From positions 2,904,334 through 2,968,333 of the forward strand of contig OY365810.1 in NCBI GenBank assembly GCA_959347315.1: DNA of 64,000 bases, written 5' to 3'. Made by a program: the position numbers and the translations under genes. The first letter of the stretch is position 1; every line of letters begins with the position of its first letter. The DNA is from Bimastos eiseni (Eukaryota; Annelida; Clitellata; Crassiclitellata; Lumbricidae). Under the pieces are notes generated by a model. That model saw only the letters and a program-made list of their open reading frames with translations. It ran no database searches and was not told the origin of the DNA. Positions 1-64,000 of the stretch are shown piece by piece.

Positions 1-164
1 GTATGTATGATTGCCTACCCACAGCAAAGGCACAGGAGAAGTTATGCAAGATAAAACATAAATAAGGTTAATTTTAATCTTCCTTAACCCCTTTAGCATC
101 CAGTAAAATTTTTAAAACTTACCCTTATACGGCAAGCAAATTTTATATCTGCATATCTATGTAA

Positions 165-324
165 GTATGTATATATGTATATAAGTATGTTTATCTGTAT
201 ATAAATATGTTTATATGTATATAAGTATGTTTATATGTATATAAGTATGTTTATATGTATATAAGTATGTTTATATGTATATAAGTATGTTTATATGTAT
301 ATAAATATGTTTATATGTATATAT
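165..324. repeat. 20-bp tandem repeat, eight units
   Basis: Eight near-identical copies of a 20-bp unit (consensus GTATGTTTATATGTATATAA) run head to tail. They lie inside the piggyBac-like element. Reading frames through them give only Tyr/Ile/Met/Val-rich low-complexity peptides, which are not genes. Confidence 0.9.
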
Positions 325-657
325 GTATTTAAATACATATTTATATATGTGTATGTATATGTGTATATATATGTATATATATATGCATACACATGTAATT
401 TATGTATACATATGTGTATATATATATATATATATATATGTATATACATTCATGTATATGTATGTATGTATGTATGCATATGTATATATATATATGTATT
501 TAGATATGTATATATGCATATATATATGTATACATGTGTATATATATAAGTATATATATATTCGTATGTATATGCATGTAAGTATACTTATGTATATGTA
601 TGTATGTGTGCATGTACGTACGTATGTATGTATTTATGTCTGTATGTATGTATGTAT
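325..657. repeat. TA / TATG microsatellite
   Basis: A degenerate mixture of (TA)n, (TATG)n and (GTAT)n continuing from the 20-bp repeat. It is open in several frames only because of its composition. Confidence 0.9.
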
Positions 658-745
658 AGTAAATTGGACAATTATATTCGGGTTTGCTGTCTAATGGTTG
701 GTTATTAAGGAGGAATATAATCGGGTTTGCCGCTAAAGGGGTTAA

Positions 746-1630
746 TAAAGTTAATACTCGAACCAATGCATCCAAGCAGTTGCTGCTCTTGACTTTGCCG
801 ATAATAGCAAATCTTTTCTTTAAAGTGGGAGAAGGATGACAACAACTTCACTGATACATGTAATACTGTCTAGCTACATCGAACAAGCGACGAATATGTT
901 ACACACTGCTCTTACTGGACACGAACATTAACCTACAGAACCTAAAACACAACAATGAATCCATAAATACACTTCTGTGAACCATTTAATAATACCTAAA
1001 TTGTTAACAAATCTCATAACTAACTTTGCTTGTATGACCACATTACAGCAGCATATTAGTTTTAACAATTAATAACAAATCAGATATCTGGACCAAAGAT
1101 CAACTGACAAGGCTTCACTATACAACATCAATTAGAAATCTGCTGATAGCATTAGTTTCAGCATTGACTACGATACATACTGCACCAGGCCAAGTACTCG
1201 TATTTTCAGTAATACTATGAAAAATCATTGCTACGTAACTGACATCCATGATTGAACGTAGACTGCCCCAGTTGAAAGCATCAAGTACTTAGCACATACA
1301 AGATGTTTGGGATTAAACCCAGAGCTTGAAGGGAAAGATGCAGTAGAAATCAAGTGTTGTGGCTATTTTAAATCATCATATATCAGATAGTTTAAGCCAG
1401 TGAAAGTCTAACTTATACGTAGCTCCTACAATCAGACCGTTGCTAAGGAATTGACCATCAATTGATGCCTTTTGCATTTCGACAACAATCCTACAGAAAT
1501 TCCAACATTATATTGAATACACTATTATAAAATTTTTTTAGAAAGTGGGCATAAATTTATAAACAAATTACTTGAGATAATATATTTTTTGGAGGTAGGA
1601 TATCGAATGTCAAGTAGATATTTAAGTAGA
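746..1630. other. non-coding stretch downstream of the pseudokinase gene
   Basis: AT-rich sequence with no exon, repeat or RNA gene that I can recognise. The missing 3' exon(s) of the pseudokinase gene, which runs on the minus strand toward position 1, could lie here as small exons or beyond the window edge. Confidence 0.4.
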
Positions 1631-1655
1631 TGCAATTACAAAAGAAACCACTTAC

Positions 1656-1722
1656 CAGCGATTCTAAGTCACCACAGATCTCTTTAAATGAAGGTCTTTT
1701 TTAACATCATAATTCCAGCATT
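1656..1722 (-). pseudogene. duplicated kinase subdomain XI exon, frameshifted copy
   Basis: This 67-bp copy of the exon at 1900-1967 keeps the acceptor (TTTTAG) and the donor (GTAAG). It has one adenine fewer in the A-run encoding the lysines just before the RPSF motif, so the frame is lost in the middle of subdomain XI. It lies downstream of the intact copy in the transcript. It would break the reading frame if used, so it is probably skipped or dead. Confidence 0.7.
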
Positions 1723-1899
1723 CTAAAATACAGAGTACAAAACATAGCACCCATAAAAAACAACAAAAACTTTAACCCATGAGTACTGTTTAAGCATATT
1801 CCTTGGAGAGGTTCAAGGAGCCACAGCTCGCTTGATTGGTGGTGTTCCTGAATTTGGCCAATTCTCTACGTACATGCAATTACAAAAGAAACCACTTAC

Positions 1900-1967
1900 C
1901 AGCGATTCTAAGTCACTACAGATCTCTTTAAATGAAGGTCTTTTTTTAACATCATAATTCCAGCATT
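1900..1967 (-). CDS. receptor pseudokinase, exon with kinase subdomain XI (intact copy)
   Basis: 68 bp, acceptor TTTTAG, donor GTAAGT, entered in phase 1 and left in phase 0. It encodes CWNYDVKKRPSFKEIC and then DLESL, the CW...RPSF signature that closes protein-kinase domains. Joined to the exon at 3068-3219 it reads LLTKCW with no frame break. The C-terminal tail exon(s) after DLESL were not found. Reading through the donor would add about 30 unrelated residues before a stop. Confidence 0.75.
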
Positions 1968-2044
1968 CTAAAATACAGAGTACAAAACATAGCACCCATA
2001 AAAAACAACAAAAACTTTAACCCATGAGTACTGTTTAAGCATAT

Positions 2045-2505
2045 TCCTTGGAGAGGTTCAAGGAGCCACAGCTCGCTTGATTGGTGGTGTTCCTGAATTT
2101 GGCCAATTCTCTACGTACATGTGGCACGTCCTTCACTGGCTTCAAGATCAGCAGTGCATTCAATATAGGATCTCCTCTGTTGTCTGGCACTGTATTGTGG
2201 GCAATGCGCCTGTTTATCTTCAGGATCTGTTCACCTTAACTTCGGCTTGCTCTGGTCGCCAATCTTTTCACTCCTCCTCTAGAGGCGTCTTTGTAGTTTC
2301 ACATGTTCATACTACCACCAGGCAAAATAGAGCTTTCGCAATTGTGGGTCTCAGTGTTTGGAACAACCTCCCATCTGACCAGCACTCTCTCCCATGTGAC
2401 ATGTCTGGCTCTTTCTGTAAACTTCTTAAGACTTTCGTCTTTGACCGGGCCTGGGTCGAGAGTGCCTCTGAATAGCTATCTTGAAGAGGCGCTACATAAA
2501 TTGAA
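2045..2505 (+). mobile_element. LINE 3' end (CR1/L2-like) fragment
   Basis: The plus-strand translation has the C-terminal signature of CR1/L2-type reverse transcriptases: ARLIGGVPEF, then VLHWLQDQQCIQYRI, APVYLQDLF, a gap, AFAIVGLSVWNNLP, and LLKTFVF shortly before the stop. The 3' tail has the 'agtgcctctg ... gaagaggcgct' motif shared with fragments at 24.4, 28.0 and 54.4 kb. The fragment is 5'-truncated and sits in an intron of the pseudokinase gene on the opposite strand. Its first ~75 bp are part of the local tandem duplication. Confidence 0.75.
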
Positions 2506-3067
2506 TTGATTCATATTCAATAGAAAGGCCCTCGTCATCAAGCTCTATTCTAAATCAAATATCTTGTAACTAGGTTGCAGTGTGCCAACTTTGTGTTGCT
2601 AATTAACGAAAATCATTATCAGTATGACACCATGACTGAATCAAACAAAGCATTCTCTTTGGTAGCGGTCTTTATCTGTGTTATTTAGCATTTGAGATTC
2701 AGGACTACAGGCAGAGTTCACAGTCCTTACAGATGTGCATATGTAATCAAGTTCATGACTCCAGATCTTACCTCTGCATTACTAAACAGTAATCATAGCT
2801 ATTTAACTGAGATTTCGAGGGTTCTAGGGATCATGACACGTACAACATACACTGAATTAGCAGCAGTGATAGAGGTGGTAGTGGATGTTGGAGGTCGTAT
2901 TCATACTAGTAATAATAGCAGCAAAAGTGACAGTATTAGTAGCAATATGCTTCATTACTCTAAAAGATAAAGGATTCATAAGAGAAGTCAGAGCCAGGCC
3001 TGTTTCACAAAAAGATACCTTCACATATGAAGATGATGTGATGCATAAGGTTAAAGAAAACACTAAC

Positions 3068-3219
3068 TTGTTAGGAGTTTCCGTAACGGTTCAGGACATG
3101 AGCCTGGAATCTCTAAATTCAGCATTTTGTTTGAGGCCAGATTCGTCCGTTCTCTCTCTTTCTTCACGTGTCTGAATGGAATATCTCGTGTCAATATCTC
3201 CCAGATTGTAACACCATAG
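3068..3219 (-). CDS. receptor pseudokinase, exon with kinase subdomains IX-X
   Basis: 152 bp with acceptor TTTTGTAG and donor GTTAGT. It completes the DVW-S-YG junction with the previous exon (phase 2) and continues YGVTIWEILTRDIPFR, then EIPGSCPEPLRKLL. The WxxLTxxxPFR and IPxxCPEP wording is close to mixed-lineage kinases (TKL group) rather than to classical receptor tyrosine kinases. It leaves in phase 1 toward the CW...RPSF exon. Confidence 0.8.
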
Positions 3220-3437
3220 CTACAAAAGCAAAAGCATAGAAACCAACATCTGTGAACTGATGCTGATAAGAAGTCATTGGCTAAGCTAATAGTGCCAAGA
3301 ATGGTAGGTAAGTAGCCTATATTTGTCTCTGAAAAGCACACATGGATTACATGATACAGACTATTTAAAGCACATTTAAATAAATCCCCGGTATACAGGA
3401 TGTGATATTCTTTTCAAGAAGAAACAATTTATTTCAC

Positions 3438-3609
3438 CTCCAGACATCACTCAGCATTGAGGATGGTTCATTGAGAATGCATTCGGGCGCCATCCAAGCC
3501 ATTGTTCCTTCTACTGACACAACGGTCGAGTGATCATGCACCTTTGCTAGAGTGTAACCTCCTATCTTGAGTGTGTTTGGCAAAACATTTGCAGATTCCA
3601 TCACCAGCA
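3438..3609 (-). CDS. receptor pseudokinase, exon with activation segment
   Basis: 172 bp with acceptor TATGTCATAG and donor GTGAAA. It begins with the VLV of the catalytic loop. The DFG position reads KIGGYTLAK instead of K-I-x-DFG-L-A-K, so the metal-binding Asp and its neighbours are Gly-Tyr-Thr. The activation segment ends GTMAWMAPECI, an intact APE motif with the WMAPE form seen in TKL kinases, and SDVW follows at the next junction. Loss of DFG together with the HRN change in the preceding exon argues against phosphotransfer. Confidence 0.82.
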
Positions 3610-4903
3610 CTATGACATAAAAACAAAGGACATGATGGAATTCCAAAGAGGAACTGTTGCCCTTATTTTACGACATTTGTTACAGCATCCGTGAAGTACC
3701 TCTCAAGAATGGTAAAGTAAAGTTTCAATACAGGTAAGATCTCGTGAAACACAATGTATTATTTAAGACGTTAACATAACAAATATTTCACACCAAAAGG
3801 CTCACTGAAACTACAGAACCTCTAAAAACGCGTGTAGCATATCAACAAATCGGAGGCACATTTTAAATATGTCATGTAATCTTATATCAGTAATTTCGAT
3901 ATAGCACACGTTCAGTATAAACCTCATCAGAAGTGCTCTCGACTGAATGCTGGAAAACCAGGATCGAACAAAATGATTTTCAAGAATAGAGGCAAGGAAT
4001 AATAAAATTCATCTATTGAAATGTCACACCGCAGTCCATCACACAACGTGAAATTGTTTAGTACCATAATTCAATCGAGGAACAGCCGCCAATAAGGCGA
4101 GCCTTAGTTGGACAATTTCTCATTGTAAATTGAGTTCATGGGTTTTACCTAAGATTTCAGCATAGCACACTAGGAATGACGTTCACTATCAAGAATTTAT
4201 GTGACCTACATCTAAGAGCACAACAACTTTTAGAGATGGGGAATGTTGATCTCAGGAATACCACGAAATTCATGTTTAATAAGCAAGGTTACCAATCCAC
4301 AAATTTGACTGACTCCAGCGAAGCTTCTGAGCTGGATGTTCTAGTTGAAATTAATAACTATACACAAATTTCTTAACAAATGATGTACCTTTCATTGCAG
4401 TTAGTTATTTAACAGAAATATAATATACCAGAAATCTAATCATTTCAGTTTTAATAAATTTTTGCACATAATAAAATCTTAGTTTCATCATGTTGTTTCA
4501 TCATTTCAACTTTTTGACAACATGCACCTCTTTTAAACAGGTTTAATTAATGTTATCCCAAAAAACTAGAGGTCAGAGCTTAATACTCATGAATATTAGT
4601 TCACGTGAAAGTCGCTTAATGAAACTGGATAGAGGATGGCAATGGAATAAATTGAGTCAATTTTAACACAAATTCTGGATTTAAATTAAGCCAGTCTAAA
4701 CTTAAAGTATAAGTGAAAATTAAATATCCTTTATCTCAGATTTTTCACAGTGCTATATAAATTCTCCGAAATAAACTGCAGTGCTGTAATACACACAAAC
4801 CTTATTCTATCTTAAAAGTTGCTTAATAAAACTGGGAAAATGAATGCAATTGAATAACTGAGATCAACTTGTTGACTATAACACAAATTCTAAATTTTGT
4901 CGT

Positions 4904-5082
4904 TAGTGGCAGGGCTGCATGGAAGCAAAATACGCAATTGCGTAACAATAGACAGATAAAAGATCAATTTTTCATGAAATAATGTTACATTATTCAGCAT
5001 GTTTTAAATGAACACGCACGTATTGCCACTATTGCGTACTGCCACTATTGCGTACCAAATTTTCAAGGCCAGCCCACCACTA
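4904..5082. mobile_element. 179-bp hAT-like MITE with 8-bp TSD
   Basis: Terminal inverted repeats start TAGTGGCAGGGCTG on the left and, read from the other side, TAGTGGTGGGCTGG on the right. They are flanked by the exact 8-bp direct repeat TTTGTCGT (4896-4903 and 5083-5090). The size, the 8-bp target duplication and the absence of coding capacity fit a nonautonomous hAT element. It lies in an intron of the pseudokinase gene. Confidence 0.7.
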
Positions 5083-5889
5083 TTTGTCGTGAACCTATCT
5101 TCAGTGAACCATTCATTCGCAAAAACCATTCGATGCGGAAACTTCAACACACACGGCTAAAGATTCCAATAAAACAGTCCATTAAATTGAATGAAGATTG
5201 TATACAGAGAAATCTGTACATTTTAAACCCGCAGTTGAACTTAACAGGTCACAAACGCACTAAAATTACGTGTTTATTCAACAGCACATGAATAAAACTA
5301 AACCAGGTTGCCATCACGTGATGATATCTAGTTTGGGAGCTATCAGATTGGTCGCCAATTTAAGTTCAGATCAACTCGCATCAATGTTGCGTTAAACTCG
5401 CTTGCGTGGCGACCCTCTATTACTTTAATTTTTCTCCGAAAAATAGTCTCCGCTGTTCGAATAGTCTTTATAGAGGTGAGCTACTTACATATATGATTCC
5501 TGGGTGCGAATGGTACGTAGTCATGAAGTGGTTGAAGGGGTGAAACTGGATATGGTACACCATCTCGCACCAATATGTGTATGGCTCACAAAGAGGTTGA
5601 GGATTGGGAAGCAATGTTCAATACATTTAACAATTGTGAGGACCCGGGCTAAGTCGGGTAATTCAGCTAATAACTTATAAACAAAATTCATATTTCCTTT
5701 GAACTTAATACACAAAGATTGATAAAAGATGCCAACAATTAGACCATTGACCACATGCACAGATAAAGATAAAAAAACTTGGAACAGATAAAGTGCCCCA
5801 CATCCTGTTATGCTGCCCGTTATGGGACAATTAAATGCCCCAGAATGATTTTTGATTGAATCAAATGATAAAAGAAACCGAATACAAAC

Positions 5890-6313
5890 CATGAGCTGAT
5901 TTTAGGTTTCTATGGAATATCTTATTGTCATGAAGATATTTCATTCCATCAGCAATCTGCAGAGCCCAGTTTTGAACGATTTCAAATTCAAAAGGCTGAT
6001 AAGGAGCTGAAGAATCTTTTGGGCGAAGAATCTTGTCCAGAGATCTTGCTTCTGCATATTCCATCACAATGTAGAGGGCTGGTGATGTAAACCAAACCTC
6101 GAACACTTCAACTATGTGTGCATCTTTAAATTTTATGCAATGATCTCTCAGCTGAGTGATTTCCTCTATTGTTTCATCTGTTAATTTATCTGGACAATAT
6201 AGGATCTGTTTCAAAATGCATTTCTTGTCATTCCACCTAAATGGACCATAAACAGCCGCAGATGTTCCTTTGTCCATGAAGTACCGGTGAGTGGCTAATG
6301 TGCCAACCATATC
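5890..6313 (-). CDS. receptor pseudokinase, exon with kinase N-lobe and catalytic loop
   Basis: 424 bp with acceptor GTGTTTCAG and donor GTTTGT, phase 0 in and phase 1 out. It encodes the N-lobe and the first part of the C-lobe. The glycine loop is degenerate (DKGTSAAVY). The ATP-anchoring lysine is present in CILKQI. A plausible alpha-C Glu lies in ETIEEITQL and the hinge is IVMEYAEA. The catalytic loop reads FHRNLKSAH where active kinases have HRD-x4-N, so both the catalytic Asp (now Asn) and the Mg-binding Asn (now His) are replaced. With the missing DFG this makes a pseudokinase that keeps only the beta-3 lysine. Confidence 0.85.
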
Positions 6314-6693
6314 CTGAAACACAAAATGAAGACCTAGATCCTACTGCTATTGTTAACTCAACTTGAGCATCACCACTGCAACCATCGATTAATCAATCAC
6401 TCAATCATAATTGAGCAGTTGTACATGGATGAATACATATTGATATTTATATAGAATCTATGTAAAAATGTAAGAAGGTGCAACATAGACTCCTCGAATA
6501 AAGTCTCATCAGAGCGCGGTTCAATACAAGAAAAAGAATGTCATACCTAGTACTACCATGAGTCCATAGTACTACAACTACCATTAAATTATGACAGGCC
6601 AGTTGGTTATCAAAACGAAAATAGTAAATTGGCATACCACAATAAAAAATCAACATAAAACTTACACAAAGGGGAAAAAAGGCATACACCTAC

Positions 6694-6737
6694 CTGGCCA
6701 GTAATAATCGGCTCAGAAAACCGACCGTCCTCTGGAT
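6694..6737 (-). CDS. receptor pseudokinase, juxtamembrane exon
   Basis: 44-bp exon with acceptor TTTAATTTTAG and donor GTAGGT. It enters in phase 1, matching the TM exon, and leaves in phase 0, matching the kinase N-lobe exon. It encodes about 14 residues (PEDGRFSEPIITGQ), leaving a very short juxtamembrane segment between the membrane and the kinase-like domain. It is supported mainly by the phase match on both sides. Confidence 0.65.
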
Positions 6738-9100
6738 CTAAAATTAAAGTCGTCAGAAATTAGTTTACATTAACTTAAAAAGGAACTAGAAATTATTTCA
6801 GACACAGCCCTTGATCAATAACGTATATCATCCCGTTATGAATGCATCGTAAAATAAATTTATATCATCATCATTATTGGAATCTAACAGAGCTTCCTTA
6901 AAGGAACTGGTTTCCCACCGAGTCGTGTTACATTGAATCCTGGAGGCACATGTGCATGTAGTTTGCTAATGATGATGCTATTTAAATCCTGATATTTAAA
7001 CAAATACAGACTACAAAAACCCATTTAAGTCGATGACCTTTGTAACCAGGCATTCATTTATCAGCATGAGTTAGGAAACAAGTGTGTCAAATGCTGGTAA
7101 TAAACTGTTAGAGGAGGACTTCTTGATGTAAGTTAGAGAAATATTCCAATAAAACAGCATCATTATAGGGGCCACCAATTTCATAGAAATCCGGGAAAAT
7201 TGGTTCTCCATTCCCTGTAAGCAGTCGCATATTTTTTACACCCACACCTGTGTATGTATACGCTTGACATCCCCAAATCCAATACGACATTCTACATTAA
7301 ATCCATGCAGAAACAATCAAGGAATAATATTAACATGCTTAATAAAACAAAAATGTGTAATCCATGTTGGACTTGTGGAAGACTGCATAATAGTTAATAA
7401 AAGTCATAAACACCTTTTATATCATCATCATTATGATGATGATATAAGAAGTCCTACTATCCCAGCAGTGGTGACTCATTTGAAGTCCAATACAGAAAAT
7501 AATTGAAGTTCTAAACCCAAATCGTATCCACATTACCAGTACTCATCCCCAATGTAAGCCTTATTATTATTAGTCATATCTATGCATTTGGTTAACCACA
7601 CAGACTAAATTGATAGATCTTAGAATAGAAATAACTCCATTATTCCAGTATGCCATATCTCAAGAGAAGCTATGTCAATCAAATGAATGGATTTGAGATG
7701 CCATACGCTGAGGAAAAAATATCCGGTGACTGCATCATAGAAAACTTCAAATTTAAAATGAACTCACCGAATAGCGGCAATCCAATTTCCGTAGTGGGAG
7801 CTGAACGAGCAATCACAAAAATAGAACACTAAATACATCTTATTCAATGCTAAGCAATGCTGATAAGCTCCAGTTGCACAAAATTTAAACTGTTACTCGG
7901 CATTGTAGATTGCTGTGTAAAAACAGCAAACTTAAAATAACAGTGGCATCACGAACAAATGACACTGATTCAGCATGGCCAGATTGCTGATGTGTTAAGC
8001 AATGAACGAAAAAGCCAAATGTTGAATCTGTGCAATGAATGCTTCGGTCCTGTTCCATTTCCCAGCCATGTTCCTAACAAATGTCATTATTAGACAATTA
8101 TTCATCCCAGGTGAAAAGTTAATTAACAGTCGGCGGCAAAGGTTGTGAGGACGCATCCCACGGGTACCATAGGCTAGTAGTGTCAATGTGCCAATGAAAT
8201 CTAATAAGAAATTTGCACTGAGCAAAGCTTCTACAATAATAATAGCACTTTTTTTTATAAAATTAAAACTGACAAACAGCACTATCATCACATTATATTT
8301 ATCTATTTTACTAAATTTTTAACACATGCAAAAGCACACCGAAATGTGAATCTTAGGTGTGGAATATCAGTCACTAGGAGAAGACGCACATAGATTTCGA
8401 AGAAAGGAAGTGAATTTCAGCAATGAGTCTTGGAATGAATAGCTTGTGGTGGCCTAGTGTATAAACTGAGAGACAGGCTTTATTGTCATTGTCAATACAG
8501 AAATGATCGAGGGTAGAGGCAAGAACAGAATTGGTGTCCAGAGTAGCCTCTGTGGTATGAGCATCGACTTATAGGGACCGAAACTGTGAGTGGAAGTAAT
8601 GTGTTTTTTCATATGTGCAAGAAAAATGTTCAAGGATCTTAGAAATGTTATTGAGACTGGAGTCAAGTCTGCAGTTATATATTATCAATGCTGTGAATGA
8701 ATCTCAGTAGCCTTAAGGAAAGAGGAATAACTGAGAAAGTGGTATCTGCTGACAACAGAATTTAAAACACTTTTCTTATTTGAGGGGTTATTTGTACTGA
8801 TTAGGTTGCTCTGTGAGAGGCACCTGAGACTTCTCAAGTGTAGAAAACGACTGAATTCAAAATCTGCTCACCATCTGGTCTTAACTTTATGAGTAGCAAA
8901 TTAATAACAATTGCTCTACCTAGCCAATTCTGCCAATGTACCCTAACCTAATTGTTAAAGTCAACATCTAACATAATGTAAATAAACTTGCAAATTCAAA
9001 ACTCATATTGAAGAATAAAATCCGAAAGGCTAACCAAGAAGGAAATACAATAAAGTAGAGAAATTTGATAAAGAAATTCTAAGTAAACATGTAGACTTAC
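6738..9100 (-). other. pseudokinase gene intron region
   Basis: About 2.4 kb between the juxtamembrane and TM exons, AT-rich. It holds a small perfect palindrome of TCA/ATG triplets near 7420-7446 and a 60-codon minus-strand frame at 7108-7290 preceded by a possible acceptor. No recognised domain or element is present. Confidence 0.4.
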
Positions 9101-9220
9101 TTGATTTCTTCCACTCTTCCCAGCACTTATATCGTTTGTGTAAACAAACAAAAATGATAAAAAAGATCACAGATGCTAGAAGAAGAAGGACAAACAGACC
9201 ATATAGAGCAGCACTCTGAT
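9101..9220 (-). CDS. receptor pseudokinase, transmembrane exon
   Basis: 120 bp, phase 1-1, acceptor TATATTTTCAG, donor GTAAGTC. It encodes a strongly hydrophobic single-pass helix (ALYGLFVLLLLASVIFFII, then FVCL) followed by the basic stop-transfer stretch HKRYK and a short cytoplasmic stub ending WKKS. It separates the three upstream Ig-like exons from the downstream kinase exons, which gives a type I receptor topology. Confidence 0.85.
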
Positions 9221-9851
9221 CTGAAAATATATAAAATATAAATATAATATAAATAAAATAAAAAATAAAAAATAACCTTCCTATCCATACTCTCTCCACC
9301 AGTCATCCTCAACCATGAGCAAAAGAAAATCTCACACTTTACAAATATTCATATTTGCACTATTAATGATTAGCAAGGTCGAATCGGTAATTTGCTTTGA
9401 AGCAATTGACTTCAGGTGTCTGCGCCGACTTATCCAAAGCCTGAAAAGTTTTCGAACATTTTTTCCTGTGAACAATGCTCACCCAAAATACACAAGTGTA
9501 TTATTTAACTCAAAATTATGAATGTATGTGATCTAGGCTATCTGAATTTTTTATTTTGCTCTGTAAAGAAATGACATAATAAAATCACGTCACACTTTTA
9601 ATGAAGAAATAGTGCACATAATGACTTCTGCGAAAATCTTAACTAACCAATAATTGGAGCATGGATCGCAAAAGATGCCAATGAGGTGCTTCCCAGGTAA
9701 CAGATAATTAATTTGCATTAAAAGATTACCACTGTTGAAATGAAACTATAGATGATAATATCAACACAGTTTTGTGCAAGGATTAGAACATGATAAAATT
9801 TTTAAATGCTTTTATTCTCTCCACATGTTAAGAACTAACACAATCAACTAC

Positions 9852-10070
9852 CTGAAGATTCAACATGATATTCCATCGCCGTGAATTTGCACGATTCATT
9901 TTGTCGCTTCATTTCACATTCTGCTTTGCATTTGTAACCTCCTGGGTGCTGTTCACCCAGATTTTCATTTGCAGAAACTTCTGTATCCTTATCATTGTAC
10001 CATTTGTAAGTGCAATTCTGGCTGGTATTAGCAGAACACCGAACATTGTTGTCTTCCGAGCGCAGAGCAT
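9852..10070 (-). CDS. receptor pseudokinase, Ig-like domain 3
   Basis: 219 bp, phase 1-1, acceptor TTTAAATTAG, donor GTAGTT. It is a short Ig-like module (~73 residues): a first Cys in NNVRCSA, the core Trp in CTYKWYND and the C-terminal PGGYKCKAEC in the position of the D-x-G-x-Y-x-C motif. Extra cysteines (ECEMK, ESCKF) suggest additional disulfides. N-glycosylation sequons are visible (NTS, NCT, NES). Confidence 0.7.
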
Positions 10071-10471
10071 CTAATTTAAAACACAAGAAATTTATATTTC
10101 TACGATGGCAAATATTGCAATGGGCAGCTCCCGGGTGTAGATATGACACTGACAAGACAGTGACGTGAACAGCTCAAGGCAACAGAGAAACCAAAACATA
10201 CACTCTCCTCTCTGCTCTATATTCTTTTAACTAAAAAATTAGAAGATGGTTAGTCGCATCTACTAATCATCAACTGTATTTTTTATCACAGCATAAACCA
10301 TCTCATAAAATTACTACTTGTACAAATCATTGATTCCAATTTCCCAAAATAACTGTAGTTTTGGGACAAGGTTGTCTTCAGCTACACAGTTAAAACATTT
10401 TATAGAAATTTACATGAGCCTCTAGGATATAAATTCGATTTCCAGCATTTTTTGATGAATTGTTTACTAAC

Positions 10472-10783
10472 ATTTGATTTTGATAGGACCAACAGAGCAT
10501 CCATGTTGTTGTCTTCGTGCTTTTGTTGTTTGGCAAGTAAAAGATTGATTGTTAAAAGTCAGGTTGCCTTTTAGAAGCAGCTCGCACGAAGTTGAAGGTT
10601 TACACATAACCAGAGATGAATTGCTCTCGTCACCAGATACCTTCCATTCCAATGTAGGAAGAATGTTGCCATGGGAGGATGTAAGATTACAAGTCAACTG
10701 AATCTCATCTGGTTGAAGACCACAATCATTCTGTCCAACAACTCCATCTGGATTCATGTTAGACTCACAACTGGGATTTCCAT
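10472..10783 (-). CDS. receptor pseudokinase, Ig-like domain 2
   Basis: 312 bp, phase 1-1, acceptor TTTTTCCATCAG, donor GTTAGT. It shows the Ig pattern IQLTCNLTS (B-strand Cys), LEWKVSGD (C-strand Trp) and NQSFTCQTT (F-strand Cys), with further cysteines that may pair locally. Several N-x-S/T sequons fit an extracellular position. The usual D-x-G-x-Y is replaced by NQSFTC, so the fold assignment rests on spacing and context. Confidence 0.7.
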
Positions 10784-11448
10784 CTGATGGAAAAACAACA
10801 GAAAAAACATTTATCTGAAAAAAGTAAGCATGGAAGGCTGAATAACAACTTACTGTAAAACCAAAATTTACTATCAGGTTTCAGGGATAGTACTTGAGAG
10901 TTAAAACTAGAAGAAACTGAGTTCCAATGCAGAATTTATGGCATCACCAAGTTTTGGTAGGATTGAAGAAATCTGAATAAAAATCGAATATATCAAGTTA
11001 TGTCAACCCCTTATTAATTAAGGACCACTGTTCTTTCCTCAACTAAAAACTACAAAGATGTATTCAAATTATGCCAAAGCAGTAATCATATTTACGTAAA
11101 TGAAAAGAGCATGAACAATTAATTATTTCCTTTCAATGGTGTGGTCCCATATTGTGTCACAAAGTTCAACTATGTGTTTCGACTGACAATCATTGAATTC
11201 AGCAACCCAACTGAACCAGTGGCTGGCTCCATAGATCCTCTTATAAAACATGAGCACATCATGGTTTTCTGTGCATGTACACGCTAGATAATACTTCTGG
11301 GACAATCTCTTAAAAAAATATGTTCTGCTCCACTAGAAATGACTCAAAAACACATAATCAGTTTTATATTATAAAGGTTCTTTAAAGGCAATCATTATTT
11401 ATGCATACAGATACACATATGAAATGCCTACAAAAGATGTAATATAAA

Positions 11449-12240
11449 CAGTGTTGTATGGTCTCAAGACAGCTTCTTAGTGTCTCGGAAGCTTGCTGTC
11501 TCAGTCTCGAGGTAGTGTCTCGAATTTGTAGAAATTGTCTTGAAGTGAAGATCTTGTTATGTCTCGAACAAGCAGTCTCGATAAGTTTCGTGTTAACTGT
11601 CTTAAATGTTGCGCTAGAAACTGAAACACGGAATTTACGAGAAACGGTAATTCTGGTTAAGCGCAAGTCACATGATACTGAAATGAATTCAATTGTCTTA
11701 AAGTGGAAAATGTCTGAGAGATAACCTGAAATTGTGAAGTTTGCTTTTATGCAATTTGAAGTTAGGCCTATTGACAAACAATAGCTATTGACAAACAATA
11801 GCTATTGGCTATTGGTTTGTCATTGATGTAAAACCACCATAACCGGAACAACTTCGAGTTTCTCAGGGTGAGTAAGGATATGCGCAAATTTATAATTTCA
11901 TTTGGCATTTGGTATCAAATTTGCTTGTTTAAAATCGTCTAGAAGATTTCAGACGTGCTTTCTTTATACTATTCAGTAGATAGGCCGAAGAAGAAATATC
12001 GAAAAAAATAAAACTCGGCAATATAAAAACTGTTCTTGGGAATTGGTACAATATACATTATAATTAAGTTTCAAATTGAAATTAAAAATGAACCTTATTC
12101 CCGAAAACTGATTCATTTAGTATTTTACAGCCTTTTATATAGGATCACTTGTCTTTTACTGTCTTGAACTTAGTGTCTCGGTATCTCACTGTCTCGGTCT
12201 TGTCTTGGTCTTGAAGTTTAAGGTCTTGCATACAACATTG
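11449..12240. mobile_element. 792-bp hAT-like nonautonomous element, copy 1
   Basis: Left end CAGTGTTGTATGGTC, right end GCATACAACATTG, inverted with respect to each other. They are flanked by the exact 8-bp repeat AATATAAA (11441-11448 and 12241-12248). The interior is rich in GTCTCG/CTCGAG-type motifs and has no transposase. It sits in a pseudokinase intron and ends only ~55 bp from the splice donor of the Ig V-type exon. A shorter sister copy is at 13443-13869. Confidence 0.82.
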
Positions 12241-12296
12241 AATATAAATTTTAAAAATATAAATATAAACTAGAGAAGAATATTTCAGATGCAGAC

Positions 12297-12626
12297 CTAA
12301 GACAATGAGTTCAGCTGATGCTTTGTCTCCCTGTCCCACTCCATCCTGGCATTCGTATCTTCCAGCCTCTGCCACACTCAGTCTCATGGCGACAAGATTG
12401 AACACACCCATAGACAGATCGGTCTCAATTTTGAACCTGTCCTTGTATTCATATGTGATATCTCCCTCGTCGAAGACATCGTATCTTCCAGCAGAGTTCA
12501 AAGGGTAATGATACCAGAGAACAAAATTTGGATTCATGCTCCTATCAGAAGTTGAACAATTGAAATAAGTCATTTGGTTGACTAGTACGACTGCATCCGT
12601 TGGTCGAACAGTAATATTCGCATTTG
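12297..12626 (-). CDS. receptor pseudokinase, Ig V-like domain 1
   Basis: 330 bp, phase 1-1, acceptor TTCTGCTTGTAG, donor GTCTGC (weak). It encodes ~110 residues with a clear V-set layout: YFNCST (B-strand Cys), FVLWYHYP (C-strand Trp) and SVAEAGRYECQD, the A-x-x-G-x-Y-x-C signature of the F strand, followed by a G-strand ending ASAELIVL. It is the membrane-distal domain directly after the signal peptide exon. Confidence 0.85.
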
Positions 12627-13137
12627 CTACAAGCAGAAATGTACAAATTCAGTTAATGAATAATGTGAACCTTAACACAATGTAACGTATCTATACATTT
12701 TATATATCGCCTTCATAGCTTTACAGAGGAATTTTGAATTTTTAAAGACACTTAGCAAAATCTGTAGAGGAATTGTCAATCTCTAACTGAAATATATAGA
12801 AATTGTCAGTGTCTATACTTTAAAACCCCTACAAATCTTATGTATAATATATCTATAATCGTCAATAACAACAGAGTCTGTGGTTCTGTCAATCTCAGAG
12901 TAGTCTGAGTCTGGTTGCTAGAGCATAAGGAAAGGAAGAGTATAGCTGCTAAGGTGGGTATCATTTAGGTCTAGAATTGTAAGGCTGAAGATCAGATGAA
13001 TCAAGGGTATGAATCTTTGAACAGGTGGGATTTTGGCCCTTAATGAAAAGCCCAAGGGTGAATCTTTAAAAATTTCACAATTTTCACCATTTGTCTTGTT
13101 CATAAATCAGATGCATTTTTCTTTAAAAAAAACTTAC

Positions 13138-13207
13138 CAAAATTTGAATAGTCATCAACTAAAATCAGTTGGAGAGCAATTGCAAGCAGAGTGAATCTGG
13201 CAGCCAT
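13138..13207 (-). CDS. receptor pseudokinase, first coding exon (signal peptide)
   Basis: The ATG at 13207 opens MAARFTLLAIALQLILVDDY, a typical signal peptide with a short basic n-region and hydrophobic core. The exon ends after 70 bp at a strong GTAAGT donor in phase 1, matching the Ig V exon. The whole gene, seen over ten coding exons to 1900, would be signal peptide - Ig V - Ig - Ig - TM - short juxtamembrane - kinase-like domain. I know of no standard family name for this order. Upstream, 236 bp away, lies a hAT-like element that may overlap the promoter or 5' UTR. Confidence 0.8.
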
Positions 13208-13442
13208 TACAGTCTGTGAACCCTACAAAGAGTAACATACGAATAACTGATTGATAATGCAAAATCCCTTTTAATTCATTATTCATACCTTAATAAAAGC
13301 ATTATCAAAAAAATTATTGACTGTTGAAAGTACTTTCAAGCATAACTTGTAAGTTATAGATGGGGTCAGTGTAAACCAACAAAAACAATCACTTTGAATA
13401 TATACCATAACCTTCAAGATAGATCTTCTGAACTGCTTACGA

Positions 13443-13869
13443 CAGAGTTGTATGGTCTCGAGACAGTGTCTCGGTCTCGAGACAGTTTTTTAGTGTCTCG
13501 GTCTCGGAAGCCTGCTGTCTCGGTCTCGAGGTAGTGTCTCGAATTTTTAGAAACTGTCTTAAAGCGAAAGTCTTGTTCTGTTTCGAACAAACGGTCTTGA
13601 TAAGTTTCGCGTTAACTGTCTTAAAATCTTGCGCGGCAATATAAAAACAGTTTTCAGGAATTTGTACTACATACATTGTAAGTTTCAAATTGAAATTAAA
13701 AATGAACCTTATTCCCGAAAACTGATACATTAGCATTTTACAGCATTTTATATAGGATCACTTGTCTTTGACTGTCTCATACTGTCTTGAATCTAGTGTC
13801 TCGGTCTCGGCACCTCACTGTTTCGGTCTCGTCTTGGTCTTGAAGTTTCAAGTCTTGCATACAACACTG
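13443..13869. mobile_element. 427-bp hAT-like nonautonomous element, copy 2
   Basis: Same ends as the 792-bp copy: CAGAGTTGTATGGTC on the left and GCATACAACACTG on the right. The 8-bp target duplication is GCTTACGA / GCTTAAGA (one mismatch; 13435-13442 and 13870-13877). Relative to copy 1 it lacks a central block of about 380 bp. It lies just upstream of the pseudokinase start codon. Confidence 0.8.
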
Positions 13870-14029
13870 GCTTAAGATTCACCAAATTATTTAAAGTGTT
13901 CTTTTCGTCTTTCTGATGACGATAGACTGAGGCAAATAGACATATAAAGACGAAACTGCACAGGTCTGAAAGATTGGACAAGTGATCTGAAGGTCTCAGC
14001 AAATTAAAGTCTAAACTTAAAACACTTAT

Positions 14030-14312
14030 GCACAGCTCTGGTCGGATCAGCTCCTTCAGACCTTAAGCACCTCGGTGTTTCCACTACGCGACCAAGGCTC
14101 CCGCATGCGCGGTCTTACCACCCAATGATGACGTTTTGCCTAAAATCTGCCCTTCTAGGTGGAACCATCCTCTGCAAGAACTGTGCCTTGAGCTCCTCAA
14201 GCTTCCTCTTCCTGTGCTTCGGAAACTCCTGTAGAATATCCTATTTATAAAAGAAAGTACTGTCTATGATCGGGAGTGCCTCTTAATCAATGAGTGGCAC
14301 AATATAAATGTT
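14030..14312 (+). mobile_element. LINE 3' tail fragment
   Basis: A stretch ending 'gggagtgcctcttaatcaat' followed by 'gagtggcacaatataaatg' matches the untranslated tail pattern of the CR1/L2-like LINE fragments elsewhere in the window. The coding part is too decayed to read, and the left boundary is uncertain. Confidence 0.45.
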
Positions 14313-14889
14313 TAATAAGTTATCGTGGTCTCCCGGATCTACAGCAATTAAACGTCCAAGAAAGCTAGCAAAACAACTTGTTTCGAAAACGGCGATTGCT
14401 TAACATGGCTTGTGAGTAAAGAGTTTAACTTTTACAAATCTCCACTTAAGCAGATTAAGTGAAGTATCGGGTTTTCATCTATATTCATTCATTCATTCAT
14501 TCATTTCGATAATTTATAAGAACGTGATCTAAACGCACCACTACGGGACAGAGAAGACCAGCCAGAACATATATATTGTGCGTAGAATGGAGGCCAATAC
14601 ATACTTGGCGTTGACACATCGAAGCATATTACTTACTCTAAATACGGGTTCGCTGCTTATAAAATATACTTTTGCTGAATTTCACAATGATATTAATTAG
14701 AGAGAAAGTTAAAATAAAATATCCGATGGTAATTCCTAAAGGCCAAAGCATGCTCAAAAATAGAACAAAGAGATTCTATTGGAGCTACTACTAAAATCGT
14801 CATCTCCAAATTTCTTAAGCGCTACTCTAGACAACACAAGGGCGCCAGTTTATTCATGAATAACTCTGTAAAAATATGTTGAAATTACG

Positions 14890-15172
14890 ACTTCCGTACC
14901 CGTCAACTCGGGTGGTCGGGTACACGATCGCGGTGAATTTTTTTAAGGAAATGTAGGGAATTGTGCATTTTTATGGAATTCCGTTACTCGAGAACCGATT
15001 TCATTGCCCAGGCAGTCAGTCAATATGACCAACGGAATATTCCAGGTGTACATGTGCCTATGTTCATGTAAACTCGCGTATTTTTACGGAATTTCGGGTA
15101 CCCGAAAACCGATTTCATCACCCGAGTAGTCAGCCTCGGGCTGGTACCCGGGTACCCGTTGACAGCCTTATT
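14890..15172. repeat. degenerate direct repeat with GGGTACCCG ends
   Basis: Two diverged ~130-bp copies. One runs through 'ttttatggaattcc...gaaccgatttcatt', the other through 'ttttacggaatttc...gaaaaccgatttcatca'. The block ends with GGTACCCGGGTACCCG. The composition resembles the GGGTAC-rich hAT-like element at 52.7 kb. No matching left terminus or target duplication was found, so it may be a broken relative. Confidence 0.4.
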
Positions 15173-15599
15173 CACGAATCACGAATAATGATCGAGTCCC
15201 TCGAGCCATTGAGCATTAGGGATTGTCAACGATCGATGTCCAGTGACTTGTGGCAGTCACGCATGAATTTTCGTAAATGTAAGAAGTTTCAGTCAGCAAC
15301 ACTGCACGTGGTAACAAGGATTCGTGACTAAGCTGGTATTTCTAACGTGGCTTTTATGGGTGCTGAGAAATTTTCAAAGATCTATAGGGCCTACGAGGGC
15401 TTACATTACAGTTGACATTGGCGTCGTCCTCCTTCTTCACCCATCCAGACTTGGGATCGGCATTGTCAGAGTAGGCCAATGTAGAGAATGTGGATGTGTA
15501 CACATATAATAGGAATATATGATATAATAATGGAACAAAAATAATAATATTTATTCATGCATAAAATTGATATATATATAATGTATATTATTTGAGATT

Positions 15600-15882
15600 C
15601 ACTAGAAGACATTATGTAAATAAACAGAGAATTCTGTCTGTCCTTGGCAGGCGATGCATTTGCACAGTTTTAGAGATATTCACTCCAAACCTTCCCCGTT
15701 GGCTCGGGGAACAATTGATACACGCAGTCGACGGGTTCCTGAAGCCCACGCACGCCGTCTTCCACGTCTCCAGGGTCAAACAACTGTTTTACATCCCCCA
15801 AGGAGTTTCTTTTTCACCAATCAATTTAAAGAACATACTTGTCATCAATCCCGCTACATTTATGTATATTTATTTTCATTAA
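15600..15882 (+). other. open frame of uncertain origin (possible retroelement remnant)
   Basis: A 96-codon plus-strand frame contains HAVFHVSRVKQLF, which loosely resembles the VFHVSxLK element near the end of Ty3/gypsy integrases. No other integrase motif is visible, so the assignment is weak. It does not look like an exon of the neighbouring LU genes. Confidence 0.2.
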
Positions 15883-16032
15883 TCTCGCTTCCATTTAGGT
15901 ATTATTCTATTACGAAGAATTCTGCTTCACGAAGACTGATTTTAGGCCTACGAACGGCTGTTTACGAAATAAATGTCGGACACCCAAAAAAGTCCACCTT
16001 TAAAGTTGAAGTCCTAACTATATCGCACTTAC

Positions 16033-16167
16033 CACTTGTTTCGGTATACGACGCACTCCCGCAAACGGGATCTACTTCATCTGTCGGCGGGGGACACTTC
16101 ATTAGCTTACTGCGCTGGTAAGCATCTTGTGAGCAGCCAATGCAGAAGAGACACTCGAGAGATTGGA
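16033..16167 (-). CDS. LU gene A: first Ly6/uPAR half-domain exon (orphan)
   Basis: 135 bp, phase 1-1, acceptor TTACTGTTCCTTGCAG (shared with copies B and C), donor GTAAGT. It encodes QSLECLFCIGC and then cysteines at CPPP and PVCGS, the first half of a three-finger (LU) domain. Same length as the exon of copy B. No second-half exon with the C-N-x-D-x-C-N ending was found between here and the pseudokinase gene, so this copy looks incomplete. The signal peptide exon was not identified. Confidence 0.6.
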
Positions 16168-17640
16168 CTGCAAGGAACAGTAAACACACTCTGTAATAGA
16201 AACTCTATATTCATTACAGTCGATGAAAGGCACAAACCTCAACACAATCGTAAAGAGTGAGATAACAACCAACCTAATGAGGGCTGTGTGTGCAATAATT
16301 GTCTCATTTAGATGGTTACTACAGTCAAGATTGTTGATCGTGAGGTGCATATTATTATAGCTCTGGTAAAACTTATATCTAGCTGATAATGCTCTGTTTC
16401 AAGTTCAGAATAGACATTCGATTGGCGCTTCAATATCTAGTGTTCTAATGTACAGCATTTTCGCTCCACTGTGTTAGAGCAGCTAGACAGAGTAGCATGA
16501 GTCGGAACATTGAGAGACAGCAAAGACCTGTTCTGGATATATCGTAAATACAGGAAAATAGGCGACAATGGTCAGATTGATGATAAACGAACAAAAAATA
16601 CTGCTGTCAAATGTCGACGAGTTTTTTTTTACATGGAATCACTGCATACCTGCATCTCGATCATCAATAATGTAAAGTCATCTATAGGCCAATAAGGACA
16701 ATACTAGCGTTGCATATTTTAGTTTTCCACACATATAGGCCTATTATAATTACTTGGTATATTAACCTGTTGTCAAACATGAAATGCATAATAAAATACA
16801 GGTCATTCCAAGTAATTTTGTCATTTCAGTTTAAGATAATACGCGATTCTTAAGTTACGAGTTGAACCAAGATTTAAAAATTGAAAAGACTGAACATTTC
16901 AGTCGACTTACAGGCATATATGCCTGCATCAGAGTCTTGTGATCAGAATTCAAAATCCATTGATCGATGGACATATAGTTTTTGTTATTCAATGCATGAG
17001 TTCAAAGTTCTAAAAGATAAAGTTATGGATTTTCGATCTGCAAAGCCAACAAGTCAACTGAGCGGATTGCACCGATTTTCATTAATTAAACAAAGCAGAT
17101 TTTTAAGAATTTGACATATCGACCATAATTGTGAGCACCCTTTGGCGATGATTGATATGAAATGCAATTATATATGCCATATCAATGAGAAGATGACGAG
17201 TGCCAACTTCAAGTCTTTGCAAGTTCAACTGCACTATGCTTAAAATAAAATTATTAAGAATAATAATTGCAAATGAAGATTACCGTGAACGTAATGCTCC
17301 AACTGAACCGAATGCCTTTGCTTAATAGATATCAACAGTTTACTTACATTATAATGTAATAATGGGAAACACTATATATAAGCATAATTTATCATGATCT
17401 ACTTAAATATATTATTGTTATTAATTTTGTACTCAGATAAAGCATATCGAACTCTAATCCGAAGTTCACATAACGCATCGGTGATCGACTGGAAGACATA
17501 CCGTGCATAGCTGAAAGAAAACAACAATAATTCACTCGAGGTAAATTCCTGTTCGGCAAGGGTTGAGCTGTGAGCGCTTTTGAGTAGACAGACTTGGATG
17601 GGCGCTCTCTAAAACTGCAGTAATGAACAATAATAATTAT
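16168..17640. other. LU-A upstream flank, paralogous to LU-B and LU-C flanks
   Basis: No gene was recognised. The segment around 16.77-17.1 kb ('gttgtcaaacatgaaatgca' onward) reappears in diverged form near 21.58-21.89 kb and 29.99-30.4 kb, upstream of the other two LU copies. The three LU genes therefore arose by duplication of a larger block. Confidence 0.55.
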
Positions 17641-17779
17641 CTGACGTGTGTGTCAGTCCACTGTTTCACTTAATCGCCCCGTGTTTGTGAGAGCCTATAT
17701 TACTCCATCCGGTTTTGTTGCCTCCGTATCGTATGCAAATACGCTTCTCCAGGCGCTAATAATAATAATAACAAAACGT

Positions 17780-18115
17780 ACATGTAACTGCCTACTTAGG
17801 GTGGTCACGATCTACCTAAGATTTGTCTGCAACTTGGTGTACTCATTACCTGCAAGGACCTCCTTGCGATCTTTCACTTGCGGCCTTCCTGTTGTTCCAC
17901 GCATACAGCCCAGTCGGCAAGCTTTGCCAATGTTGGCCCTTCAGCCTGGAACTGTCCTCCACAGTCCCTGCGCCTGGAGTTACTGAGCCTATCACCATCC
18001 AGTTTCGGAGACTCCTTAAGACTTTTCTGTTCCGTTGCACCCGCACAGACGCCCGCTGAGAGCGCTGCTGATTTGAACGTCGCTATATAAATGCTTGAAT
18101 ACATTACATTACTTA
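17780..18115 (+). mobile_element. LINE 3' end, second family (L2-like)
   Basis: A decayed reverse-transcriptase C-terminus on plus (fragments of FANVGPSAWNCPP and RRLLKTFLF in alternating frames). It is followed by the tail 'cgctatataaatgcttgaat' and ATTACATTAC. The same tail and the same order of blocks occur at 60243-60530. Confidence 0.65.
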
Positions 18116-18430
18116 ATTAAGGACGTCAACAACCTATGTTGCTATAAGATGTCGTTAAAATTTTGAAAAAGAAATAAACAAATTATTTAAATGTGATTAA
18201 CTGTTAAACAAGAAAGCATTGTTCTTACAAGTTAAAAAAATAGTAAGTGCAGAGCATGACTTATTTATTTGCGGAAAAAATATGAATTTTAAAATCTAAA
18301 CCAGATAAGCATGTTTAAAGTCTGATCGAACTTTACGATGTTGCCGCCTGCGAAGAAGTCGAAAAATATAATGTATATTAACTAATGATAGAGTCCGTGA
18401 GACTTGTTCATAGATTTCGTGTCGTTCCCA

Positions 18431-18597
18431 TTAAAAGGACTTATTACAGCCATCAGTGTTACATAAATGCGAACAGTAAATAATTTTATTATTTCCTATA
18501 CGAAAGCGCTCTTCTCTGCAGGAGATTTCATCAAGTTTTAAGTCTTTCATGATCCAGCAAGATCCAGAAAACAATGTGACATTTTTGTCGCTAGAAA
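18431..18597 (-). CDS. LU gene B: terminal exon, second half of Ly6/uPAR domain
   Basis: 167 bp, acceptor TTTTGTTCTGCAG, phase 1 in, ending at a TAA. It continues exon 19523-19657 in frame and supplies LFSGSCWIMKDL, DEISCREERF and the closing YCSHLCNTDGCNKSF. The CNTDGCN ending is the diagnostic last part of a three-finger fold. The protein stops three residues later with no hydrophobic tail. It would therefore be a small secreted LU protein rather than a GPI-anchored one, provided the unseen first exon is a signal peptide. Confidence 0.78.
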
Positions 18598-18800
18598 CTG
18601 CAGAACAAAACAGCATCAGGATAACACAAACCCATATAAAATATGGCTACGATAAGCAATATTAACATTGCAGATAGTATATCTAAATAAATATCAAAAT
18701 GGCCACCATAGTCTATATTTCCATTTCAGAAGATTAGGTTTCAGCATCACAATAAGTTCTATAGTAAGCCATTGCTGCGTCCATCAACTCCCCAACTCAC

Positions 18801-18908
18801 CGCATTCCAGTGCTCTGTGGCTAAAAATGCAGCAGTCAATATTGTTAGCACATAATATTCGCTAAGTAGTCTGGACGACCGCTTCTCTTCATCTGCGCGG
18901 TTTTCCAT
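18801..18908 (-). CDS. possible first exon with hydrophobic segment
   Basis: An ATG at 18908 opens 36 codons (MENRADEEKRSSRLLSEYY, then VLTILTAAFLA) ending at a strong GTGAGT donor in phase 0. It lies between the two LU-B exons but does not match their phase, so it is either a separate gene start, an alternative exon or chance. No downstream partner was found. Confidence 0.25.
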
Positions 18909-19522
18909 GGACTCAGATTGATGGGTTGGAGAGGTGCAGCGGATTGTCGCGCTTTGTCTCAGAGTTAGCCAGAAACTGGTCGGCAGTGGTGGTATTTCAC
19001 AATGCATGCGGGAGTTCCTACGCTAACAACTCCCTTTCCCCTAAAGCATCGCTGACAGAAGCTCCTCTCTGGTCTGGCGATGCTTCTTGGGCCCTGTCTA
19101 TCTTCGAGGTCTCTGCTTTGGCCTCAGAAACATCAGAAAGTACAGTACAGCTTTCACCAATTTATGATATGATAAGTTGAATTTCAACAAACGTTGCAAT
19201 GAACTTTGTGAAAAATTTAAAGAATTTGTGAATTAATGTTTGCTGGATATCTCTTGTATTATTATATCAGCAGACAAACCGCAGTTGTTTACAATCGATA
19301 GAAATAAAGAAAAATAGCATAAGATTAATAAGAGTTAACGACTATATAACACTCTGCGAATGAGAATTTTTTCATCTTTAATGCAGTCCATGGCATGAAA
19401 CTTGCACAAGTCGCGTTATCGAAATATGTTCACACTTTGATGTCAAGATTCTTTCGACCTAATAGATACGCATGCAAATAAGTTCATATTTAAATTTGAA
19501 GACTTAAATATAAAGCACAAAC

Positions 19523-19657
19523 CACCTATTTCGGTCCTTGACGTAACCAAGCACACGGGAGGTCCAGCACTTGCAGTGTATGAACACGTCTGCGTGCTGG
19601 CTAGCTTGTAAGAGTTTTTTGTACATCCTGAGCAACGGTAACATTGAAGAGATTGGA
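19523..19657 (-). CDS. LU gene B: first half of Ly6/uPAR domain
   Basis: 135 bp, phase 1-1, acceptor ACTGTTCCTTGCAG, donor GTTTGT. It encodes QSLQCYRCSGC, the C-x2-C-x2-C start of an LU domain, then QTCSYTASAG and PVCLVTS. Joined to 18431-18597 it gives a complete ~100-residue three-finger domain. LU proteins serve as receptors, co-receptors or secreted modulators; the specific role here is unknown. The signal peptide exon, expected upstream with a phase 1 donor, was not found. Confidence 0.78.
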
Positions 19658-20339
19658 CTGCAAGGAACAGTAAACACAATGTGTAGTAGTAAACCTATAT
19701 TGATGAAAGTTAATGAAAGGCAAACGTACCCTGAAACAACCGTATAGAACATAAAGGCTGTGCTTGCACAATGCCTCATATGGATGTTCACTAAGGTCAA
19801 GAATTAAAACGGCGAGGTACAGAGCAGGACGCTATTGTTAAAGTTATCCGTTTGATCATCCTTCTTAGAACAGACAATCGAACTGATTGGTCATTCAATA
19901 TCTGATGTTCAAGTGTACTGATAGATAGCAGAAATCTGTTCTGGAAATATTGTGAGTACAGGAAAAAAGGCGAGCAGGGTAGAAGATCATGAAGCAACAT
20001 TGCGGCCAAAAAACTTTGCCGAGTTAACTGACCTAAAATCACTCCCTGTTGATCATCAATTAATGCAGTCATCTGTAATAAAAGCATTCTGATTGGCAGT
20101 TCTAGTTACGTGCTAACTTACCACCACCTCATCACTATCATCAACGTCATCATTATTAAACGGACAATTTCTAGAGCGCCGTAACGCAGCCATGCGGATA
20201 CAAGGACGCTTGAAACAATGTAAACAGTGTGACATCATGTAACACTGGGAGAAAAGGTGCAATTTAGCGCATTTTATTATTTGACGTGAATAGATGTCCA
20301 ACTGTAGCTTAAATGGAGCCGGGAGAGATGATAAAAAAA
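19658..20339. other. LU-B upstream sequence
   Basis: No exon was recognised. Parts around 19.86-19.97 kb match, in diverged form, the region 16.39-16.56 kb upstream of LU-A, supporting block duplication of the LU genes. Confidence 0.5.
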
Positions 20340-21125
20340 ACTTGGTAGGTATGAATTGGATTGGTGAAAGGAATTATGCTTAAATGGATGCTGGATCGAT
20401 GAACATATTATGCATAAGTCGAAGCTGGATTGAAGAGAGAATGTTGTTACGATGGAAGTGGAATCGATGAAAAAAAGGCCATGTCCGCAGAAACTGGATT
20501 GATGAAAGTTGGATATCGAGAAGGTTCGATAATCCGAAGATTCTATACTCCGACAATGATTTAACTAGAAGCTGGATAAATTGATGAAAAGAATATGTAA
20601 AACTGGGAGCTGGATTGATATGAAAAGAATCATGCCTAAATGGAAGTTGGATGAATGAATAGAATGGTGAAATCCAGCTTCTAGCCCAACATATTTCTTT
20701 TCATCAAACCAGCTTCCATTAAAACCGCAATATTATCACCTATCGACGGGACACCATGTAATCTTCGGACTATCGAATCTTCGGAATACTGACACAGAAC
20801 CATTACTCAATCCCAAAAATCTCTTCAAATTTTTTCGAAATTTCAACTATTCATGCCTTTCACATGAGTCTTAATACTCACCGGGGCGAAATTGCACTTT
20901 CGGGGGTATTTCTTCCATGACACGTATTTAGTGTCTTTTCTCGAGAAGCAATGAGTTTAATAGCGAAGTCCTCTCTCAAACGCTCTTTCCTGTTGGTGTT
21001 CTTTCCTGTTGCCTAATCGAAAGAATAATGCTTAAATGGAAGATGGATAGACGAAAATAGAATGCTTAAATGGAAGTTGAATTGATGAAAACAATAATGC
21101 TTAAATGGAAGATAGACGGATGAAA
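20340..21125. repeat. degenerate minisatellite of ~30-36 bp
   Basis: The motif 'atgcttaaatggaagttgga' followed by 'ttgatgaaaa' recurs many times with substitutions and spacing changes, most regularly at 21025-21125. Part of it (near 20670-20715) appears in reverse orientation. The left arm of an inverted repeat lies inside the tract. Confidence 0.6.
20884..20917 (+). repeat. left arm of 34-bp inverted repeat
   Basis: Pairs with 21235-21268 on the opposite strand with one mismatch in 34 bases; the core is GCGAAATTGCACTTTCGGGG. Weaker complementarity continues inward for about 13 more bases. Confidence 0.85.
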
Positions 21126-21234
21126 TAAAGACCGATCTCGCGAGAATCTACCACCGTCTTTTCTCCGGTTCGTATGGTGCCCTCCGCACATACATAGTCT
21201 ATATACTGTCGTTTCATGCCGGAAATATGTACCG

Positions 21235-21268
21235 TGGAAAAAATACCCCCGAAAGTGCAATTTCGCCC
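21235..21268 (-). repeat. right arm of 34-bp inverted repeat
   Basis: Reverse complement of 20884-20917 with one mismatch, enclosing ~317 bp of minisatellite-derived sequence. No flanking target duplication was recognised. Confidence 0.85.
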
Positions 21269-21269
21269 T

Positions 21270-22641
21270 CACCTGTTCCTTCCGGGTACGTCAGTTATAC
21301 AAAACTTCAATTTTTATATCAAATTCACACAATTATTAAACGTTTCGGATCACCACTTCTCAGCAGCCCATTGGAAATTCGAATGGCGACTCAACAGACT
21401 GCTACGACCTGACGAATGTCACGTAGGCACTCTCCATAATTATTGATCCCTAGCGTCGCCTGACGGACGACAGAAAACCCACCATAAATATTCCCTAGCT
21501 ATCTCCGTGCAGTAGTCCTTATTATTTTACAAAAATACTGTCCTGTAGCGTAAATACCATAATCGTTACAGTAAGCCTACTAACCAATTGTCAAGTATGA
21601 GATGCATAATACAAGGCATGTCGATGAAAGAAATTTTGCCATTTTACTTTACGAGAATACGACTTCCAAGTTACAAGCTCAACTAAGATTGAACAGAATG
21701 AAAGCCTCCATCAATTTATACACATCATAGTCTTGGTGATTAGAATTTTATTTCGTTTAATGGTTTGATCTAGTCTTTGTTATTCAATACGCAGATTTGC
21801 ATGAATTCATTGAAACGATAACATTATGGATTTTCGATCTGCCGAGACAACTACTGAGCGAATTGCACCAATTATTATTATTTTTATTTGGAAAAGTAGA
21901 TTTATCCACGTCCATCAGGGTGCAGTGGGGTCGTGAATGACGACACCACCTCCTTTAAAAAATTGCATCCCCAGTGACTGAGTTGTGGCATGGTGAGATC
22001 AGGTCTCCATCATAATAAACCTGACCCTCACTGCCCCAGTGGTTACCTCGGGATAGGAGCAGGACTTGGAGAAGGAAAGCTCTAACGCTAAACTGCTACT
22101 CTGATTACAACAGCCGAGCCACTCGGAGCCAGTCCATAGCATGGAAACAAGAAGAGGGTCGGTCGAATGGGTGCAGTTACGTCGACCTTAAAAAAGCAAC
22201 AGATATCCTATTAAGTCTACAATTATTCATGGCAACCACACGCCGGCTAGTTCAGAGATGGGTTTACTTATATATATTCGGTGACAGAAACTTTCGCATG
22301 ATATTTTGGGTGTGGCTTATGTGGAGACCTCTGCGTAGCCTATAAACTGTAAGTAACTAAAATGTTGTATTATTATGCGTCGTGAGTTTCGCTTAGGGTC
22401 AGGGTTAGGTTAGGATTAGTGTCGTTTTATTATATTATACGACCATATAAATATAGACGTTGAAATTGTGCAATTAACAATTAAGACCGTGAGGCCTTTA
22501 AGTTGAAAACGGATGCAAGCAAATGGTCGCTTTTCAAGTGTTGGCTATGTCAACAGAAAGTCACGATTGAAGTGAATGTATCACTCCAGCTTAGCGAATG
22601 CCGTTGTTTAGTTTGTTAACAGTTTACTTACATGGACTGAC
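21270..22641. other. intergenic region before LR1
   Basis: No gene was seen. 21.58-21.89 kb is paralogous to the LU-A and LU-C flanks. 21.90-22.20 kb is GC-richer and looks like an unclassified dispersed repeat (no tRNA-type A/B boxes found). 22374-22420 is a fragment of the 'tgcgtcgtgag...agggt' element described at 58.4 kb. Confidence 0.45.
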
Positions 22642-22705
22642 ATGGAAAATCCTTTTGGAATTGCAGTTCTTCTTGGAGGCGTTTTCCTTTTTCCTTCATG
22701 CTTTG
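22642..22705 (+). CDS. LR1 exon 1: signal peptide
   Basis: The ATG at 22642 opens MENPFGIAVLLGGVFLFPSC, a signal peptide, and ends at donor G|GTATGG in phase 1, matching the lectin exon at 23429. A minimal upstream frame (ATG GAC TGA at 22632-22640) ends one base before this start and could lower initiation. LR1 is the only member of this receptor family on the plus strand and the only one with a convincing first exon. Confidence 0.72.
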
Positions 22706-23428
22706 GTATGGTTCTTGTTTTGGTTTATTTTTGAAATATGAACATAGTCGGCGTACTTCTTTGGTCGTTGGTAATTATGGTGATATTTTAGCTTCCATTG
22801 CTTCAAAAACTTTCAAATAACAAGTAGGGGTCTATTATTTAAATTAATTTTTATTATTATAATTATTGCCATCATTCTTATTGTTGTTGTTGGGGGTGGT
22901 GTTGGTGTTGTTTTTATTTTACATTTGGTGCACCGATTATTGCTGTTAATTTTGTTACTCAGAGAAAGCATAACGTCTTCTGATCAAGAGTGCAGTGCAT
23001 GCATTGCTGGATATCTCACGCAGCAAATCATACTACGCATAATTGTTACGATATAAGAATCATTTTGGCCTACTCTAACTCATCTATGTGATATATCGGT
23101 TGTATTTTTTCTTTTAATAGCATTAAAAGGCTCGTTAATAAGCTTTTGTTTTTAACATATTTGTCTAATTATAGGTTACGCATACGTAAGCTTACGTGTA
23201 ATTACGTCATACGAATGTCAGCATTCCCACATATTATATGAGTTTGCGCACTAAATAATTCATGCATAATTAAAGATATGCATGATTAAACATAGTCTGA
23301 AACAATGCAGAATATATTGGGTAGATTGCTCTCTTTATTATAGTATAGAATAGAGCTTCTTCCGAGAGGTTTACAGTAATTTTTTCAATTGCTGTAAAAT
23401 GCCTTTACTCTCTGGTAACGCTGTACAG

Positions 23429-23719
23429 CTACTAAAAGCGAAATTTGCGTCGAAGAGACATTCAACGCTACTTGTCCATCTGACACCTTCATCCACATCC
23501 AAAGCGCCCTCTACGGTCGAATGCGTAGCAGTCGATGCATAGACTTTGACAACAGAGAACTGAATTGCCGTGCAAATGTTCAACCGTATCTTGAACGCCT
23601 TTGTAACGGACGTAATGGATGCGATATCAAAGCTTCAAATAATACGTTGCGATCTGCTGAGGGTTCTTGCGCGATGCATCTAAAGCCTTATCTGGAAGTT
23701 TTCTACGAATGCCTTCCAG
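23429..23719 (+). CDS. LR1 exon 2: SUEL/rhamnose-binding-lectin-like domain (type I)
   Basis: 291 bp, phase 1-1, acceptor CGCTGTACAG, donor GTAAAT. It encodes a full SUEL-like domain of 97 residues: SEICVEETFNATC, the sugar-binding signature ALYGRMRSSRC, then LERLCNGRNGC and, at the end, PYLEVFYEC. The YGR motif typical of this lectin family is kept. The usual D-P-C near the end is replaced (EGSC), so binding specificity may differ. The exon has the same length and phase as the type I lectin exons of LR2-LR4. Confidence 0.85.
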
Positions 23720-23944
23720 GTAAATACACACAATACTAATTATGATGTTTTCCCAACATACTGGATATAGATAGAGTCGTCTATTGTGATCACGATCTTT
23801 CAAATTGGACAGCAGTGAGCTCTGTATGCATAATTTATATATACATTTCCATGTATGCTGTTCTGCATTAATGCATGATTATAATGTATTGCCAATATGA
23901 TAGATTTCAGTTACGAGTCATTTTAGGCATTTTTCATAGGCCGT

Positions 23945-24420
23945 GTGACTGTACGATCGAGTCAGTCACGCGGAACGTGCACGCCCTCTGTAGCCAAATG
24001 CTTACCTCTCGGTGGAGAGCAGCTGTTGTTGAAGTGACCGCGACCGCTTGTCACAGGTGGCTATTCAATCGACCGACCAACACAGGACGAATTTTGTTTC
24101 TACGTCTTCCTCGTGCCTCGACGAATATCCGGACGTGCGTCACCATACACCAGCGAGGGACTACTCGTCTACTTTGTATTATGTCTGCGAATCATTTTCA
24201 ACAGTTGTTGCTCAACACCACTCGGCCAAGATATTCTGAATATCTATACCACCAGTCAGCTATCTACGGGAATCTGTTGGATGGTTGCATGCTTGTACGT
24301 GGGCCCACCCTGGCGACTCTATCAGCTTTCTGTGCTAACATCATTTTGGCCAGCGCAGAGAGTGCCTCTGTGTAGATTACTTGAAGAGGCGCTAAATCAA
24401 GTTTCATTGATTCAAGATTC
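23945..24420 (+). mobile_element. LINE 3' end fragment in LR1 intron (CR1/L2-like)
   Basis: Ends with 'agagtgcctctgtgtagatt' and 'acttgaagaggcgctaaatc', the tail found at 2.46, 28.0 and 54.4 kb. The preceding block ('cagtcagctatctacgggaa') matches the fragment at 54.05-54.37 kb. The frames are broken and the left edge is uncertain. Confidence 0.55.
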
Positions 24421-25478
24421 AAGTTCACATGTAGTCTACGTATGTTACAGAAGCAATTGTTCCAATCAGTGTTCACAAAGAGCAAAACAAGATAAAGAGC
24501 AACATGAATTGAAACAATGATTGTTAGAGGGCAAAAGGAAAAGAAAAAAACCCTTAGAGAGTCCGTTTACGAATTCGCCTTTTACAAATGACTGGAAATA
24601 TCGTTTGCACGTCAGTCACACAACTTCACGAGGCAACTAATCATTTGCGTCACCCTCTCCTAACCCTGCCCAGGCGGGGTCTTGGGATTTGTGCAAATCC
24701 GATGAGTTTTCACATGGGGTGGGGTACAGTACGTGGTTTATGATTTTAAATTTCATATTTAATGTCCTCTGCATAGAAAATGGTCAAATTTTGTCACAAA
24801 TCGAGATAATTTTGGTGCTTTTATTAGAAATTCTACTTGAAATATCCGAAGAATTCATCAGCATAGAATTTACTCCATTAGGCACAAATGCTTAACATGC
24901 TTGAATTGCGCGGACCCCCGCGGAGCTTACGACACTCTCCCATGCCCGCTAGTCGTTCTGGGCTTCGAAGCTCTGGCGACGCCACTGCAACTAATTATTA
25001 AAACTTCAACATTCTTTAAGTGTACATGAATTTCATGCATTTATATAGGTATGTGTGTATGCATTAAGCCACCTAACATTGCATCATGTTAATATATAGG
25101 CCTACGTTTAATTAAAAATGCGGAACTACTAACTAACTGATTTCAATTGCAGGAATTTAGGACATTCGTAAATGTTTGCAGGACAGAGTTAAACAGAACA
25201 GCGCAAGTGCAGCGATAACTGTTCCACTTCCAATTGCCATCAAAATTATTATGATAATGCCTTTTATAAATTATGTTAATTAAATACAGTCTGCGGAATA
25301 TAACAGTACAACTTGTCGGTGTTATTTTAGTACTTTGAAGTAAATGCACCTGAAAAATATGTTCGTATTATTTCAAGCTGAATTCCTCACTAACATTTGT
25401 ACTATTTTTAATTGAGAACATTATTCTCGTTTGATTGGAGAAAATAAAAATTACGTTGCATTTGCTATGATCGAGCAG
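24421..25478. other. LR1 intron
   Basis: No exon was recognised between the lectin and TM exons. In particular no CCP exon of the kind found in LR2-LR4 was seen. Parts may be paralogous to the LR4 intron near 54.4-54.7 kb. Confidence 0.4.
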
Positions 25479-25628
25479 ATGGTTGTGTGCATTGTCTTAC
25501 GAACGGTGACCAAAGTTTCGCAAAGACACTGACGATTGCTAAAACATGCACGACGGTGGCCTTGGTCATCTTTCTGGTAACTGTCGCAATGATCATCTAT
25601 AAACAACGGCAGAGATATCAACAAAGAA
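25479..25628 (+). CDS. LR1 exon 3: transmembrane segment
   Basis: 150 bp, phase 1-1, acceptor GATCGAGCAG, donor GTAATA. It encodes a short ectodomain stub, the helix TTVALVIFLVTVAMIIYK and a basic stop-transfer stretch (QRQRYQQR). The helix is similar to the LR4 TM exon (VTLIIFLAAMALFIHRLR). The 18 bases spanning its acceptor side recur with one mismatch at 25663-25680. Confidence 0.78.
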
Positions 25629-27022
25629 GTAATAATGACTGGATGTCTTCCCTAGCGAATGATGGCTGTGTGCATTGTATAACAGTTAGTTAGTTAAGAT
25701 TGGTTTTGCATTACTATATAATTTAACTTCTCATTACATTATAAAAATATGCGCTCATTGGAACTATGCTAGTGTATATCATGCTGTCATGAGTGGTCCT
25801 GCGCGAGGATATTCCTTACTCCTTAATGCCTTCCCTTGTAACCTTACGTTGTTCAATGGTTACTAATCTTCTATTTAATATGTTTGTTATGTTACACCTT
25901 CACTGTCAATTGATTTGATTTGGTTACAATACCATTATCGTTATCGTTATTGTTAAGATAACAATAACTTGTACTTGACATTAAGCATCACATCGAACAT
26001 CACCACATTTTCTAGGCAATCATGTGCTTGTCATTATTCCCACACATGCCAATGTAGAATCCATATTTTCACATCTGACGAGTTTGGTAGCATCTTCAGA
26101 TTCACCAAATGCCCTTTAAAATATGGTCGACATGAGAAACCAGGACAAAGCCAATGTTATTGTGGTATAATGCATTATCAAATCCTTTCACTTCCTTTTT
26201 GAGCAATCCCGCCTTCGTCTGTATACAGTAATTGTTATTGTCACATTAGCATGCTAGACAAATAGAAAATGACATACCAGACCCTAAGTTTAAAAAATAT
26301 GTTTTCCACTTAAACTCCTGCGCTTCTTGTCACGGTGGGAGGCAGCGAGAAGATGTCGGATGACCCCGATTACTCAGCACACCTGTATCGAACAATTCAA
26401 CTGATGACTAGGGTTGATGGAACCAGCCGCCGACAGACACCTGAGCTGAAGCCAATAGGGATGTGGATGTTACGACAAGGTTACGACTGGCCAGAACCGG
26501 TCATGACCGACTTCAGCAGACGGGCATAAACCCCAGTGGTCGATCACGGAGGAATTCCGCGGCAATCATGACCCCGTGTTTTCAGACACAATACCTATTT
26601 GCTGCTTGATGATAGGAATTCAAAGGCTATCTAATTATGGAAAAGGATTCATGCATTTATACATGTACCTTTTAAAACCGTGCATTAGGATCCTTCGGCC
26701 AATGTGAGAGCTATGAATACGATCTACGGGAACTGCCGTTTCGTCAACGTTTATAATCAACGTTATCGCAGATGTATATTTTAATTTATTTTACTATTAA
26801 AGCTTTTTTAATCATCACATTGGTTCGAAGCGAACAGTCTGGAGGAGCCCATCCTTGATATACAAACAAGGAGGGAAGTCCATGGCTCTTCTTAATATGT
26901 CTTTTGGCATTTGTTTGTACGTCAAGCGAGATAGCTTGTATTCGGCTTTTACTTCATCCTTAATTACTAATATTTTAATCATTTGTTAATATGGCTGTTT
27001 AAATCTGTCTTTCTTGACTTAG
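25629..27022. other. LR1 last intron
   Basis: Nothing assignable. A 64-codon frame at 26335-26529 ends in a stop, has no supporting splice sites in the LR1 phase and matches no family I recognise. Confidence 0.4.
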
Positions 27023-27321
27023 CGAGCTTCTCGTGCTACGGCGACATTGGTGAAGTCCAGCCAATGGAATGCACTCGCTATGAACAAACGTCAACTGAGG
27101 TTGGTCCAAATCCTCCTCCAAGGTGCATTCCAGTACCGCAGTCTGAACAAGTCCCCTCTCCCCTCAATCAACATCGCCGTTTACCACCTGCTTCCAACAT
27201 CTACATGGAGTTACTTCCAGAGTATGAACTGATAGATCAGCCCACAACTGGTGCCACCATCAATGTTCCAGTGAACACGCGCAGTATTAATGTCACATTG
27301 AACATTACAGTTGATAAATGA
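27023..27321 (+). CDS. LR1 exon 4: cytoplasmic tail with tyrosine motifs
   Basis: Acceptor TTCTTGACTTAG, phase 1 in, stop TGA at 27319. The tail is ~99 residues: a conserved start (DIGEVQPME), a proline-rich middle (GPNPPPRCIPVPQ), the tyrosine motif NIYMELLPEYELI and a conserved C-terminus (ATINVPVN, then VTLNITVD). Homologous tails occur in LR3 (43982-44223) and LR4 (51994-52322). The shared Y-x-E-L-L suggests an SH2 docking site. The -2 residue here is Asn, so this copy does not strictly meet the ITIM consensus. Confidence 0.8.
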
Positions 27322-27714
27322 CCAAATGTGTATTGATCACTAAATACCACCTAATTGTGCGATGTAGTAATACTCGATAAGCCAGATAACACAGAAAACA
27401 TTAACCAGTTGCTAATTATTATTGATTCATAAAGCGTTAATTGTGGCATATCTTTATCTTTGACATATTCACCTGTGTTTCGATGTATACCGTGCTTGGA
27501 TGTCTGAACATTTTCACCAGACTTCTAAAGCCATCATCAATTTTTTCCATATTGGGTATAGCATTTATGTAGAGTTCCTTCTTTATAACTATTCTGAGTC
27601 GTTCCCGATCCATGCCCGGCATCCGCTATGTCGTGAAGACGATTATTTAGCCTACGATTAAGAAAATAAAAATACACAAGTTTCGCGTAAGATAAGAATG
27701 GATTGTTTCCCTAG

Positions 27715-28022
27715 TTTTGTCCAACAGGTACAGCAGGGTAACTTTTGTTTTCCATTATTCATGCTATAATTGGATGGATGTATTGCAATTTGAGCAATCC
27801 AATTTAGCTTTGAAGACGAAAGAGAGCAGCCTGCGTCATCGTGCCTTCTCTGTTGTGGACCCTACAACTTGGAATGAGCTTCTTCTGGACCTCCGGCTTT
27901 TACCAAGGAACTGCATACATGCTTTCTACTCTTCTCTTAAATCTCTTTGGCCGTTGTTGAACTGGGAGTGCCTCTGAGTGGATTTCTAGTAGAGGCGCTA
28001 TATCAAGTTTTATTGATTGCCT
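27715..28022 (+). mobile_element. LINE 3' end fragment (CR1/L2-like)
   Basis: The plus-strand frame contains SSLRHRAFSVVDPTTWNELL, the conserved RAFSV...WN-x-L block near the C-terminus of CR1/L2 reverse transcriptases. The tail 'gggagtgcctctgagtggat' and 'gtagaggcgctatatcaag' follow. It lies between LR1 and LU-C. Confidence 0.7.
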
Positions 28023-28328
28023 GACTAAGAGCTGACAACTGAAATAGCTCCTCGATACGTCCTTGAATATGAAGGCTCGACGACCTCATTTATCCTTGTT
28101 ATCATAAATAATTATTTTGTGTAGTCTGACTTGATACCTGCTGACTGATTTACTTTATTTGCAACAGAAATTCGAATTTTTAAGTCTGCCTTAAATGAAA
28201 GTGATGTCTATGGTTGAACAAAGTAAATCATTGTGCCCTATAAGAAAAAGTTGAAGCTATTAACTAATTAATACACAGTCTCTGGACTTATTTGCAGATT
28301 CCGAGTCATGGCCATTAAAACGGCTTAT

Positions 28329-28480
28329 TCAACCATCGGTGTCACATAGACGCTCACAGATAACAACTTTGTAAAGTCCATTAAAGAAAATCTCTTCGTT
28401 GCAGTTGATTTCATCAAGTTTTGAGTATTTCTTCGTAGAGCAAAATGCGTGAAACCATGTGACATTTTTACTGCGAAAAG
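28329..28480 (-). pseudogene. LU gene C: terminal exon with frameshift at the last cysteine
   Basis: Homologous to the LU-B terminal exon: acceptor TTGCTTTACAG, then NVTWFHAFCSTKK, DEINCNEEIFF and ICERLCDTDG. One T is missing where LU-B has TGT (Cys), giving a TGA immediately after DTDG. The next bases would read N-K-P-F-stop in the original frame, which supports a single-base deletion. The final Cys-Asn of the LU fold is lost, so the protein would lack a core disulfide. Confidence 0.7.
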
Positions 28481-28788
28481 CTGTAAAGCAAAACAACATC
28501 AAAATAATAAAAACCTACTCAAAATACTCAAATGTCCACGACAGGCAACATGTGCATTGCATATTATCAATGCCCGATTGCGAAATGGGATTCACCTCAA
28601 TAATTATTCGTAGCCTTCTTTTATCCAATCTATAGGCCTATAGATGGTAGTTTCATCTGTCAGTTCCTCAAAACTCCCGGAAAATGTACGCTTTAGGACT
28701 ACCACTGCTGCAGTGGTTCAGGCAGTCTCTTTGATCACATGCATGTCGTCTACATTTAAAGAGGAAAATTTAACTGCATCGTACATAC

Positions 28789-28917
28789 GGCTAATTTCGG
28801 TCTCGTAAGAACTCAGGCAGACGGATGCTTCTCCATAAGTCGACCGTGGACATTGCACTAGGAAAATCTGGAAAGAGTTCAAGCAGTTCCGGCAACGGTG
28901 GCACTTTATAGACTGCA
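28789..28917 (-). CDS. LU gene C: first half of Ly6/uPAR domain
   Basis: 129 bp, phase 1-1, acceptor TTACTGTTCCTTGCAG, donor GTATGT. It encodes QSIKCHRCRNC, then VQCPRST and ASVCLSSYE, the same cysteine layout as LU-A and LU-B. It splices in frame to 28329-28480, whose end is damaged. The gene may therefore be a recent pseudogene or make a truncated product. Confidence 0.65.
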
Positions 28918-31525
28918 CTGCAAGGAACAGTAATCACAAACTCTAGACAAAACGCTATAATAAAAAATATAAAAATGTAATGAAGAGCCCATCATAGCAC
29001 ATCCGCATAAGGGGAAACACAAACATTCAACTTTGGAGGCATTGTTTTGGCAAAGGCTGTAGGCCTATTTGGAAACTGTACCATCTGCGATGCTCAGTAA
29101 GGTCAAGAATGCGGAATGCATACTTCCACGGAGGTTGGGCATTACTATGGTTATAAACGGAGCTTTTCTTCAATAGTGATGCCAATATTGAGATCAGTGA
29201 GTCGGAGTTGAACACTTGAGTGCAGCATGTGGTTGGAAAGTATACCTAAGGGTTCAATTTAAATCGCAAAGTTTCCGTTATTTGTACTGAGCTGATCATC
29301 ATGAGTTTTCTGTTAATTTTTCCTTGAGTATGCCTAATAGGCTCCTATCGAATCTGATGCAAGAGTTAATATTTAAAACAAAGTGTTCATTACTAAATAC
29401 ATGGTTCTTAGATGGCAAAATGTATATAAATTTTTAAATGAGATATAAAAATAAAATTGCTCTTGCTATTTCTTAAAATTTAGGAAATAACTAGAACAAT
29501 ATAATGGCTTGAACACATTTAATGTGTCCTAAATGTCCGGTTGCAAGGTGGACAATGTCCTGACAATGTTTTTGTATTTTCTACATTATCTCGACACTCT
29601 GGCAATTTTCCGTGACTACTGGAGTGCAACCACTGCAGAGGTTATCTACTAAATATATTCAGTCGCGTCTTCAGTTTTAATGTTTTAACAGACTTTCATT
29701 TGATGGACCCGGTCAAAGATGTCAGTTGCAGGAACGAGTTTCACCCGCTTTAAGCAGTATACTGTAGGCCACCTCTTTGTCTTGGGCACCGATCTTCTGG
29801 ATACTAATTTCATTTTGAGGTTGTAGGCCTGTTGCGTCTTCGGATGATACCTTCTGCATCAGATCAACGCGACAAAAGTCAACATGTGATAAGTATTTAA
29901 GGCATTCTGATAATAAAATCAACACAGAATGGTAGGCCTACATTTTAGTTTTTCACACAAAACATATTTTAAATAATTACTATGAACGAACCTGTTGTCA
30001 AACATGAAATGCATAATATAAAACAGATTGATCCAAGTAATTTTGCTATTTTAATTTAGTAGAATACGACTTTTAAGTCTTAGGTAAAGTAAGGTCTTAA
30101 ACAGAATTGTACGGACTGAAATTCCTCCGATTAAAGCTAAGCTTAAAACTGAGCCAACATTTAAAGACCACACACTTGAGCGCATTGCATCAATTAATAT
30201 TTAGAAAACAGATCTTCTCAGGATAGGATATACCAACAATTGACCATTGAAATTTAATTTGCAATAATGAATCAATGTTTTCCAACACCCAGGTGTTCAA
30301 GACTTCAAAGAAACGATAACATTTGATTTACATCAGTGAATAAATCTAGATTTTTAAGCACCTATGTGTGCAGCAATTCACTAAAACGATGATATTATAA
30401 TGAGATTTCGACCTGCTAAGCCAGCATTTAAAGACTGCACACGTGAGCTCATATGCATCAATTGATATTCAGCAAAACATCTCACAATAGGATATAGCGA
30501 TCGACTGTTGTATGTTTGGAGATATTTTATATTAAATGCAGGGTATTTTTACCAAGTCCATAACACGATGACCAAAAATGTCAACTTAAGGCTTTCGCAA
30601 GTGAAACGCATCAATATGCCCAAGACATTCCAAGGGATCAGGAAATAAGAGCACAAGTTACTGCTAGTGTGCAAATCAATACAGAGTTCAAGTCTTAAAC
30701 TTTGACTTGACTGACATCAACGATTTTCACAGAACGAATCCAACTAACAGCAGCAAATTCAATGAACGATTAAAACTAAACAACGGTTTTTCAAGAATTG
30801 AACCAGCTACAGGCGAAATACTGAGTACCGCTCAACCTTTTTTTTGCTCGGTGCTGACCGGTCGAAGGTTCCTTTGTGTTGTTCTCTTTGTGCGGATTAT
30901 ATAATTTATCGATTGAAGCGCCTTGTCCAGTAAAAGTATAGACGTACATGTAGGTAGCCTGTGGGAGTAGGCCTACGCGGGCATGCAATTTTATCTAAAT
31001 ATTCATGCTTGACTTCCTACCAATGGAAGGATACTGATACATTGTGATACAGTTCAGTTCAACTTCAGAGCTTTTGGACGACGTTGGCTCATAACGAAAT
31101 GTGTTCACGATGCGTTAGACGCTGGGACTAATAATAAAAACTACATGAGTGAAAAGTCCTTCTCGAGCTCTTGGTTCATTGCATGTATCTCCATTTAGTT
31201 CGACAGTTGCCCTTTCAATCCAGCGCAACCAGAAAGACATTGAGAAGGATGCAATGACCTCCGCGGGTCACCAAACTTAACAGTGGACATCAGTAGAGGA
31301 CATAGGTGGAACTACATTATCAGTTGGGCTTGCAATATTGTCATTGATAGCTTGAAGACACGGTGTGCAAGTTTAATTATACTACATATTTAAACAAATT
31401 ATTAAAATACATGTAGTTATCTAGATTCAGACTGTATTCGCATAGGCTGTCAACTGCCTCGCTCGGAGTTACCACTGCATGTATGGCGCATGAATTTCTT
31501 GCCTCTGAGCACCTACAATGTATAG
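28918..31525. other. LU-C upstream flank
   Basis: No gene was recognised over ~2.6 kb. The region 29.99-30.1 kb repeats the LU-A/LU-B flank sequence, and a similar sentence recurs near 30.16-30.55 kb (two diverged 'ctgctaagccagcatttaaag'-type blocks). Confidence 0.45.
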
Positions 31526-31749
31526 ACAGTTACTGTAATGCAACGGTCATTGTCGAAACAACTTTCGTAGTCAGCATTGCAACAAACTCTTATAAGTGCA
31601 CGGATGGTAGGACATTTCAATATTTAAGGTGTGATGTAAGAATGATGAGACCTAATGGGAAATCATGGTTTGAAAGTTCTTCGGATTGACTCGTAGGCCA
31701 GAAGTTATATGTACAAAACAAAGTAACGAAGGTTTGAAATCAGGTGACG
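31526..31749 (+). pseudogene. broken CCP/sushi exon
   Basis: Acceptor TGTATAG, donor CG|GTGAGT. The translation starts SYCNATVIVETTF and continues NSYKCTDGRTFQYLRC and NGKSW, the first three cysteines and the Trp of a CCP module. The frame then hits a stop; shifting by one base restores RRPEVICTKQ with the fourth Cys and the correct phase 1 donor. The length of 224 bp, one short of a multiple of three, fits a single-base deletion. It is probably a remnant of another lectin-receptor copy on the plus strand. Confidence 0.5.
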
Positions 31750-32724
31750 GTGAGTAACGTTTCATTTTTTCTGTCCACTAGCTATCTGCAAAGCATTAGG
31801 TCAACTTTCATATTACGCTACACGCGGTAGCGAGTCGTGCGGCCTGCGAGTGAAATAATATACATTATGCTCCAATGATGCATCTCTGATAATGGGTGCA
31901 AACGACTATGACAGCTTCTCAAAATAAATGTTGTTAGCATCGACAGCAGCTGAATGCGTCGTGAATGTTTGACTCCAGCTGACCAGCTCAAGTGAGTGTG
32001 CTTGCTGAGTATATTATCAACAGTTCACTTAGACCTACTGATAACGATTATGTAATGCGAACTCTTTCGGTATTAAGGGATCCCTATAGGATTTTTCCTT
32101 CATCCTCCTTGCCTCGCTAAGCTGCTTTGTAGGATTAGTTGCACATTATTGATTTAACATAACACATCTTTGATGTTTGGTGAATATCGTGGAAAAGCAG
32201 AAACTCTCATGTCAATTGTCGGGATATATAGCCAGAGGTCACGGAGGGAAAGTTTCAGAATAGAACACTATGTTTTAGGTTTTCAGATTAGGATATGCCA
32301 TATTCAAAACATGAGAATAGATCAAAAACCTCTAATTACTCAATTGGAAGACCTCAAAGAGAAAATGTTACTTGTCAATTAGAACATTTTGGTCTTAAAT
32401 AAGACAATTTCTGAATGATATTTGAATATGAAGTCGCTCTACAAGAGTAGGCTTACCAGAAAATATTAGTAGAAGTATAATTATTAGAAACAATCCAAAC
32501 ATCTCTAAGATATTACGTGATAATTTTGTAAATCAAATCATATTAAAGACTTCAGTTTAGATAAATGATGACTGGCTGTTACAGAGGCCAATCGCATTCT
32601 TTGACTCCGCATTTCTAAACCCTACTCAAAAATGTTGCCCAACCAATCAGGTTATTCACGAGGCTCCCTCAAGTCCAGCGATTGTTACAGGAAAATTCCA
32701 GGAACGGTTTCAGTGGAGGATGTG
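31750..32724. other. intergenic
   Basis: No gene, repeat or RNA gene recognised. Confidence 0.4.
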
Positions 32725-33016
32725 TAGGACCCCGTGGTTTATGCGATTATGCGATGTTGCATATTTTCGCATAAATTGGCAGTTTTCGCATAATTTTTTA
32801 TGGAAAGTTTACGCAAGTTATTGCATAAAGTTAGGAAATTTCGGTCATTGTTAACTATAATTGGCTTGTCCAGGCTACTATTAGCCTATTGTGGCTATAT
32901 TTCACCGACCAGACGACGTAATTGTTAATGACTTGGACCCGTGGCTTATGCAATTATGCGATTTCGCATATTTTCGCATAATATACAAATTTTTTCGCAT
33001 AATTCACGGGGGCCTA
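32725..33016. mobile_element. 292-bp hAT-like MITE
   Basis: Inverted termini TAGGACCCCGTGGTTTATGC and, from the other end, TAGGCCCCCGTGAATTATGC. The flanking 8-bp repeats are AGGATGTG (32717-32724) and ATGATGTG (33017-33024), one mismatch. Subterminal 'cgcata' motifs are repeated many times in both orientations, as is common in hAT elements. There is no coding capacity. Confidence 0.75.
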
Positions 33017-33672
33017 ATGATGTGTTGGGGCGGAATTTGGCTGAGGACAAGAACGTATGGAGGCAAAGAATAGAATGACTAAATTAGGGTAGGCATTCTT
33101 GAAGAGGTGGAATTATACATGTAGTTTACGGTGGGAAAGCCTGTTGAGTGATAACTAGTAATGGAAGATTCAAGCAGGTGCACTTGAGACAAGAAAATAT
33201 ATTCTAGACTTGAGTTTTTTTATGCATCGTAGTGAATATGAGTTTTTTTTATATTTGCTTTACAACAAAAAACGCAGTCGGAGACGAGCTCAAAATCCAC
33301 GAGTATAATGATATTAGTTTATTTGGAAAGAAAACAATCTGATAAAGACGCAGAAATGTTTACATAAGTGACAGCTACGAGAATATAATCAGCCAACTCA
33401 ATCAGCGAGTAACATACTTAACAAATCAATTGATTTAAATTATTTGAGCTGCTGTTAAGTGCCTATTTTAAAGCTTTAGTTGTAGAGGATGAGTTTATTT
33501 TCTGCAACTTCTCCAGCAGATAGTGTCTATGCAAAATTATATTGAGACTAACCGTCAAATATGTATATATTAAATGAATATTATAGTTTCACTTTGCACA
33601 GCGTCATAGTTAGCAAAATAGAACGACTTTAATGTACCAGACGCAGCTAGAAGCATAGACGCATGTCTTGGA
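33017..33672. other. intergenic, downstream of LR2
   Basis: Nothing recognisable; it would contain the 3' UTR of LR2. Confidence 0.4.
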
Positions 33673-33875
33673 TTATGGACCCGTGTCTCTCACGTGGCTG
33701 TAAGATCCATAGGTTCCATCGGCCTGTTGGCCGTCTTCATATTTGTATTCATATTCGTATTCGTACTCATATTCGTATTCGGAAGCACATGTGGCGATTT
33801 GTCGTCTTAGGTGACTCTCTGGGTAATCACCTTCGTCAACACCTACTCGTCTTCGTGTTGCATTGACTTTCTTTC
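33673..33875 (-). CDS. LR2 terminal exon: replaced cytoplasmic tail with (EY)n repeat
   Basis: Acceptor AACAAACCAG, phase 1 in, TAA at 33673. It encodes ~67 residues: basic KKVNATRRR, DEGDYPESH, then SEYEYEYEYEYEYKYEDG and GTYGSYSHVRDTGP. The distance to the TM exon equals that in LR3, but the sequence is unrelated to the LR1/LR3/LR4 tails. The (Glu-Tyr)n is encoded by a TATTCG-type hexamer microsatellite. The result is an acidic, multi-tyrosine tail without the Y-x-E-L-L motif. The assignment rests on position, phase and frame. Confidence 0.5.
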
Positions 33876-34555
33876 CTGGTTTGTTTAAAATCAAAAATGC
33901 TAACAACGTCAAACTTAATACCTTGATGATGAACATCATTCTTGTGACACAATGGGGCCTACTTAAATGTATCAATATGAAAAAAATTACTTTTAAAACT
34001 ATAGTTATTCATACCAAAGGGACCAGCAATAAATTATGAAAATGATGATGTCTGATTCACACAGTAGGAGTATTGTGTTGTTTCAACATTCGCAAAGTGA
34101 AAATGTGGATTATGACTCATATGTGTGACTTGAATCGTTACCTTATGTGAGTACACTGAAAATCTCGTCTTTCAGAAATTGCCTGTTGAGCATCCAATCA
34201 AAAACTTTATAATATTCTCATTGTGTATCATTGTTTTCAGACTTTTTCGCTGGTATGAAAAACTCCAGATCAGCCATGTGGTCCATTTCAATATGAGGCG
34301 TAGGTTTCCGAAGATATTTTTGAGAAATAGTTAAAAGATCATCATGACGATAACCAGAGTTCAATCGCTGTTTCGCATTATGTTAATCAGTTTCACAAAT
34401 TGTGGAGTTTCCTGAGTCTCCGAATACTAAGGTACAATTGATGAAGACAAGGTGGCAAGTCTTATTTTACACAGAAATGTAAATTTCCCATGTTAACAAT
34501 AGAGTGACATTTTTAGCTAGATAAAAGTAAGTTAAAGTCATTTAAAAATTCTTGC

Positions 34556-34651
34556 CTTTCGATTTCTTCTGAATTCGCTTAAGGCAAACGATGACAGCGA
34601 TGATTGCGGACAACATGAAGACACCAGCAGCAGCACTGAATATAATGAGTT
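34556..34651 (-). CDS. LR2 transmembrane exon
   Basis: 96 bp, phase 1-1, acceptor AGACCTGTTAG. It encodes LIIFSAAAGVFMLSAIIAVI and the basic end CLKRIQKKSK. The donor reads AG|GCAAGA, a GC rather than GT donor, whereas the otherwise near-identical LR3 exon has GTAGGT. GC donors are used rarely but normally. If this one is not used, the frame would stop three codons further on and the receptor would be nearly tailless. Confidence 0.72.
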
Positions 34652-35229
34652 CTAACAGGTCTAGACATCAAACACACAGCAGAGAAATTACTTTCAACGA
34701 TCATTCTGGAATAAATAAAGGACATGTACCGTCTTCGCCGTTTTTCTGTCTGGAAAACTAATAACAAAACGGCGGAGTCATGTGGTAGAGTGTAGACAAT
34801 ACCGGGTATTGAGCTGGTTACGGCTCGGTCCTTGGTGCGACGTCGGATGATCAACTATCACTATTTGTATTAGACACCTGCGCAAAAGAGCTTACTAATG
34901 ACAACTACCCTTGGACTTTTAATGCAATTTGCAAAATTTTAAATTCATTTTTGTGATTTATCAGTGAAAACATATGAATGAGGACCTATTTATGTCGTAA
35001 TAATGATCGGTGATTACTTTTGCGTCAATGTATGGTGTTACAAGGTATCAACTAAACAATGTCACACCACTGATCTGGCTATAATAGGTCAATATCAAGA
35101 AGATCAGTCCATGGCTAAGCAATTTGAAAGCGGAAAGTTTTATGTAGATAATCAAATGATGCTAGAAGTGTCACAAGGTCACTAATGAAGACCTATCACT
35201 GAAACATTAGGCTACGCGTAATAACCTGG

Positions 35230-35393
35230 GAGAAATCGAAATCACACACTATTATTTCATAGGTCATTAGCTATTATTTTTACTATTATTATTATTATTT
35301 ATTATTATCATTATTATTATTATTACTATTTTTACAATTATTATTACTTTTACAATTATTATTATTATTATTATTACTACTATTATTTTTACA

Positions 35394-35440
<47 letters not shown>

Positions 35441-35480
35441 TACTATTATTATTTTTATTACTATTATTATTATTATTATT
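35230..35480. repeat. (ATT)n tract
   Basis: Long imperfect ATT/TTA trinucleotide repeat in the LR2 CCP-TM intron. The LR3 intron has the same tract, shorter, at 45630-45705. The poly-Ile frames through it are not genes. Confidence 0.9.
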
Positions 35481-35647
35481 TCCACATCAGATACATTTCT
35501 GAAAAAACAACCGCCACAATTCAATTTGCTTTGCAGGAGGAACGCTCGCGAAACCTTGAGTCCAGTTGATGAATTGGCCAATTTGTGATATTTCGACATG
35601 ACTCGAATGTTGAATTATTTTAAAATAAACGTGCACCACATATTTAC

Positions 35648-35806
35648 CTTGTTTACGACATAGTTGTGCTGGATCCATGTTCCACTTCCTATCATTACAG
35701 CGCAGTCTTTGCGTGGATGATTTATTGTCGCACTTAACATCATAGCCATCGACTGCCTTTTGCATTGTTGCATCCTTAGGTAGAGTGAATGTCGGACAAG
35801 GAAACT
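35648..35806 (-). CDS. LR2 CCP/sushi exon
   Basis: 159 bp, phase 1-1, acceptor CTGTTGATTCAG, donor GTAAAT. It encodes a short CCP-like module with four cysteines and the conserved Trp: EFPCPTFTLP, YDVKC, QRLRCNDRKWN and AQLCRKQ. CCP modules mediate protein-protein contacts and often form stalks. It lies between lectin and TM exons, as does its near-identical counterpart in LR3 (45873-46031). Confidence 0.78.
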
Positions 35807-36410
35807 CTGAATCAACAGACAGAGAAACATTTATTAACGAAAAGATTTATTGTTTTAATTGCACACAGTTCAATAAAATTCATCGTTCTGTTGGCTGTTG
35901 CAAAAACGACTGAAACGCAGGAACAATTGCTGAAAATGTGAGCATTACAAGCAAATACAAAGTACCGGAGCACGCACTTAGATTATACTTAAATTAAAAA
36001 GAATTGCCACCCGAATAAACTCTGGAGCCAAGTTATATATAGATATAGATAATTCTTTTTGGCTTCGTTTGTGCTTCAAATGAAAGTACTATATTCGTAA
36101 AGCTATTGGTTCCAGTGCAATAAACTCATTCAAACAATCAACATAAAAAAAGATACTTGCAACAGTCTTTGGTGCAAATGGTCTCTGCACCATTCAACAC
36201 ACATAAAACTGTGTTACAATGACGTTATAGTTCTTTCGGGCGGTAAATAGAAGTCGCTACACTAAGTGATTTTATGTAGCCTTTTATTATGCTGTCTGCA
36301 CACATAAATTCATGATAACCGACGTTAAAATAAAAATAATCGCTCACAATTAATTACAACGCCAAAGTGAGCTTACATTGATACATTTTTACGAAGTCTT
36401 TGGTTCTTAC

Positions 36411-36701
36411 CTTGAACACATGAATAGAAAACTTCCAGATACGGTTCTAGATTTGGCTGACAGGAACCTTTGACATTTTTCAGATTATTATTGGACGCTT
36501 TTATACTGCACTCAACACGTCCTTCACAAAGACTTTGAAGAACCGGCTGAACATTTGCGTAGCAATTCAGGTCACTTTTGTCAAAATCTATGCATCGACT
36601 GCTACGCATTCGACCGTAGAGAGCGCTTTGAATGAAGATAAGAGTTCCAGTTTGGCATGTGGCTTTGAAAGTATCTTGAATGCAGACTTCGCTACTGGTC
36701 A
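36411..36701 (-). CDS. LR2 SUEL-like lectin exon 3 (membrane-proximal)
   Basis: 291 bp, phase 1-1, acceptor ATTCGATCTAG, donor GTAAGA. Type I SUEL-like domain: SEVCIQDTFKATC, ALYGRMRSSRC, LQSLCEGRVECSIK and PYLEVFYSC. It is one of three tandem copies in LR2. Its downstream (3') flank matches that of the single LR3 exon, so this copy sits at the original position of the module's 3' side. Confidence 0.83.
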
Positions 36702-36883
36702 CTAGATCGAATAATTACAGATGTTTAGCAAAGGCTTATGGTTCAGTTTCCTTGTTTTATGAAACTTTGTAAAACTTTAAGTAACATACGTGAAATTCTC
36801 ATAGGAGATGCGGTAGTTAGCAATAATAATTATTACATAAATATTGCCGTTTCCGTTGGATAATTACATAGACAATTATAATA

Positions 36884-37130
36884 AAGTTAATGATGATTAT
36901 AATGATCATTGTGACGATGATATATACAATATTGATGATAATGATTATGCTTATGAGAATGGTGATGATGATAATAATGATGATGATGATGATGATGATG
37001 ATATGATGCTGCTGCTGCTGATGATGATGATGACAACGACGACGACGTTGACGACGTTGACGAAGTTGACGACGACGACCACGATGACGATGAAGATGAC
37101 GATGATGAGGATGATAGTGATGGTGAAAAA
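36884..37130. repeat. (GAT)n/(GAC)n triplet tract
   Basis: Imperfect GAT, GCT and GAC trinucleotide repeats in the LR2 intron, with a shorter paralogous tract at 37890-38035. Asp- or His-rich frames here are compositional artefacts. Confidence 0.9.
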
Positions 37131-37461
37131 TGCAAAGTTGTTGTTTCAAGTGCAGTGAACTAACTCGATCTTTATTATGGAAGATACTGACAATAGTCTT
37201 TGAAGGCAGTCGGGTTCTACTGTGTTCAAGAAACATAAGACTGTCCGAAGGCGACATTGTTTGCACCTTTAGATAGTCATCTTGTGTGGCACCAAGAAAG
37301 TGCTACATTAAGTGATTTAATATATATATTATAGATATATATTCCTATTAACCAACGAACATGCGAACAGAAGTAAGCTCGCATCAGCCTACCAGTTACA
37401 ACGCCGAATTGAGTCTCTATATAGTTGGTGAAACATTTTAAAGGAGTCGTGTGTAACTTAC

Positions 37462-37752
37462 TTGGATTACATGAATAGGACACTTCCAGATACGGTTTTA
37501 GATTTGGCTGACAGGAACCTTTGACATTCTTCAGATTATTATTGGACGCTTTTATACTGCACTCAACACGTCCTTCACAAAGACTTTGAAGAACTGGCTG
37601 AACATTTGCGTTGCAATCCAGGTCACTTTTATCAAAGTTTATGCATCGACTGCTACGCATTCGACCGTAGAGGGCGCTCTGAATGACGATCACAGTTCCA
37701 GTTTGGCATGTGGCATTGAAAGTATCTTCAATGCAAACTTCGTTACTGGTCA
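37462..37752 (-). CDS. LR2 SUEL-like lectin exon 2 (middle)
   Basis: 291 bp, phase 1-1, acceptor GTTCGAACTAG, donor GTAAGT. SEVCIEDTFNATC is preceded by TSN, then ALYGRMRSSRC, LQSLCEGRVECSIK and PYLEVSYSC. It is almost identical to the copies on either side, with a few substitutions (for example ...DLDCNANV), which indicates recent duplication or gene conversion. Confidence 0.83.
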
Positions 37753-38360
37753 CTAGTTCGAACAATTACAGATGTTTAGCAAAGGCTTATGGTTCAGTTT
37801 CCTTGTTTTATGAAACTTCGTAAAACTTTAAGTAACATACGTGAAATTCTCATAGGAGATGCTGTAGTTAGCAATAATAGAGATATATATGATTATGCCT
37901 ATGAGAATGGTGATGATGATAATGATGATGATGATGATGATTTGATGCTGCTGCTGCTGATGATGATGACGACGACGTTGACGACGACGACCACGATGAC
38001 GATGACGATGATGAGGATGATAGTGATGGTGAAAAATGCAAAGTTGTTGGTTCAAGTGCAGTGAACTAACTCGATCTTTATTATGGAAGATACTGTCTTT
38101 GAAGACAGTCGGGTTCTACTGTGTTCAAGAAACATAAGACTTTCCGAAGGCGACATGGTTTGCACCTTTAGATAGCCATAATGTGTGGCACCAAGAAAGT
38201 GCTACATTAAGTGATTTAATATATATATTATAGATATATATTCCTATTAACCAATGAACATGCGAACAGAAGTAAGCTCGCATCAGCCTACCAGTTACAA
38301 CGCCGAATTGAGTCTCTATATAGTTGGTGAAACATTTTAAAGGAGTCGTGTGTAACTTAC

Positions 38361-38651
38361 TTGGATTACATGTATAGGACACTTCCAGATACGGTTTTAG
38401 ATTTGGCTGACAGGAACCTGTGACATTTTTCAGATTATTATCGAACACTTTTATACTGCACTCAACACGTCCGTTACAAAGACTTTGAAGAACCGGCTGA
38501 ACATTTGCGTAGCAACCCAGGTCACTTTTATCAAAGTCTATGCATCGACTGCTACGCATTCGACCGTAGAGGGCGCTCTGAATGACGATCACAGTTCCAG
38601 TTTGGCATGTGGCATTGAAAGTATCTGCAATGCAGACTTCGCTACTGGTCG
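38361..38651 (-). CDS. LR2 SUEL-like lectin exon 1 (outermost seen)
   Basis: 291 bp, phase 1-1, acceptor TTTTATTCAG, donor GTAAGT. SEVCIADTFNATC, ALYGRMRSSRC, LQSLCNGRVECSIK and PYLEVSYTC. Its 5' flank matches that of the LR3 type I exon. No type II lectin exon precedes it, unlike LR3 and LR4; the place where one would be expected carries a mariner-like remnant. The signal peptide exon is uncertain (see 42864-42909). Confidence 0.83.
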
Positions 38652-38879
38652 CTGAATAAAACAATTTGCGTTTAGCTATGACTTATGGTGTTGCTAGTTT
38701 CCTAAATTAATATAGATTAATGAAACTTTGTAAATATACGTTTACGATGCTGAGTAGGCCACGGTGCGATATCTTAAATAATTTTCGTTGTGAATATTAA
38801 AGTTCATAACAATGAACCTGATTGTAGTTGTTATTATGATTAAGACCATATGTAGCAATAATATAAAGACTGCCGTATA

Positions 38880-39070
38880 TGCAGGATAATAACCCATATA
38901 ATACTAATGATGCTGACGCTGCTGCTAATAATAATGATAATACTTGTTCTAGGACAACTACCCCCGGACAATTCCCCCCCCCCCGTATCAGTTGTGTGTG
39001 CTACATAGAAACAACTTTGCAGTGCTATTGGAAAATGATATTTAATAACATTTTTCTGAAAGTTTCTTTA
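38880..39070. repeat. LR2 copy of intronic block shared with LR3
   Basis: Matches 47163-47375 closely (for example 'gatgctgacgctgctgctaa' and 'agttgtgtgtgctacataga'). In LR3 the type II lectin exon follows directly after this block; here the similarity stops near 39070. Confidence 0.75.
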
Positions 39071-39099
39071 ACACTAGCTGCAAAAGCAGCACAAATGAA

Positions 39100-39760
39100 G
39101 CAAGAGTTATACATGGGTGGCTAAATAAAAATATACCCCACCAGAAGAAATGCAATTTCTAAACAACCGATGGAGATTATGTTTATTCAAACAAAATTTT
39201 AATTGACAGAGTAAAGATTAGCAAACAATCCCTGAAAATGTCATTGAAAACTTTTAATTGCTTCACATATTACAGCTGTTTAAATATAATATTCCGTGTT
39301 TTCACAATTACGCAGAAAAATTGGATAAGCACTTGTAATTTTCAATGTCAAATAACACCACTTTTAATTGCAAATTCAAAAAATTGTTAGGCAGTATATC
39401 TCAAAGCATGTTCGAAGTGTACGCCCCCATCTACATGTATCACACACGCTCGAAGTTATTTTGTGATGCTCAGTGTGGTCTTGTTGATTTAGTCCTGCAG
39501 CAGCTGGTCCCACATTGCCTGCAAGACGTTCTTGAGCTCTTCGACGTGCTTTGCTTAGGGTGAAATGTCTTGTAGCACTCAAGCATAGTTCCCAAGATAT
39601 GATAATCGAGAGGGTTAAGGTATGGTGAGTTTGGTGGCCATTCATCTTTGCCAAAGAAGTCACTGCATTTGGTAGAAACTACTACTACTTTGTTCCGGAA
39701 GAAATGTAATCTTACCATATACAAAGCAGATTGAGTAAACAAGGAACGTTTTCAACAGAT
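39100..39760 (-). mobile_element. mariner-like transposase remnant
   Basis: The minus-strand translation contains FFGKDEWPPNSPYLNPLDYH and then, across frames, a WDQLL...INKTTLS...LRACV...GGVHFEH pattern. This is the C-terminal part of the mariner/Tc1 DD-type transposase (WPPNSPDLNPxDY is the block around the second catalytic Asp; here D is replaced by Y). Stops and frameshifts show it is dead. Terminal repeats were not identified. It occupies the place of a missing type II lectin exon of LR2. Confidence 0.65.
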
Positions 39761-41650
39761 GCATGACTACTTGAACTCGTTCCTTAACGGTTGTATCATC
39801 GTAAACAGAACTCAACTGCACTATTCACTTCGGTTGGTATTAAAGTACGTGGGCTCTTCAGGATATGAGTTCATTATGTAACTTCATCTCCTTCAACGTC
39901 CTCCAACATTCGATGTTTTAATGTGAACAGCGCAGTTTATCTCTGACCTATTTGTCAGATATCCGTGTGTAACGTGCACGAGTGCTTTGCTAAAAGTTGA
40001 AAGGGAAAGTGTATTCAACGTTAATAAGGAAAGCTGGCCTAGACCAACATTGTTGTGTACACACTATTTTCAATTCAACCTGCCGTGCATATATGTGTAT
40101 GAAGTGACTTAGTGTTAGGGGAACGTTAGTCCCGAACTAGCGATAACCTATGATAAATACCTGTCAATTCTATAACATTAATTTTCTTGTGATTTTATGA
40201 TTCAACAACATGATATAACTTATTTGTGATGGACAGACGCGGAAAGGAATTCATAATCATCTTCAACAAATTATGCAGAACATTTTCCTTTGCAAAGTTT
40301 ACAGTAGCTGATTGCTGAATCTACTTAAAGGATTGTACGAAAACCATGCAGGCGGCGTTAATAAGAACAGAAATTGGAGACACTGAAAAATTTAAAATCA
40401 AGAAAAGGGTGATTCAGGGATGCTTCCTGTCCCCATTCCTGTTCATCTTGTACGCAGAAAGGATGATGAGGAGGGCAGAAATAGAATGGGCAACTGAAGG
40501 AGTAAAAATAGCCCGAAGGACACTGGGTAATCTAAGGTATGCAGATGGCACAACACTGCTAGCTGGAAAGAAGGAAGATCTAGAAGACGAATTAGAAGGG
40601 TAAAGAGAGAAAGCGAGAAGACCATCTTATACTTTGACATAAAGAAGACGAAGGTCATGACAACAGCCGACTGGGAGATTTTTGAAGTAGACGGAAAGGA
40701 AAAGAGGTGGTAACAAACTTCACGTTCCTGAGAGCATTAGAAGGAACAGAGGGAAAGCGTGATATGGAAGTAAAACGTAGGATAACGATAAGAAAACTAT
40801 AAAGATTGGACTGGGAAAGGTATGGAAGAATAAGCATGTAAGTATATGCACGAAGAAATGACTGTCGAGGGCACTAACATTTCCCCCACGGTATTATTAT
40901 GGCTGTGAGACGTGGCCAATCCCTAAGAGTCTGGAGAAAAAGATCAACGCATGTGAAATGTGGATGTGGAGGAAAATGCAGAGAATATCGTGGACGGAGA
41001 AAAGGACAGATGAAGAGGTGCGCTTGGAGATCGGAGTTGAAAAAGGTGAGTCACTACAACAAACAGCGATGTGAAGGAAGTTGGATACTTTTGACATGTT
41101 ATGCGGTCAGATGGATTGGAAAAGGAAATGATGCTGGCATATGGAGAAAGAAGGAGAAGACGAGGGCACCCAAAAAAGAAGTGGATAGACGAAATACATG
41201 AAGAAACTGGAATGAATCTGGCAGAATTAAGAGATATGACATCGGAGAGAAATCAATGCAAGATGTTCATCATGGCGGTCATTCATCATAGCGGTCGCTA
41301 GAGTTCAAAGAATTGACAGCACAAGGTGCCAAAGTGACAAGGTGATTACTGAATATAATATTTTGTAAACTGCAATTATCCCAGCTCCATGTAGGCCTAT
41401 ACTAGAGATTGTACTTGCGGGTAGAAGTTAAAATGTGAAATTTATAACCTAGCGCTTCTAACAGAAAACGTCCTGGTTATGAAACTGAAACAGAAAGACC
41501 ACTTATTTTATTTACTGACGATTTTCATTTAGAATTCGCCTCAAAGATTAGGCAGTTTCGGTGTCAGGTCAGAATACATGGGCCTATGTGCGCGGTGTCA
41601 ACCTGGAAGAAATAGCGCGTTTTGACGAGGAATGATAATTGTAATCATAA
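39690..41650. repeat. segmental duplication, copy in LR2 (upstream part)
   Basis: Blocks such as 'ggaagaaatgtaatcttacc', 'ttcaacgtcctccaacattc' and 'gaaacagaaagaccacttat' recur in order at 48420-49310, with clear divergence. The LR2 copy is longer because an RTE-like LINE is inserted at about 40.34-41.31 kb; the other copy has no LINE there. Confidence 0.65.
40340..41310 (+). mobile_element. RTE-like LINE, decayed 3' half of reverse transcriptase
   Basis: The translation shows VIQGCFLSPFLFILYAERMM, GVKIARRTLGNLRYADGTTL, then in other frames YYYGCETWPIP, WRKMQRISWTEKRTDEEV and KKKWIDEIHEETG. This is the arrangement of the C-terminal half of RTE-type endonuclease/reverse-transcriptase proteins. 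The catalytic YADD reads YADG and several stops and frameshifts are present, so it is inactive. Its absence from the paralogous segment near 49.0 kb dates it after the duplication. Confidence 0.75.
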
Positions 41651-42863
41651 TAGTATTCGTTTAATTTCAAACTAACATTCCGCAGTGGGATTACAAAAGA
41701 CGATATGTACGAATTATGTCAAATTGTCACAGGAGTCGAATTTAACTTTCTGCGGCCATGTTATACATCTCATTTTGACAAAGGCGCCACCTACCGAAAG
41801 AAGGCCCAAGCCGTACTGAGATACGGGTCTGGTAGACAGTTCGTCAGCTCTGCGTCCGAGTGGTCACTGGCCCCAGTGATGGCCCAGGGAGGGGTGGTAT
41901 TATTTGAAGAATTCCGTGTTTAATCGTAACCTCAATTTTTCATTGACACTCGAAGTCAAAGGTAGCGCACCAATCTATGAAGAGCGGGTGGACAGTGAGT
42001 AGTTCGAGGACATTTATTTTTTCACTACTGTGACTGGGAATGTTGTCGAGATTTTTTTTATATTTTGAGATTAACTTTTCACAATACTGATGAAGCGGAT
42101 AAGAATCATATCACAGATGACAATGAACAAGAAGCTGATGGAGTACTTTAGTGAATTTGCTTAGAAGGAGTACACAATGGAATTTAGAAAGGTTGAGATT
42201 GGACACGGGATATCGAAAGGTGCGAATAACCAAAAAATGTTGCCGGCTGATTGCGCAAGCTTGAAGGACGACATTAGAGGCTGTCCAAAAATGACTTCCC
42301 TCAATTTTGGACCAGTTTCACCCCTCACTTCCCTCATGACCATGACGTTACAAAGCTCAAACCTCCGAAAAAACAGATACCTAGAGTCCTATATGCAAAT
42401 TTTCATATAATTGTCAAAAAGTAATTACGACTACAAAAATACTTAAAATTATATAGTAGAACGAAGAAAAAGAGAGAAAATAGGCTATAATTATTATACT
42501 CATTATGCATTCCACAAGACGAAAATCACTGGTAGAATCATTGCATTAGAAAAAAGATCTTTAATAGCAATAACTTGAAACTATCTAAACTTGATGCTTC
42601 TCCATTCTCCCACGGAGAAGCAAAATGTTGATTCATCCTGTTCAACGAATGTTCCATTCAGATCCAACTCTTCTTCATCTATTTCAATCGACACCCTCTC
42701 GAATTGCTTCGCTTGCGACTGCTACTATTATTTCAAGCTGCCGATGTACACGTAGGCTACATTGACTCTCTGGGGTCTGATGCGTTTTGCCGGTATATTA
42801 TATTGATTCGTGTTTGTGTGTTACAGAATGGGTGTCACGCTTCCAAAAATCCAAAATTGACAC
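41311..42863. other. upstream of LR2, no gene recognised
   Basis: The beginning (to ~41.65 kb) is paralogous to ~49.15-49.31 kb. A 72-codon plus frame at 41705-41923 has no recognisable domain. Confidence 0.4.
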
Positions 42864-42909
42864 CGAGCGTGAAAGCAAACAATCCAAAAATTAAGAATGC
42901 AAAGATCAT
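42864..42909 (-). CDS. candidate LR2 signal peptide exon
   Basis: An ATG at 42909 opens MIFAFLIFGLFAFTL and a phase 1 junction at G|GTGTCA, which would fit the LR2 lectin exon at 38651. The hydrophobic stretch is right for a signal peptide, and an upstream in-frame ATG would add about a dozen residues (MNYYDNF...). The donor is weak and the intron would be ~4.2 kb. Confidence 0.3.
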
Positions 42910-43981
42910 AATTAGCGTTGTAAAATTGTCGTAATAATTCATAAGTGGAACTTGTTTGAGTGAGTGAAAGTTTATAATAAAATTGCGCATTTTGCTTTTG
43001 ATGTGATGATGCGACGTCACATTTCTTAGACCACTCCCCTCGTCACACATCCTCACAAATGTGTGATCTCCAACCCCTTGGTGCGTGACGTCATTTATCA
43101 TATATTGACTTTACTATGAATGGCTAAAGACTTAGCGTGCGCAGTACACATAGGTTGGTTGCATGATTTAACACGTTTGAGATCCAAGATTCAAGTTCCT
43201 TGATTTGCACAAGATCTCATTGATACACGATGTACAGTAAAATGTTACATTATCCTACAAATATTTCAGCAGCTGCAACAAACACACAAAGATGAACGAC
43301 CTTGAAACCACCTTGCCACAATTAGAAACTCTTTTTAGGCATAAGATATTAATGGTTTTAAACTTAGTGCTTTGGAATGACACTTAAAGACACATAATAA
43401 AAGCTTGGATAGTTATTTTCAGCTTCGGAGTAAAATCTAAATGTAGATAAAATTTAATATGATTCGGAATTTACACAAAACAATCAAAAGAAGCTACAAA
43501 TAATTATCACAATTGGAAAGTTTTCTAATTATATACAATACGTCAATGATGTTCTTTATGCCAGCGAATTAACACGGTCACTTAACAACAGTTTATTCGT
43601 ATTCAACATACAAACAGAGAGCTGACATCAGACGTGTACATAATATCGACCAAAGGGCCTAAGACCGATCCCTGGGGCAGGGACCGAGTGGGACCTAGAT
43701 GATCTAACAATGACACAATTAGTGCCAATGGCGAGGAAAGGACAGAGCCACTCCAATGGTTTGCCAAAAAGGCCAAAGGAGGCAGAGAGGCGCTGAAGAA
43801 GTATAGAATAGTCCACAGAGTGAAATGAGGAGCTAACGTCAAAGTTAATAGGACTTCTTCTGGAGTAGATTAGGTATAAAATAATGCATTGACAATTGCG
43901 TACAATAACTATCCGACAGTAATAACAATTCAATTTTTTTGTCGAGAGTAATGTTGAATGTTACATTAATAATGTGTGAGT
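42910..43981. other. intergenic between LR2 and LR3
   Basis: No gene or repeat recognised. Confidence 0.4.
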
Positions 43982-44223
43982 TCATTGGCAAGTTGACGGG
44001 GCACTATTTGTGGGCTCAACTTTCGGCTCCTCTTCAGAGAGCAGTTCCAGGTAGGTGTGAGGCTCGGGAAGGAAACGGCGATTTTTGCTGTTTGGTGGGC
44101 TGGGCGACTCATAAAACGGTTCTGCCGTTGGAACGTTTCTTAGACGACGCGTTGTTGAGCCCGGAGGTGCATTTTTCACTTGAACGGTGGGTTCCATAGG
44201 CTGAACTTCACCAATGGAGCTCG
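43982..44223 (-). CDS. LR3 terminal exon: cytoplasmic tail truncated by frameshift
   Basis: Acceptor CATGAAACTAG, phase 1 in, TGA at 43982. It encodes SSIGEVQPMEPT, a Pro/Ser-rich middle and HTYLELLSEEEP, homologous to the LR1 and LR4 tails. After PTNSA the frame leaves the family: one base is missing compared with LR1. Reading one base over continues in the conserved style (VNLPMNSH, then INVTFNITLD) beyond the stop. The product therefore ends early and loses the conserved C-terminal ~20 residues but keeps the Y-x-E-L-L motif. Confidence 0.7.
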
Positions 44224-44908
44224 CTAGTTTCATGAAAAACAAATCTCAAACGGATGGTAACAATTTATAATATTGGCAATAGGGAACAATAAAAAGCAGG
44301 ACAGGTTAGAATGATTCTTACTGTCCAGAAACTTCCTCTCGGGCTCAACATGATAATAATAACTTTCAAAAACGGAAGTTTCTCTTATCTGATCAGCAAC
44401 GTATCATGAAAATATTATTTCATGATGTCACACATTGGGAATATCGTGTTATTTCAACATTTGCTAAGTTAAAATGTATACGTCAAATGTGAATCTTCTC
44501 ATCTTTCAGATACAGTTTGTCGGACATCCTATCAAAATGCCATGATACCGGTATTCAAATTGTACACCAATATAGATCATTACTTTCACACTTTAATGCT
44601 GGTCATTGTGATATGAATAAATTCATGTGTTCGCCATGTGGTCCATTTTCATATGATACAGGGGTCTCCAAAGATATTTTGATAAAGAGTTGAAATTTCA
44701 CTTAAGAGATGACCAGGGTTCAATTGCAGCGTCGAGAACGGTGATTCGTCCTGCAAAGTAAAGAGTTTCATGGGTCTCTGTATCACCCATACATCTAAAC
44801 AATATGGAAAGTCTAGTTTTAGACTGAAGTTTACATTTCACATGTGGAGAATAAAGTCAAATATGTGGCTGCATGAAAGTAAGTCAAAATCATTGAAAAT
44901 TGACCTAC

Positions 44909-45004
44909 CGTTCGATTTCTTCTGAATTCGTCTTAGGCAAACGATGACAGCGATGATTGCGGTCAACACGAAGACACCAGCAGCAGCACTGAATATAATG
45001 AGTT
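44909..45004 (-). CDS. LR3 transmembrane exon
   Basis: 96 bp, phase 1-1, acceptor AGACCTGTTAG, donor GTAGGT. The helix is nearly identical to LR2 (LIIFSAAAGVFVLTAIIAVI) followed by CLRRIQKKSN. Its normal GT donor contrasts with the GC donor of LR2. Confidence 0.8.
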
Positions 45005-45649
45005 CTAACAGGTCTAGACATCAAACACACAGCAGAGAAATTACTTTCAACGATCATTCTGGAATAAATAAAGGACATGTACCGTCTTCGCCGTTTTGCT
45101 GTCTGGAAAAGCAATAACAAAACGGCGGAGTCATGTTGCAGAGTGTAGACAATACCGGGTATTGAGCTGGTTACGGCTCGGTCCTTGGTGCGACGTCGGA
45201 TGATCAACTATCACTATTTGTATTAGACACCTGCGCAAAAGAGCTTATTAATGACAACTACCATTGGACTTTTAATGCAATTTGCAAAATTTTAAATTCA
45301 TTTTTGTGATTTATCAGTGAAAACATATGAATGAGGACCTATTTATGTCGTAATAATGATCGGTGATTACTTTTGCGTCAATGTATGGTGTACAAGGTAT
45401 CAACTAAATAATGTCACACCACTGATCTGGCTATAATAGGTCAATATCAAGAAGATCAGTCCATGGCTAAGCAATTTGAAAGCGGAAAGTTTTATGTAGA
45501 TAATCAAATGATGCTAGAAGTGTCACAAGGTCACTAATGAAGACCTATCACTGAAACATTATGCTACGCGTAATAATCTGGGAGAAATCTAAATCACACA
45601 CTATTATTTCATAGGTCATTAGCTATTTTTATTACAATTATTATTATTA

Positions 45650-45706
<57 letters not shown>

Positions 45707-45872
45707 CCACATCAGATACTATTCTGAAAAAACAACAGCCACAATTCAATTTGCTTTACAGGAGGAACGCTCGCGAAACCTTGAGATCAGTTGATGAACT
45801 TGCCAATTTGTGACATTTCGACATGACTCGAATGTTGAATTATTTTTCAATAAACGTGCACCACATATTTAC

Positions 45873-46031
45873 CTTGTTTACGACATAGCTGTGTTGGATC
45901 CATGTTCCACTTCCTATCATTACAGCGCAGTCTTTGCGTGGATGATTTATTGTCGCACCTAACATTGTAGCCATTGTCTGCCTTTTGCATTGTTGCATCC
46001 TTAGGTAGAGTGAATGTCGGACAAGGAAACT
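45873..46031 (-). CDS. LR3 CCP/sushi exon
   Basis: 159 bp, phase 1-1, acceptor CTGTTGATTCAG, donor GTAAAT. Four cysteines and the Trp are conserved (EFPCPTFTLP, YNVRC, QRLRCNDRKWN, TQLCRKQ). It differs from the LR2 module at only a few residues. Confidence 0.8.
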
Positions 46032-46633
46032 CTGAATCAACAGACAGAGAAACATTTATTAATGAAAAGATTTATTGTTTTAATTGCACACAGTTGAATA
46101 AAATTCATCGTTCTGTTGGCTGTTGCAAAAACGACTGAAACGCAGGAACAATTGCTGAAAATGTGAGCATTACAAGCAAATACAAAGTACCGGAGCACGC
46201 ACTTAAATTGGACTTAAATTAAAAAGGATTGCTACCCGAATAAACTCTGGAGTTATATATAGATATAGATAATTCTTTTTGGCTTCGTTTGTGCTTCAAA
46301 TGAAAGTACTATATTCGTAAAGCTATTGGTTCCAGTGCAATAAACTCAATCAAACAATCAACATAAAAAAGAGACTTGCGACAGTCTTTAGTGCTAATGG
46401 GATCTGCACCATTCAACACACATAAAACTGTGTTACAATGACGTTATAGTTCTTTCGGGAGGTAAGTAGAAGTCGCTACACTAAGTGATTTCATGTAGCC
46501 TTTTATTATGCTGTCTACAAACATAAATTCATGATAACCAACAGACGTTAAAATAAAAATAATCGCTCACAATTAATTTCAACGCCAAAGTGAGCCTACA
46601 TTGATACATTTTTACTGAGTCTTTGGTTCTTAC

Positions 46634-46924
46634 CTGGAACACATGTATAGAAAACTTCCAGATACGGTTTTAGATTTGGCTGACAGGAACCTTTGACATT
46701 TTTCAGATTATTATCGAACCCTTTTATACTGCACTCAACACTTCCGTTACAAAGTCTTTGAAGAACCGGCTGAACATTTGCGTAGCAATCCAGGTCACTT
46801 TTGTCAAAATCTATACATCGACTGCTACGCATTCGACCGTAGACGGCGCTTTGAATGAAGATCACATTTCCAGTTTGGCATGTGGCATTGAAAGTATCTT
46901 GAATGCAGACTTCGCTGCTCTTCG
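46634..46924 (-). CDS. LR3 SUEL-like lectin exon (type I)
   Basis: 291 bp, phase 1-1, acceptor TTTTATTCAG, donor GTAAGA. SEVCIQDTFNATC, AVYGRMRSSRC, LQRLCNGSVECSIK and PYLEVFYTC. Its 5' flank matches LR2 exon 38361-38651 while its 3' flank matches LR2 exon 36411-36701. This is as expected for the single-copy state before the LR2 triplication, or for a contraction. Confidence 0.85.
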
Positions 46925-47422
46925 CTGAATAAAACAATTTGCGTTTAGCAATGACTTAAAGTGTTGCTAGTTTCCTAATTTAATATAGATTAATGAAACT
47001 TTGTAAATATACATTTACGATGCTGAGTAGGCCAAGGTGCAATATCTTAAATAATTTTCGTTGTGAATATTAAAGTTCATAACAATGATCCTAATTGTAG
47101 TTGTAATTGTGTTGCAATTATGATTAAGACCATATGTAGCAATAATATAAAGACTGCAGTATATGCAGGATAATGACCCATATATTACTAATGATGCTGA
47201 CGCTGCTGCTAATAATAATGATAATACTTGTTCTAGAACAAATACCTCCGGACAATTACCTCAGTACAAACTACCCCCGGACAATTCCTCCGCCCGTATC
47301 AGTTGTGTGTGCTATATAGAAACAACTTTGCGGCGCTATTGGCAAATGATATTTAATAAAAGTTTTCTGATAGTTTCACTTCTCTCTAATGACTAGTGTA
47401 CGTCAAATTATACGAATCTTAC

Positions 47423-47719
47423 TATTGGTGCACTGGTAAGAAATATCTAGAGACAGCATCCGGTCGTCAAGACATTTTGGCTTCTTTGCCGTAATATAAC
47501 TGCTGGAAACTTTCAGCTGAATGCTTTGTTTTAGTCCAAAATGAGTTTGAAGTTCATGTCTTATATCAGCGTTTGAGCAATTCGGTTTGTTCTCTGTTAA
47601 ATTGTAGCATTTGCTGTTGGTGTGCATTCGACCGAAGAATGCACTTTCGATGACAACGATTTCGCCAACAGCACAAGATGCGTTGACTGTTTCCCATAAG
47701 CAAACTTCTTTAGCAGTAG
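47423..47719 (-). CDS. LR3 SUEL-like lectin exon (type II)
   Basis: 297 bp, phase 1-1, acceptor TTTGTACAG, donor GTAAGA. A divergent lectin module: EVCLWETVNASC, SAFFGRMHTNSKC, NCSNADIRHEL, KKPKCLDDRMLSLDISYQC. The first signature reads FGR instead of YGR, and the middle third differs from type I modules. It is closely related to the LR4 type II exon. The end of the exon is set by the phase 1 donor, as in LR4. Confidence 0.78.
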
Positions 47720-48419
47720 CTGTACAAACTGCAAACGTGAAATTAGAACCAAAGAGATATTACTGAAGTATTTCTGCCTGAATCTTATTAACCTAACTCG
47801 ACATGATAGCATGATGACCCAATGTGAAAAAATATGACGTGCACACGATATAAAATTATTTTATTTCTATGTGGTTTGATAAACACCAATTAGTGGGAAC
47901 ACCAATCTGGAAAGCAAAACAGTTCCTAAGTAGGCTACATTGGGTAAAAAAGTGACAGTTATTACCTGGACGACAGCATTTGCGACAACACAATAGTTGC
48001 ATCTCTATACTCTACCGATATAAACGTTGATTACTTAGGGTTCTGGGAGAAAGTTGAATGTTTTCTTTCATCAAAACGGAAAGTGGTCTAATATTTTGTT
48101 GGACCACCGAGGATCACCGACTGCGTTATTCTATCACTGGCCTCTCCTTACCCCTCTATAGATTTGCCACTATCGACATTCATGCTAAAAATAAGAATTA
48201 TACCAATAACCAAATTGACACGATTCGAACATAGTAATTTATGCATTCCCAAATAAGTAACATGATAGGAAACTTCCCTAACTAAGAGCATTTACAAGTA
48301 TTCTAATAATTATCACAACAGCGACAACTACTACTGCAAATGTAACTACTGCTACTAATTATACTAATAGCACTACCGACCGTACCACTGCCCCTACGCC
48401 CACTGCTATTAATTACTCG
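47720..48419. other. LR3 upstream sequence
   Basis: No exon recognised; the LR3 signal peptide exon was not found here. Around 48.06-48.12 kb, 'gtggtctaatattttgttgg' resembles a degenerate transposon end, but nothing pairs with it. Confidence 0.35.
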
Positions 48420-49310
48420 GAAGAAATGTATTCTTACCACAATATACGGAGCAGAGTGAGAAAACGAGGAAGGTTTTCAACAGATGCATGCCTTCTTGAC
48501 CTGGCTCCTGAAGTGTTGTAACATAGCAAAAAGAGATTGACTGTATTATAGTTGCGCCTTAGTTAGTAGTGAACTTAGTGCGTTATCCAGCCTGGCTTCA
48601 TTTCCCTCAACATCCTCTAACATTTGGTAATCTAATGTTAATTCGCATTAGGCAGATAGTGGTGAATAGGAAACTGGAAAAAATAGCGTATTTCAACGTT
48701 AATAAAGAAAGTTTGCCTATGGTTTTAGAACAACAGTATTGTATGCCAACCGTTTTCAGCTCTGCCTGCCATATGTGTGCATGCGGTGACTATAATCTAC
48801 AATGTATATGTAAGTGTTATGGGTAGCTTTAGCCCCCCAAAATGATTACATACTACGTTAATCCTGCAAATGCAATAACATACGTGGAATTTTAATATGA
48901 TTCGAAAATTGATATAATTTATTTGTAATGAGCCGACTTTTCGTTTTCGCCTCTAACGAATTCATCATCTTGAGAAAGTCCTGCGTAAATTTTTCCCATA
49001 CAGATTCTAATTGATGAGTATAATATACAGCGTAACTGCCTCAATTCCACGTGGCCCAAAGAATTGGTGTGTGGGTAGAATTTTGAATAAGTCATTTATA
49101 ACCAACGATAACCACAGAAAATGTCCTCGCTACGTGCACAAGATGAAACAGAAAGACCAACTTATTAACAGGTGATTTCAAGTAAGAATTCGCAACACGA
49201 TAATACCACTAAGTCACTTTCTGTGTCTGGTCAGAATATGTGCAGGTGTAAACCATGAAGAACTTGCGTGTTTTGAAGAGGAAAGCTATTGTGATGGCAA
49301 GGGGTGCGGG
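48420..49310. repeat. segmental duplication, copy upstream of LR3
   Basis: Diverged counterpart of 39690-41650 without the RTE insertion. Contains no gene I can support. Confidence 0.65.
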
Positions 49311-51993
49311 ATAGGGTCTGTCGTTTTCCAGTCGCTTCCTTGAGAGCGGATTCCTCCTGCAGTCGATGACGTCCTCTGTCGTGCACCTGACGCCTCCTGA
49401 GAGTGAATCCCGACTCAATTTCTCCCATCTTTTACACCCTTTCTTGCATCCTCCCATTATGGTCCTTCTACCTCATGTCTATCCTTATTTGGTTATTTGT
49501 CCCAATTGTATCCTTACTTGGTCATCCTACATCAAATCTCTCAGGCGCTCAGCCCATCTCTCTTCCTCCGGACCCGGTCTCTTAACCTATCCTAGCCCGG
49601 CATTCGCTCTTGCCTCAGCCATATTTGGTCATAATGCCCGTCTCTCCAACTGTCTCAGCCCATGCACTCGCCCACGCTGATTCACTTGGCTGTGCCTACT
49701 GTCTGTCAGTCTCTGTCTATACATATATTTATATATATTTACTACTGTTGATAGGCCTATAATGTCTGTCTTTATATATACTGTTCATATCTATAGTTAT
49801 AGTGTTCGCAATTTTAGTTTATACAGCATTTGACATTATATTATATTGTTCATTAAAGTTATAAACTTGACATCGCCTTTTTTTCATAACGCAGTCCCCT
49901 CTTCCATCATTACACCAACTTGTCTTACGTAGGTGAAGGATACAAATGAGGAACGCTGTAACCACCAACTTAGGGCAACGAGCGATGTTATCAGCTGATA
50001 AGTGAAAGATACAGACTCGTTCTCTAGGCGTCGCATATAGCGCAAATTTTTATATAACGACATAGGTCTACATGTACATTAATTTTGGTACCGCGAGTGA
50101 GTCCTGCTACTTGATAGCGCCGGGCCCATCAGGATCGGATTGGCACTAGAGCTGCTCGGCGGACCGGGAGCGATTTGAGCACATTCTTTTAATTGCTCAA
50201 ACAGGGATGCGACCATGGGCGACACTAGGATTATAGGCTAGAGGAGGCAGATTTGATATTATGGGGTAGGAGAGAGGCTACTGCAGCTCTTCCCTTACCC
50301 CAAATTTTTTTTATTGCAATTTGACAATAATCATCTAGTGGTGACAATGCCGTCATGATCAGGCAAGAGTGGATCTATTCAAAGCGGGAAGTCAACGGCT
50401 TGATCACACATAAAGTACGCTAATGCAAGCTTATGCAACAAAATCACACGGGAAACATCCGTCACCACAGAATGAGTATAGTAAGCTGTCAGCAGTCTCT
50501 GCCGTAACGCTGCCAATGCAGGGTGGCTCAGGTTATTTTTGAATGGAAAATATTTCAATAAAAAATAATTGACATAACCCAGGGGAGGCACGCGCCCCTG
50601 GGCTTCAATGCCTTCTGTTTGTTGTGCTATTCATCCGTTTAGTCCCTGCTTGGCAAAGTAACTGCTCACCGTCAGCTTTCGTTTTAAATTTAAAAAAAAG
50701 ACGACTCTATGTATTCGACTTTGGTTCAAATGTCGGATTAGCGTTGATAGCCTATAATTTAACATGACATGATCATGACATGCTAGCGCTTTCACATTTC
50801 GTTATTGTGACTGGATGATGTTGTCTCTAGCTGGTAATATTTGTATGAGAATCAACAGCGTATTTTGTGCAAATACAACATTATTTCAAAAGTGTAAAGG
50901 CAATACGACGAATCATTCAAAGAATAACAACCAGTGCATCGAAGCTACAACTTGACGTTAAAACACTCTTAAATATGGTACAAGATATTTGGTAGTAAAA
51001 CAAGCAGGTTTGTTAGCTTACACGGGCAGTTATAACATTCGGACAACAGTGACATTGGCTAACGCACAAAACCTTGATTAAACGAATTTGTAACAAACAA
51101 TTAATAAGAAGCGAATTTTATCAGGAAGAGGGTCATTTAGCGAAGCAAATTAATAAGTAGGCTTTTCTTTTTTTCTATTATCGCGAGACTGAATATATGT
51201 TACAACAGAAACGCATACAATACACAATAAAGAAGCAAAACTGTAAACTATGTAACAAAGAAATATTATGAACAAATTGAGCAAATATTTAAGAGTCGTA
51301 AGAGCGGGGTGAAATAATTCGGTGCCTTCGATTGACACGTAGACTATTAATAGACAAAATGTTGTTCAATCTGACAAGAGTTCAAGCAGTAGCTACATGT
51401 AAGTTCCCGCTAGCGGATCCTTAAACGAGAGTGCAATTCCCGAAGGATATGATTTCTTGTCTTATACTGATAAAGCAAGACTTTTCGATGTAGTCTTCAA
51501 TCGCATAGGCCTACTTCATTAAATGTAAGTAGGCCTTAATGAAAGGAAAATTATTAGCTAATAGCTGCGATAATAACTACTTTACCACCACATATAATAT
51601 TATTTCCGAGATCTCTGTCATCACGTCATATCATGCCTGGCCTCAATAACGACAAAATTGTGGTGGCTTAGCCGTGCAGCCTACGTGGCGTAGGCTGCAC
51701 GGCTATTGGGTTTAGAGTATGCCTAAAAATGGTAAATATAGTGGTCCAGTAATAATGCTTTGTTTACAAATTTCCTGAATATCGTTAAGACAAATTCGTA
51801 AAATTGAACTGTCAAAATTATAATATATCAAAACAAAGTTCATTTTACTCTTCACTACTTGGTTACAAATTGGTCATGCTTATTAATGGCAGATTGATTA
51901 ATGCGCTGGGAAATTTGTTTATTCAATAAGACGTTCAGAAGAGTAGACCCCATCTCCTTATTGTACGTCTCCAATTTTTATTCAAAAAAGCAA
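49311..51993. other. intergenic between LR3 and LR4
   Basis: About 2.7 kb without a recognised gene. 49.36-49.68 kb is GC-richer and open in more than one frame, possibly an old retroelement piece. A 23-bp imperfect palindrome with GCCGTGCAGCCTACG lies near 51.67-51.70 kb. Confidence 0.4.
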
Positions 51994-52322
51994 TTACACT
52001 TTTGTATCATCGTCGACTGTAATGTTCACCTTGAAATTAATATTGCGCAGATTCACTGGTACGCTGATAGTGGCTACACTTGATGGCGACTTATCCGGCT
52101 CATCTTTGTGAAGCAGTTCTGTGTAGATGCTAGGATCAGGTGGTAAACGACGACGCTGGTTGATGGGCTCATACAAATCTGCGGTGATGGGAATGTTCAA
52201 AGGAGGACGAGTAGAAGAAGGAGGAGGAGGAGGAGGACTTGGAGCAAACATAGGAACATTGTTTCCATAGCGAGTGGATTTTGTTTCCTGGATTTCATCA
52301 ATGTCGACGTAGCAGGAGCTTG
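51994..52322 (-). CDS. LR4 terminal exon: cytoplasmic tail with ITIM-fitting tyrosine
   Basis: Acceptor GTCAACTTAG, phase 1 in, TAA at 51994. About 108 residues: SSCYVDIDEIQETKS, a proline run (APSPPPPPPSS), RRRLPPDPSIYTELLHKDEP and the conserved end ATISVPVN, INFKVNITVDD. The SIYTEL hexapeptide fits the (S/I/V/L)-x-Y-x-x-(I/V/L) inhibitory-motif consensus exactly, and the polyproline could bind SH3 domains. Both functions are predictions from motif alone. Confidence 0.8.
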
Positions 52323-52660
52323 CTAAGTTGACGATAAACAAGTCATAACAACCACATTAACAACTATAACTAATAACGCTCATGTATACAAATTACAAGT
52401 AACGACTAAATCCAATTTAGCCAATTAAGTCGATCACGTTCTAATCTCGTCTGATCAATTTCAATCTATTCATATCTTGACAAATTTGATCGAGATGTCT
52501 TGATTTAATCTAGAATCATGTGATTGAAATCCAATTCTTTCGAGCCTGGTCTTATCCAGTACGATATGGAGAATCATGATCTGATAATTTTAAAACCAAG
52601 TGAAGAAGAGGAACACGTAGGCAGTCCAGAACCTCGATAAGAGTGGCGGGTAATTGGTAT

Positions 52661-53454
52661 TAGGGGTCTGCGGGTATACACCGTACCCGCGGGTAACCCG
52701 TACCCGAGCCGTACCCGCGGGGACGGTTGGGTACTGGTACGCATTTTACGGGTCGGGTACGGATAGACCAATTACGGGTACGGGTATACCCGGTTTTACC
52801 CGTGTCAACGGCATGTTTTGGGGTTACAATGTCACCGTTAAGGAAATAGATAAATCTTGCATCATTAAAGATGTAATTAATATTATAGAATACTGGCACA
52901 TTCGAAATCAAGGTGCTATATTCCTGTATGTATTGCCTCCCTGCTACTTTGTATGCATTATAATCGCTGTTTTCATCATTCCTCCTCCTATTCCTCCTCC
53001 TCCTCTTTCCCCTCCTCCTACCTCCGATCTTCTCTTTTTTCCTTCTGCTTCTCCTTCTGCCCCTGCCCATTCTGCTGACTCTCCTCTCCCTCCCCTCCAT
53101 CACTTTCCCCTCCTCCTCTTCTTCTTTTCCTTTCTTCTCCTCCACTTCCTTCTTCTTCCTCTGCTTCCGCCACCCTAGCTACCACCATGGCTGCTGTCAC
53201 TGATGCTGATGTTGTTGATGCTACCATTACGACAACAGCATAATGCTCAGTAAATTGTGATCCTACTAGCCTGGCAGGCAGCAAGACCATGACAAGGTAT
53301 GCTAATGACGTCATGGGTACGGGGTATACCCGGGGTACGGGTCGGGTCGGGTACGGGTCGGGTAGGAATTTTGAGTACGGGTCGGGTACGGGTACGGGTA
53401 ACGTGTCCGGGGTACAGGTACGGGTCGGAAAAATGCTATACCCGCAGACCTTTA
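52661..53454. mobile_element. 794-bp hAT-like nonautonomous element
   Basis: Ends TAGGGGTCTGCGGGTATA and, reversed, TAAAGGTCTGCGGGTATA, flanked by the exact 8-bp repeat ATTGGTAT (52653-52660 and 53455-53462). Subterminal regions on both sides are made of GGGTAC/CGGGTA repeats, and the centre has a long C/T-rich tract (52979-53170). There is no transposase. It lies in the LR4 intron between the TM and tail exons. Confidence 0.85.
52979..53170. repeat. polypyrimidine (CCT/CTT)n tract
   Basis: C/T-only stretch inside the hAT-like element. Pro/Ser/Leu-rich and Glu/Arg-rich frames through it are artefacts. Confidence 0.85.
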
Positions 53455-54049
53455 ATTGGTATGTAGGCCTAGTGCTTCCTCTTCTATTTTTCGGCAATTG
53501 ATGTTGGTAGTTGGCCAGTCTTCTCCATCACCGTCTGATCTTATTATTGGCATCCGACGGTACGGATGCCACTGTAGCTGCCATTTAGCTGTTTAAATGG
53601 AACAGGTGGAACTGAAAGCTTGAAAAAGTGTCAACTAGTAGTTAAATTCAGCCGGATCTGAGATCCGTAACCTCGTATTTGAGATCGGCCACAACACCCG
53701 TGAGTTCCACCACCCAATGGATGAGTTCGACCACCTAAATAATTATATGTTTTCTTTAAAACATCAACAATATGCACCTTGTTTCACACATGCTATGCCT
53801 CTCCGAATGCCAAATAGCGATGATATCGGTTATAGATTGAAGATTCGAAACTTATCCTGACTTCAGCTCAAGTTACAATTTTTTTACTACTTGGAGATCC
53901 AGCATCCCTGGAATCCTGGATGAGAAATGCGGTTGCTGGTGTTAACCCTAACTGGCATTTGAGCAAACGACTTCTAAGTTCATTATTCAGTTGATGACCA
54001 GTAGGTAGTCCTAATAATTATCTAAATCAGTCCACAGACTTCCAATCGC

Positions 54050-54372
54050 ATCCAATCCAGCATACTCTCGGTTTGGCGACGAATTGCAAAGCTGTTGTTC
54101 AACTCGATAGATGGTAAGCGAAAACATGCACAGAGTACCTACTACGTTATTGGTAATGTGTGTGTGCAACAGTGGTATACTAGACATCTGAACATCTATG
54201 CCATCTGTCAGCTGTCGACGGGAATCCGTTGGTTGGTTCCACACTTGTGCGTGGTCCACCACTAGTGACTCATCGGCTTGATGTTTTGCTAACTGATGAA
54301 AAATATTCTTCAGGAATGACACTTAACATCCTAGGTAGATTTGTTGAAGAGGCGCTCAATTAAGTTTTGTTG
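54050..54372 (+). mobile_element. LINE 3' end fragment in LR4 intron
   Basis: Matches the fragment in the LR1 intron (24.19-24.42 kb) including 'tcagctgtcgacgggaatcc' and ends 'ttgaagaggcgctcaattaa'. The coding frame is destroyed. Confidence 0.5.
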
Positions 54373-55091
54373 ACAGATTGATAAGATAGACTCTTATAGA
54401 GCGATGGTCGGACCGTTGAAGATGAAAGCGAAATAAATATCAGTTGTCAGTTTGTGTTCCATTAGATACATTTCCAATGTACTGAGTTTGTTTTGCTTTT
54501 TCCTTGTCATTGATATATAGTCGATGGGACAATTTACGCATTGGTAAAAATAAACAGAAACAATTAGATGATTGGCCTTGATGCCATAAACTTGAAACAT
54601 AATGATGATTAGGTATGATAGATTACTTTCAGCAGTGGTTTCGGTTTAATTACAGCGTGTGGTAACAAATAATATTAGCCTCACCCTCCTCCTGTATCCA
54701 GGGACTGGAAAGATTACTCTTAGTGGTAGGCTATGATTATATATTTTACATAATATATATGATATAATCATATTATATATATATTAGTAATGGGCCATAA
54801 ATGATATACTATATTTTGCAATTATCTTCGTAGCCTAAGTATTATTTTACATTAGGCCTACTATGCCTAATGGATAAATATTATATCAATATATTATACT
54901 AACTATAATAATGTGCAATATAATCTATTGAACTGGATATGTGTTCAATAATTATCAGAAGTTGGGTCATATATGGAATCACTCTGGGCATGGTGTCAGC
55001 TTGTCATCTTGGCGAGCGGGGTTCAATATACTTTCAAAGCAAATTACACGCACATTCATTTGTTTAATTATGTAAGAAACTGAGTTCTTAC

Positions 55092-55214
55092 TTTGTTGTC
55101 GATTTTTCAGTCGAAGTCTGTGGATGAACAATGCCATGGCTGCCAGAAAGATGATCAAAGTCACTGTCGCACTTGACCCAGTAATCATTATTATCTTTGT
55201 CAAACGTGGGTATC
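55092..55214 (-). CDS. LR4 transmembrane exon
   Basis: 123 bp, phase 1-1, acceptor CCCATGACAG, donor GTAAGA. Begins YPRLTKIIMITGSSATVTLI, continues IFLAAMALFIH, then basic RLRLKNRQQ. It resembles the LR1 TM exon more than the LR2/LR3 pair. Confidence 0.8.
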
Positions 55215-55527
55215 CTGTCATGGGTCAATACAGACGAACTGTCACTAAATATTAGTAACCGTAAGTAATTTAAAAGTGTTCGAGTCAATGAGCAAAATGC
55301 TTGAAATAAGATCGAAAACGGCAGCTGGAAGTAGTAACCTTATAAATGTATCTCGGAACCAGTCATACAGAGGGAATCTGCATTAATCGAATCAAATAAA
55401 TTGAATATCACATTGCAGGACTATAGTATCGAAAACTTCAGGTATACACAAACCGCTTTCCTGATGTTTTGCATGGATAACATTATTAGAGATGTTCAAG
55501 TCATGTGTAATAACGTTCTGGAATTAC

Positions 55528-55755
55528 CATCTTGGTTCTCTTCTGTTATAAAAGGCATTTCAACTGTGGATTCTGCCGAGCTTTCTGTAGGATTTGAAGT
55601 CGCACAGGTTCTCGAAGTATCAAATATCCATGTCCCATTGACACAGTGAACCTCCCAACTGATACTTCTGTCACTCGAGCAAGAAAGACGATGACCGTTG
55701 AAAATAACTTCCATAGCGACATTCTCAGGTGGAATAAATTCAACGCACCAAATGT
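55528..55755 (-). CDS. LR4 CCP/sushi exon 2 with Ser/Thr-rich stalk
   Basis: 228 bp, phase 1-1, acceptor TTATCACTAG, donor GTAATT. CCP module with DIWCVEF, HRLSCSSDR, SWEVHCVNGTW and SRTCATS. About 25 residues rich in Ser, Thr and Glu follow (NPTESSAESTVEMPF) and likely form an O-glycosylated stalk next to the membrane. Confidence 0.8.
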
Positions 55756-56285
55756 CTAGTGATAACATAAAATTGGCATCTATTAATTTTATTAATGTAA
55801 AAGAATTCATTTGAATTATTTTGTGTCAGATATCAGGAATAGGTTAAAATAATCAAGTCGATGCTTTAATACCAAGTTTGACCTTGACTTAAGAAAGGCA
55901 GTTATCGGGATACATTGCCTTCCAAACACACTTCATGAAAATATTTATTAAACATTATATAACTTGTATGAAATGCTTTTGCATAAACTTTGCAGCCTTT
56001 TCGATTGAGCATCACCTTAAAAATCTGGCATCAGCTGTCTATTACTTGGGACTTTACAAACAAAGGTTCGTATAAATTTTCGCGAAAGAAGCGCATAATG
56101 ACATCGATATTGTGTTTATAAACAGATAACATCCACGGCCTGATGCATGAAGGAACGTTTCAATTGTTCTTGCTATAAAGAAAACGAGTGAAGAGTTTGA
56201 GGATTAATGCGATCGGTATTGCATTTTATGAACAATTACTAATTACAATTGCGAATCCATTGTGAGGATCTATTACACCGATTAC

Positions 56286-56480
56286 CCTTATGGTCGGAGG
56301 AAGTTTCGACTGTCGGTGTGGAAATTGAGCAGCTTCGTGGAACATCTGTAACCCATTTATCATTAACACAATGAACCTCCCAACTGACGTTTCTGTCATT
56401 GGTACAAGAAAGACTATGACCACCGGTAATGTTCTCTATCGCTACATCCGCAGGTGGATTGTAGTTAGCACATCCCATGT
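56286..56480 (-). CDS. LR4 CCP/sushi exon 1
   Basis: 195 bp, phase 1-1, acceptor TTGACCATTAG, donor GTAATC. MGCANYNPP, HSLSCTNDR, SWEVHCVNDKW and PRSCSIS give the four cysteines and the Trp of a short CCP. It is closely related to the following LR4 CCP exon (shared SWEVHCVN), so the pair arose by exon duplication. Confidence 0.8.
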
Positions 56481-57053
56481 CTAATGGTCAAGATAAAATA
56501 TAACTGAAGTCATTTTATAATAGCAAGCAGCTTATACGATCATGTGAAAATGTCTCTAAAAGAGAATAAGGTTATATTGTTCAACTTGATGGTCAAAAGA
56601 ACAAACATTAATGCAGGCCATTAGTTTTAGCTAATACAACAATTATTTAGGTAGGGCAGCAAACACAACAAACTTTCTAAACACTAGACCAGCAATAAAA
56701 ATTAATTATTGGCAAACATCTCAGTTACCCGTCCTTTTTTATTTTGCTTTTGTGGACTGGCAAGAAACATGCCCTGAGATTATGCAGCAAAGACATAGCA
56801 GCCGACATGTACCTCAATAAAAAAAACAGAGACGGTAGAAACCTACACTAATAAGTATGAACTAGGTTATGCTTATTATTAATTATTATTTTACGTAAAG
56901 TCATAATAATGATCATTACAGAAACGGACACACGCCAATTTCAAATACATAATTAGGCCATATGTAAGAAATCATTATCCATAACAGAGGGCCATTCAAT
57001 GTACAGCAATGCGTAGAGGTATTTTTGAACGAGTCTAACATTAGGCTACCTAC

Positions 57054-57344
57054 CATGAACACAGGCATAGAAAACCTCCAGATACGGCCACGGACTCCGA
57101 CATCTGCGATTGTAAGCGTTTCTCAACGCCTCATCACTCACTTTGATATTGCATTCAATTCGTCCGTTGCATAGACTTTCCAGAAATGACAACACATCTG
57201 CGTAGCAATTAATATCTCTTTTGTCAAAGTATAAGCATCGACTGCTACTAATTCGACCGTAGAGAGCGCTCTGGATGACAATTGCGGTTCCAGGTGGACA
57301 AGTAGCTCTGAATGTTTCATGAATGCACGCTTCACTTATTTTTG
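57054..57344 (-). CDS. LR4 SUEL-like lectin exon (type I)
   Basis: 291 bp, phase 1-1, acceptor CTGATACAG, donor GTAGGT. SEACIHETFRATC, ALYGRISSSRC, LESLCNGRIECNIK and PYLEVFYAC. YGR is kept. It is more diverged from LR2/LR3 than those are from each other, so LR4 is an older copy. Confidence 0.83.
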
Positions 57345-57653
57345 CTGTATCAGGAAATAAATAATGCGAATGCACTTTATTTTTATACTTAACTTGTTGA
57401 CACGTTTTTTCAGACCAAATAATAATGTCAATGGAGATTGGCATTTTAAAAAAAATATTTTCCGCTGGATTTATTTTGAGTTGTATTTTCTTCAAAATGC
57501 GCCGCACAAAATTAAAATACTTGACAATGGCTGCAGTTATATGTTGAATAAAAGCATGCTATCAGATTTGGCGTGGAAAGGAGTAGGTCTATTTCGTGTT
57601 TTGAAGGGGTATCATATACGGCACGACTTCATATCGAATGATTTCTGACTTAC

Positions 57654-57944
57654 GCTTTGTACACTGATATGTAATATCTAGTGACGGCATCCGTCCTTCG
57701 AGACATTTTGGCGTATTTGTTGTAAAAAATGGATTGGAAAGTTTGAAAGAAATGCTTTGACGAACTTGAAATTCCATTTGAATTTCAAATCGAATATCCG
57801 TAGAACAATTCGATTCGTTCTCTGTAGAGTTGTAGCATCTACTGTTGAGCATTCGACCGTAGAATGCACTTTCGATGAAAACGACTTCGCCATCAGAACA
57901 AGATGCATTGAAGGTGCTCCATAAACACACTTCTTCCGCTGCAT
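57654..57944 (-). CDS. LR4 SUEL-like lectin exon (type II)
   Basis: 291 bp, phase 1-1, acceptor TTTCTACAG, donor GTAAGT. EEVCLWSTFNASC, SAFYGRMLNSRC, NCSTDIRFEIQ, TPKCLEGRMPSLDITYQC. Pairs with the type II module of LR3 but keeps YGR where LR3 has FGR. Order in LR4: type II, type I, CCP, CCP, TM, tail. Confidence 0.82.
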
Positions 57945-58372
57945 CTGTAGAAACAGCAAATGAGGAAGTGTAATAAAAGGACTTAACTGTCATAATTACG
58001 TGTTTGGTTTCTTTGATCATTATGTTATTAGTGCCGTCGAGTCACCTACATAGCTTAACTACATAGCTACATACATGTAGCTCTTATCTACCTGACTCAA
58101 AGACACGCATCTTCCACAGGATGGCGTCTATTCCAATGTTGAAACATGCACTTCATATCCCCACACTTTTTCTTGTGTAGCCTGAATTGTAGGCCTACTA
58201 ACATCTCCTCTTTATGATAAGCAACATTAAGCTGATCCAAATGGTCCTTGACATGGCAACAAGTTTAAATGGGTAGGCCTAAATGTGTAAACGTCTTATT
58301 GTCTAAGTGTGTAACTACGATCATATGGAATTGGACAGCAACTGGTGCAGATCCTTCAAATTGCTATTATGC
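57945..58372. other. LR4 upstream sequence
   Basis: No exon recognised. From about 58.26 kb a degenerate repeat of TGTAAATGTG-type words begins and continues past the inserted element to ~58.92 kb. Confidence 0.4.
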
Positions 58373-58614
58373 GGTGACCACTCAATTCGTCGCAGTTCAT
58401 TTTGTCGCAATTCATTTCGTCGCAGCTCATTTCGTTGCATATATCGGTTTGGATCAGGTTGAGCAACGTGAGGGTCGGTTAGGGTCAGGTTATTACGTGG
58501 TGAGGGTCTGCTAGGGTCAGGCTATGCGTCGTGAGGGTCGCTTATGGCCAGGGCTAGGGTTAGTGAAGTTTTAAGATGCGACTAAATGATCTGCGACGAA
58601 ATGAACGGGAACCC
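58373..58614. mobile_element. ~242-bp TIR element (hAT- or Mutator-like MITE)
   Basis: Both ends carry inverted CGTCGCAG-type termini (left 'caattcgtcgcagttcattt', right, reversed, 'catttcgtcgcagatcattt'). The flanks show a direct repeat of 8-9 bp: CTATTATGC at 58364-58372 and CTATTGTGC from 58614. The middle is rich in AGGGT/TTAGGGT words. A fragment of the same family is at 22374-22420. Confidence 0.6.
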
Positions 58615-58920
58615 TATTGTGCGCAAGTGTGTTAAATTTATGAATAAATGTTTGAATGTATAGGCTTATGTGTCTGTAAATATTTACACGTGTACAGGTT
58701 TAATTGTTTGAATGTCAAACATTTTAAAGTGCAGGCCTAATTGTATAGTGTTTTAGCTGTTAAACGGTGCGAATGCGTAAAAGTTTAAATGTCTAAATTT
58801 TAATGTGCACCTATGTAAATGTCCAACGTATTGGCCTAAATGTGCAAGTGTACAAAGTTGTTAAATGTGTAGATTTATAACTGTAAAGAGGTGTAAATAA
58901 ATGTAGATGTGTAAATGCGA
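58615..58920. repeat. degenerate short tandem repeat (TGTAAATGTG-like)
   Basis: Words such as GTGTAAATG, TGTCTAAATT and GTGTAGATTT recur irregularly every ~10-20 bases on both sides of the inserted element. Confidence 0.5.
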
Positions 58921-59789
58921 GATCGAATGTCACAACACCCGCATGTCGATAACCCAACGCTTCAAGAGTTCACAAGCATGGCCCTTGAGAAGATGGCCAT
59001 GTTGGGGATTGTTGGACGCCCCTCAGAAACCAGCTTCAGAATCTTGAGAGAGCAATCACGTGATTTCCACAAGATTAGGCCTAAGGCTCTGGTTCTGCTG
59101 AGGTTCTGGTGTTCATAGCCTTACTAAATGTTTCATCTGTCGAGATAAAGAAGGGTATTTGAGGTGATAATAAGGAAACAGCCTATAAGAGAAATTATTT
59201 TCAGTCCACGTCAGAGGGTCAAATCAGACTTTGCACAGCGAGCGCTTATGACGAGAGAATAATTGAGTTTAAGACTATAAAGTTTGAAACATCGATATTC
59301 TAATTTAATTATTAAAAATTAAATTAATATTTATAATCAGCAAGATAAATAGGGATGAGGCAGTAAATTTATTTTAGTGTCACTTTGGTACTAGGAATTG
59401 CACTTCTATAAAACTGAATCTAAATTGATCTGACTATGGCTCAGTCTCACTATGCATGATAATCATCAAACATCCAGGAAGATATAGGCCTGGTGATTGG
59501 ATGTCCGACAAAAAGCAAAAGAAACTTACCGAAGTAAGGATGAAAAAATAAAACGCTTCCAAGGAGTAAAACTATGCCAAAAGGCTTTCCCATTTCATAC
59601 ACTATTCATTTATGTTGCCTGTCAATACGCCAATTCAAAACAGTCGCTTAAGCAGGAACTGAGCAAGTTTATAGTGACTTGCTGTCGATCTATACAAACA
59701 GTTGATAAGCAATCAGTGGTGTCTGCATCCGCTATCTGTTTGAGGGCCTTCAGGTTTAGTATTAATACATCCTATGCATAAGTATACTT

Positions 59790-59861
59790 ATTGTAGTATC
59801 GTGAAAGCGCAATGCTCAGCAAAAGGAAAACAATAAACGGCTTTAAACTCGCTTGAGCCAT
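59790..59861 (-). CDS. candidate signal peptide exon upstream of LR4
   Basis: An ATG at 59861 opens MAQASLKPFIVFLLLSIALS, a good signal peptide, in the right place and orientation for LR4. The only nearby donor (AA|GTATAC) is in phase 2, while the LR4 lectin exon needs phase 1, so either an extra exon intervenes or the match is coincidental. Confidence 0.3.
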
Positions 59862-60088
59862 ATATATGTCAAACATGTTCTGTTTGTTGCACATCTGCGA
59901 GTCAGTCAGAGGATTAGTCATACAAGCCTCACCAACATTCATCGCCATTCTTCCATCCAACTTTAGATGTTGATCACTTCCAGCTGCTGTTTAGTAGGTC
60001 TGATAAAGATACGTTGTGATACTAGCGAAATGGCCTAAGCCTACTACTGCTGTGACTACGATTACTATATTATTATAACTACGCTTCT

Positions 60089-60189
60089 TGCCGAATAAAA
60101 TATGAAATATTCGGTAACTTTGGAATGCCACCTATCAGACGGATAAGTGGCATTCCAAAGTTGGCAAATATTTCAGGTTTTATTCGGGA
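60089..60189. repeat. 101-bp imperfect hairpin
   Basis: Two 43-base arms (60089-60131 and 60147-60189) are inverted copies with about five mismatches, separated by a 15-base loop; the inner part is GGAATGCCAC/GTGGCATTCC. It could be a foldback MITE or a structured RNA. No target duplication was found. Confidence 0.75.
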
Positions 60190-60242
60190 CTCGCAATATT
60201 TCTATTCAACAGCGTTAACAGTTCGAGATCCTTTTACGAATG

Positions 60243-60530
60243 CGTAACTGCCCAGTTGGGTGGCCCTGACCTACCTGAAGTTTTTCTACACTCGTGTGTC
60301 CTCTACCTGGAAGGGCCTTTCACTCTGCTATGGCCCAGTCGAAGAGCTTTGCCTACGTTGACCCCTCGGTTTGGAACTGCTTTCCACAGCCCCTGCTCAT
60401 GGAAATTACTAGCTCTCTCACCTCACCTATTCAGGAGACACGCTAAGACTTTCCTGATCTCTGGCCCAGCCGACGAAGTACAGACGTCCGATTTGAGCGG
60501 CGCTATACAAATGCTTGATTACATTACAAT
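60243..60530 (+). mobile_element. LINE 3' end, second family (L2-like)
   Basis: Contains SRRALPTLTPRFGTAFHSPC in one frame and ends 'cgctatacaaatgcttgatt' plus ACATTAC, the same layout as 17780-18115. Frames are broken. Confidence 0.65.
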
Positions 60531-60880
60531 CAAGCTGCATAAGTTTATTTCAGATGGAAGAGAGCAATATTTTAAAACACAGTTCAGCATACATAATTAT
60601 TCATCAGGAATACTGTTACTCGAAGCATTGTTTTTGGACAGTAGCAAGCAGAACTTATTGTTGCAACTGAAATGAATTGAGATAGGTCCAGCAGTAGCTT
60701 AGTGCCATCATCAGTCTATTATGAAACTACACGAATACGAAACCCAACATAGATCTACTCTGTTTATGAAAGTTCCAGAAATCGCTTGTCTGCCCAGTTC
60801 TTTGCGAGCGATTTACCCGCTCACCAATTATTTCAAATGATGCTCTGACGTTCACCAAATTCCATTAAATTGTGTTTTAA

Positions 60881-60882
<2 letters not shown>

Positions 60883-60917
<35 letters not shown>
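60883..60917. repeat. (AAT)n microsatellite
   Basis: A run of AAT triplets within an otherwise featureless stretch (60.53-61.46 kb), where I see no gene. Confidence 0.9.
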
Positions 60918-61460
60918 GCAGAGTATTTACTATTCAGTCAGGAAATAGACCGTTCTGTAGGATTCGGACTGGGTGCACTCTTCAGGTGGGAAGTAGGCTT
61001 ACAAACAGGCACAGATAGGCTTAGAGGGAAAATCGGAATAAATGGATTGACCCAAATAGTTTACACATTTCATACTTCATAGCACACAAGGTACATGGTC
61101 GGTATTTCGCATTATTCTACAATTATGAAAACGTTACAAAAAGTGCAACAATGGCAATAATAATACACAAAAAATCAATGTTTTATCACAGATTTCACTA
61201 GTGTTAATCTGCCTGAAATTCACTCCTTTCATAGTCAGAGAAACACTTAGTCCCAACTGAAATCATCTGCAATTGTTTCTAAAAGCATCTTATCAAATTA
61301 CAACTGCAATAATCGTGTAATGGAAAATATCAAACAGAAAATAACCTGTTTACTGTTGAAGAAGTATTTGGTAAGAAAATAACTCAGAAAAAGAAATCAA
61401 ACAATAAACTATTCGCCACAGTCAAAGTCCACAACTTAGCGATAAAATTATTGAATACAC

Positions 61461-61552
61461 CCTGTAGCGACCAGGTAGTGCAAAATTGAGGCACAGTCCT
61501 GGTACTTGTCGAATTGGACTTCGCGAACTCGCAGACCTTTATCGTCGTAATC
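61461..61552 (-). CDS. possible exon of an unidentified gene
   Basis: Acceptor GTTTTCTTAG and donor GTGTAT bound a 92-bp open stretch, DYDDKGLRVREVQFDKYQDC and then ASILHYLVATG. LRVRExxxxDY resembles the start of GNAT acetyltransferase domains, but one strand of similarity is not enough. The phase (0 in) does not fit the exon at 62613-62706 directly. Confidence 0.25.
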
Positions 61553-62612
61553 CTAAGAAAACAGTACAATTATAAAGCATTTCATTAAGACACGAAGAAA
61601 ATCATTTGCCATCTATTAAAGTTGGTGATATGTGAGAGCAGAAATCAGTAGGTTGACGAGTTCCTTATTAACCGCTGTCACTTATAGGATTTCTGTCTCC
61701 TTCAGGTCAGAAGAAAACAAAAAAAGAACAATAGGAAGATGCTGATAATAATGTCTGTGAAGATTACAACAACCAAGATGATGACATGATAATTATCATC
61801 ATTCATTCATAACGAAAATTTATATAGGCTACTATTCAGGAGCGCTCCCGACTCCAGCATGAATGAAAAGTAGTTTTAAGGCAAGTATAGAAAGAGTCTG
61901 AGTGGACATGTATGATTGTGAAAAAGATTAGTATTGAAAACATGGACCAGGAAAACGGTGACACTGAGAAGCATCAACAGAAATAACAGAAATAAACTTC
62001 TGCAGAATGGATAAAAACTTGAATTGAATACGAACTAGAACTAATTTTCTCATATGGGGTCATGTGGAATCAATATAAGTCCGCTCTCTTCCCCATGGAA
62101 AGACTGACAAGAATCGGGTCCACCCTCTGCTTGACCTGCCTGGACATATGACCTGTCACCGACATAGATTTATCCAGTCAGTCAACAGGTTACTCAAGTT
62201 TCTGGTCTGCCCCTTTCGTATTCGTAATCATAATCTCCAAATTTCCAAAGCACCACTTGAAAGCCATGTGCAGGGCACCAGCTTATTCACAAGCTTATTT
62301 CCAGCTTCCAGCAACGAACTACCTTTCCAGGTCATTCTAGACACTCAACTACAACACATGTAAATGTAATTGATGGCGATCTCATACTGTAGTTTGATTT
62401 CTAGGACTCGATTGGATGGTGAAGGTGTGAACATTTTTTCTCCAGCCTATACTGTTCTAGAACTGAGCTGAATAAGGTATGTATATACATCTGAATTCAT
62501 TCCCATTCATAATTTTAAACCACAGTTCTGGATATTCACAACAACTGGCACCATATCGGAAATGCTAAGTTCAAGTCTATAATAGACTCAATATGGAGCA
62601 TCATTATTTCAC
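61553..62612. other. non-coding; possible old LINE piece
   Basis: A plus-strand frame at 62148-62363 has ISKAPLESHVQGTSLFTSLF and PASSNELPF, loosely like the end of jockey-type reverse transcriptases. Otherwise nothing recognisable. Confidence 0.3.
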
Positions 62613-62706
62613 CTTTGTTGATGACAAAGAAGCCCAGACCAACAGCTAGAACGACCACAGCCACTGGTAAGATATAATCAACCAACCGTGACGTCTGATG
62701 GCCCAT
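62613..62706 (-). CDS. first exon encoding an N-terminal membrane anchor
   Basis: An ATG at 62706 opens MGHQTSRLVDYILPVAVVVL and continues AVGLGFFVINK to a donor G|GTGAAA (phase 1). This is a signal-anchor or signal-peptide exon. Its partner exons were not identified with confidence; the exon at 61461-61552 is the nearest candidate but is out of phase. Confidence 0.4.
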
Positions 62707-63467
62707 TGACCTTGTACCTGTTTCAAGTACAAGGCTCTTATAATAATTGCTGATAAGATGTTAAAAACAACTTGCTGAAGACAAATTCTGATTAGATTGT
62801 TTTTATTTTAAACATAAATAGGCTTTTGGTCAAATTTGATGTGATGTTAAATTTATTTATCAAATTATGTACAAAGTAGACTGTAATAAAGAGACAGAAG
62901 GAAGAGTGTGTGGATATGATGAACAGATGGCTAGACAGAAGTGATGAAGAACGAAATGAAGAAAGTATGGATCGAAGGATGGACAGGTGGATGAATGAAA
63001 TGAACGAAGATAAGGTGGATAGACGGATAGACAAATCCTTGATGGACAAGCAAGTGTATTTCAAATAACTATAAACCGTCCACAACTTAGTTAATACATT
63101 CCATTACCAACGGCAGGCTACTTCTAAAAAGCAATCTGGTTTGCAAGAAATTGCTAAGAAATGTAACTTATAAACTATATGTAGGATGAAAATTAAATCA
63201 AACCAAAGGACTACCATAAAAGAAGGCAACTTCTTTGAATAACTCATCTTTGCCCAGGCTCTTAACATCCTCCATAGGCTGCATTGGTGTCTTGTATGAT
63301 TCCCTTCTTGGCTTTTCATCTGACTAACCATGAAACTTGGCTTGCACAACGCAATTGTTGATGAATAGCGAACAACAACTGATGTCTTCAACGCTAACAC
63401 AATAGCGTAGAGTAGATCAAATTAAAATAATATTGAGGTATATCATAGCTCTAAGTTTAATATTTAC
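62707..63467. other. intergenic or intron of the RING gene
   Basis: Open frames at 62792-63085 and 63104-63400 (minus) are low-complexity or unrecognised. I see no exon that extends the RING gene. Confidence 0.35.
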
Positions 63468-63792
63468 TTCGTTCTGTGAACCCTGTTGAGAAATATTCAC
63501 GGTCATGGTCTCGATCTGTTCTGTCACGGATATGACGCGTTGCTGTGATGCGCTGTCCTCGCAAATTCTGCTTCTTATCCAACCCATTAAAATCCGGATT
63601 CGGAATGAGAAACTCCCTTCGGCAGATTGGGCAGGGTAGGGTATCGCCAGACTTTTTGTTCGCATACCAGGCAGTCTTCTGCAGACATTTCAGGCAGAAT
63701 ATGTGAACGCAGGGCAACATCCGAGGGTTTACCAACGGATCTCGACAGATGCAACATTCCGTTACGTCTTCTAAGATTCTAATGGAATCCAT
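63468..63792 (-). CDS. RING-finger (TRIM-like) protein, first exon
   Basis: The ATG at 63792 opens a 325-bp exon ending at GTAAAT (phase 1). Residues ~13-60 form a C3HC4 RING: TECCICRD, then LPCVHIFCLKCLQ and LPCPICRREF, with the Cys/His spacing of E3 ubiquitin ligases. The N-terminal position, right after the start codon, is typical of TRIM proteins, followed by ~50 basic, Arg/Asp-rich residues. B-box or coiled-coil exons would lie downstream on minus, but none was recognised before 62.7 kb. The family is likely, the member unknown. Confidence 0.75.
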
Positions 63793-64000
63793 TCTAGTGT
63801 CAACAAATCGAAAAATGCCAATAGGTATTGACGTCGTAGGGTTTTTGAAGCTATTTATAGTCGGTATTTCCCAGAGTAATATTTATAACGGCTGTCCCTA
63901 AGCAGTGTGCCTTTATAAGAAAAATCTAGCCCATAGAGAGAATGAACACACCCATAACGAGACAGTTTAAATGAAGTTTCTACTTTCGCTTAACTATTTA
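63793..64000. other. upstream region of the RING gene
   Basis: Would hold the promoter and 5' UTR. AT-rich with TATTTATA-like words at 63850-63856, but no promoter element can be assigned. Confidence 0.3.

Follow-up and report, generated by a model that had tools for sequence, protein, structure and literature searches.

Clustered annelid single-pass SUEL-lectin receptors with probable exchange of cytoplasmic tails, among Ig-type receptor genes

Overview

A cluster of lectin genes probably encodes annelid type I single-pass receptors in which SUEL and CCP-like ectodomains sit on exchanged cytoplasmic tails, among genes of Ig-type receptors. Four copies (LR1 to LR4) lie in the window, i.e. the whole 64-kb stretch of DNA that was analysed, and two further open spliced models (A and B) lie directly to its left, the six open copies occupying ~116 kb among Ig-type receptor exons (C5:2847716-2963926). 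One tail swap was resolved to the base and, if the reading is true, receptor output could be rewired by a single duplication.

Gene models

The four gene copies proposed in the earlier note are real as gene models, in that all give open, phase-consistent, spliced readings with a signal peptide, one to three SUEL domains, zero to two CCP-like modules, one transmembrane (TM) helix and a tail; one exon each encodes signal peptide, TM helix and tail. Every exon boundary is of phase 1 and has an AG acceptor or a GT donor, except for a GC donor at the LR2 TM exon. LR1, on the plus strand (22642-27321), has one SUEL domain and no CCP-like module. Its signal-peptide exon (22642..22705) has an ATG, a hydrophobic core and a phase-1 GT donor and shows 73% DNA identity to the LR4 signal exon; it is followed by a SUEL exon with splice sites (23429..23719; Pfam SUEL E 4.9e-12), a phase 1-1 TM exon with a hydrophobic stretch and then basic residues (25479..25628), and a tail exon of type I (27023..27321).

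The other three copies are on the minus strand. LR2 (33673-39764) carries three SUEL domains and one CCP-like module, with exons for the signal peptide (39716..39764), the SUEL domains (38361..38651, 37462..37752 and 36411..36701), the CCP-like module (35648..35806), the TM helix (34556..34660; 94% DNA identity to the LR3 TM exon) and a tail of type II (33673..33875; tblastn E 1.4e-11 against the tail of copy A). LR3 (43982-48489), with two SUEL domains and one CCP-like module, has a signal-peptide exon (48438..48489), a divergent SUEL exon termed SUELa (47423..47719), a second SUEL exon (46634..46924), a CCP-like exon (45873..46031), a TM exon (44909..45013) and a type I tail exon cut by a frame break (43982..44223). 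LR4 (51994-59593) had been thought to start at 57944, which is wrong: the gene begins at 59593 with a signal-peptide exon (59530..59593), followed by SUELa (57654..57944), a SUEL exon (57054..57344), two CCP-like exons (56286..56480 and 55528..55755), a TM exon (55092..55214) and a type I tail exon (51994..52322). Judged from phase, order and paralogues, the lectin exons would be spliced to the tail exons as modelled. The proposed multigene single-pass family with SUEL ectodomains, Tyr- and Pro-bearing tails and varying domain number and tail is supported.

Secreted lectins were ruled out, as a TM exon is present in every model. An adhesion GPCR of the latrophilin type was not recognised either: no 7TM region was found, each model having one TM exon, and Pfam gave no GPCR match at E<=1. 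Weak Pfam matches to SIT in A (E 0.0026) and B (E 0.1) were below cut-off, lay mostly over the TM helix and were set aside. A protein-database search with LR3 returned 1749 candidates, none at E<=0.001, a result of little weight since the animal content of the database is uncertain.

SUEL and CCP-like modules

Pfam PF02140 (SUEL) scored over its curated cut-off in all six models, and a genome search with the same profile independently recovered six SUEL exons of the window; moreover, the SUELa exon of LR4, homologous to that of LR3, matches a solved rhamnose-binding lectin (E 2.8e-6). The one to three SUEL-like domains claimed earlier therefore stand, whereas the zero to two CCPs, unseen by Pfam, are weak as assignments. 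The LR2 module shows a pattern of four Cys with Gly and Trp, and its LR4 homologue gave a weak sushi fold match, but no Pfam sushi match was obtained at E<=10 for the four exons tested (both of LR4, and those of LR2 and B).

The sugar contacts of the latrophilin-1 RBL domain, Glu42, Tyr63 and Lys120, are described together with mutants in PMC2430599. In this numbering, equivalents of Glu42 and of Lys120 are found in 0/12 SUEL domains and that of Tyr63 in 11/12, as scored by script; in two of the 12 rows the residue was instead read by eye (Val in LR1, Leu in SUELa of LR3). By sequence the domains are SUEL domains like those of latrophilin-1 (RBL) and of rhamnose-binding lectins, but they differ in being membrane-anchored outside a GPCR and in missing both contacts throughout. 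As these are replaced in every domain, canonical sugar binding is unlikely, which argues against the domains reading rhamnose-like sugars at the canonical site, and glycan recognition through that site is not supported. The receptors may instead bind protein or cell-surface ligands, and not free rhamnose.

The genes might alternatively encode adhesion or guidance co-receptors like EVA-1, in which SUEL domains bind proteins and tails recruit adaptors in development, without an immune role; we consider this reading rather unlikely. The models share with EVA-1/EVA1C an ectodomain of SUEL type and a lone TM helix, and two SUEL domains are present in four of the six models (LR3, LR4, A and B). EVA1C carries the FAM176 family, but none of the six models matched it (PF14851) at E<=1, and the multigene cluster, the CCP-like modules and the exchanged tails set the present genes apart. 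Recent duplication, tail exchange and many Ig-type exons nearby are also unlike a conserved guidance gene. According to PMC4133157 and PMC2430599, EVA-1/EVA1C (C21orf63) is single-pass with two SUEL domains, needs its cytoplasmic tail and has partly lost the sugar contacts, its C-terminal domain likewise being without the Glu and Lys contacts (PMC2430599), to be compared with 12/12 here. Single-pass SUEL receptors, which the earlier note had set against secreted lectins and adhesion GPCRs, are therefore not new as such, as EVA-1 is one (PMC4133157, PMC2430599). What appears to be without a recognised account, in a literature search covering titles and abstract openings, mainly of papers outside subscription, is clustered single-pass SUEL receptors with exchanged tails.

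Cytoplasmic tails

The whole tail would be encoded by one 3' exon, beyond an ectodomain built of SUEL and CCP-like modules. The homologous tail with Y-x-E-L-L reported earlier is indeed present in LR1, LR3 and LR4 (type I), with 51% identity to LR1 in LR4 and 44% in LR3 when the two frames of the latter are joined, its frame break costing ~20 C-terminal residues. LR2 is, however, also tailed, by the non-homologous type II exon. Searched against the 660-Mb genome at E<=10, the LR1 tail gave four matches, i.e. the three copies and one stop-containing match on contig C12; since LR3 itself reached only E 0.08, distant type I copies could be missed. Type II was found in copy A and LR2 alone at the same threshold, so that both types were found in lectin copies only.

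The description of the tails as SH2/SH3-type was overstated: of the three tails of type I, only that of LR4 has a strict class I SH3 motif, LR1 having a class II match, and only those of LR1 and LR4 contain strict ITIM-like matches. Across all tails, strict ITIM-like matches occur in LR1, LR4 and gene C, an adjacent gene with a third tail type (tail III), and ITAM-spacing in LR4 and C; the motif scan found neither in A, B, LR2 and LR3, and a clean ITIM versus ITAM contrast is absent from every tail pair examined. Relative to 3% Tyr, enrichment is clear for tail II alone (P 3e-5 and 4e-3), marginal for tail III (P 0.02 and 0.03) and absent for tail I (P 0.35-0.70). Nine of 12 Tyr of tail III are conserved in a 54% identical relative, which is not significant (hypergeometric P 0.11).

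Partners of the tyrosine motifs may be SH2 proteins or adaptors of endocytosis. Y-x-E-L fits the endocytosis signal YxxPhi equally well, a sorting motif that binds AP-2. The genes could accordingly be endocytic or scavenger receptors whose tails set uptake routes and do not signal; YMEL, YLEL and YTEL fit YxxPhi and tail I is proline-rich, but tails II and III carry many Tyr outside YxxPhi, among them YxxM in B and C and, in A, an acidic motif of the YxEI type, and we hold this to be rather unlikely.

Probable tail exchange between near-identical copies

Copies A and B show 94-98% DNA identity in their exons from the signal peptide through the TM helix, but their tail exons are non-homologous. 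Similarly, LR2 and LR3 are 88-96% identical in shared exons and then have non-homologous tails; in both pairs identity falls within the TM-tail intron. The LR2 and LR3 ectodomains are unequal in domain number, and LR2 reaches its tail only via the GC donor. For copy B, the layout apparently results, as read from the DNA, from a tandem duplication of 12 kb (C5:2848695-2860716 and 2860724-2873368; 11,490 aligned bases with 96.8% identity) that placed a lectin ectodomain before a tail belonging to an adjacent receptor gene of the Ig type. Both edges of the duplication are in phase-1 TM-tail introns, one of lectin copy A and the other of gene C, and since phase 1 holds at all exon boundaries, breakage within a TM-tail intron yields an in-frame swap.

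The B and C units might be two haplotypes of one region set in tandem by the assembly, as alleles of a polymorphic invertebrate could differ to the extent that 96.8% identity implies. This is very unlikely: the sequence continues across the junction, where there is a 7-base filler, the unit contains no run of Ns, identity along the unit ranges from 94 to 99.9%, the B tail has an in-frame deletion flanked by short direct repeats, and LR2 and LR3 repeat the pattern without that duplication. It is also improbable, if somewhat less so, that each gene has alternative tail exons, in which case the tails would vary among the isoforms of a locus instead of differing consistently from gene to gene. Intron phase is identical for all tail exons, and oligomorphic FcoR loci of Botryllus exchange ITIM for hemITAM through splicing, as described in PMC12065747; however, when the tails were run by tblastn against the 214-kb region (E<=5), the best match besides the known tails had E 0.003, and this match is rich in proline and falls outside the lectin genes.

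Gene C and its tail among Ig-type receptors

By its sequence, gene C is an Ig-type receptor, as its ectodomain exons scored 20.9 and 27.7 bits with two domain profiles of the nearby Ig array, compared to 4.9 and 9.4 bits for the best of 500 shuffles each. Pfam recognised its ectodomain exon 1 as Ig only below cut-off, and exon 2, the query used to map its family, was not Ig by Pfam or PDB sequence. A search with tail III returned 21 matches at E<=10, of which 17 reached E<=0.001; every one is on C5. In 20 of these cases, an Ig exon of the gene C type precedes the match on its own strand, at a distance of 1.3-12.1 kb (in 19 cases no more than 7.4 kb). Random positions, drawn uniformly and with clustering ignored, fall within 13 kb of such an exon in 2.7% of cases, a limit chosen post hoc once the positions were known; 116 of the 142 Ig-exon matches (E<=0.001) were used. 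The sole exception is copy B, whose tail III is 1.6 kb behind a SUEL exon.

Comparison with paired receptors

With tails exchanged, different tails might give different outputs for one ligand in the fashion of paired receptors, which are best known from the Ig and C-type lectin families of vertebrates. Ectodomains of the paired-receptor kind are found in A/B, and in LR2/LR3 in shared exons only. In Xenopus CEACAM, according to PMC5112662, paired receptors have near-identical ectodomains, different tails and recombination among clustered genes; here the ectodomain is lectin-type and not Ig, the host is a protostome, the tails form no clean ITIM-ITAM contrast, TM exons and introns are shared too, and one of the tails derives from a different receptor family. 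The Botryllus FcoR (PMC12065747) are an invertebrate type I cluster with a sushi module, YxxI/L/V tails and exchangeable ITIM and hemITAM, but their ectodomain is Ig plus sushi with no SUEL named there, and the swap is by splicing, here by gene fusion. A protostome SUEL family with matched ectodomains on different tails, if real, would offer an annelid locus for tests of tail function.

The lectin receptors may have an immune role. More tentatively, the start of C5 could be a protostome immune-receptor complex with a logic like that of vertebrate leukocyte receptor and NK complexes, one that brings together Ig-type, lectin-type and Ly6-like genes, in which Tyr-motif tails can cross families and phase-1 tandem duplication keeps making pairs with one ectodomain and different outputs; we regard this as possible, with the balance somewhat against it.

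Coding constraint and host

Distant copies were compared in seven exon pairs (SUEL and tail of LR1/LR4, SUELa and tail of LR3/LR4, SUELa of A/LR4, SUEL of A/LR3 and tail of A/LR2), and in each the third codon position was the most variable, with dN/dS of 0.19-0.57 in six and saturated dS in one. Recent pairs are weakly constrained (nominal dN/dS 0.13-1.93 in 12 rows), the 1.93 of A/B SUEL resting on 16 differences. Positive selection was not demonstrated.

The echinoderm origin assumed earlier does not hold, as mitochondrial code and gene order indicate an annelid. In cox1 (contig C118), AAA stands at Lys, ATA at Met and AGA at Ser positions, which we take to be conserved. The mitochondrial genes were identified in part via Pfam, nad2 being assigned by position and rrnS remaining undetected, and lie on one strand in the order nad4L-nad4-rrnL-nad1-nad3-nad2-cox1-cox2-cox3, presumably the annelid pattern.

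Receptor gene models

Gene models were built from six-frame translation and a listing of splice sites. This gave six complete spliced models of predicted single-pass receptors with rhamnose-binding lectin (SUEL) domains, four within the window (LR1 on the plus strand, LR2-LR4 on the minus strand) and two (A and B) to its left on the same contig, C5. The window spans C5:2904334-2968333. All six share a layout of signal exon, SUEL exon(s), transmembrane (TM) exon and single tail exon, with phase 1 at the exon boundaries and SUEL above the Pfam cut-off. Their introns are GT-AG throughout, save that the TM exon of LR2 ends at a GC donor. As judged from the gene models, the receptor cluster is real and well modelled, and the four gene copies claimed in the earlier note are borne out by LR1-LR4. 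The LR2 GC donor (window 34556, minus strand) and a frame break in the LR3 tail (window 43982-44223, minus strand) may indicate that these genes are decaying, or may merely be variants. A broken SUEL fragment lies in two opposite pieces at C5:2890417-2890844.

Sushi-like four-Cys (CCP-like) exons are present in five of the six models, LR1 being the exception, in which a local CCP-like exon profile found none. This profile recovered its six source exons and one weak extra match (C5:2979805-2980098, E 1.2e-4); a further SUEL exon, located right of the window, is about 6 kb from that match.

Tail exchange

Three types of cytoplasmic tail exon were found: type I in LR1, LR3 and LR4, in agreement with the homologous tail claimed earlier for three copies, type II in LR2 and A, and type III in B and the neighbouring gene C. 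A and B are 94-98% identical per exon from the signal peptide through the TM exon, whereas their tail exons are unrelated; similarly, the common exons of LR2 and LR3 are 88-96% identical and their tails unrelated. In both pairs the similarity stops within the TM-tail intron. The LR2/LR3 pattern may reflect duplication or gene conversion. For A and B, a tandem repeat was found: C5:2848695-2860716 recurs as 2860724-2873368, with 96.8% identity over 11,490 aligned bases and a 7-base filler. Its left edge falls between the TM exon of A and its tail II and its right edge between the TM exon, also with phase-1 sites, and tail III of gene C. The duplication junction would have placed the lectin ectodomain of B ahead of a tail III copy, and the simplest reading of B is a lectin ectodomain joined to that copied tail. 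Compared with the C tail, the B tail lacks an internal piece, in frame and flanked by short direct repeats. The evolution of the cluster is more interesting than the earlier note stated.

When the 660-Mb assembly (118 contigs) was searched with the LR1 tail, no other credible type I match was detected (weakest known copy, E 0.08), and the A tail found the two type II copies alone (weaker known copy, E 0.001); remote relatives of both types could have escaped these searches, because the most distant known copies scored weakly. Type III matches numbered 21 at the E<=10 threshold, of which 17 also passed E<=0.001; every one of the 21 falls within the 0.4-9.7 Mb interval of C5. One relative is identical to the gene C tail at 101 of 187 aligned residues and keeps 9 of 12 tyrosines (P 0.11). 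In motif counts, tyrosine enrichment was clear in tail II only, and no activating versus inhibitory contrast between the tails was found. The Y-x-E-L of tail I is compatible with both SH2 and endocytic readings.

Gene C and its family

Against the first-domain (V-set) and second-domain profiles of an Ig array nearby, the two ectodomain exons of gene C scored 20.9 and 27.7 bits, respectively (best of 500 shuffles per exon, 4.9 and 9.4), and one array copy is above the Pfam V-set cut-off. Alone, exon 1 was under the Pfam Ig cut-offs and gave weak PDB matches (best E 0.0047; Ig proteins made up nearly all of the 60 matches listed), and exon 2 had no Pfam Ig or PDB match. Gene C is therefore labelled an Ig-type receptor on the strength of the array profiles, although its single exons are below cut-off or unmatched. 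Its signal exon was not located.

The exon 2 family comprises at least 142 matches at E<=1 among 150 candidates scored. With the cut-off at E<=0.001 it still counts no fewer than 116 exons (102 on C5, 13 on contig C2 around 23.36-23.65 Mb, and 1 elsewhere); about 20 members have tail III after them. Twenty of the 21 tail III exons lie 1.3-12.1 kb downstream of such an exon on the same strand, 19 within 7.4 kb. Among 20,000 random positions, 2.7% had this placement within 13 kb, a limit chosen after the positions were seen. B carries the sole tail III exon behind a SUEL exon.

Selection, ligand and possible function

In seven comparisons, the distant copies are under purifying selection: the third codon position was the most variable in all seven, and dN/dS was 0.19-0.57 in six and saturated in one. 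Recent copies gave point estimates of 0.13-1.93 over twelve rows.

In latrophilin-1, Glu42 and Lys120 are described as binding rhamnose, and their mutants as losing or greatly weakening binding (PMC2430599). The equivalents of both are missing from all 12 SUEL domains, whereas that of Tyr63 is kept in 11. As protein binding by domains of this kind is reported for EVA-1 (PMC4133157), a protein or cell-surface ligand appears more likely than free rhamnose.

The cluster resembles in overall pattern the vertebrate paired receptors, whose ligand-binding exons are described as kept alike by gene conversion (PMC5112662), and the Botryllus fester co-receptors, in which motifs are reported to be swapped by splicing (PMC12065747). 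It differs from both in that the ectodomain is SUEL and that one duplication appears to have captured the tail of another receptor family. An immune function of the putative lectin receptors is plausible. For the annelid Olavius, transcriptome work counts SUEL lectins among pattern-recognition proteins (PMC5117596).

Surrounding exons

A 294-kb region around the window holds eight V-set-type copies, of which one contains a stop and one is inside the window, together with Ly6-like exons. Ly6/uPAR-like cysteine-rich exons with a CDTDGCN or similar ending, recognised by eye (window 16031-16174, 18437-18571, 19518-19664 and 28332-28454, minus strand), recur throughout the cluster, some with stops; one joined pair had no Pfam match at E<=1. 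The V-set-type Ig copies at loci L009, L019-L021, L028, L030 and L031 form an array at C5:2771403-2838546 on the minus strand. Propeller-like ORFs follow three of these copies (C5:2833632-2834570, 2821562-2822470 and 2811836-2812762), two of them preceded by a TM and coiled-coil-like ORF; in the two pieces scanned, Pfam support for a propeller was under cut-off.

On the minus strand of the window, Pfam recognises a protein kinase domain piece at 5861-6340 (Pkinase, E 7.5e-16), and another at 3063-3413 was recognised by eye. The same strand has a TM-like ORF at 9030-9302 and Ig-like exons at 10467-10880 and 12145-12648. Being in one orientation, 3063-12648 possibly encodes an Ig receptor kinase with HRN replacing HRD. 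A RING finger exon of another gene lies at window 63457-63882 (minus strand, Pfam zf-RING_UBOX E 1.6e-9), and an ORF at window 40319-40603 (plus strand) looks by eye like part of the reverse transcriptase of a LINE-like element.

Host

The echinoderm host assumed earlier did not hold. The mitochondrial contig, C118, reads with the table 5 code, not the echinoderm or ascidian code, and its first 10 kb carry, on one strand and in the order given, nad4L, nad4, rrnL, nad1, nad3, nad2, cox1, cox2 and cox3, which we take to be the annelid ground pattern. One of 35 cox1 matches is on C118; nuclear copies are many (C4, C5, C6, C15, C16 and others), six of them full-profile.
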